34,040 nt of DNA from Rhodanobacter sp. (GTDB lineage Bacteria; Pseudomonadota; Gammaproteobacteria; Xanthomonadales; Rhodanobacteraceae): NCBI GenBank assembly GCA_004322005.1, contig SCRF01000078.1, positions 1 through 34,040 of the forward strand, given 5' to 3'. A program made the translations under genes and the position numbers. Within the stretch, counting starts at the first letter, position 1; each line of letters starts with the position of its first letter. Shown here in pieces: positions 1 to 34,040 of the stretch. The notes beneath the pieces are model-generated. The model was given only the letters and a program-made list of their open reading frames with translations, was not told where the DNA came from and did no database searches.

Positions 1-20
1 ATTCCGGCGAAAGCCGGAAT
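1..20. repeat. partial palindromic repeat at window edge
   Basis: Perfect inverted repeat ATTCCGGC-gaaa-GCCGGAAT followed by GACG. It has the same plan as the hairpin arms of the 143-bp elements at 905 and 21378, so it is probably the end of a related repeat cut by the window start. Confidence 0.5.
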
Positions 21-96
21 GACGAGCTTTGAGATCCGTCAAGTTGAGAGCGGAAAACGCAGAACGCCGGCTACAGGTTACCGGGAAGCACGCGTC

Positions 97-122
97 CCCT
101 GTTCCCCGTACCCTGTTCCCCG
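97..122. repeat. short tandem repeat, 12 bp x 2
   Basis: CCCTGTTCCCCG occurs at 97-108 and again at 111-122, just beyond the rpmA terminator. It is non-coding intergenic repeat sequence. Confidence 0.5.
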
Positions 123-123
123 C

Positions 124-153
124 TTAAAAACAAAAGCCCCGCCGAAGCGGGGC
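124..153 (-). terminator. Rho-independent terminator of rplU-rpmA
   Basis: On the minus strand GCCCCGC-TTCG-GCGGGGC (153-136) forms a 7-bp GC stem with a UUCG tetraloop, followed directly by TTTTGTTTTT. It lies 25 bases past the rpmA stop. Confidence 0.9.
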
Positions 154-177
154 CTTCGTGGCCGCATCGCGAAAGGC

Positions 178-435
178 TTACGCCGGCACGACGTCGACGA
201 AGCGACGGTTCTTCTCGCCGCGAATCTTGAACTGGACGGTACCGTCGACCAGTGCGAACAGGGTGTGGTCGCGTCCCAGACCCACGCCGGTGCCCGGATG
301 GAACTGGGTGCCGCGCTGACGCACGATGATGTTGCCGGCCTCGATGGCCTGGCCACCGTAGATCTTCACGCCCAGGTACTTCGGGTTCGAATCGCGACCA
401 TTGCGGGTGGAACCGCCTGCCTTTTTATGTGCCAT
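178..435 (-). CDS. rpmA: 50S ribosomal protein L27
   Basis: L27 is a small basic protein of the large ribosomal subunit whose N-terminus reaches towards the peptidyl transferase centre. The 85-residue product begins [16 protein letters not shown] and contains [10 protein letters not shown] and [13 protein letters not shown], the L27 signature, at normal length. No extra N-terminal propeptide of the Firmicutes type is present. It lies 20 bases downstream of rplU on the same strand, the conserved rplU-rpmA order, with GGAG about 9 bases before the ATG. A strong hairpin-U-tract terminator follows the stop. Identification is secure. Confidence 0.98.
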
Positions 436-455
436 GACTATCTACTCCGGCTGAA

Positions 456-770
456 TCAGGCGTTGATGCCCGTGATCTCGATTTCGGTGAAATGCTGACG
501 GTGGCCCTGCTGGCGCTTGTAGTGCTTGCGCCGGCGGAACTTGATGATGCGGATCTTGTCGGCACGGCCGTGCTTGCGCACGGTGGCGCTGACGGTGACC
601 CCGTCAACCAGCGGTGCGCCCACGACGACCGCTTCGCCGGCGCCATGCAGCAGCACCTGGTCGAAGTTCACCGTAGCACCCTCTTCGGCGTTCAGCAGTT
701 CCACGCGCAGGACATCGCCCTGCTGGACGCGGTATTGCTTGCCGCCGGTCTTGATGACTGCATAACTCAT
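456..770 (-). CDS. rplU: 50S ribosomal protein L21
   Basis: L21 binds 23S rRNA in the large subunit. The 104-residue form begins [16 protein letters not shown] and ends in the basic [16 protein letters not shown] region followed by [10 protein letters not shown], typical in length and sequence. The start is ambiguous: an in-frame ATG five codons upstream (785) has the better Shine-Dalgarno (AAGGGAAG, 6-7 bases away), and the two ATGs lie in a direct repeat, TTACCCATGAGT twice, 15 bases apart. I chose 770 because family members start MYAV or MSYAV. It is the first gene of rplU-rpmA under a near-consensus promoter at 855-884. Confidence 0.95.
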
Positions 771-854
771 GGGTAACTCACTCATGGGTAACTTCCCTTC
801 TTTAGTTATTCTCTTGGGTATCGCCATGACCTTGTCGGATCTGACGAACCGCGG

Positions 855-884
855 ATTATAACGACCCGCGGGCATGCTGGTCAA
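855..884 (-). promoter_or_regulatory. sigma-70 promoter of rplU-rpmA
   Basis: On the minus strand: -35 TTGACC (884-879), 18-base spacer, -10 TATAAT (860-855). The predicted start is near 848, giving a leader of roughly 65-80 bases before the L21 start. This is the closest match to consensus among the promoters I examined, as expected for a ribosomal operon. Confidence 0.85.
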
Positions 885-904
885 ATACTGACCATCCCGG
901 CCCG

Positions 905-1047
905 AATGGCACTTACTTAAAGCACCGTCATCCCCGCGAAAGCGGGGATCCAGTGCCTTCCGTGGCCTCCAAACGCTTAAAGGCGCTGGATTCCCGCTTT
1001 CGCGGGAATGACGAAAAACATGATTTCGCGCTTAAGTAAGTGCCATT
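905..1047. mobile_element. 143-bp MITE-like element, copy 1
   Basis: A non-coding element with terminal inverted repeats AATGGCACTTA / TAAGTGCCATT, two internal hairpins (TCATCCCCGCGAAAGCGGGGA and ATTCCCGCTTTCGCGGGAAT) and a 40-bp core at 950-989. It is flanked by imperfect direct repeats, CCATCCCGGCCCG (892-904) and CCACCCCGGCCCCG (1048-1061), which look like a decayed target-site duplication. The second copy at 21378 has exactly the same length. It carries no transposase, so any movement would need one supplied in trans. It lies about 20 bp upstream of the rplU -35 box and about 130 bp before uvrA. Confidence 0.8.
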
Positions 1048-1178
1048 CCACCCCGGCCCCGCCCCCGCGCCAAGCCGTCCCCGCCGGCTCCGCCACTGAT
1101 TTGCGGGCCGCGCCGGCGCCACGGGCTCTGGCCGCGAATGGCTTGGTATAGTAGGAGTTCCCCCCATATCCGAGCGTC

Positions 1179-4219
<3,041 letters not shown>

Positions 4220-4223
<4 letters not shown>

Positions 4224-4690
4224 AGCCGCAGCCATCGACCGACCCGCGCAAAGCGGATGCCATCGATACCTCGACAGCTGCGCAAGGCGCCCCGCTGTTC
4301 GTCGCCAGCCTGCCCGTGCGCTGGCGCGACCTGGATGCGTTCAACCACGTCAACAATTCCACCTACCTCAGCTATATCGAGGAAGCACGACTGCTCTGGC
4401 TGCAGCAGGTGAACGACTGGATGAGCGAGGAATCCGCGCCGATCCTGGCCGCCAGCGAACTGAACTACCGCAAGCCGATCACCTGGCCGGCGTCGCTGCA
4501 CGTGCAATTGCGCTGCGAACGCCTGGGCAACAGCTCGATCACGCTGTCGCATCGCATCGTCGATGCCGCCGATGCCGCTTGCGTTTACTGCGACGGCCGG
4601 ACCGTGCTGGTGTGGATCGACCGGCGCCTCGGCAAACCGGTTCCGCTGCCCCCGACGGTCCGCGCGGCGGCGGCCGGCGACGATCTGTAG
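4220..4690 (+). CDS. acyl-CoA thioesterase, 4HBT hotdog family (FadM/YbgC-like)
   Basis: Predicted to hydrolyse acyl-CoA thioesters in the cytoplasm. The 156-residue protein carries the hotdog signature [20 protein letters not shown] (residues 33-52); D37 or D39 is the likely catalytic acid and H43-VNN the helix start, followed by [10 protein letters not shown]. About 25 polar residues precede the domain. Its ATG overlaps the uvrA stop by 4 bases, so it is probably translated from the uvrA message, although the functions are unrelated. The TAG stop (4688-4690) is part of the GTAG head of a REP repeat, so the final residues may have been set by REP insertion. The substrate cannot be read from sequence. 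Confidence 0.85.
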
Positions 4691-4803
4691 GAGCGCACCC
4701 TGTGCGCGAATGCTCTTCTTCACGCGCGGCAAAAGCATCGCGCACAGGGTGCGCCCCTACCAAACGCGCGACAAGAGCATTCGCGCACAGGGTGCGTTCC
4801 TAC
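4687..4803. repeat. REP cluster (REPIN plus a third REP)
   Basis: Three GTAG-headed REP units: GTAGGAGCGCACCCTGTGCG at 4687, its inverted partner ending CCCCTAC at 4760, and another inverted unit ending TTCCTAC at 4803. Each unit forms a GAGCGCACCC/GTGCGC-type hairpin. It separates two convergent genes and may protect or terminate both messages. The head supplies the thioesterase stop codon. Confidence 0.85.
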
Positions 4804-4841
4804 AGGGGCGTCGTTCGAATGGATGACTGAACGGTTGTGTT

Positions 4842-5692
4842 TTACATGGTCAGCCAGCGAATCGCTTCCTTTGGGAGGGGGTGCAGGTTTCCGTAGATGT
4901 CCGGTTCGGCATTGCGACGCAGTGCTTCCAGTGCCGCATCGGCAAATTCGGGCCCACGCTGGGCGAGCCGCTCGCGGCACAGGACAGCCAGCGGCGCGTA
5001 GTCGCTCAGCGCGCCGCGGATCAGTTCGGCCACATGTCGCTGGTCCGGCGCATCGTCGAAGAGCGCGCCAGCCGCACGAATCGCCGGATGGCCATCCGCA
5101 AGTGCACGGTTCGCACTCCCGTGCGGCAAGGTCGCATGCATACGCCGCAAGACCAGCATGGCGCGAATCACGGCAAGCCGACTGCGCACGCGCGATCCGG
5201 CCGATTCGAACAACATCGGCAACGCCTGCGCAATGGCTGCCCGGCCATGCGAGCCAAGGATTTCCAGAGAATGGGCCGCCGCCCGCTCCAGGACATCGTC
5301 TTCCAGCATGCTCACGAGCATGGGAGCAATTCCGTAGCCGCACGGGCGACCGCTCGCGCGGGGTGGTCGCGGAGCAGGCGAACGGCATCGGCCCATGACT
5401 CGTCGCGCCGCAGCGTTGCGAGGGCGCTGACAATCGCCAGTCCCTGCGTCACATCCACCGGACGCGCAAGCGCGCATTGCACCAGCGGCATGGCCGCGTC
5501 CGGATCGCCAAGACGCCCAAGCGCCTCGATGGAGATCATCCGCACGTCCGCCAGCGGATGCCCCAGGGCATGCACCAGGCGCTTCTTGTATGGATGGGCA
5601 CGCCACTGGACGATATCGATGCCACAGAGCGGACAGACCAGCGATGTCGGCTCGATCTCGGCAAAGCAGTGCGGGCAGAAGAAAGTCGTCAC
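4842..5692 (-). pseudogene. zinc-ribbon HEAT-repeat protein, frameshifted
   Basis: Starting at GTG 5692 the product begins VTTFFCPHCFAEIEPTS and has a CPHC...CPLC zinc ribbon at residues 6-27. Alpha-helical repeats of HEAT type follow (for example HPLADVRMISIEALGRLGDPDAAMPLV). The frame ends in TGA near 5312, but the adjacent frame continues the repeats (PMLVSMLEDDVLERAAAHSLEILGSHG) to 4842. One base missing from the CCC run at 5322-5324 joins them as ...ATELLP-MLVSML..., about 283 residues. It could be a real mutation or a sequencing error. It sits behind a fluoride-type riboswitch and a 31-codon leader ORF overlapping its GTG. HEAT proteins are usually binding scaffolds; no catalytic role is visible. 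Confidence 0.75.
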
Positions 5693-5784
5693 GAACGCGC
5701 ACCCGCACGCTGCGGAGCGCGGCGACAGCACCGACCGGCGATGGCGGCGCAAGACCAGCCGCGGCAGGAGGCGATGCGGCACAT
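5689..5784 (-). CDS. 31-codon leader ORF upstream of HEAT gene
   Basis: ATG at 5784 is preceded by GGAGTCGAGTG, a GGAG Shine-Dalgarno 7 bases away. The product is Cys/Arg-rich (MCRIASCRGWSCAAIAG..., 31 residues). Its TGA overlaps the GTG start of the HEAT gene (GTGA), which has no Shine-Dalgarno of its own. This suggests translational coupling, with the peptide itself perhaps unimportant. The same layout recurs behind three other riboswitches in the window. That it is translated is inference. Confidence 0.5.
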   Translation of the reverse strand: MCRIASCRGWSCAAIAGRCCRRAPQRAGARS

Positions 5785-5795
5785 CACTCGACTCC

Positions 5796-5827
5796 GGGAA
5801 TTTCCAGTGGCGGGAATTTCCAGTGGC
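5796..5827 (-). repeat. 16-bp tandem duplication in riboswitch leader
   Basis: GGGAATTTCCAGTGGC (plus strand) occurs twice back to back, at 5796-5811 and 5812-5827, between the aptamer and the Shine-Dalgarno of the leader ORF. The GGAAATTCC core is nearly self-complementary. The duplication increases the aptamer-to-Shine-Dalgarno distance and may affect switching. Confidence 0.8.
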
Positions 5828-5830
5828 GCA

Positions 5831-5889
5831 GCAGTCATCAGCCCTGGCAGCCTGTCGGGCTTTGGCGGTCGCCGGCGAACTCCATCGCC
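5831..5889 (-). promoter_or_regulatory. fluoride riboswitch, HEAT-gene leader (weakened)
   Basis: On the minus strand GGCG-ATGGAGTT-CGCC forms P1, GACCGCC...GGGCTGATGA forms the second helix and conserved junction, and GACTGC closes the motif. The pseudoknot GGAGT:ACTGC has one mismatch, where the sister aptamers at 14148 and 16969 have perfect GGAGT:ACTCC. A -10-like TATCAT lies at 5907-5902. With the downstream frameshift, this points to a decaying unit. Family assignment is from motif match only. Confidence 0.75.
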
Positions 5890-6000
5890 CATGCGGCCGG
5901 GATGATACGCCGGTGCCCCCGCCGATGGACGTGACGACGTGACGACGGCCCGCCGAACACCGGCTTGTTTCTTCCGCGACGTACGATTAACGTGGAAGTC

Positions 6001-6046
6001 GGAGATGGCATCCTCCCGAACCGCCGCAAGGCTGATGATGCCTGCC
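6001..6046 (+). promoter_or_regulatory. fluoride riboswitch, DUF190 gene 1
   Basis: P1 GGAG(6001-6004)/CTCC(6013-6016) encloses ATGGCATC. The second helix is GCC-GCAA-GGC (6023-6032), followed by TGAT. The pseudoknot GGCATC(6007-6012):GATGCC(6037-6042) is perfect. These are the diagnostic parts of the crcB motif. The Shine-Dalgarno AAGGAGG of the downstream gene begins only about 28 bases later, so control is probably at translation initiation. A possible -10 TACGAT is at 5982-5987. It lies head to head with the HEAT-gene riboswitch, 111 bases apart. Confidence 0.88.
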
Positions 6047-6083
6047 TGTCCGGTTTCCAAGCGAATTCCGCGAAGGAGGCTCC

Positions 6084-6416
6084 ATGCAAGGCTGTTCGCT
6101 TCGTTTCTACATGCACGAGAACCAGAAGCATCGCGGCATGCTGCTGTACGAATGGCTGCTTGAGCAGGCCAAGAAGCAAGGTATCCACGGCGGTTCCGCC
6201 TTCAAGGCGATCGCCGGTTACGGTCGCCACGGCGTGATGCACGAGCAGCACTTCTTCGAGCTCGCCGGAGAGAACACCGTGCTGGTGGAATTCATCCTGG
6301 GTGACGATGAAACGACCACCATGCTCAAGATCGCCCAGCAAGACGGCGCTCCCTTGTTCTGGGCGAAATTCCCGGCCGAGTTCGGCATCGTCGGCAGCAT
6401 CGAAGCGGTGAAGTGA
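6084..6416 (+). CDS. DUF190 family protein, copy 1
   Basis: DUF190 proteins are small PII-like cytoplasmic proteins often found next to, or fused with, CrcB/Fluc fluoride channels; their exact role is not established. The 110-residue product has the family core LRFYMHENQKHRGMLLYEWLL (residues 6-26), then GIHGGSAFKAIAGYG and a C-terminal strand with EFILGDDETTTML. The start is set by AAGGAGG 6 bases before the ATG and by alignment with the second copy at 26488. It stands alone on the plus strand behind its own fluoride-type riboswitch, convergent with the Hyf-like operon. A regulatory or sensor role in fluoride stress is inference. Confidence 0.88.
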   Translation: MQGCSLRFYMHENQKHRGMLLYEWLLEQAKKQGIHGGSAFKAIAGYGRHGVMHEQHFFELAGENTVLVEFILGDDETTTMLKIAQQDGAPLFWAKFPAEFGIVGSIEAVK

Positions 6417-6518
6417 TCGTGTGACGTCTGCAGCGATTTCGGCGCATGCCGTCCTGCACCACGTGCTCGATGCGGGTCGGCAGATACTGGATGCACTGTC
6501 GCTGGCCGTTCGTCGGCA

Positions 6519-8492
6519 TCAGATCAGGGCCACGGCCATGACCAGGACCAGCAGCAAACCGACCAGGCCGAGATAGACGTTCATGTTCCCCGATTGCAGC
6601 GGGCTGAGCTTGTGCGCGAGCCACTGCACGATACGCGTCGGGCCGCGGAACACCGCCGCCTCGAACAGCGGCGACACGTCGGCACGATGGTGAACCTGGC
6701 GCACGAAATAAGCGCTGCCGCTGTGCTCGTGCCTGATCTCGCTCTCGGGCCGGTAGACGAAGCTGTAGAACGTGCGCATCGCGTTGGAGAAGCTCAACGC
6801 CGTGGTCATGCCGTTGGGCGGCGCCGGGCAGCCGCCGTACCATACCGGCGCGTGGCGCACGCGAAACCGCCGCCGTGCGCGCAGCAGCCACGCCAACGGG
6901 AGCAAGGCCAGCAACGGACAGACGATCACCAGCAGGGTCGGCGAGATGAACGCGAACGTGTCGGTCAGCGGCACCAGCAGCAGCCCCTTGTGCAACGCGG
7001 CGCTGCTCTGCCCGGCGAAATGGCTCGCCACGGCGCCGTCCAGCCCTTGCAGCCACCATGGCATGCCCACGGCCAGCGCCAGCACGGCCAACCCGAGCAA
7101 GCCGCATGCCAGTGCGTGGCCGCGACCGACGCCCGGCATCGCCTCGTTGGGCGGCCGGCCAAGAATGCCCAAGCCGACCAGCTTGACGAAGGTGGCCAAC
7201 GCGATCGCCGCCGTCAGCGCCATGCCGGCACCGGCCAGCGACAGCGTCAAGCGTCCGGCCAGCCCGCTCAGATGGAAGCCCTGGAACAGCGTCTGGAACG
7301 TGAACCACTCGCTGACGAAACCGGCCTGCGGCGGCATCGCCGCCAGGCTCATGCCGGCAAACACCACGCCAACGCCATACAGCCAGGGGCTGTGCCGCAT
7401 GACCCCCTGCTGACTCACCGCATAGCTGCCTGTCGCACGGAACGATCCATCCGCCGCCAGCATCAGCGCGCCTTTCGCCAGTGCGTGCCCGGCCAGATGC
7501 AGCAGCGCCACCACGAAACCGAGCGAAGCCAGTGCCAGCAACCCCTCGCCGCGAAAGACCTGCGAGGCACCCAGCAGGGTCACCGCGATGGCGGCATTCT
7601 CGGCCGAGGAGAACGCCAGCAGCCGGCGCCAGTCATCCTCCTGGAAGGCGTACAGCACCGCCAGGATCGCACTCAATACGCCCGCCGCCACCGTGACGAT
7701 GGCCAACAGACCGCCGCCCGGCAGCCACAGCGTGAAAGCCCGCTCCAACGCGAAGAACGCCGCGTTCAGCACGATGCCCGACAACAGCGCACCGCTGGCG
7801 CCGCTGCCCTGTCCGTACGCACCGGGATACCACTCGTAGAACGGTAACAGGCCCAGCTTGGCACCGAAACCGATCAACAGCAGCACGCCGATCAGCAGCG
7901 TGTAGCCATCCACGGGATGCGTGGCCAGAGCGGCGAATGCGGCAAGGTCGATGCTGCCCACCGAGCGGGCGATCATCAGCACGGCCGCCAGCAGGGCCAG
8001 CGCACCAACCTCCAGCAGCGCCAGCATGAACAGCAACCCGCGCCCCTCGCGCGTCGGGCCCAAACGCTCGCCGATCAGCAACACGGCGCCACCGAGGCTC
8101 ATCACTTCCCACGCCACCAGAAAGCCGACCGCGTCCTGCAGGCCGAAACAACCCAGCGCGCCGAGCATGCTCAGGCCGGCGCCCACGACCCAGCTGCGCC
8201 AGCGCGCGGCCGGCGTGCCCAGTGCCGTCGCAAAGAACGCCACGATGGCGCCGAACAGCAGCAGCCACAACGCATCCGGCGCAAGCTGGAAGCGACCGCC
8301 CACCACGCCAGGCCAGGCCGTGATCGGCAACGGCATGCCGGCGGGCAACTGCCGCAGCGCGGCCAGCACGATCGCGACCGTGCCGCCGGCCAGCGCGCCC
8401 CGCGCGAGCACGCGGCCGCGCCCCGCACAGCCCAGCACGATGGCCAGCACCCATAGCGCCGCCGCCAGCGCGATCAACCGCTCAGCGCTCAT
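6519..8492 (-). CDS. HyfB/NuoL-like proton-pumping membrane subunit
   Basis: Antiporter-like subunit of a complex I/group-4-hydrogenase-type module in the inner membrane. The 657-residue product is highly hydrophobic with many membrane segments. It keeps the key charged residues of the family: E129 in LVAWEVMSLGG and K212 in GFGAKLGLLPFYEWYPGAYG. The C-terminal region carries a soluble stretch (WYGGCPAPPNGMTTALSFSN) and then a last helix, as in HyfB/HycC. ATG 8492 is chosen because GGAGGT lies 6 bases upstream, 17 bases after the stop of the preceding gene. It is the last gene of the six-gene operon, so gene order differs from E. coli hyf, where hyfB is near the front. A 64-codon frame overlaps its stop but looks spurious. 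Confidence 0.88.
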   Translation of the reverse strand: MSAERLIALAAALWVLAIVLGCAGRGRVLARGALAGGTVAIVLAALRQLPAGMPLPITAWPGVVGGRFQLAPDALWLLLFGAIVAFFATALGTPAARWRSWVVGAGLSMLGALGCFGLQDAVGFLVAWEVMSLGGAVLLIGERLGPTREGRGLLFMLALLEVGALALLAAVLMIARSVGSIDLAAFAALATHPVDGYTLLIGVLLLIGFGAKLGLLPFYEWYPGAYGQGSGASGALLSGIVLNAAFFALERAFTLWLPGGGLLAIVTVAAGVLSAILAVLYAFQEDDWRRLLAFSSAENAAIAVTLLGASQVFRGEGLLALASLGFVVALLHLAGHALAKGALMLAADGSFRATGSYAVSQQGVMRHSPWLYGVGVVFAGMSLAAMPPQAGFVSEWFTFQTLFQGFHLSGLAGRLTLSLAGAGMALTAAIALATFVKLVGLGILGRPPNEAMPGVGRGHALACGLLGLAVLALAVGMPWWLQGLDGAVASHFAGQSSAALHKGLLLVPLTDTFAFISPTLLVIVCPLLALLPLAWLLRARRRFRVRHAPVWYGGCPAPPNGMTTALSFSNAMRTFYSFVYRPESEIRHEHSGSAYFVRQVHHRADVSPLFEAAVFRGPTRIVQWLAHKLSPLQSGNMNVYLGLVGLLLVLVMAVALI

Positions 8493-8509
8493 CGGGTGAC
8501 CTCCGTCGG

Positions 8510-9316
8510 TCAACGCTCATGCGGGCGGCCTCCGTGCACACGTTGCGGCTTGCGTTCGAGCAACAGCAGCAGCGCTTCGATGATGGCCGCCGGATTCGGC
8601 GGGCAGCCCGGCAGCCAGATGTCCACCGGCAGGATGCCGTGCAGCCCGTTGCCGCTGGCGTAAGTCCCGCCGCAGACACCGCCGCTCACCGCGCACGTAC
8701 CGCAGGCCAGCACGCGGCGTGGCTCGGGCATCGCCTGCCAGGTCGCCAGCAGCGGCTCTTGCATGGCCGCTGTCACGCTGCCTGTGACCAGCAGCAGATC
8801 CGCCGCGCGCGGCGACGCGGTGAAGAAGACGCCCAATCGGTGCAGGTTGTAGAACGGGTTGTTGAGCGCCTGCAATTCGGACTCGCAGCCATTGCAGGAA
8901 CCGGCATCGACGTGGCGGATATGCAGACTGCCGCGGAAGCTCTTCTCGATGTGCGCCGCCAACTGCTGGGAAGCCAGTGGCCTTGGTTCCAGCGACCATT
9001 CCAGATCGGCACGCTCGCGCACGCCGAACGCCCACGCTTCACTGGACTGCAAGGTACCGGACGGGCACGCCTCCACGCACAGCTGGCAGGCAATGCAGCG
9101 GCCGTAGTCGAGCTCGGCCAGATGACCGCGCGTGTCCAGTGCAATCGCCTGCGTCGGGCACGTTTGCGCGCAGCGCCGGCACTCGTCGCCGCAGTGCTCG
9201 GCGGTGATTCGCGGCATGCCGAGCGTGCCGTGCTGACCATGGTCGCCATCGGCCTTTTGCGGCCAGTCGGTGGTGGCTTGGCCTGACCTGAGTCCTCGTA
9301 GCGTCCACAATGACAT
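8510..9316 (-). CDS. HyfH-HyfI fusion: 2[4Fe-4S] ferredoxin plus NuoB-like subunit
   Basis: A 268-residue electron-transfer subunit joining two proteins that are separate in E. coli hyf/hyc. Residues 1-20 (SLWTLRGLRSGQATTDWP) resemble the HyfH N-terminus. C42/C46/C49/C53 and C74/C77/C80/C84 are two ferredoxin-type [4Fe-4S] motifs. From about residue 130 the NuoB/HyfI domain has DAGSCNGCESEL (C141, C144), GTCAVSGG (C208) and GCPPNP (C238), all four ligands of the N2-type cluster. Shine-Dalgarno AGGAG lies about 7 bases before the ATG. It should carry electrons towards the HyfG-like subunit encoded upstream. The electron donor is unknown; no dehydrogenase module is nearby. Confidence 0.88.
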   Translation of the reverse strand: MSLWTLRGLRSGQATTDWPQKADGDHGQHGTLGMPRITAEHCGDECRRCAQTCPTQAIALDTRGHLAELDYGRCIACQLCVEACPSGTLQSSEAWAFGVRERADLEWSLEPRPLASQQLAAHIEKSFRGSLHIRHVDAGSCNGCESELQALNNPFYNLHRLGVFFTASPRAADLLLVTGSVTAAMQEPLLATWQAMPEPRRVLACGTCAVSGGVCGGTYASGNGLHGILPVDIWLPGCPPNPAAIIEALLLLLERKPQRVHGGRPHER

Positions 9317-9325
9317 ATCTGTCTC

Positions 9326-10810
9326 CTAGCGGTCGCAGCCGGCGATGGCGAGGCCGAAGCTGGCTTCGTTGATCGCGTAGTCCATCATGTTGCTCTGGTG
9401 CACGGTGAACGGAAACGCGCGCCAGTTGGAAAACGAGGGCGACTTGATCTTCACCCGCGCGAGCCGTCCGTACGCATCGATGTGCACCGCGTAATACAGC
9501 GAGCCGCGCGGCGACTCCGCCCAGCCCAAACCACAGCTTGCAGGCTTGGGAATGCACGCCCCGCGTACCTCGCCAGATTGCAGCTGCGGCAGCAGCAACT
9601 CGATCAGGTCGAAGCTGACGCGCACCTCGGCGGCGCGCACCCGCGCCCGTGCATAGGCGTCGCCCTCCTCCGCCAACGGCACGGCGACGGGAAGATCGGT
9701 ATACGCCGCGTAGGGATGATCGCGCCGCATGTCGCGGTCGAGGCCCGATGCGCGTTCCACCGGCCCGGTGGCGCCCTGATCGAAGGCCACTTCGCGCGTC
9801 AGCACGCCGGTGGTGATCAGGCGATCCAGATAACTGGTGGTGCGTTCGAGCTGCAGCAGATACGACTCCACTTCGTTGCGCAAACGGCTCAGCGTGTCCG
9901 GCAGATCGGCGGGCACGGCGATATCGCGGCGCAGCCCGCCGGGCATCAGCACATTGCGCATGAAGCGCTGGCCGCTCAGCCGTCCCGCCAGTTGCTTGAT
10001 CTTCTCCTCCAGCAGTCGGCCCTCGGCCTGGCCCACCTTCAACGTGGTGGCATCGGCCAGCGCGCCGAAGTAATGCAGATGGTTGTAGAGACGTTCCAAT
10101 TCGGCCAGCAGCACACGCAATTGCCGGGCGCGCAACGGCACCACGCAATCGGCGGCATCCTCCACCGCCTGACAATAGGCCAGCCCGTGCGCCACGCTGC
10201 CCACCCCCGATACGCGTTCGGCCAGCACGCAGCCGGCCAGCGGATCGCCGCCTTCGAAGCGTGTCTCGATGCCGCGATGCTTGAAGAACAGGCGCGGCTG
10301 GTAGTGCATGACCGCCTCGCCCAGGTAGAAGAACAGGAACTGCGCCGACTCCATCACATCCGCGCGTACCGGCCCGAAGCTGAGCAACTGCACCTGCGGA
10401 TCGCGCACCTCGGGCAACACCAGCGGCGCGCGCAGCGACGGACGCGGCGGCCCCTCGATCGGCATCAAGGCGATGCCACGCGCCGCGCCATCGACGACCA
10501 GCGGATAGGGTTCGGGATGTCCGTCGAAGGTCAGGCCGTACAGATCCTGCATCTCGCGCTCGTACCAGCCCAGCAGCGGCGCGCGCAGCGCAAGACTCGG
10601 CAGGTGCGCATGCTCCGCCCGACATTCCCATACCTGCAGCGGCTGCCCCGCGCCCGGTGCCGCCAGATAACGCACCTCGGCCAGTGCCGGTCGCGGCAAC
10701 CAGGCATACGCCATCTGCATGCGGCCACCGCTGTCGAGCAACTGCGCCAGCCGCTCCTGCAGCGCGTCCGGCGCGACCTGGATGTATTCCACGCGCGGGC
10801 TCATGCTCAT
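9326..10810 (-). CDS. HyfG-like (NuoCD-like) large subunit lacking NiFe ligands
   Basis: Related to the NuoC-NuoD fusion and to the large subunit of group-4 hydrogenases. Residues 1-110 are NuoC-like (GWYEREMQDLYGLTFDGHPEP, 81-101). The rest is the NuoD/hydrogenase large-subunit domain of the 494-residue product. Hydrogenases bind nickel with two CxxC motifs. Here the first reads AERVSGVGSVAHG (S201 and G204 in place of Cys) and the C-terminal one reads EASFGLAIAGCDR, with a single Cys. The protein should therefore not bind NiFe, fitting the energy-converting hydrogenase-related (Ehr) class. The start overlaps the hyfF-like stop (ATGA) and has GGGAG 7 bases upstream. Confidence 0.88.
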   Translation of the reverse strand: MSMSPRVEYIQVAPDALQERLAQLLDSGGRMQMAYAWLPRPALAEVRYLAAPGAGQPLQVWECRAEHAHLPSLALRAPLLGWYEREMQDLYGLTFDGHPEPYPLVVDGAARGIALMPIEGPPRPSLRAPLVLPEVRDPQVQLLSFGPVRADVMESAQFLFFYLGEAVMHYQPRLFFKHRGIETRFEGGDPLAGCVLAERVSGVGSVAHGLAYCQAVEDAADCVVPLRARQLRVLLAELERLYNHLHYFGALADATTLKVGQAEGRLLEEKIKQLAGRLSGQRFMRNVLMPGGLRRDIAVPADLPDTLSRLRNEVESYLLQLERTTSYLDRLITTGVLTREVAFDQGATGPVERASGLDRDMRRDHPYAAYTDLPVAVPLAEEGDAYARARVRAAEVRVSFDLIELLLPQLQSGEVRGACIPKPASCGLGWAESPRGSLYYAVHIDAYGRLARVKIKSPSFSNWRAFPFTVHQSNMMDYAINEASFGLAIAGCDR

Positions 10811-12300
10811 GGATGGGCTCCCAAGGCATTCGCGATCGTGTGGAACAACGCCGTCCACGAGGCGGGCCACCACACCCCGAGCAACAACAGCGGCAGCAGC
10901 GGCAAGGCCATCGGCAGTACCCGCCAACCCGCGTACCAGCTCTCGCGTTCCATCGGTACGGCGCTCGTCGGCAGTTCGTCGGAATTGGCCGGAGACTCGG
11001 CCAGATACATCGCGCGGAAGTGATTCAGGAACGCCACGAAGATCACGATCAGCAGCACCAGCATGGCGATCGCCGCCCACAGATACGGCCCGCCCCAGCC
11101 GGCCCGCAGTATCGCGAACTCGCTGAGGAACAGGCCGAACGGCGGTGCGCCGGTGATCGCCACCGCGCCGCACAGCCACAGCGCGCCGGACACCGGAAAC
11201 ATCCGCCACACGCCGCGCATGTCGTCGATCCGCTTGCTGCCGTAGCGATGCATCGCGTTGCCCGCGCCGAAGAACAGCAGGGGCTTGGCCAGCGAGTGAT
11301 TGAGCATGTGATACAGCGCGCCGGCCACGCCAAGCGTGCCGCCGAAACCGAAACCCAATGCCAGCACGCCCATGTGCTCGACGCTCGAATAGGCCATCAG
11401 CCGCTTGATCTGACGCTGCCGCACGATGAACAGCGCCCCCACCAGCAGCGAGAACACGCCGAGGATCACCAGCGCGGCATGCGGCAGCGCGCCCTGCCCC
11501 GCCGCATCGGTCGCCGCCAGAAAACGCACGATGCCCACCATCGCGGTGTTGAGCAGCGCGCCGGACAGCATCGCCGACACCGGCGCGGGGCCTTCGCTGT
11601 GCGCGTCGGGCAGCCAGGTGTGCATCGGCGCCAGGCCGACCTTGGTGCCGTAGCCGATCAGGGTGAGCAGGAAACCCATCTTCAGCAGCACCGGCGGCAT
11701 CTGCGGTGCGGCGTGCACCAGCGACGCCCAGGTCAGCTGATACGTTTCGCCGTAGACGAACGTGCCGCCCCAGTACAACAGCGTCGTGCCCAGCAGCGCC
11801 AGGCTGATGCCCGACGACACCACGATGATGTATTTCCACGCCGCCTCCATGCTCTCGGCATTGCGTTCGAAGCCGACCAGGAAGGTGCTGACCAGCGTGG
11901 TCAGTTCGATCGCGATCCAGTACACGCCGATGCTGTTGACCAGCGGCGCGATCAGCATGGTCAGCGCGAAACCGGCCAGCAGCGCATAGAACAAGGGCAA
12001 CCGCGCCTTGCGACTCGCGTCATGGCGCATGTAGCCGATGGCGTAGATCGAGGACAGCAGATACACCACCGCCACGCACATCGCCACCCACGCGCCCAGC
12101 GGATCGACCAGCAGATAGCCGTCCAGAAAAGTGGCCGGCCTGGCGGCGGCAAACGGCAGTGGCAACGCCGCCAGCAGCACCGCCACGCTCGCCGCCAGAT
12201 TGAGGTACTCGCTGAAACGCGCACGCCGCACCGCCAGCCCCAGCACCACGGCCAGCGCGGGGGACAGCAGCAGGACGAGGATGCGCGCGGCCATGCTCAT
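10807..12300 (-). CDS. HyfF/NuoN-like proton-pumping membrane subunit
   Basis: A second antiporter-like membrane subunit of the complex, 497 residues with many hydrophobic segments. It has the expected proton-path residues E132 in YWIAIELTTLVSTF and K220 in GYGTKVGLAPMHTWLPDAH, followed by SEGPAPVSAMLSG, a sequence typical of HyfF/HycC/Mrp-type proteins. ALYHMLNHSLAKPLLFFGAG is also family-typical. The start overlaps the hyfE-like stop by 4 bases and its own stop overlaps the next start by 4, so the genes are translationally coupled. With the HyfB-like subunit this gives the module two predicted ion channels. No HyfD homologue is seen in the operon. Confidence 0.9.
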   Translation of the reverse strand: MSMAARILVLLLSPALAVVLGLAVRRARFSEYLNLAASVAVLLAALPLPFAAARPATFLDGYLLVDPLGAWVAMCVAVVYLLSSIYAIGYMRHDASRKARLPLFYALLAGFALTMLIAPLVNSIGVYWIAIELTTLVSTFLVGFERNAESMEAAWKYIIVVSSGISLALLGTTLLYWGGTFVYGETYQLTWASLVHAAPQMPPVLLKMGFLLTLIGYGTKVGLAPMHTWLPDAHSEGPAPVSAMLSGALLNTAMVGIVRFLAATDAAGQGALPHAALVILGVFSLLVGALFIVRQRQIKRLMAYSSVEHMGVLALGFGFGGTLGVAGALYHMLNHSLAKPLLFFGAGNAMHRYGSKRIDDMRGVWRMFPVSGALWLCGAVAITGAPPFGLFLSEFAILRAGWGGPYLWAAIAMLVLLIVIFVAFLNHFRAMYLAESPANSDELPTSAVPMERESWYAGWRVLPMALPLLPLLLLGVWWPASWTALFHTIANALGAHP

Positions 12301-12986
12301 CCGGTCAGCCTGCGCAGGTCGCGGCTGCTGGTGCTGCCGATGTGGGTGAGCAGGTAGCGCACCAGCACGCCGAAGCAGGCCACCGCGACCAGCAGGTCGA
12401 ACAGCAGCACCAGCTCGATCATCAGCGGCATGCCCGGCACCAGGATCTGCGCGCCGAGGAAAATGCCGTTCTCCAGCACCAGGATGCCGAGAATCTGGCT
12501 GATCGCCTCGTGCCGCAGCGCCAGCATCAGAAAACCGATCAGCTTCATCGAGAACATCACCGTCAACGCCAGCACCACCACGTTCGAGACGATGTGCAGA
12601 TCCGCCGTGAGGCGCATCGCCACCACCAGCGCGAAGATCACCGCGGCGGCGCCGATCACCAGGCTGCTCGAGGTGCTGAGGATTTCGTGCAGCTCGCGCG
12701 CGGTGTTCAGCCGCCGTAGGATGCGCAGGATCAACCACGGCAGCACGATGCCGCGAAACAGCACCGTCAGCAGCGCGACCCAGTACAACTCGCGGTAGCC
12801 GCCGTAGTAGCCGACCAGCGCCGACAGCATGCCGATCAACCACGACTGCGCGGCGAACGCCAGCATGTAATCCTTCAGCCAGCGCGAGCCCAGCATCACG
12901 AAGGCCAGCAGCAGGCTGGCGATCGTCAGCAGGCTGAACAGCGAGGCAGCCAGGGGATCGAGATGGGTGGCGAGCATGGCGTTCAT
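12297..12986 (-). CDS. HyfE-like membrane subunit
   Basis: A 229-residue, wholly hydrophobic protein with about six membrane segments. HyfE has an N-terminal extension plus a NuoK-like part; here ISQILGILVLENGIFLGAQIL contains the membrane glutamate (E in VLENG) characteristic of NuoK/MrpC-type proteins. It follows the hyfC-like gene by 30 bases; that gap is part of an imperfect tandem repeat (12984-13020) and has no clear Shine-Dalgarno. Its stop overlaps the hyfF-like start. Identification rests on sequence feel, the VLENG motif and position between hyfC and hyfF homologues. Confidence 0.82.
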   Translation of the reverse strand: MNAMLATHLDPLAASLFSLLTIASLLLAFVMLGSRWLKDYMLAFAAQSWLIGMLSALVGYYGGYRELYWVALLTVLFRGIVLPWLILRILRRLNTARELHEILSTSSSLVIGAAAVIFALVVAMRLTADLHIVSNVVVLALTVMFSMKLIGFLMLALRHEAISQILGILVLENGIFLGAQILVPGMPLMIELVLLFDLLVAVACFGVLVRYLLTHIGSTSSRDLRRLTG

Positions 12987-13020
12987 CGGATCAGGTTCTT
13001 CATTGGATCAGGCTCTTCAT
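12984..13020 (-). repeat. imperfect tandem duplication between hyfC-like and hyfE-like genes
   Basis: On the minus strand ATGAAGAGCCTGATCCA is followed by ATGAAGAACCTGATCCG and then ATGAACGCC, the hyfE-like start. The duplicated block covers the stop of one gene and the approach to the start of the next. Confidence 0.7.
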
Positions 13021-13961
13021 CGAATCTGGTTCGCGACGATGGCCAGCACGGCCAGCAGGAAGGCGACGGCCAGCGGCTCCTGATAGCGATAGAAGCGCAG
13101 CCGCGCCTGCGCGGTTTCCACCGCGATCACGGCGCCGGCGACGACGCCGAATTTGATCAGGATGGCCAGCACCGCCCCAGCCAAGCCCAGAGCCGTACCT
13201 TGCTTCGACAGCCCCCACGGCAGCAGCAGGACGTGGCAAAAAATCGTGTAGAGGATGAACTGCTTCATCATCCCCGACCATTTCAGCAAGGCCAGCAGCG
13301 GTCCGGAATACTCCAGCACGCGCGCCTCCTCGATCATGTACACCTCGATGTGCGTGCTCGAGTGGATCGGCAGCCGATCGGTCTCGGCCAGCAGCAGCAC
13401 GAAAAACGCGGCGACCAGGAACAGGTGGGTCGGCCCCCAGTAGATCGCCGGGTTGGCAACCAGCAGATGGTTCACCACGAACGGCAGCATCGCGTGCGCC
13501 ATCAGGGTGATGCCGACGAACACCAGGATCAGCGTCGGTTCGGCGAGGATGGTGATCATCACCGTGCGGCTCGCGCCGATGCCGCCGTACGCGCTGCCCG
13601 AATCGAGCGCCGCCAGATTGACGAAGAACGTACCGACCGTGAGCACCAGGCCGCCGCCGAGGATGTCGCCCATGTCCGACAGCGGCAGCGGATAATTGGT
13701 GAGCACGGGAATCAGGATCGGCACCGTCAGCATCGCGGTGAACGCGACGATCGGCGCCGTCCAGAAAATCCAGCTGGCCGTGTCCGGCACCACCAGCTGC
13801 TTGCGGAACAGCTTGCGCAAATCCCGGTACGGCTGCAGCAGCGACGGACCGCGGGCGCGCTGCGCGCGCTCCTCGTAACGCAGGATGAACCCCTGCAGCA
13901 AGGGCGACAGCAACAGCACTGTCAGCACCTGGGCTATCTGGGCGAGGACGTCCCTGAGCAT
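13017..13961 (-). CDS. HyfC/NuoH-like membrane anchor subunit
   Basis: NuoH/HyfC-type proteins link the peripheral arm to the membrane arm. The 314-residue product has about eight membrane helices and the conserved acidic cytoplasmic loop: AETDRLPIHSSTHIEVYM (192-209) then IEEARVLEYSG (210-220), closer to HyfC than to NuoH. It is the first large gene of the operon. Its ATG lacks a good Shine-Dalgarno and lies 9 bases past the stop of a 46-codon leader ORF, which itself follows a fluoride-type riboswitch. The same-frame stop of that leader excludes a longer N-terminus. Confidence 0.88.
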   Translation of the reverse strand: MLRDVLAQIAQVLTVLLLSPLLQGFILRYEERAQRARGPSLLQPYRDLRKLFRKQLVVPDTASWIFWTAPIVAFTAMLTVPILIPVLTNYPLPLSDMGDILGGGLVLTVGTFFVNLAALDSGSAYGGIGASRTVMITILAEPTLILVFVGITLMAHAMLPFVVNHLLVANPAIYWGPTHLFLVAAFFVLLLAETDRLPIHSSTHIEVYMIEEARVLEYSGPLLALLKWSGMMKQFILYTIFCHVLLLPWGLSKQGTALGLAGAVLAILIKFGVVAGAVIAVETAQARLRFYRYQEPLAVAFLLAVLAIVANQIR

Positions 13962-13970
13962 GCCGGCGCG

Positions 13971-14111
13971 TCAGCGATGCCGGACGGGATATTCGACATG
14001 CTCCGGATGGACACGCTGTCTTCGCTCCGGCGGGCTCCCAGGTGGCCGCGCCATGCGGGCCGCAGGCAGGCCAGACGGAATGAAACCGGGGGACACGGTG
14101 GTACAGGCCAT
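13971..14111 (-). CDS. 46-codon leader ORF of the Hyf-like operon
   Basis: ATG 14111 has a perfect AAGGAG (14123-14118) 6 bases upstream, far better than the hyfC-like start it precedes. The product (MACTTVSPGFIPSGLPAARM..., Pro/Arg-rich) shows no recognisable domain or membrane segment. Its TGA lies 9 bases before the hyfC-like ATG in the same frame. The Shine-Dalgarno is complementary over five bases (CTCCT) to the aptamer tail. It probably serves as the fluoride-controlled ribosome entry point for the operon. Translation is inferred. Confidence 0.55.
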   Translation of the reverse strand: MACTTVSPGFIPSGLPAARMARPPGSPPERRQRVHPEHVEYPVRHR

Positions 14112-14147
14112 GATTGGCTCCTTTGCGGGATAGCCTTCGATCTACCT

Positions 14148-14212
14148 GTAGGAGTCATCAGCCCCTGGAGCTTGTCGGACTCCCGGAGCGGTCGCAGGTG
14201 AACTCCATCACC
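14148..14212 (-). promoter_or_regulatory. fluoride riboswitch, Hyf-like operon
   Basis: On the minus strand GGTG-ATGGAGTT-CACC forms P1. GCTCC...GGGGC with an inner GGAG/CTCC forms the second helix, followed by TGATGA. The pseudoknot GGAGT (14206-14202) pairs with ACTCC (14155-14151). The same ACTCCT can pair with AGGAG of the Shine-Dalgarno at 14123-14118, giving a plausible switch: ligand holds the tail in the pseudoknot and frees ribosome entry. An extended -10-like TGCTAACTT lies at 14240-14232. Confidence 0.88.
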
Positions 14213-14274
14213 CTGTACGATTGCGTGATTCAAGTTAGCACGCCGATCGCCGCTCATGGAATACCCCTCAAGCG

Positions 14275-14450
14275 ATGCAGGCGATGATCCTGACCTGGCC
14301 GCCCAGGCAGCTCTCAATGGCCGCTTTGCTCGACCGGGGCGTTTCGCTCCTGGATACCGTCCTGCGGACGGGATATGCCGACCAGCCCCGTTTTGCCCGT
14401 TCCATCAAGCGGTCCATCGGAACGCTCGTTGCGGTGCGGCATGCGGTCAC
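14275..14450 (+). pseudogene. AraC-family regulator remnant
   Basis: The plus-strand frame reads LSMAALLDRGVSLLDTVLRT followed by GYADQPRFARSIKRSIG, which matches the second helix-turn-helix of AraC/XylS regulators. The recognition-helix pattern GYADQxxFxRSxKR is clear. There is no ligand-binding domain or first helix-turn-helix upstream; only about 60 bases separate it from the promoter area of the Hyf-like operon. It is therefore a C-terminal fragment, not a working gene. It fills most of the 290-base gap before the methyltransferase gene. Confidence 0.6.
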
Positions 14451-14501
14451 GCCGCCGCGGGTGCACCATGGCGGCTTGCTTCCGTGTCGAGGAGAAGTGT
14501 C

Positions 14502-15272
14502 ATGCGTGTGCTGGCTGTGATGGTACTGGCCGTTCTCGTGATCCCCGCCGGCGCATTCGCCGAAACGCACGCGGTATCAAGCGTGGTACCGGCTTACGTG
14601 ACCAGGGCGATCAACGATCCCGCCCGCGCCGCGGACAGGAAGGACGATGTACGCCGCCAGATGGCCGCGGTGATGACTTTCACCGGGGTAAAGCCCGGCG
14701 ACAAGGTGCTGGAACTCGTCCCGTCATCGGGCTACTGGACGCGCGTGTTCAGTCGGATCGTCGGGCCGAAGGGCCACGTGTACACGGTGTGGCCGAACGA
14801 GATGGCCAAATACGCCACCAAGAGTTTTGCCGAGTGGCAGAAGCTGACCGCCACGCCGCATTACGCCAATGTCAGCCTGTCGAAGCAACCGGCGGCGATG
14901 TTGAGTGCGCCGCAAAAGGTGGACGTCGTGTTCACCTGCCAGAATTACCACGACTACCACGATCCGTTCATGGGTCCGGTGGACATGGCGAAGTTCGACA
15001 GGCAGGTGTTCGACGCGCTGAAGCCGGGCGGCGTGTTCATCGTGATCGACCACATGGCGCCGGCCGGTTCCGGCACCAGCGACACCAACACGCTGCACCG
15101 GATCGATCCCACGGTGGTGAAAAAGGAAGTGGAATCGGCAGGCTTCGTGTTCGACGGCTCCAGCGATGCACTGCTGAACCCCAGGGATCCGCTCGACATC
15201 AAGGTGTTCGACAAGTCGATCCGTGGCCACACCAGCCAGTTTATCTACCGTTTCAAGAAACCCGCTCGCTAA
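14502..15272 (+). CDS. exported class I SAM-dependent methyltransferase-like protein
   Basis: A 256-residue protein with an N-terminal signal peptide (hydrophobic core VLAVMVLAVLVIP, likely cleavage after AFA near residue 20). A Rossmann-type methyltransferase-like domain follows: VKPGDKVLELVPSSGYWTR (glycine-rich SAM loop, though the usual GxGxG is reduced to VPSSGY), then QNYHDYHD and LKPGGVFIVIDH. The start is fixed by GAGGAGAA about 6 bases before ATG 14502 and by the signal peptide. SAM is not normally found in the periplasm, so a methyltransferase there is odd; members of this secreted family are of unknown function. No riboswitch of its own is recognisable. Confidence 0.78.
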   Translation: MRVLAVMVLAVLVIPAGAFAETHAVSSVVPAYVTRAINDPARAADRKDDVRRQMAAVMTFTGVKPGDKVLELVPSSGYWTRVFSRIVGPKGHVYTVWPNEMAKYATKSFAEWQKLTATPHYANVSLSKQPAAMLSAPQKVDVVFTCQNYHDYHDPFMGPVDMAKFDRQVFDALKPGGVFIVIDHMAPAGSGTSDTNTLHRIDPTVVKKEVESAGFVFDGSSDALLNPRDPLDIKVFDKSIRGHTSQFIYRFKKPAR

Positions 15273-15350
15273 TGAACGCTTTGGTCTTCAGATGCGGGCG
15301 GCCTGCCGTCTGGACAGGCCGATGCCGTAAACAGGCACGCCACCTCACCC

Positions 15351-15378
15351 CCGCCCTCTTCACAACGGGGGAGGGCGG
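15351..15378. terminator. intergenic hairpin, possible bidirectional terminator
   Basis: CCGCCCTC (15351-15358) pairs with GAGGGCGG (15371-15378). No T run follows on either strand, so it is at best a weak or factor-dependent terminator. It lies between the methyltransferase gene and a degraded minus-strand gene. Confidence 0.35.
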
Positions 15379-15379
15379 A

Positions 15380-15680
15380 TGCGGTTATTTGCGCTTGGCT
15401 ACGATGTCGCCGACCAGGTCCGGCGTCGACGAGGTGCTGGTGCCGAACCGGCCGCCGCGTCCCAGCGACCGGTATGGAACGACAGATCGAGCTGGCTAAC
15501 GCCCTCGGGAAGGTCCATGTGCAGGGCGAACATGTCATGCGGGTCGCGCTTCCACGGTAGTTGCTTGCCGTTGGCGGTGATGGTCAGCCCGGCCACGTTG
15601 CCGATCGGGCCGGAAGGCGAGTGCTCGCCGGGAATCCACTGGGGGTAGTAGCGCACCCTGTGCGCGATGGCTTTTGCGGC
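15380..15680 (-). pseudogene. M61 (glycyl aminopeptidase-type) peptidase remnant
   Basis: The minus strand encodes YYPQWIPGEHSPSGPIGNVA, then LTITANGKQLPWKRDPHDMF and LHMDLPEGVSQLDLSF. This is the N-terminal beta domain of M61 peptidases (consensus YPxWIPGEHxPxGPxxxLxGLxxxAxGxxLPWxRD). A neighbouring frame continues with GRFGTSTSSTPDLVGDIVAK and then stops, so there is at least one frameshift and the HExxH catalytic domain is missing. A REPIN abuts the 5' end at 15645. It is non-functional debris. Confidence 0.65.
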
Positions 15681-15719
15681 GCGTGAAGAAGAGCAATCGC
15701 GCACAAGGTGCGCTCCTAC
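15645..15719. repeat. REPIN (two inverted REPs)
   Basis: GTAGTAGCGCACCCTGTGCG at 15645 and the inverted partner GCACAAGGTGCGCTCCTAC ending at 15719. It sits inside the decayed M61 region. The sequence beyond its right edge, GGCTATTCGAGAT, is shared in inverted form with the left flank of the REPIN at 28346 (CTCGAATAGCC), so the repeated unit may be longer than the hairpins. Confidence 0.8.
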
Positions 15720-15866
15720 ACAGGTGTCGAGAGCCAGGCTATTCGAGATTCCCAGCAGGCCATCGGACCGGAACACGGACGCGCTGATCCACGGAATGTC
15801 TGCCGCCTCCGCGATCACCGCCGCGAGTGCGGCATGGGAGGATTCGTAGGCGGTGTTCATCGGCAA
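15720..15866 (-). other. short frame following the toroid gene, broken by REPIN
   Basis: An ATG at 15866, 5 bases after the toroid gene stop, opens a frame MPMNTAYESSHAALAAVIAEAADIPWISAS that runs about 48 codons and then enters the REPIN at 15719. It could be the start of a third gene in that operon, cut off by the repeat. I recognise no family. Confidence 0.3.
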
Positions 15867-15870
15867 GCCC

Positions 15871-16767
15871 CTATGCGCTGCGGCGGGACGGGATCATGTC
15901 GCGCAGCGCTTGCGGCGCCACGAGCCGGGCCAGGGTCGCCAGCGCCAGATGGGTCAATGTGATATGCGGCAAGGCGCCGGCCGCGCGGGCGAAGCCGCCA
16001 TTGCCGGTCTGGCAGCTCAGCACGAAGGCGGCGGCATCCTCGGCGTGGGGAATGGGCAGACCCAAGCGGCGGCAGCTGCATATGCCGGCGCATACCGTTT
16101 CCAGATGGGGGGACAGCGAGCCGGCGGTCAGGCGGAACCCGAATCCGGGCACGGCCATGCGGTTGACGAACTCGCCGGTACGCGATGCGGGCGGGCGACC
16201 GCAAAGCATCAGCACCGCGATCGCCGCCGCGGTGTCGAGCAGGTTCGGTGGCGTACCGAAGCCCCCTTGCGCGTGCTCACCCTGCCGCAACGCGAGCGCA
16301 AGATCGGCGGGGTCCCAAGCCAGACCGAAGTGCCGCTTCAGCCACAACGTGCATTCGAGTCGCTGCAGCGCGGCGGCAAGCGACGGATACTTCGCCAGGT
16401 CGGGCAGATGCGCCTGAAGCGCCACCGCCGCGGATCTCACCTCCTCCGCACGGGTATCGTCGACGCCCAACGCAAGCAGGGCACGCACCCGGCAATAGAG
16501 CGCGAATGGCTGCGGCGCGATCGCTTGCCCGATGATGAAGCTGGCATGGCTGTCCTTCCCGGGCAAGACTTCGCCCAGCAGCTCTGTCAACGCCGCCACG
16601 GCGTGCCAGGTGTCGGAAAGGTTGGGTTCTTCCACGTAATAGCCGCGGTAGAAGCAGAAGCCGCCACCGGGCGACTGCCGTTCCAGCAGATAGGCGCGCG
16701 CCCGCTCCAGCGCCGACGCCAGCGTATGCCTGCAGGTCTCGACAGGGTTGGCGGAACCAGGCGACAT
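15871..16767 (-). CDS. alpha/alpha-toroid protein, prenyltransferase/terpene-cyclase-like
   Basis: A 298-residue protein built of repeated helical pairs each ending in a glycine-rich turn: QSPGGGFCFYRGYYVEEPNL (about residues 31-50), AQGGFGTPPNLLDTAAAIAV, VPGFGFRLTAG and NGGFARAAGALPHITLTHLA. This is the repeat pattern of the protein-prenyltransferase beta subunit/squalene cyclase toroid. The DxDD cyclase motif is not seen, so catalysis is uncertain; it may be a binding scaffold. ATG 16767 shares its A with the TGA of a 24-codon leader ORF. Upstream lie a REPIN and a fluoride-type riboswitch on the same strand, which is the main clue to its role. No signal peptide. Confidence 0.72.
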   Translation of the reverse strand: MSPGSANPVETCRHTLASALERARAYLLERQSPGGGFCFYRGYYVEEPNLSDTWHAVAALTELLGEVLPGKDSHASFIIGQAIAPQPFALYCRVRALLALGVDDTRAEEVRSAAVALQAHLPDLAKYPSLAAALQRLECTLWLKRHFGLAWDPADLALALRQGEHAQGGFGTPPNLLDTAAAIAVLMLCGRPPASRTGEFVNRMAVPGFGFRLTAGSLSPHLETVCAGICSCRRLGLPIPHAEDAAAFVLSCQTGNGGFARAAGALPHITLTHLALATLARLVAPQALRDMIPSRRSA

Positions 16768-16841
16768 CAGTGCGTCCCGCCGCAAAAGTGCGGGACAGCC
16801 AAGACGGATGGCGCAACGTACGATCGCTCGCTGCAGGACAC
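16767..16841 (-). CDS. 24-codon leader ORF of the toroid gene
   Basis: GTG 16841 has AAGGAGTC (16854-16847) ending 5 bases before it, the best Shine-Dalgarno in the leader. The peptide is MSCSERSYVAPSVLAVPHFC... and its TGA overlaps the toroid ATG (TGATG). The Shine-Dalgarno is complementary over seven bases to the aptamer tail GACTCCT (16977-16971). This repeats the arrangement seen at 14111 and 5784. Confidence 0.5.
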   Translation of the reverse strand: MSCSERSYVAPSVLAVPHFCGGTH

Positions 16842-16876
16842 GGCGGGACTCCTTGCAGATGGCCTTCGGGTTGCCT

Positions 16877-16951
16877 GTAGGAGCGCACCCTGTGCGCGAA
16901 TGCTTTTCTTCACGTGCGGCAAAAGCATTCGCGCACAGAGTGCGCTCCTAC
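16877..16951. repeat. REPIN inside a riboswitch leader
   Basis: GTAGGAGCGCACCCTGTGCG at 16877 and its inverted partner ending TGCGCTCCTAC at 16951. It lies between the fluoride aptamer (16969-17033) and the toroid gene, within the transcribed leader. Read on the minus strand, its GTAGGAG head begins 17 bases after the aptamer and is complementary to the aptamer tail CTCCTAC. Confidence 0.85.
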
Positions 16952-16968
16952 CCGAGGCGGCCTTTCAT

Positions 16969-17033
16969 GTAGGAGTCATCAGCCCCGGAAGCTTGCCGGG
17001 CTTCGGGAGCGGTCGCAGGTGAACTCCATCACC
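16969..17033 (-). promoter_or_regulatory. fluoride riboswitch, toroid gene
   Basis: On the minus strand P1 is GGTG/CACC around ATGGAGTT. The second helix GCTCCcGAAGC...GCTTCcGGGGC is long and well paired, followed by TGATGA. The pseudoknot GGAGT (17027-17023) pairs with ACTCC (16976-16972). An extended -10-like TGCTAAGTT (17050-17042) places the transcript start right at the aptamer. It is head to head with the riboswitch at 17148, 114 bases apart. Confidence 0.88.
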
Positions 17034-17111
17034 TGGTCGACAACTTAGCATGCGGCGGCCGCGCGGAAAACATCCGGGTCCGTCGCGGCGAGGTCGCCCA
17101 TCGACAGTGGC

Positions 17112-17140
17112 TTGCCGGACGTCGGGACGCGCGCTATCGT
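17112..17140 (+). promoter_or_regulatory. promoter of phosphatase-helicase operon
   Basis: -35 TTGCCG (17112-17117), 17-base spacer, -10 TATCGT (17135-17140). The predicted start near 17147 coincides with the first base of the aptamer. Confidence 0.55.
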
Positions 17141-17147
17141 CGCTGGC

Positions 17148-17203
17148 GGGAGATGGCATTCCTCTCCGCTTCAGAAACCGCCGCAAGGCTGATGATGCCT
17201 ACC
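17148..17203 (+). promoter_or_regulatory. fluoride riboswitch, phosphatase-helicase(-enolase) operon
   Basis: GGGAGATGGCATTCCTCTCC forms P1 and loop. AAACCGCC-GCAA-GGCTGATGATGCC supplies the second helix and junction. The pseudoknot is GGCAT:ATGCC. The tail GCCTACC (17197-17203) can instead pair perfectly with GGTAGGC (17236-17242). Next to that, GACTTCCCTTCC (17246-17257) pairs at 11 of 12 positions (two G-U) with GGGAGGAGAGTC (17298-17309), the Shine-Dalgarno of the leader ORF. That is a ready-made expression platform acting on translation. Confidence 0.87.
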
Positions 17204-17309
17204 GACAACGCGCCGTCCCCGGTTCGCGTGCCTTTGGTAGGCCATGACTTCCCTTCCAAGAGTCCGATCCGCAGCGCGCCCTCGACCAGCCGCACTCGGG
17301 AGGAGAGTC

Positions 17310-17393
17310 ATGTTCGAACCGCACGATCCACCCTCCCATGGCAAGGCATCGCCATGGCCAGCCGGACGACACACGCGGGAGCCGGCGCGATGA
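17310..17393 (+). CDS. 27-codon leader ORF of phosphatase-helicase operon
   Basis: ATG 17310 follows GGGAGGAG directly with about 4 bases spacing. The peptide is MFEPHDPPSHGKASPWPAGR and seven more residues, with no recognisable domain. Its TGA (17391-17393) overlaps the phosphatase ATG (17390) as ATGA. Fourth example in this window of a short coupled ORF between aptamer and main gene. Confidence 0.55.
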   Translation: MFEPHDPPSHGKASPWPAGRHTREPAR

Positions 17394-18004
17394 CCGACCT
17401 GATCCTGATTCGTCACGGCGAGGTCGATGGCATCGATCCGCCCGCCTTCCGTGGACGCATTGTTCTCCCGCTGACCGCCAGGGGCGTGAGGCAGGCCGAG
17501 CTGACCCGGGAGGCCTTGCGCGAACGGTGGGCCATCGACGCCATCTACTCAAGCCCGCTCACCCGCTGTGTGCGCACGGCGGACATCATCAATGCAGCGT
17601 TCCATTTGAACCCCGTGCCGCATCAGGGCCTGACCGATATCGACTACGGGGCCTGGACCAACCTGCCCCTCGCCGACGTGTCGGTGCGCTGGCCGCATGA
17701 ACTCGAATGCTGGATGAGCCACCCTGATCGCTGCTGCGTCCCCGGTGGAGAGTCCCTGCAGGAGGTTGCCGCACGGGTGGTCGCCACCGTGGGCAGCGTG
17801 CTCGATGCGCATCCGCAAGGCACGGTTGCACTCGTTCTGCACGACAGCGTGATCCGCGTGCTGCTGTGTCACCTGCTGGGGTTGCCGCTGTCCGGCTATT
17901 GGTTGTTCGACCCGGCGCCCTGCGGCATCAGCAGCGTGTCGCACCGCGAGAATCGCATCACCGTCCATGCCGTCAACGAAACCGGGCATCTGATCAACGC
18001 ATGA
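17390..18004 (+). CDS. histidine phosphatase superfamily protein (PGAM/CobC-like)
   Basis: A 204-residue phosphatase or mutase using a phosphohistidine intermediate. LILIRHGEVDG (residues 4-14) carries the catalytic RHG, SSPLTRCVRTADII is the second arginine motif, and LVLHDSVIRVLL holds the second histidine. IDYGAWTNL corresponds to the acidic loop of the family. Size and motifs fit the broad-specificity/alpha-ribazole phosphatase branch more than dPGM glycolytic mutase, but this cannot be settled by eye. ATG 17390 is chosen because it overlaps the leader-ORF stop; an in-frame ATG at 17354 is possible but has a poor Shine-Dalgarno. Its TGA overlaps the helicase ATG. It is the first main gene behind a fluoride riboswitch. 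Confidence 0.85.
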   Translation: MTDLILIRHGEVDGIDPPAFRGRIVLPLTARGVRQAELTREALRERWAIDAIYSSPLTRCVRTADIINAAFHLNPVPHQGLTDIDYGAWTNLPLADVSVRWPHELECWMSHPDRCCVPGGESLQEVAARVVATVGSVLDAHPQGTVALVLHDSVIRVLLCHLLGLPLSGYWLFDPAPCGISSVSHRENRITVHAVNETGHLINA

Positions 18005-21000
18005 ACCCGCAGCCGCAGGCGACGCCATCGACCCACACCGATGAGGCGCGGCGGATGCTGATGGATACGATTCGGCAGCTGCCGCTGGGGGCGCACTTCA
18101 GTCGCACCACCCTGAAGGCGGCCGAGGTGCTGGCCATGCACGCCCAGGGGTGGCGCAAGCCGCTGGCCTGGTTTCAGCCCGAGGGCAGCCGCGCCGATGC
18201 GCTGCAGTGCGAGCTGGTCGAGGTGCAGGGCAGCCGCCGCCTGGTCACGGTCTACGTGTACCCGTTGTTCGGACAGACCGCGCTCGAATCCCGCTGCAGC
18301 TGCGACCAGCCGCTGTGCCCGCACGCGGCGGCCCTGCTGATCCGCCTGCAGCAGTTGCTGGACTGGCCGCGCGCGATGACCCCGCTGCAGCGCTGGCAGC
18401 AGGGCATCGGCACGATCCGCGAACCGGTGCCGAACGCCGCTTCGATCGACTGCCGCGAATCGCGCCAGCTGGTGTGTCTGCTCGACACCGACAGCGATCG
18501 CCAGCCGGCCCGGCTGGTGGCGCGCCTGATCCTCATCCACGGCAGCGATGGCCTGCATCAGCCGCAGCGCTGGCTGTCGGCCGAACACGCGCGGGCGCAT
18601 TCGCACCTCTCGCGCCAGGCGATGATGTGGCAGGCCCAGCTGGCGATCGGGCAGCGGCGTCTGCGCGCGAACGAGCCGGGCTATGTGCTGGAAGGTCATG
18701 CCGGCGCCACGCTGCTCGGCGAACTGCTCGAGGCGGGAATCTGCCACCACGCGCAAACCCTGCAGCCGATGGCGGCCGGCGGCCTGCGCCAACCGGCTTG
18801 GCAGTGGTCGCACGACCAGCACGGCCAGGCGCGCATCGCGCTGGCATGGCCCGAGGCGCACGCGGTTCGGCTGCTCGAGCTGGATGGCCTGCACTATCTG
18901 GACGAATCCAGCGGCGAGCTGGGCAAGCTCGCGCTCGCGCCGGCCACGTGGTCGATGCTGGAGCACATGCCGCCGATCCCGCCCGCGGAAACCGGGCTGA
19001 TCGCCGACTGGCCGCCGCACCCCCTGCTGGCCGGCGTGCCGCCACCGCCGGCGCCGCCGGCATTGCGCGAGATCAAGGCCGGCCTGCAACCGGTATTGGT
19101 GATCGGCGCCGCGCGGAACGCCGAGCGCGGCGATCACGTGTTGCACCTGCACGCCTGGGCGGACTACGGCGGCTGCCGCCTGCCGCTGGCCGGGCAACCC
19201 TGGCGCGAGCAGGTCATCGTGCACCAGCGCGGCGAGTACGTGCAGCTTCGCCGCGCGGTCGAAGACGAAATGGGAGCAGCCAGAGCGCTGGCCGCAGCCG
19301 ACATGGTGGCGCTCGTCAGCCTGCTCCCCGACGCGCGACGCACCCTGCAACCGGCGCCCGACACGCAGGCACTGGGCCACCGTCAGCACCACCGGGGCGG
19401 CGCCGAAACTTTCGCCGCGCTGGAAGCGATCGTGCAGTCGCTGGGCTCCGCCGGCTTTCGCACCGAATACGATCCCGAGCTGCCGTTCGCCGTGCTGCCG
19501 CGCGAGACTCCGCTGCAGGCTACCCTCGTTGAAGGCCGGCAAGCGGGCTGGACGCAGTTCGAGCTGGCCGCCCTGCTCGACGGTGAGGAGATCGACATGT
19601 TGCCGATCATTCTCGACGGGCTCGCGCGCCGATCCTTTGCGCTGACCCGCTCGCCGCACGAGTCGGCCGACGCCTGCTGGCTGGCGCCGATCGGCACCCA
19701 GCGCTTTCTGCCGCTGCCGCTGACACGACTGCGCGAATGGCTGACGCCGCTGGTGGAATGCCTCGAAGCGCCGGGCAAGCGCCGCGGCAACCGGCTCGAC
19801 CTGTCGCCCGCGCAGGCGATGGCCCTGACCGACAGCCTGCAGCAGCAGGGCATCGCGCTGCAGGGTGCGCACGCGGCGAGCATCACCGAGATGCTGGCGC
19901 GGCTGCGCGCGGCGCAGCAATCGGCGCCGCCGGCGCTGCTGCCCGGCTCATTCCAGGGAACGCTGCGGCATTACCAGCAAGAGGGCCTGCAGTGGCTGCA
20001 GGCCCTGCGGCAGAGCGGCCTCGGCGGCGTGCTGGCCGACGACATGGGCCTGGGCAAGACGGTGCAGATCATCGCGCACCTGCTGCTGGAACGGGAATCC
20101 GGACGGCTGAACCGGCCCGCCTTGATCGTGGCGCCGACCAGTCTGGTGTTCAACTGGCTGGACGAGATCGCGCGCTTCGCGCCCACGCTACACTGCCTCA
20201 ACTTCACCGGCCCGCTGCGCGCCACACAGCATGAAGCGCTGCAGCACGCGCAGGTAATCGTCACCAGCTACGCGCTGCTGGCGAACGATCTGGCCCGGCT
20301 CGAAAGCATCGACTACGCGCTGCTGGTGCTGGACGAGGCGCAGTGGATCAAGAACCCGCTGACCCAGACCGCGCGCGCGGTGCGACGTTTGCGCGCATCC
20401 CATCGCATCGCGGTGACCGGCACGCCGCTGGAGAATCATCTGGGCGAACTGTGGGCGCATCTGGACGCCGTGATGCCGGGTTATCTGGGCGACTATCGCT
20501 CGTTCAACCGCAGCTTCCGCATTCCCATCGAGCGCCATGGCGACGATGCGCGGATGGCGATCCTGCGCCAGCGCATCGCGCCGTTTCTGCTGCGCCGGAG
20601 CAAGGCCGCGGTCGCGCCCGAGCTGCCGCCCAAGACCGAGACCGTGCTTCGCGTGGCGATGGACGCCGGCCAGCGCCAGCTCTACGAGTCGCTGCGGCTG
20701 GCGCAGAGCGAACGGGTGCGCGAGGCGCTGGCCAGCTACAGCGCCGAACAGTCGCGCATCGTGGTGCTCTCGGCGCTGCTGCGCCTGCGTCAGGTCTGCT
20801 GCGACCCGCGCCTGATCGAGGCGCTGGACGATCCGCCAGCCTCGGCCAAGCTCGATGCCTTGCTGGACCTGATCCACTCGCTGCGCGACGACGGCCGCCA
20901 GGTGCTGGTGTTCAGCCAGTTCACCTCGATGCTTGCGCTGATCGCCAAGGCGCTGGATGCGGCTCGATTCGAGTATGCGCTGCTGACCGGCGAAACCGGC

Positions 21001-21363
21001 GATCGCGCCACACCGGTGCGCCGCTTCCAGAGCGGCGAGGTGACGATCCTGCTGGCCAGCCTCAAGGCCGGCGGGGTCGGGCTCAATCTCACGGCGGCCG
21101 ACGCGGTGATCCACTACGACCCGTGGTGGAATCCCGCGGTCGAACAGCAGGCGGTCGATCGTGCCCACCGGATCGGGCGCGATCAGCCCATCTTCGTCTA
21201 CAAGCTGTTGTGCGACGACACCATCGAGGAGAAGATCGAGTCGATGAAAGACCACAAGAGCGATCTGGCCGATGCCCTGCTCGAACATGCCGCCTCGCCA
21301 TGGGCGGGATTCGGCGACATCGATGTACGCAAGCTGTTCGACCTGCCATCGCCAACGCGATGA
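18001..21363 (+). CDS. SNF2-family helicase/ATPase with SWIM zinc finger
   Basis: A 1120-residue protein of the HepA/SNF2 superfamily II, dsDNA-translocating ATPases that move or strip proteins. A SWIM motif (RCSCDQPLCPHAAALL; C99, C101, C106, H108) is near the N-terminus. Residues about 150-640 are poorly conserved. The helicase core follows: ADDMGLGKTVQII (about 679-691), VLDEAQWIKN (about 775-785), TGTPLEN, then the C-terminal lobe with VFSQFTSM, LKAGGVGLNLTAAD and HRIGRDQP. ATG 18001 overlaps the phosphatase stop by 4 bases, so the two are coupled. The gene is normally a lone DNA-metabolism gene; here it is tied to a fluoride riboswitch. Confidence 0.92.
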   Translation: MNPQPQATPSTHTDEARRMLMDTIRQLPLGAHFSRTTLKAAEVLAMHAQGWRKPLAWFQPEGSRADALQCELVEVQGSRRLVTVYVYPLFGQTALESRCSCDQPLCPHAAALLIRLQQLLDWPRAMTPLQRWQQGIGTIREPVPNAASIDCRESRQLVCLLDTDSDRQPARLVARLILIHGSDGLHQPQRWLSAEHARAHSHLSRQAMMWQAQLAIGQRRLRANEPGYVLEGHAGATLLGELLEAGICHHAQTLQPMAAGGLRQPAWQWSHDQHGQARIALAWPEAHAVRLLELDGLHYLDESSGELGKLALAPATWSMLEHMPPIPPAETGLIADWPPHPLLAGVPPPPAPPALREIKAGLQPVLVIGAARNAERGDHVLHLHAWADYGGCRLPLAGQPWREQVIVHQRGEYVQLRRAVEDEMGAARALAAADMVALVSLLPDARRTLQPAPDTQALGHRQHHRGGAETFAALEAIVQSLGSAGFRTEYDPELPFAVLPRETPLQATLVEGRQAGWTQFELAALLDGEEIDMLPIILDGLARRSFALTRSPHESADACWLAPIGTQRFLPLPLTRLREWLTPLVECLEAPGKRRGNRLDLSPAQAMALTDSLQQQGIALQGAHAASITEMLARLRAAQQSAPPALLPGSFQGTLRHYQQEGLQWLQALRQSGLGGVLADDMGLGKTVQIIAHLLLERESGRLNRPALIVAPTSLVFNWLDEIARFAPTLHCLNFTGPLRATQHEALQHAQVIVTSYALLANDLARLESIDYALLVLDEAQWIKNPLTQTARAVRRLRASHRIAVTGTPLENHLGELWAHLDAVMPGYLGDYRSFNRSFRIPIERHGDDARMAILRQRIAPFLLRRSKAAVAPELPPKTETVLRVAMDAGQRQLYESLRLAQSERVREALASYSAEQSRIVVLSALLRLRQVCCDPRLIEALDDPPASAKLDALLDLIHSLRDDGRQVLVFSQFTSMLALIAKALDAARFEYALLTGETGDRATPVRRFQSGEVTILLASLKAGGVGLNLTAADAVIHYDPWWNPAVEQQAVDRAHRIGRDQPIFVYKLLCDDTIEEKIESMKDHKSDLADALLEHAASPWAGFGDIDVRKLFDLPSPTR

Positions 21364-21377
21364 TGGACGTCCCTTCC

Positions 21378-21520
21378 GATGGCACTTAACTTAAGCGCGA
21401 AATCATGTTTTTCGTCATTCCCGCGAAAGCGGGAATCCAGTGCCTTCCGTGGCCTCCAAATGCTTAAAGGCGCTGGATTCCCGCTTTCGCGGGAATGACG
21501 GCACTCAAGCAAGTGCCATT
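21378..21520. mobile_element. 143-bp MITE-like element, copy 2
   Basis: Terminal inverted repeats GATGGCACTTA / AAGTGCCATT, internal hairpins ATTCCCGCGAAAGCGGGAAT and ATTCCCGCTTTCGCGGGAAT, and core 21437-21476. A perfect 11-bp direct repeat ACGTCCCTTCC flanks it at 21367-21377 and 21522-21532, as expected for a target-site duplication. The arms match copy 1 (905-1047) in the opposite orientation while the core matches in the same orientation. It separates the helicase stop from the enolase start and could act as a transcriptional barrier or stabiliser. Confidence 0.85.
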
Positions 21521-21555
21521 CACGTCCCTTCCCATCAATCACCGGAGCGACCCTC

Positions 21556-22833
<1,278 letters not shown>

Positions 22834-22859
22834 GCACCTGCCGGGATGCCCTTTCACCG

Positions 22860-22932
22860 GTAGGAGCGCGCTTGCGCGCGATGCTCTTTGCCAGGGGCGT
22901 AGCAAGAGCATCGCGCGCAAGCGCGCTCCTAC
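22860..22932. repeat. REPIN between convergent eno and MutS-like genes
   Basis: GTAGGAGCGCGCTTGCGCGC at 22860 and inverted partner GCGCGCTCCTAC ending at 22932. It is a sequence variant (CGCTTGCG instead of CACCCTGTG). The minus-strand gene uses the TAG of its GTAG head (22931-22929) as stop codon. Confidence 0.85.
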
Positions 22933-24464
22933 GGATTCCTGCGAGTCTGGCGTGCCGTGGTTTCCGTTTCGGCCGGGAAGATCTCCCGGTACAGGTCTTC
23001 GCCGTAGCTGGTCTGCAGCGGTTCGCCCGCGCCGATCCGGAAGGTGCGCGTGCCGTCGGCGAGTCGCTGCGCGCGCAGGAAGATCGCTTCGTGCATCCGG
23101 CGTTCGAACAGGCTGTGCGCGAACGCGTACAGATGCGTCACGAAGAAGATCCTGATGCCCTTTTCCAGCAAGGCGCCGACGATCTGCCGGGCGATCTCCG
23201 CCCCCTCGCGCTCATTGGTGGAGGCAAAGGATTCGTTCAGAAGCAGCATCGAACCGGGCACCATGCCGTCGGCGATGGCGCTCATCCGGCCAAGCTCCTC
23301 GTCGAGCTTGCCGCTCATCATGGTGGCGTCCTCTTCGCGCTTGTAGTGGGTGAACAGAGCGCTGTGCAGCTCGGCTGCGAAGGACTCGGCCGCGACGAAC
23401 ATGCCGCTCTGCATCATCAGCTGCGCCAGGCCGATACCGCGCAGGAAGCTCGACTTGCCGCCCTGGTTGGCGCCCGTGATGATCAGCAGGCTCTTGCCGT
23501 CGGCGTCGAGCGCATTGCCCACCGGGCGGCGTCCCATGCTGAGCGCAAGGCAGACGTCGTACAGTCCGCCGAAGCGAAGGGCGCGGCTGCCCGAAGCCTG
23601 CGGCTGCGCAAAGCACACCGGCGCGCCCAGCAGCGCGAGCCGGTCGTGCAGGTTCAGGCAGCCGACATAGAACGCCAGTTCCATTCGCAGCATCTCGAAA
23701 AACCGCAGGATGTGCTCCATCGACTGGGCAAGCGCATTCGCGACGAGGTTGATGCCGCGGTCCCGCATCGAGGACAGCGCCTGCGCGCCGGCCACGTCGC
23801 GATCGGCGATGCGGAAGGTATAGGCCGGCGGTCCCTTGTCCATGATCCGCTTGAGCCAGCCCGGCTTTTTTTCGTGTGGCCGGCGCAGCATGTAATGCAC
23901 GCCTTCGTTGCCCGGCCCCAGCTGCGCGCTCAGCAGGACGCCCGCGCCGAACTTCAGTTCCGTCAGATGGGCATCGACGCTGGCCAGGTACTCGTCGCTG
24001 AATTCCTTCTGCAGCATCGCAAAGAGGGTGGTAAAGCCCCTCGACCTGAATCGGCCCGCGTGCGCATCGGCGCTGTCCCTGAGTTTTTTCAGCACCGTCA
24101 TGAACATCCGCAGCACCTCGATCGCGCCATGCAGGATCGAGGACGGGTAATGGCTGGAGAAGCTCCAGTAACTCTTTCTCTTGCCTTCGATGGCCTCCAC
24201 CGCGAGCGCGTAGAGTTCGCGGACCACCTGCGGATTGCTCAGGCCATCGCGCACGATCTCCTGCCGATACAGGATCGTGTCCGCGTCGTTGCGCATGCCC
24301 GCGAGCAGCGCCTTGCGCGCCACCTCGAACAGGAACTCGTCGTCGTCCGCCATGGCGCGCAGCAGCGTGTCCAGCTCCAGGTCCTGCCGCAGGCTTTGTT
24401 CGTGCCGCGGCAATGTCGGCGGCGGGTCGAAATCCCGATCCGGGTACATCAGGAGCGCTCTCAT
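22929..24464 (-). CDS. MutS-type ATPase domain protein (second of pair)
   Basis: A 511-residue MutS-family protein with only the helical core/lever and ATPase domain; no mismatch-reading domain, no Smr nuclease. Walker [11 protein letters not shown] (331-340), Walker B region [16 protein letters not shown] (406-421) with catalytic E411 but Asn in place of the usual Asp before it, and the H-motif VTH (442-444). The NES form is typical of a MutS-like branch distinct from MutS and MutS2. Its start overlaps the upstream gene stop (ATGA), so the two MutS-like proteins are probably made in equal amounts and may form a heterodimer. C-terminal residues may be set by the REPIN. Function unknown. Confidence 0.85.
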
Positions 24465-26029
24465 GGCTTGATCCGCCTCTTCAGCCAGTCGTACGTCACT
24501 CGGTATTTCTCGGCGATCGCCAGAGCGTACGCCAGCCCATCGGCCGGCTTGCGCTCCATGCTGTAGGTGCGAACCGCCGGGTCGTTTGGATCGACCGCGG
24601 CCACGACGCTGACCGCTTTTTCGTCGAACGAGGCCAGTTCCGTCAGGAACGTGACGCAGACCCCCAGCATGTCGCGCCGCGAGATTTCCGCCATCACCTT
24701 GCGGCCCAGATAGAGCGCGTCGTCGAGCGTGGTCGATGAAAAGATCTCGTTCATGATGAGGATGCTGTCGGGCGTCGCCTGCTCCAGGATGCGATGGATC
24801 CGGATCAGGTCGTCCTGCAGCTTGCCCCGCAGGTTCGCGATGCTCTCCTCCTTTTCGAAATGCGTGAACAGACGGTCGAACAGAAACAGGCTCGCCTGCG
24901 TGCCCGGAACCGGGCAGCCCAGACTGGCCAGATAATGCAGCTGGCCGAACATGCGGGCGAACGTGGTCTTGCCGCCCTGGTTCGGACCGGAGACGACGAA
25001 GACGCGCTCGCTCCCGCGCAGGTAAAAATCGTTGCGGACAACGCTCGTTCCCCGTTCGATGAGACTAGGAGCCAGGGCAGGATCGAAGGCCTGTCGAGCG
25101 CTGACCTGCTTGGACTTGTCGGACATCTGCGGATAGCAAAAACTCAAGCCGTGGCGCCGGAAGGTGTCGATGTATGCCAGACAGGCCACGTAGAACTGCA
25201 CTTCGCGGTCGAACCGCACGATCCGGTCGTCCGCAGGCTGCGCATGTTCGGCGCAGAATGCATCGAGGGCGCGGAACGTGTCGGGGTAAAGCAGTGCCAC
25301 CCGGTCCAGCACCTGCGCATGGACATGGTCGATGCCCACCCGGTCGTGGAAGCCGGCCCGATAATCCTTGACCGCGCCGCGCCTGAACTTCGCGAAGGTT
25401 TCTTCGACGGCCGTACTGGCGTCGGTCTCGCCGTCATAGCGGCGCACGGTGACGCTGTTGCCCTTGATGAGCAGGCCGTAACGGAGCGCCGACAGATCGG
25501 CCTTCAATGTTCCGGTATCGGTCGCGAGCCGGGTGAACGACGTGGACGCGAGATACGCCGCCAGATAGTCGCGAAGCGCGCGCATGCCGTGCGATGCGAC
25601 CGCAAGCTGCTGCAAATCCTGCCCGAGGCTTTCGACGGCTTCGCAGTACGCGTCGGCCGCGCCCAGGAACCAGCGCTCCTGCTCGTACCGGTAGTAATGG
25701 AGTTTCGTCGCCAATGCGAGGCGCTCGCGCATCGTGGCCATTCGCCGCGCGAACGCCGTGACGGCATGCAACAGGTTTTCGTCCTCGAGGTCCCGCATCA
25801 CCGCCTGCCGATAGGCGATTTCATCGAGACGGTTCAGCGGCGCATGGAAGAACGGTGCCAGATCGTAGTCCTGCCGGCCCGCCGTGATCGCCGCCACGAC
25901 CTGATCGAGGTTCAGGTCGCGGAAGAAGGCGGGTGCCTCGCGCGCTTCGTGCCTGGCGCCTTCCGCCGGCCCGCGATACAGGACGCTGTGGAAGCGCAGC
26001 GATTCAGCGCCCGAACTGTCATTCGCCAT
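24461..26029 (-). CDS. MutS-type ATPase domain protein (first of pair)
   Basis: A 522-residue protein with MutS-like helical core and ATPase: Walker [15 protein letters not shown] (347-360) and [13 protein letters not shown] (422-434) with E428, again Asn before Glu. No DNA-mismatch domain. It is first behind a fluoride riboswitch on the minus strand. ATG 26029 has AAGGAG, but 10 bases away; GTG 26035 and GTG 26101 are in frame too. The last has GGAG 6 bases upstream inside the riboswitch hairpin and would add an Arg-rich 24-residue extension. Pairing with its neighbour suggests an ABC-like ATPase dimer acting on DNA or RNA. MutS-like genes have been reported with this riboswitch before, as I recall. 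Confidence 0.83.
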
Positions 26030-26117
26030 GTCCACGCTGCTCCTTGGTTCAGAAGCGCAGGCACGCAGGCGGAATCGTCGCGGACGGCGACGCCTGCACA
26101 CCCGACGCTCCGGGTGA

Positions 26118-26185
26118 GGCAGGCATCATCAGCCGTCACGGTGGTTCGCCCTGGTGAAACCCAAGGCCGGAGGAATGCCATCTCC
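26118..26185 (-). promoter_or_regulatory. fluoride riboswitch, MutS-like operon
   Basis: On the minus strand GGAGATGGCATTCCTCC forms P1 and loop. An extra helix GCCTTGG/CCAGGGC follows, then GAACC, CCG-tga-CGG and TGATGATGCC with pseudoknot GGCAT:ATGCC. The tail GCCTGC can instead pair with GCAGGC further on, enclosing CACCCG/CGGGTG. The GGAG and GTG start of an in-frame extension lie in that nested hairpin. The riboswitch at 26329 has the same platform. Confidence 0.87.
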
Positions 26186-26199
26186 GCTTCCACGAAGGC

Positions 26200-26227
26200 A
26201 TCTTAGCCACAATCGCGCGAGCCGCAA
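26200..26227 (-). promoter_or_regulatory. promoter of MutS-like operon
   Basis: On the minus strand -35 TTGCGG (26227-26222), 16-base spacer, -10 TAAGAT (26205-26200). The predicted start near 26193 is about 8 bases before the aptamer. Confidence 0.5.
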
Positions 26228-26328
26228 GTTGCGGGACCGCGCGGCAGTGCGGTGTTGTTCATCGCTCAGCGGTGGCTCGGATGACGGGCCGAATCGATAA
26301 ACCTGCTACGATCCAGGCCAGTTCGTTC

Positions 26329-26396
26329 GGAGATGGCATTCCTCCGGCCCCACGTCGATCGGGGCGAACCGCCGCCCACGGCTGATGATGCCTGCC
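26329..26396 (+). promoter_or_regulatory. fluoride riboswitch, DUF190 gene 2
   Basis: GGAGATGGCATTCCTCC (P1 and loop), extra helix GCCCC/GGGGC, GAACCGCC...GGCTGATGATGCC, pseudoknot GGCAT:ATGCC. The tail CCTGC can pair with GCAGG around the hairpin CACCCCGG-agt-CCGGGGTG (26398-26415). That hairpin contains GGAG and, 6 bases on, GTG 26413, which opens an in-frame extension of the DUF190 gene. An extended -10-like TGCTACGAT is at 26304-26312. It is head to head with the MutS-like riboswitch, 143 bases apart. Confidence 0.87.
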
Positions 26397-26487
26397 CACC
26401 CCGGAGTCCGGGGTGCGCGCAGGTGTCGTCTTTTCGACGATAGCCCTCGTGCGCCCCGCATCTCCCGAACCGCAGGAGGCCATAGCC

Positions 26488-26817
26488 GTGGGTCATCAAG
26501 CGATCAACCTGCGTTTCTACACGTACGAGTTCGAGGAATACCACACGCTGTTCCTGTACGAGTGGCTGCTGGTGCTCGCCAACCGTCTTGGCATCCGAAC
26601 GGGTACCGCGGTCCGCACCATGGCAAGTTCCGGTCGATTTGCCGAGTCGCATGGACCTCTCGCCCATGAGCTGGGCGTCGATCCGCCCATCCTGGTCGAG
26701 TTCATCGTCAGCGAGGAGGAAGCCGAGAAGTTGCTGGGAATGATTGCGGCGGAGGATCTGCAACTGTCCTACACCCGGCATGCCGTCGAACACGGCAGAA
26801 TTGGCGCTCGCGCATGA
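26488..26817 (+). CDS. DUF190 family protein, copy 2
   Basis: A 109-residue paralogue of the protein at 6084: INLRFYTYEFEEYHTLFLYE and WLLVLANRLGIRTGTAVRTM align with LRFYMHENQKHRGMLLYEWL, and ILVEFIVSEEEAEKLLG aligns with VLVEFILGDDETTTML. GTG 26488 has AGGAGG 8 bases upstream and matches the start of copy 1. A GTG at 26413 in the riboswitch hairpin would add 25 residues without family support. The copies differ in their central segments (SSGRFAESHG against GYGRHGVMHE), so they may sense different things. It precedes an MFS gene by 142 bases. Confidence 0.87.
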   Translation: MGHQAINLRFYTYEFEEYHTLFLYEWLLVLANRLGIRTGTAVRTMASSGRFAESHGPLAHELGVDPPILVEFIVSEEEAEKLLGMIAAEDLQLSYTRHAVEHGRIGARA

Positions 26818-26959
26818 TGCTCGGGTTACGGATCGACCCGCGGCATCGATACCTGCGCGAAGGCGGTTCGGCGCCGATCGCATTACCACGGCAGGGTCTC
26901 ATTGAGACGCCGGCTACCGGAAAAAACCATCGCCCACACGAAGGCACCAGGAAACGACG

Positions 26960-28228
26960 ATGAATGACACGCCCGAAGCGGCCAGTACGCGCACCGGGAT
27001 CGCGCCTGCCTCCGGCTGGCTCAACCGCACCGTGGTCGGCGCCGGCGTCACCAGTGCGCTGGGCGATTTCTGTTACGAAACCACCACGGTGCTCCTGCCG
27101 GGATTCCTGGCCGTGCTGGGCATACCGGCGGCGGCATTGGGCTTCATCGAAGGCACCGCCGACGCGGTCGCCAGCTTCACCAAGATGGTCTCCGGCTACA
27201 TCGCCGAGAAGCTGGGCCACCGCAAGTTGCTGGTGCTGGTGGGTTATGCGCTGACCCCGCTTGGCCAGGTGCTGATCGCGCTGGCGCTGGGCTGGCCGCT
27301 GCTGCTGGCCGGAAGGCTGGCGTCGTGGTTCGGCAAGGGGCTGCGCGGACCGCTGCGCGATGCGATCGTGGTACAGGCAGTGAGCCCGGAAACCCGTGGA
27401 CGGGCATTCGGTTTTCATCGCGCCACCGACACCGTCGGCGCGGTGGCGGGACCGCTGCTGGGCGTGGCGCTGCTGGGCTGGGCGCAGCATCTGCACGGTA
27501 ATGATCCGGCGTGGCCGTTCCGGCTGGTGCTGTGGCTGTCGATCATTCCGGGCGCGCTGGCGGTGCTGGCCTTTCTGACGCTGGTGAAGGACCCGCAGCG
27601 CTCGCCCAACCCCGCACTGAAGTTTTTCGGCTCGCTGCGCGGCCTGCCCGTGCGGTTCAAGCGCTATCTCGGCGCGGTCGGCATTTTCGGCATCGGCGAT
27701 TTCTCGCACAGCCTGCTGATCCTGGCCACCACCACCTTGCTCACGCCGTCCATGGGCGTGGTGCGCGCGGCGCAAGTGGCCGGACTGATGTACGTCGGAC
27801 GCAATCTGGTGCAGGTGCTGCTGTCGTACCCGATCGGGGTACTGGCCGATCGCGCCGGCCACCTGCCGGTGCTGGTGGCCGGCTACGCGTTGGGCGCGCT
27901 CACCGCCGCGCTCACCGCACTGGCGTTCTGGTTTGCGGTCGACAGCGTGGTCCTGCTTGGCGGCATATTCCTGATCGCGGGTCTGTATGTCGCGGTGCAG
28001 GAGGCGCTGGAACCGACGGTAACCGCGGAGATGGTGAACGCGGACACGCTCGCCATCAGCTACGGCGCGCTGGGCACCGTCAACGGCGCGACGAAGTTCG
28101 TGTCCAGCGCGACGGTTGGCCTGATATGGACGGTCGTCTCCCCCGTATTCGGCTTCGCGCTGGCGGCACTGCTGATGTTCGCCGGCACCGTGGCGCTGGG
28201 TCGCCGGCGCACCAGCGCACACGCCTGA
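26960..28228 (+). CDS. MFS transporter 1
   Basis: A 422-residue inner-membrane protein with about 12 hydrophobic segments. Family-typical features are SALGDFCYETTTVLLPGFLA near the first helix, the loop KMVSGYIAEKLGHRK between helices 2 and 3 (MFS motif A position), and ASWFGKGLRGPLRDAIV between helices 4 and 5. The G-K-G-x-R-x-P-x-R-D motif marks a subfamily of uncharacterised exporters. AGGA lies 8 bases before ATG 26960. It follows DUF190 copy 2 on the same strand; no separate promoter is obvious in the 142-base gap, so fluoride control by read-through is possible but unproven. Substrate unknown. Confidence 0.87.
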   Translation: MNDTPEAASTRTGIAPASGWLNRTVVGAGVTSALGDFCYETTTVLLPGFLAVLGIPAAALGFIEGTADAVASFTKMVSGYIAEKLGHRKLLVLVGYALTPLGQVLIALALGWPLLLAGRLASWFGKGLRGPLRDAIVVQAVSPETRGRAFGFHRATDTVGAVAGPLLGVALLGWAQHLHGNDPAWPFRLVLWLSIIPGALAVLAFLTLVKDPQRSPNPALKFFGSLRGLPVRFKRYLGAVGIFGIGDFSHSLLILATTTLLTPSMGVVRAAQVAGLMYVGRNLVQVLLSYPIGVLADRAGHLPVLVAGYALGALTAALTALAFWFAVDSVVLLGGIFLIAGLYVAVQEALEPTVTAEMVNADTLAISYGALGTVNGATKFVSSATVGLIWTVVSPVFGFALAALLMFAGTVALGRRRTSAHA

Positions 28229-28345
28229 GGCGCGGCCATGCCGGATCGCGTGAAAAGCTCGAACGGAAGACAGAAACCGGCACCGCGAGCCGACGCCCGC
28301 CGTTCATCCCCAAGGGGGACTCGAATAGCCCGGATCTTGGCCCGC

Positions 28346-28424
28346 GTAGGAGCGCACCCTGTGCGCGAATGCTCTTGCCCGCGCCCCCCATGCAAAAGGC
28401 ATCGCGCACAGGGTGCGCTCCTGC
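28346..28424. repeat. REPIN between the two MFS genes
   Basis: GTAGGAGCGCACCCTGTGCG at 28346 and inverted GCACAGGGTGCGCTCCTGC, whose head has decayed from CTAC to CTGC. It is bounded by CTCGAATAgcCCGG (28319-28332) and its inverted copy CCGGatTATTCGAG (28430-28443), giving an outer stem. With 118 non-coding bases on its left it fills the 239-base gap. Confidence 0.8.
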
Positions 28425-28467
28425 GCAAACCCGGATTATTCGAGATGCCCCCAAAGACGATCCACCC

Positions 28468-29685
28468 ATGACCGCGGCCCATCCTGCTCGTGCGCGGAAC
28501 GCATCGCCGGGCAGCCGCCTGGCGATGCGTTTCGTGCTGCTGGTCGGCGTGCTGAGCTTTTTCGCCGATCTCGCCCACGAGGGCGCGCGCAGCATCCTGG
28601 GGCCGTTCCTGGCCTCAATGCAGGCCAGCGCGTTCGTGGTCGGCGTGGTCACCGGTTTCGGTGAGCTGGCCGGCTACGGGCTGCGCTATTTTTCCGGCCG
28701 CTTTGCCGACGCCACCGGCCGCTTCTGGCCCACCGCGATCACCGGCTACGTGGTGCAGATGAGCGCGGTGCCGATGCTGGCGTTGACCCACAGCTGGCAG
28801 AGCGCGGCGGTGTTCATCATCCTGGAGCGCGTGGGCCGCGCGATCCGCAACCCGCCGCGCGACGTGATGTTGTCGCACGCGGCCAGACACATCGGCGGCT
28901 ACGGCTGGACCTTCGGCATCCACGAGGCCTGCGACCAGTTCGGCGCCATGTTCGGACCGCTGGCGATGGCCGCCGTGCTCGCCCATCACGGCAGCTATCA
29001 CCTGGCGTTCGCCGTGTTGCTGGTCCCGGCATCGATCAATCTGGCTTTCGTGCTCACCGCCCGCCTGCTCTATCCGAAACCGCAGGATATGGAGCAGGGT
29101 TTGCAGGAGGTCAAATCCGCTGCCCGCTTCTCCCGGACGTTCTGGATCTATCTTGCCGGCGCGTCCCTGGTGGCGCTGGGTTTTGCGGACTATCCGCTGA
29201 TCGCGTATCACTTCGCCCGCAGCGGCAGCGTATCCACTGATTGGATCCCCATTTTCTACGCCGTGGCGATGGCCGTCAGCGGAAGTTCGTCGTTGTTGTT
29301 CGGACGGCTGTTCGACCGTTACGGTTTCCGGGTGCTGATCGTCCTGACGCTCATCGCTTCGCTGTTTGCACCGCTGGTCTTTCTCGGTGGCTTCGGCGTG
29401 GCGCTGATCGGCGCGGCGATCTGGGGCATGGGCATGGGCGTGCATGAGTCGATCATCCCCGCTGCGGTCACGCCAATGGTGCAACTGCAGCATCGGGCCT
29501 CGGCGTTCGGGTTGTTTACGGCGGGCTACGGCATCTTCTGGTTCATCGGCAGCGCGGCGATCGGCTTCCTCTACGACCGCTCGCTGCCGTGGACCATCGC
29601 CTTCTGCGTAACGACACAGCTGCTGGCGATCCCGTTCTTCGTCCGGGTGGCGCGCCGGCAGAAACGAGTCGGCAATTCACGATAG
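28468..29685 (+). CDS. MFS transporter 2
   Basis: A 405-residue, about 12-helix membrane protein of the same subfamily as its neighbour. ADLAHEGARSILGPFLASMQ parallels GDFCYETTTVLLPGFLAVLG, and RVGRAIRNPPRDVMLSHAA parallels the GKGLRGPLRD motif. The two are diverged paralogues in tandem. ATG 28468 has no convincing Shine-Dalgarno, and a REPIN lies in the gap, so it may depend on a separate, weak initiation signal. The two could work as a pair or on different substrates. Export of fluoride has no support from the sequence beyond the neighbourhood. Confidence 0.87.
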   Translation: MTAAHPARARNASPGSRLAMRFVLLVGVLSFFADLAHEGARSILGPFLASMQASAFVVGVVTGFGELAGYGLRYFSGRFADATGRFWPTAITGYVVQMSAVPMLALTHSWQSAAVFIILERVGRAIRNPPRDVMLSHAARHIGGYGWTFGIHEACDQFGAMFGPLAMAAVLAHHGSYHLAFAVLLVPASINLAFVLTARLLYPKPQDMEQGLQEVKSAARFSRTFWIYLAGASLVALGFADYPLIAYHFARSGSVSTDWIPIFYAVAMAVSGSSSLLFGRLFDRYGFRVLIVLTLIASLFAPLVFLGGFGVALIGAAIWGMGMGVHESIIPAAVTPMVQLQHRASAFGLFTAGYGIFWFIGSAAIGFLYDRSLPWTIAFCVTTQLLAIPFFVRVARRQKRVGNSR

Positions 29686-29779
29686 CGATTCACGATATCA
29701 TGATGACCCTGCGCGTTGAGGATGGCGCCGACCCGATGACGAACGACCTGCATCCCGCATTCCTCTTCAGGAGCGCACC

Positions 29780-30535
29780 ATGCTCAAGCTGATCACCCAC
29801 GACACCATCCATGAGATCCAGCTGGCCCGCCCGCCGGTCAACGCGCTGAACCTGGAACTGGTGCGTGCCTTGCGCGCGGCGATCGACGACAGCGTGCGCG
29901 GCGGTGCGCGCGGCATCGTGCTGTCCGGTGCGCAAGGCCTGTTCTCGGCCGGGGTGGATGTGCCGTTGCTGATCGAATGCGATCGCGCCGGGGTACGCGA
30001 ATACTGGCGCGAGTTTTTCGCGCTGTGCGCCACCCTGGCCTGCGCGCCGGTTCCGCTGGTGGCCGCGATCACCGGCCACAGCCCGGCCGGCGGCGCGGTG
30101 CTGGCGCTGTTCTGCGATTACCGGGTGATGGCGGACGGCCCGTTCCGGATCGGCTTGAACGAAGTGCAGGTCGGGCTGATCGTACCCGACGCGATCCAGC
30201 TGGCGCTGCGCCGGGTGGTCGGCACTTATCGCGCCGAACGGCTGCTGGTCTCCGGCGCCATGATCGAATCCGCCCAGGCGCTGGCCTGCGGTTTCGTCGA
30301 TGAACTCACCGGCATCGACCAGGTCGGCACGCGCGCCGTGCATTGGCTCGGCGAACTGCTGGCGCTGCCCTCGCATGCGATGCTGACAACCCGTGCCCTG
30401 GCCCGCGCCGACCTCGTCAAAGCCTTCGCCAATCCGGATGCGTTGCCGCTGGACGAGTTCGTCGACGCGTTTTTCCACCCGCAAACCCAGGCGGTGCTGC
30501 GGCAGCTGGTGGCGCAGCTGAAAAGCAAGAAGTGA
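29780..30535 (+). CDS. enoyl-CoA hydratase/isomerase, delta3-delta2-enoyl-CoA isomerase-like
   Basis: A 251-residue crotonase-fold protein. ITGHSPAGGAVLALFCDYRV (98-117) provides the oxyanion hole and matches the ECI1/DCI form (PAGG then CDYR) better than the hydratase GGGxE. E128 in RIGLNEVQVGLIVP is the position of the single catalytic glutamate of these isomerases. One glutamate rather than two argues for double-bond isomerisation in unsaturated fatty-acid oxidation. AGGAG lies 6 bases before ATG 29780, 94 bases after the MFS gene. Membership of the fluoride-related unit is doubtful; it may simply be the border gene. Confidence 0.85.
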   Translation: MLKLITHDTIHEIQLARPPVNALNLELVRALRAAIDDSVRGGARGIVLSGAQGLFSAGVDVPLLIECDRAGVREYWREFFALCATLACAPVPLVAAITGHSPAGGAVLALFCDYRVMADGPFRIGLNEVQVGLIVPDAIQLALRRVVGTYRAERLLVSGAMIESAQALACGFVDELTGIDQVGTRAVHWLGELLALPSHAMLTTRALARADLVKAFANPDALPLDEFVDAFFHPQTQAVLRQLVAQLKSKK

Positions 30536-30539
30536 GGTT

Positions 30540-30614
30540 GTAGGAGCGCACCCTGTGCGCGATGCTTTTGCTCACACCCGGATAAAAAGCATCGCGCACA
30601 GGGTGCGCTCCTAC
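30540..30614. repeat. REPIN between convergent isomerase and sulfurtransferase genes
   Basis: GTAGGAGCGCACCCTGTGCG at 30540 and its inverted partner ending GCGCTCCTAC at 30614, with near-perfect long stems. It lies 4 bases after the isomerase stop and 10 before the sulfurtransferase stop, a position suiting a shared transcript-end structure. Confidence 0.88.
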
Positions 30615-30624
30615 GCGAAACGGG

Positions 30625-31476
30625 TCAGCCCTTCGCCACCGGACGTGTCGGGTCGCTGATCCAGCCGCTCCATGACGGCGCGTAAAGCCGCGAGCCGTGC
30701 AGCCCGGCATGCTCCATCGCCAGCAGATTGTGGCAGGCGGTCACGCCGGAGCCGCACATGTGCACCACGCTGGACGGCGCGGCCGAGCCCAGCAGCGCAA
30801 CGAACTCGTCGCGCAACCGGGCTGCCGGCTTGAAGCGGCCATCACCGCCGAGATTGTCGCTGAACGGACGATTCAGCGCGCCGGGCACGTGGCCGCCGAC
30901 CGGGTCGATCGGCTCGATCTCGCCGCGATAGCGCGGCGCGGCGCGGGCGTCGAGCAATAGTTGATCCGCACGCTCGCGCACTGCGGCAGGATCGATGAGT
31001 ACCTGCGCCGGCGCGTAACGCAACGCCAGCTCACTCGGCTTGCGTGCCGCCGGCTGACCGGCCTCGACCGGCAAGCCCGCAGCCAGCCAGGCGGCGTAGC
31101 CGCCATCCAGCACGGCAACCCCCTGCACGCCGGCCAGGCGCAGCATCCACCACAACCGCGCCGCGGCCAGCGCACCGCCGGCTGCGTCATAACTCACCAC
31201 CTGCATGCCCGCGCGCCAACCCCAGCGCGACAGCAGCGCATTGAACGCCGATTCCAGCGGCAACGGGTGGCGGCCAAGGCCCTCGGCCTGCCGCGACAGA
31301 TCGGACAGGTCGCGGTCGAGGCTGGCGTAGACCGCGCCCGGAATATGACTGTCCAGATAATCGCGCCGGCCCTGCTCCGGATCGGCCAGATCGAAACGGC
31401 AATCGACGATGAGCACCTCATCCGGCGTCAGGGCGGCGAGAGTGGACGGATCGATCAGGGTGGTCTTCAGGCCCAT
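30625..31476 (-). CDS. 3-mercaptopyruvate/thiosulfate sulfurtransferase
   Basis: A 283-residue protein with two rhodanese domains. The inactive N-terminal domain includes IVDCRFDLADPEQGRRDYLDSHIPGA. The active C-terminal one has the loop CGSGVTA at C241, the form found in 3-mercaptopyruvate sulfurtransferases (rhodaneses usually have CRxGV/xT). It transfers sulfur from mercaptopyruvate to acceptors such as cyanide or thiols in the cytoplasm and is a likely SseA orthologue. ATG 31476 has only a weak Shine-Dalgarno. It is on the minus strand 85 bases after the Nudix gene and may be co-transcribed with it. Confidence 0.9.
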   Translation of the reverse strand: MGLKTTLIDPSTLAALTPDEVLIVDCRFDLADPEQGRRDYLDSHIPGAVYASLDRDLSDLSRQAEGLGRHPLPLESAFNALLSRWGWRAGMQVVSYDAAGGALAAARLWWMLRLAGVQGVAVLDGGYAAWLAAGLPVEAGQPAARKPSELALRYAPAQVLIDPAAVRERADQLLLDARAAPRYRGEIEPIDPVGGHVPGALNRPFSDNLGGDGRFKPAARLRDEFVALLGSAAPSSVVHMCGSGVTACHNLLAMEHAGLHGSRLYAPSWSGWISDPTRPVAKG

Positions 31477-31561
31477 GGCGGCAAACGTTTCATGATGAAG
31501 TCCGAGGTTACAACCCGCACCATGCGTTTATCGCCACCGTTCGTCCTGTTTGCGGGCCCGA

Positions 31562-32362
31562 TCAAAGGTGGCCCATCCGCTGCAGCAGATTGCACAGCAT
31601 CGCGGCCGTGGCGCCCCAGATGCGATGGCGGCCGTGGACGAATTCCACCATCGGCCGCCGCTCGCCGCGGAACTCCATCGTGTAGCGGCGCAGATTCGCC
31701 CGGTCCAGGAAGAATGCCAGCGGCACCTCGAACACTTCGGCGACCTCGTCGGGTGCCGGACGCAACGGCGCCTCGGCGGCAATGCGCGCCACCACCGGGG
31801 TGATGCGGTAGCCGCTGATCGTCTCGAAGCAATCCAGATAGCCCAGCGGCGTCACCAGCGCACGATCGAGGCCGATCTCCTCTTCGCTTTCGCGCAGTGC
31901 CGTGGCTACCGCATCGGCATCGCCGGGATCGCTGCGCCCGCCCGGAAACGCCACCTGACCCGCATGCGCCTGCAGGTGATCGGTGCGCAAGGTGAGCACC
32001 AGATGCGGCTGCACACCTTCGCGCAAACCGACCAGCACGGCTGCCGGCTGACGCTCGGGATAACCGAGCAGAGCGGTCATGTCGGCGTGATTCCAGGCAG
32101 GGCCCGTCGGTGGTGCCGACAGCGGCAGCAGGGCATTCTGCAGCGTGTTCATCACGGCCGCGATGCCCTGCGCCTGCCGGTGCCTGGCTGGCAGGATTTC
32201 GTGCATGATGTGCTGCCGCTCGCTATCGCTCATCACCAGCCAGCGACCGATCTCCACGTCCGTGCGCCGGCAGCCGATGCAATAACCGTGATCATCCAGC
32301 CGGCAGATGCCGATGCAGGGGGTCAGCGGAAGCGTTGCGGCGAGGGCGGCATCATCTGGCAT
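31562..32362 (-). CDS. DUF1289-Nudix fusion, probable CoA pyrophosphatase
   Basis: A 266-residue two-domain protein. Residues 14-55 are a DUF1289 domain (TPCIGICRLDDHGYCIGCRR, Cys 16, 20, 28, 31, probably metal-binding). From about residue 70 there is a Nudix hydrolase with GGRSDPGDADAVATALRESEEEIG (split here as GGRSDPGDAD + AVATALRESEEEIG, 141-164), the form seen in NudL/CoA diphosphatases, where the usual early Glu is replaced. NudL proteins cleave CoA and acyl-CoA. ATG 32362 is used; GTG 32380 is also possible. It follows the FKBP gene by 27 bases on the same strand. Confidence 0.85.
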   Translation of the reverse strand: MPDDAALAATLPLTPCIGICRLDDHGYCIGCRRTDVEIGRWLVMSDSERQHIMHEILPARHRQAQGIAAVMNTLQNALLPLSAPPTGPAWNHADMTALLGYPERQPAAVLVGLREGVQPHLVLTLRTDHLQAHAGQVAFPGGRSDPGDADAVATALRESEEEIGLDRALVTPLGYLDCFETISGYRITPVVARIAAEAPLRPAPDEVAEVFEVPLAFFLDRANLRRYTMEFRGERRPMVEFVHGRHRIWGATAAMLCNLLQRMGHL

Positions 32363-32389
32363 ACCGCTGCATATTACCACCGGCCGGTG

Positions 32390-33115
32390 TCAAGGCTTGC
32401 CTGTGCCACCCTTGATGTCGAGCAACTGGATATCGAATACCAGCGCCTCATTCGGACCGATCCGCGGCAACGCGCCGGCCTCCCCGTAGGCCAGCCTGGG
32501 CGGAATCACCACCTTCCAGCGGTCACCCACGTGCATGCGCGGAATCACGTCCTGCCAGCCGGAAAGAACCGAGTTGACGGCAAAGCTGACCGGAGTGCCG
32601 CGTGCCCAGGTGTTGTCGAACTCGGTGCCGTCGACCAGCATGCCGCGATAATTCACCGTGACCGTGCTGGTCACCGTCGGGCTGATCGAGCCGGAGCCTT
32701 TTTCGAGCACCTGGTACTGGATGCCCGAGGGCAGCTGCACCACGCCGGGCTGCTGCCGGTTGTGCGCCATGAAGGCCTCGCTCTTGCGAGCGTTGGCCTT
32801 GGCGATGCGCTTGAATTCAGCCAGCGCATCGGCATGCATCTGCGCATTGAGGCGTTGCAGCTGCTGCTCCATGTCCTGCATCGGCACGGATGGACGCCGC
32901 CTGGCGTAGGCATCCTCGATCGCCCGCTGCAGCGTGGGTATGTCCACTTCCGGCTTGCCGTCGGCGAACTGGCTGCCGATCTGGTAGCCGATCGCATACG
33001 AAAGCTTCGCCTTGTCCAGCTTGCCGGTCGAGGCTGCTGCCGGCGCGCGGCCCTGCGCATGTGCCACCGCACCGAGCAGCAACACGCCAGACAACAACCA
33101 ACGCAGCTTTGTCAT
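32390..33115 (-). CDS. FKBP-type peptidyl-prolyl isomerase, Mip/FkpA-like
   Basis: A 241-residue exported foldase. The N-terminal signal peptide (LRWLLSGVLLLGAVAHAQG) is followed by a helical dimerisation region (about 35-130; KLSYAIGYQIGSQF, then MEQQLQRLNAQM) and a C-terminal FKBP domain (SGIQYQVLEKGSG, VTVNYRGMLVDGTEFDNT, GWQDVIPRMHVGDRWKVVIP, LAYGEAG, LVFDIQLLDI). This is the Mip/FkpA layout, a periplasmic or outer-membrane homodimer that isomerises prolyl bonds. ATG 33115 (MTKLRW) is preferred over ATG 33127 because GGAG lies 6 bases upstream and the signal peptide begins there. Confidence 0.92.
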   Translation of the reverse strand: MTKLRWLLSGVLLLGAVAHAQGRAPAAASTGKLDKAKLSYAIGYQIGSQFADGKPEVDIPTLQRAIEDAYARRRPSVPMQDMEQQLQRLNAQMHADALAEFKRIAKANARKSEAFMAHNRQQPGVVQLPSGIQYQVLEKGSGSISPTVTSTVTVNYRGMLVDGTEFDNTWARGTPVSFAVNSVLSGWQDVIPRMHVGDRWKVVIPPRLAYGEAGALPRIGPNEALVFDIQLLDIKGGTGKP

Positions 33116-33282
33116 GCCTTTCTCCATCGGGCCTTCTCTGATCGCGGCGGCGAATCCGTAGCGGGCATCCTAAGCGGTTCGCGGGATTTCTGCAGCGAAA
33201 TGGTACCCGGGCTTGAGAAACCGGGCCGTGGCAAAGGTTCCCGCTGCTACCATCGCGATTTCACCTCCCCGGGGATCTGTCC

Positions 33283-34040
33283 ATGGCCTATCGCAACCTG
33301 CAAATCGGCAACCGCGGCGCAACACGCACGATCATCGTCGACCGCCCCGACAAGCTCAATGCGCTCGATCGCGACACGATCAACGAGCTGACCCTCGCCT
33401 TTGCGCAAGCCGCACAGGACGATGCCGTGCGCGTCGTGGTGTTGACCGGCGCCGGCGAAAAGGCGTTCGTCGCCGGCGCCGATATCGCCGAAATGCATGG
33501 CTACACGCCGGTGCAGGCACAGGCTTTCTCGCGCGCCGGCCAGCGCTTGATGAGCGCGATCGAACGGCTCGGCAAACCGGTCATTGCACGGATCCAGGGC
33601 TTCGCGCTGGGCGGCGGCATGGAACTGGCCATGGCCTGCCATCTGCGCGTGGCCAGCACGAAGGCGAAGTTCGGCCAGCCGGAAATCAACCTCGGCCTGA
33701 TCCCCGGCTTCGGCGGCACCCAGCGCCTGCAGCGGCTGGCTGGCCGCGGGGCAGCACTGGAGCTGTGCCTGACCGGGTCCGCGATCGGCGCCCAGCGTGC
33801 CTTTGAACTGGGCCTCGTCACCCGCCTCGTGCCGCCGGAGACACTCGACGAGGTGGTCGATGCGCTGGCCGATCAACTTGCCGCCGCCGCACCGTTGGCG
33901 GCCGCCGGCATCCTCGATGCCGTGCTCAGTGGCGGCGAAACGGCGATCGATCAGGGACTGGAATTCGAAACGCAGGCCTTCGCGCTGGCGTTTTCCACCG
34001 AGGACATGCGCGAAGGCACCACCGCGTTCCTGATCGATCG
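33283..34040 (+). CDS. enoyl-CoA hydratase (crotonase), 3' end outside window
   Basis: Hydrates trans-2-enoyl-CoA in fatty-acid beta-oxidation. The 252 visible codons have the oxyanion-hole motif AGADIAEM (64-71) and both catalytic glutamates of crotonase: E114 in ALGGGMELAMAC and E134 in FGQPEINLGLIPGFGGTQRL. The C-terminal EDMREGTTAFLID shows that only a few residues are missing beyond the window edge. It differs from the one-glutamate isomerase at 29780. It is divergent from the FKBP gene with 167 bases between them and no recognised regulator. Confidence 0.92.
   Translation, partial: MAYRNLQIGNRGATRTIIVDRPDKLNALDRDTINELTLAFAQAAQDDAVRVVVLTGAGEKAFVAGADIAEMHGYTPVQAQAFSRAGQRLMSAIERLGKPVIARIQGFALGGGMELAMACHLRVASTKAKFGQPEINLGLIPGFGGTQRLQRLAGRGAALELCLTGSAIGAQRAFELGLVTRLVPPETLDEVVDALADQLAAAAPLAAAGILDAVLSGGETAIDQGLEFETQAFALAFSTEDMREGTTAFLID

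What the first reader, a model, noticed from the sequence alone, without database searches (positions are those of the whole stretch)
5831..26396. Seven fluoride-type riboswitches in 21 kb: a fluoride-response island
Seven leaders each show the crcB-motif parts in order: P1 hairpin with ATGG loop, (A)ACCGC-type second helix, GGCTGATGA junction and a loop-to-tail pseudoknot. Six are in three divergent pairs (5831/6001, 16969/17148, 26118/26329). Most genomes carry one or two. They put a proton-pump-like complex, enolase, MutS-like ATPases, a SNF2 helicase, a histidine phosphatase, a HEAT protein, a toroid protein and two DUF190 proteins under one signal. Helicase, toroid and HEAT genes are not, to my knowledge, described members of the fluoride regulon.
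Basis: partly seen in the sequence, partly recalled or inferred. Interest (0 to 1): 0.95.

Follow-up and report, generated by a model that had tools for sequence, protein, structure and literature searches.

The report
Fluoride-response island with seven riboswitches
This bacterium carries a 25-kb cluster of stress genes, probably acquired from elsewhere, in which seven gene sets each start with an RNA switch of the fluoride-sensing family; related clusters in other bacteria suggest that a helicase and two poorly understood proteins belong to the fluoride response.

Summary
In detail: all seven sites exceed Rfam's curated cut-off for the fluoride riboswitch (36.2-53.7 bits); six form three divergent pairs. 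One weaker site (30 bits) lies elsewhere in the genome, just upstream of crcB. The island lies between genes that are 1.6-6.4 kb apart in 8 of 9 congeners examined, so it was probably acquired. Such islands recur: 15 of 233 family genomes have three or more sites, 6 have six or more; stretches of two Burkholderia plasmids hold 10 and 11. Helicase, toroid and HEAT genes are supported as members: the N-terminal part of the island helicase occurs in 6 of 233 family genomes, all with at least four sites, its gene run headed by a riboswitch in each. The 'formate-hydrogenlyase-like' complex has lost its nickel-binding cysteines in 7 of 7 copies aligned. MutS, enolase and formate hydrogenlyase were already known fluoride-riboswitch genes. 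Verdict: real; a rich new variant of a known kind. Fluoride response and the functions of the new members are untested.

The parts
5822..5898 (-). fluoride riboswitch 1 (weakest), leader of the HEAT gene
   Evidence: RF01734 36.2 bits
4842..5782 (-). HEAT-repeat protein gene with a sub-threshold zinc-ribbon trace; broken here into two frames (5312-5782 and 4842-5708); intact copies exist in relatives
   Evidence: HEAT_2 PF13646 on the N piece, no Pfam hit on the C piece; homologues of both pieces in one open frame in L056 and L049 and in the same frame in L165
5992..6051 (+). fluoride riboswitch 2, leader of DUF190 gene a
   Evidence: RF01734 53.7 bits
6084..6416 (+). DUF190 (COG1993) protein a
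   Evidence: PF02641 62 bits; matches 1o51 TM0021 and 2dcl
14142..14221 (-). fluoride riboswitch 3, leader of the Hyf-like complex
   Evidence: RF01734 43.6 bits
6519..13961 (-). six-gene run of a hydrogenase-4/complex-I-like membrane complex: HyfC 13017-13961, HyfE-like 12297-12986, HyfF 10807-12300, HyfG 9326-10810, HyfI 8510-9316, HyfB-like 6519-8513; HyfG lacks the Ni-binding cysteines
   Evidence: Pfam for five of six, none for HyfE-like, which is named from gene order and the plasmid annotation 'hydrogenase'; NCBIfam for HyfB and HyfG; HyfG alignments
16963..17042 (-). fluoride riboswitch 4, leader of the toroid gene; 91% identical over 66 nt to riboswitch 3
   Evidence: RF01734 47.4 bits; repeat D3
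15871..16785 (-). alpha-alpha toroid protein (prenyltransferase/terpene-cyclase-like fold)
   Evidence: PF00432; weak Foldseek matches to prenyltransferase beta chains and type II cyclases
17140..17208 (+). fluoride riboswitch 5, leader of HisPhos-SNF2-enolase
   Evidence: RF01734 44.5 bits
17390..18004 (+). histidine phosphatase
   Evidence: PF00300
18001..21363 (+). SNF2-family helicase, island-specific clade
   Evidence: PF00176 and PF00271; N-terminal 667 residues in 6 of 233 family genomes
21556..22833 (+). second enolase
   Evidence: PF00113/PF03952; another enolase at G000:C5
26113..26194 (-). fluoride riboswitch 6, leader of the MutS-like pair
   Evidence: RF01734 40.1 bits
22929..26101 (-). 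pair of MutS-like ATPases (A 24461-26101, B 22929-24464); only MutS domain V recognised
   Evidence: PF00488; NCBIfam far below equivalog cut-offs
26320..26401 (+). fluoride riboswitch 7, leader of DUF190 gene b
   Evidence: RF01734 47.3 bits
26413..26817 (+). DUF190 protein b
   Evidence: PF02641 38 bits
26960..29685 (+). two MFS transporters (26960-28228 and about 28525-29685), perhaps the last genes of riboswitch 7's unit
   Evidence: PF07690 for the first; the second is 63% identical to an annotated B. cenocepacia MFS transporter and is the first recognised gene behind a riboswitch in G282, G358 and G475

Best explanation
A probably horizontally acquired genomic island of about 25 kb that forms a cis-encoded fluoride regulon. 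Each of seven transcription units begins with a fluoride riboswitch aptamer. When cytoplasmic fluoride rises, the Mg-fluoride complex is expected to stabilise the loop-tail pseudoknot; the tail strand is then no longer free to pair with a downstream segment, and the gene is switched on. The crcB-DUF190-cfa operon elsewhere in the genome, behind its own riboswitch, would export fluoride. The island adds a second line: a second enolase (enolase is a classic fluoride target), a phosphatase, an ion-translocating complex related to hydrogenase-4/complex I that no longer has a Ni site (likely for proton or cation balance when HF carries protons in), two MFS transporters, DUF190 proteins, and ATP-driven or repeat-protein machinery (MutS-like pair, SNF2 helicase, HEAT, toroid). 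Shown: aptamers, gene order, recurrence, insertion site, loss of Ni ligands. Inferred: transcription units, fluoride induction, switching direction, horizontal transfer, roles of the individual proteins.
For: 7 of 7 aptamers over cut-off with a covarying pseudoknot. A downstream segment complementary to the pseudoknot tail reaches p 0.05 or less against 100 mononucleotide shuffles in 35 of 83 sites, about 4 expected. Corresponding gene runs behind fluoride riboswitches in other genera with diverged DNA. SNF2 N-terminal part in 6 of 233 family genomes, all with at least four riboswitch matches, the run headed by a riboswitch in 6 of 6; toroid in 5 of 233, all with at least four. Island absent from the same place in congeners: flanks 1.6-6.4 kb apart in 8 of 9, about 25 kb here. 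Congener G475 has a related island elsewhere: no uvrA, thioesterase or right-hand flank gene of the window in about 98 kb, apart from one 28%-identical ECH hit. Related islands on plasmids. crcB with a riboswitch is in the genome.
Against: No ligand binding or expression data. Window sites individually: the anti-pseudoknot helix is significant only at 17140 (p 0.01) and 16963 (0.05); 26113 and 26320 have 8-bp helices at p 0.17 and 0.12; 14142, 5992 and 5822 have nothing significant. No sigma-70 consensus promoter was found in 4800-17500. GC content of the island segments (62.3-68.6%) does not stand apart from the flanks (65.6 and 66.9%), no mobility gene was recognised among the island genes scanned, and ancestral presence with many losses is not excluded. 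SNF2, toroid and HEAT have no hit in the six plasmid stretches, and none of 80 more distant SNF2 relatives (best segment 34-55% identical) has a fluoride riboswitch in the flank held, up to 10 kb and often less. Gaps of 467-596 nt lie between riboswitch and helicase hit in G424 and G309, and about 550 nt before HisPhos in G358 and G282; small unrecognised genes there are not excluded. The G228 toroid is partial and has no switch of its own; the G424 toroid has none directly before it. SNF2 is truncated in G475.
Confidence: 0.85

Rival explanations
1. The aptamers are real, but the helicase, toroid and HEAT genes are passengers picked up next to fluoride genes and have no role in the fluoride response.
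For: No SNF2, toroid or HEAT hit in the six plasmid stretches. HEAT is broken here, with the weakest switch, and SNF2 is truncated in congener G475. Toroid is partial in G228.
Against: They are the first recognised gene behind a riboswitch: SNF2 in G228, G309 and G424; toroid in G309 and G282; HEAT in G358, G282, G475 and G477 (the last two nearly the same sequence), at 45-73% protein identity to the window. Gene order is partly reshuffled; only G282 is largely collinear with the window when inverted.
Confidence: 0.2
2. A decaying island: some switches (5822 and perhaps others) no longer regulate, and the island is on its way out of this lineage.
For: The weakest aptamer, with a broken pseudoknot pair, precedes a frame-shifted gene. 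Pyrophosphatase, CLC-F, crcB, dynamin-like and Hsp70-like genes of related islands have no hit in the window. A palindromic repeat sits between switch 4 and the toroid gene.
Against: Six other aptamers score 40-54 bits, and the Hyf, SNF2, enolase and MutS reading frames are open.
Confidence: 0.15
3. Contig from another organism binned into this assembly.
For: Draft assembly of 136 contigs; island missing from the same place in congeners.
Against: Both ends of the contig (rplU-uvrA and ECH-sulfurtransferase-NUDIX-FKBP) match congeners, with uvrA at 87-90% protein identity, and the island lies between them on the same contig.
Confidence: 0.03

Closest known systems
Fluoride riboswitch (crcB motif), Rfam RF01734
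   Same: All seven aptamers score over the gathering threshold; same pseudoknot
   Different: Seven in about 20 kb, six in divergent pairs; two aptamers are recent duplicates of each other (91% over 66 nt)
Known fluoride-riboswitch target genes (Weinberg 2010 PMC2864571 and review PMC11139923, passages seen)
   Same: mutS, formate-hydrogenlyase-like, enolase, pyrophosphatase and antiporters are named there
   Different: SNF2 helicase, alpha-alpha toroid and HEAT genes are not mentioned in the passages seen, and the paper searches (listings, three of them capped) showed no paper on them as fluoride-riboswitch genes
Enterobacter cloacae FRM genomic island GI3 (PMC5533749, passages seen)
   Same: Fluoride-induced genomic island with riboswitch, eno, phosphatase, crcB; said to be acquired
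   Different: One riboswitch and six genes; here seven riboswitches, no crcB hit in the window, a large membrane complex and ATPases
Burkholderia cenocepacia and B. multivorans plasmid islands (NZ_CP073707, NZ_CP143553)
   Same: 11 and 10 riboswitches in the stretches scanned, Hyf-like complex, MutS pair, eno, DUF190
   Different: They also carry crcB, CLC-F, ppa and dynamin; SNF2, toroid and HEAT have no hit there
Hydrogenase-4 / formate hydrogenlyase (E. coli HycE, 7z0s)
   Same: Similar subunit set; large-subunit profile matches HycE at 260 bits
   Different: All four Ni-binding cysteine positions replaced (their role as Ni ligands is recalled); closer in kind to complex I or 'energy-converting hydrogenase-related' complexes (the latter name recalled)

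Membership tests
Fluoride riboswitch RF01734 | covariance-model score over the gathering threshold | tested here: met
   7 of 7
Fluoride riboswitch RF01734 | loop-tail pseudoknot with covariation | tested here: met
   on 37 sites (2 of the 7 window sites among them); 5822 has one broken pair (by eye)
Fluoride riboswitch RF01734 | lies in the 5' leader of a gene | tested here: met
   7 of 7 upstream of an open reading frame on the same strand; the automatic walk shows a gene for 6 of 7 and missed 16963-toroid, which is 178 nt apart; the HEAT gene is broken
Fluoride riboswitch RF01734 | binds fluoride with Mg and changes expression | not testable with these tools
   needs in-line probing or reporters
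[NiFe] hydrogenase group 4 / formate hydrogenlyase | two CxxC motifs binding Ni in the large subunit | tested here: not met
   RVSGVGSVAH- and FGLTIAGC-type sequences in place of the motifs in 7 of 7 aligned, against HycE; 6 of 7 keep one cysteine, one place beside the second motif
MutS mismatch repair | full MutS architecture and equivalog score | tested here: not met
   only MutS_V in Pfam; 76 and 49 bits against a cut-off of 480
Genomic island | insertion absent at the orthologous site of relatives | tested here: met
   8 of 9 congeners with flanks 1.6-6.4 kb apart; the ninth, G013, had no ECH hit in the stretch fetched; what fills the short gaps was not examined
Genomic island | own mobility genes or distinct composition | tested here: inconclusive
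   none recognised among the island genes scanned (small frames not scanned); GC like the flanks

The most novel reading that the evidence does not exclude
The fluoride regulon contains a repair arm for fluoride-blocked enzymes. Fluoride with Mg or Al and phosphate or ADP locks enolase and P-loop ATPases in dead-end complexes (recalled chemistry). The MutS-like pair would be a reactivase, perhaps for enolase: its B subunit is slightly nearer to the reactivase KamC (57 bits) than to any MutS model (54 at best), though subunit A is nearer to MutS (76 against 44 bits), all far below cut-offs; and a MutS-like A gene lies with its B partner within about 100 nt of an enolase gene at 6 of 16 loci, twice in the same direction. 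The island SNF2 ATPase and, in relatives, Hsp70-like and dynamin-like proteins would clear trapped complexes. The Ni-free Hyf complex would be a dedicated ion pump that repairs the proton balance, not a hydrogenase.
Probability: 0.13. Interest if true: 0.85.

Novelty: new variant of a known kind. Interest (0 to 1): 0.57.

Why it matters
It suggests that fluoride sensing can control a whole island with one RNA switch per unit, and it adds candidate members (a specific SNF2 clade, a toroid protein, a HEAT protein) to the fluoride regulon, supported by recurrence in several genera. It also suggests that the 'formate hydrogenlyase' long noted behind fluoride riboswitches is, at least in the seven cases aligned, a Ni-free complex, which changes the physiological reading from fermentation to ion balance. 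Each point is directly testable by fluoride RNA-seq and deletions.

Tried and rejected
Contamination: rejected because both flanks match congeners. None has a fluoride riboswitch by model R1 at E 0.1. None has the island's enolase or MutS pair beside it at E 1e-10; the hits seen were one 28% MutS-like, one 50% crcB (L131, no riboswitch found), and pieces of gpmA, P-type ATPase and HyfI in one locus each. A regular expression gave 35 candidates that look like chance matches and recovers only 58 of 83 known sites, so it was dropped for the model. SD sequestration as the common platform: suggested by eye at 14142 and 5992, not significant. Toroid function: the AlphaFold model from three sequences is of moderate quality (mean pLDDT 73.4; three of the five models near 40) and matches only at E 6e-4 and worse; no enzyme activity is claimed. 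Paper searches on KamC reactivase (none found) and on Ni-free hydrogenase-related complexes (nothing usable in the 10 of 1,634 listed) did not help. The phage and E. coli collections and the viral fold library were not searched. Model R1 was built from 37 of the 83 Rfam hits then in hand; its structure holds the pseudoknot helix only and its E-values are rough; sites seen by R1 but not over Rfam's cut-off (L198 14706, 27.4 bits; L167 8430, 26.0 bits; L175 815, 27.3 bits) are weaker evidence. The first-gene table covers 115 sites in loci chosen because they had hits, not a random sample; 13 sites have no recognised gene, one of them the window's toroid site, which the walk missed.
Full report
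OBSERVATION. Rfam's fluoride riboswitch model finds seven sites in the window, all over the gathering score, and no other RNA family passes its threshold. With a lax threshold (E up to 1) four more families appear, all below their gathering scores. Three divergent pairs are confirmed. The aptamers with 60 nt of flank on each side are 53-67% identical in pairs. Inside that, the repeat scan shows that sites 14142 and 16963 are 91% identical over 66 nt, with 5822 a more distant relative (75-83% over 36 nt), so switches have been copied within the island or its ancestor. In the whole genome only one more match was found, 30 bits, just upstream of crcB on another contig. Of the 35 congeners, 31 have at least one match and none more than two; a later, larger search added congener G475 with six.

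GENES. Pfam gives HEAT repeat and a sub-threshold zinc-ribbon trace, DUF190 twice, a six-gene set with antiporter-like, NuoH-like, NuoB-like and NuoCD-like subunits (one of the six has no Pfam hit and is named HyfE-like from gene order and plasmid annotation), alpha-alpha toroid, histidine phosphatase, SNF2 helicase, enolase, two MutS domain V proteins and MFS. The genome has another enolase and two CLC-type channel genes on other contigs; no riboswitch match was listed on those contigs. crcB, CLC-F, pyrophosphatase, dynamin-like and Hsp70-like genes of related islands have no hit in the window at E 1e-3. The HEAT gene is split between two frames here, while homologues of the two pieces lie in one frame in relatives.

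NOT A NORMAL HYDROGENASE. In an alignment of seven island large subunits (window, G358, G309, G258, B. cenocepacia, Caballeronia, Alicyclobacillus) both CxxC motifs are lost in 7 of 7; six keep one cysteine next to the place of the second motif. Against E. coli formate hydrogenlyase subunit 5 (7z0s) the profile scores 260 bits, with all four cysteine positions replaced. That these cysteines bind Ni is recalled knowledge. The set therefore resembles a complex-I-like ion pump. What drives it is unknown.

ACQUISITION. The window's left end carries rpmA-rplU-uvrA-thioesterase and its right end ECH-sulfurtransferase-NUDIX-FKBP. In nine congeners these genes were sought in stretches of 19.2-19.5 kb; in eight, thioesterase and ECH are 1.6-6.4 kb apart, against about 25 kb here; in the ninth, G013, no ECH hit was found. 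What fills the short gaps was not examined. No fluoride riboswitch was found in the nine stretches. Congener G475 has a related island (HEAT|DUF190, MutS|MFS, truncated SNF2 plus enolase) with other flanks and with metal-efflux and copper-oxidase-like genes (named by eye) in between. Against acquisition: GC is like the flanks and no mobility gene was recognised; repeated loss from an ancestral island is not excluded.

RECURRENCE. In the order sample (398 genomes) 133 have a match. In the family (233 genomes) 163 have a match; 15 have three or more and 6 have six or more: G000 8, G475 6, G358 14, G309 10, G282 9, G228 8 (my count). Plasmid stretches: 11 sites in B. cenocepacia, 10 in B. multivorans, 3 in Citrobacter, 3 in Caballeronia, 6 in Alicyclobacillus, 1 in Rhodococcus.

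THE THREE DOUBTFUL GENES. Helicase: the N-terminal 667 residues hit 6 of 233 family genomes at E 1e-60 or better (up to five candidates per genome were scored), all with at least four riboswitch matches. The gene run is headed by a riboswitch in 6 of 6: through HisPhos (window), through HisPhos and pyrophosphatase (G358, G282), and as first recognised gene in G309, G228 and G424 (35.1 bits). Gaps between switch and first hit run from 182 to 596 nt, so a small unseen gene is possible in some. Enolase follows the helicase in all six. A seventh genome, G475, keeps only the C-terminal part, with enolase and without a switch before it. A hypergeometric value of 2.4e-8 ignores relatedness; six genera are involved. 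Toroid: 5 of 233, next behind a switch in the window, G309 and G282; no direct switch in G424 and G228, partial in G228. HEAT: next behind a switch in the window (broken), G358, G282, G475 and G477 (the last two nearly the same sequence), and behind a dynamin-like gene in G461. No hit to SNF2, toroid or HEAT in six plasmid stretches.

MECHANISM. The pseudoknot covaries (with two of five measures not above shuffles). For 35 of 83 Rfam sites the tail strand has a downstream complement that at most 5% of mononucleotide shuffles reach, which fits an ON switch in which pseudoknot and downstream hairpin exclude each other. Within the window this is significant for two sites only. Whether the block is termination or translation cannot be told: in 4800-17500 terminator-like sites are at background (8 found, 6.8 expected).

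KNOWN AND NEW. Weinberg 2010 (PMC2864571, passages) already names mutS and formate hydrogenlyase; the 2024 review (PMC11139923, passages) names enolase, pyrophosphatase, antiporters and formate hydrogenlyase and notes extensive riboswitch use in Methylobacterium DM4 and S. cattleya. E. cloacae FRM (PMC5533749, passages) has a fluoride-induced island with a riboswitch. That some genomes hold about ten fluoride riboswitches is recalled from Baker et al. 2012 and Breaker's review, not read here. The paper searches showed no paper on helicase, toroid or HEAT as fluoride-riboswitch genes; I saw listings only, those of 7, 8 and 85 capped at 20, 20 and 10 of 322, 1,624 and 97, and the library holds only open-licence papers.

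VERDICT. Observation and interpretation hold. The island is an unusually rich member of a known kind, with new regulon candidates supported by recurrence and a corrected reading of the hydrogenase-like complex.

Noticed in passing
window 4685-4813, 15643-15729, 16875-16961, 28344-28434, 30538-30624: Inverted pairs of a short palindromic repeat (GTAGGAGCGCACCCTGTGCGCGA core), REPIN-like (name recalled); one lies between riboswitch 4 and the toroid gene, others near the island's ends.
   Followed up: partly
window 21413-21500: Inverted repeat of 34 nt, 97% complementary, between the SNF2 and enolase genes.
   Followed up: no
window 4842-5782: HEAT gene split between two frames behind the weakest riboswitch; intact copies exist in relatives.
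   Followed up: partly
G000:C116 (L084 8693-10782) and loci: Cyclopropane-fatty-acid-synthase-like genes follow crcB-DUF190 or are the first recognised gene behind a fluoride riboswitch (7 of 115 sites); a possible membrane response to HF.
   Followed up: partly
L055 15214-17019, L049 17918-19552: In relatives a dynamin-like GTPase follows the toroid gene and an Hsp70-like ATPase follows HEAT; no hit in the window.
   Followed up: partly
L166 (G475): Metal-efflux (RND), copper-oxidase-like and cation-diffusion genes lie inside the congener's fluoride island (names by eye).
   Followed up: no
window 14352-15272 and 15399-15866: A SAM methyltransferase-like gene (PCMT trace) and a fragment with a peptidase M61 N-terminal domain lie inside the island without a riboswitch.
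   Followed up: no
L046 17699-17848, L047 18241-18385: Two radC RNA motifs (RF01754) on the contig of one fluoride island of G358, between and beyond its riboswitches.
   Followed up: no
L039, L040: Stretches of two Burkholderia plasmids carry 11 and 10 fluoride riboswitches; the B. cenocepacia plasmid is typed conjugative, the B. multivorans one non-mobilizable.
   Followed up: partly
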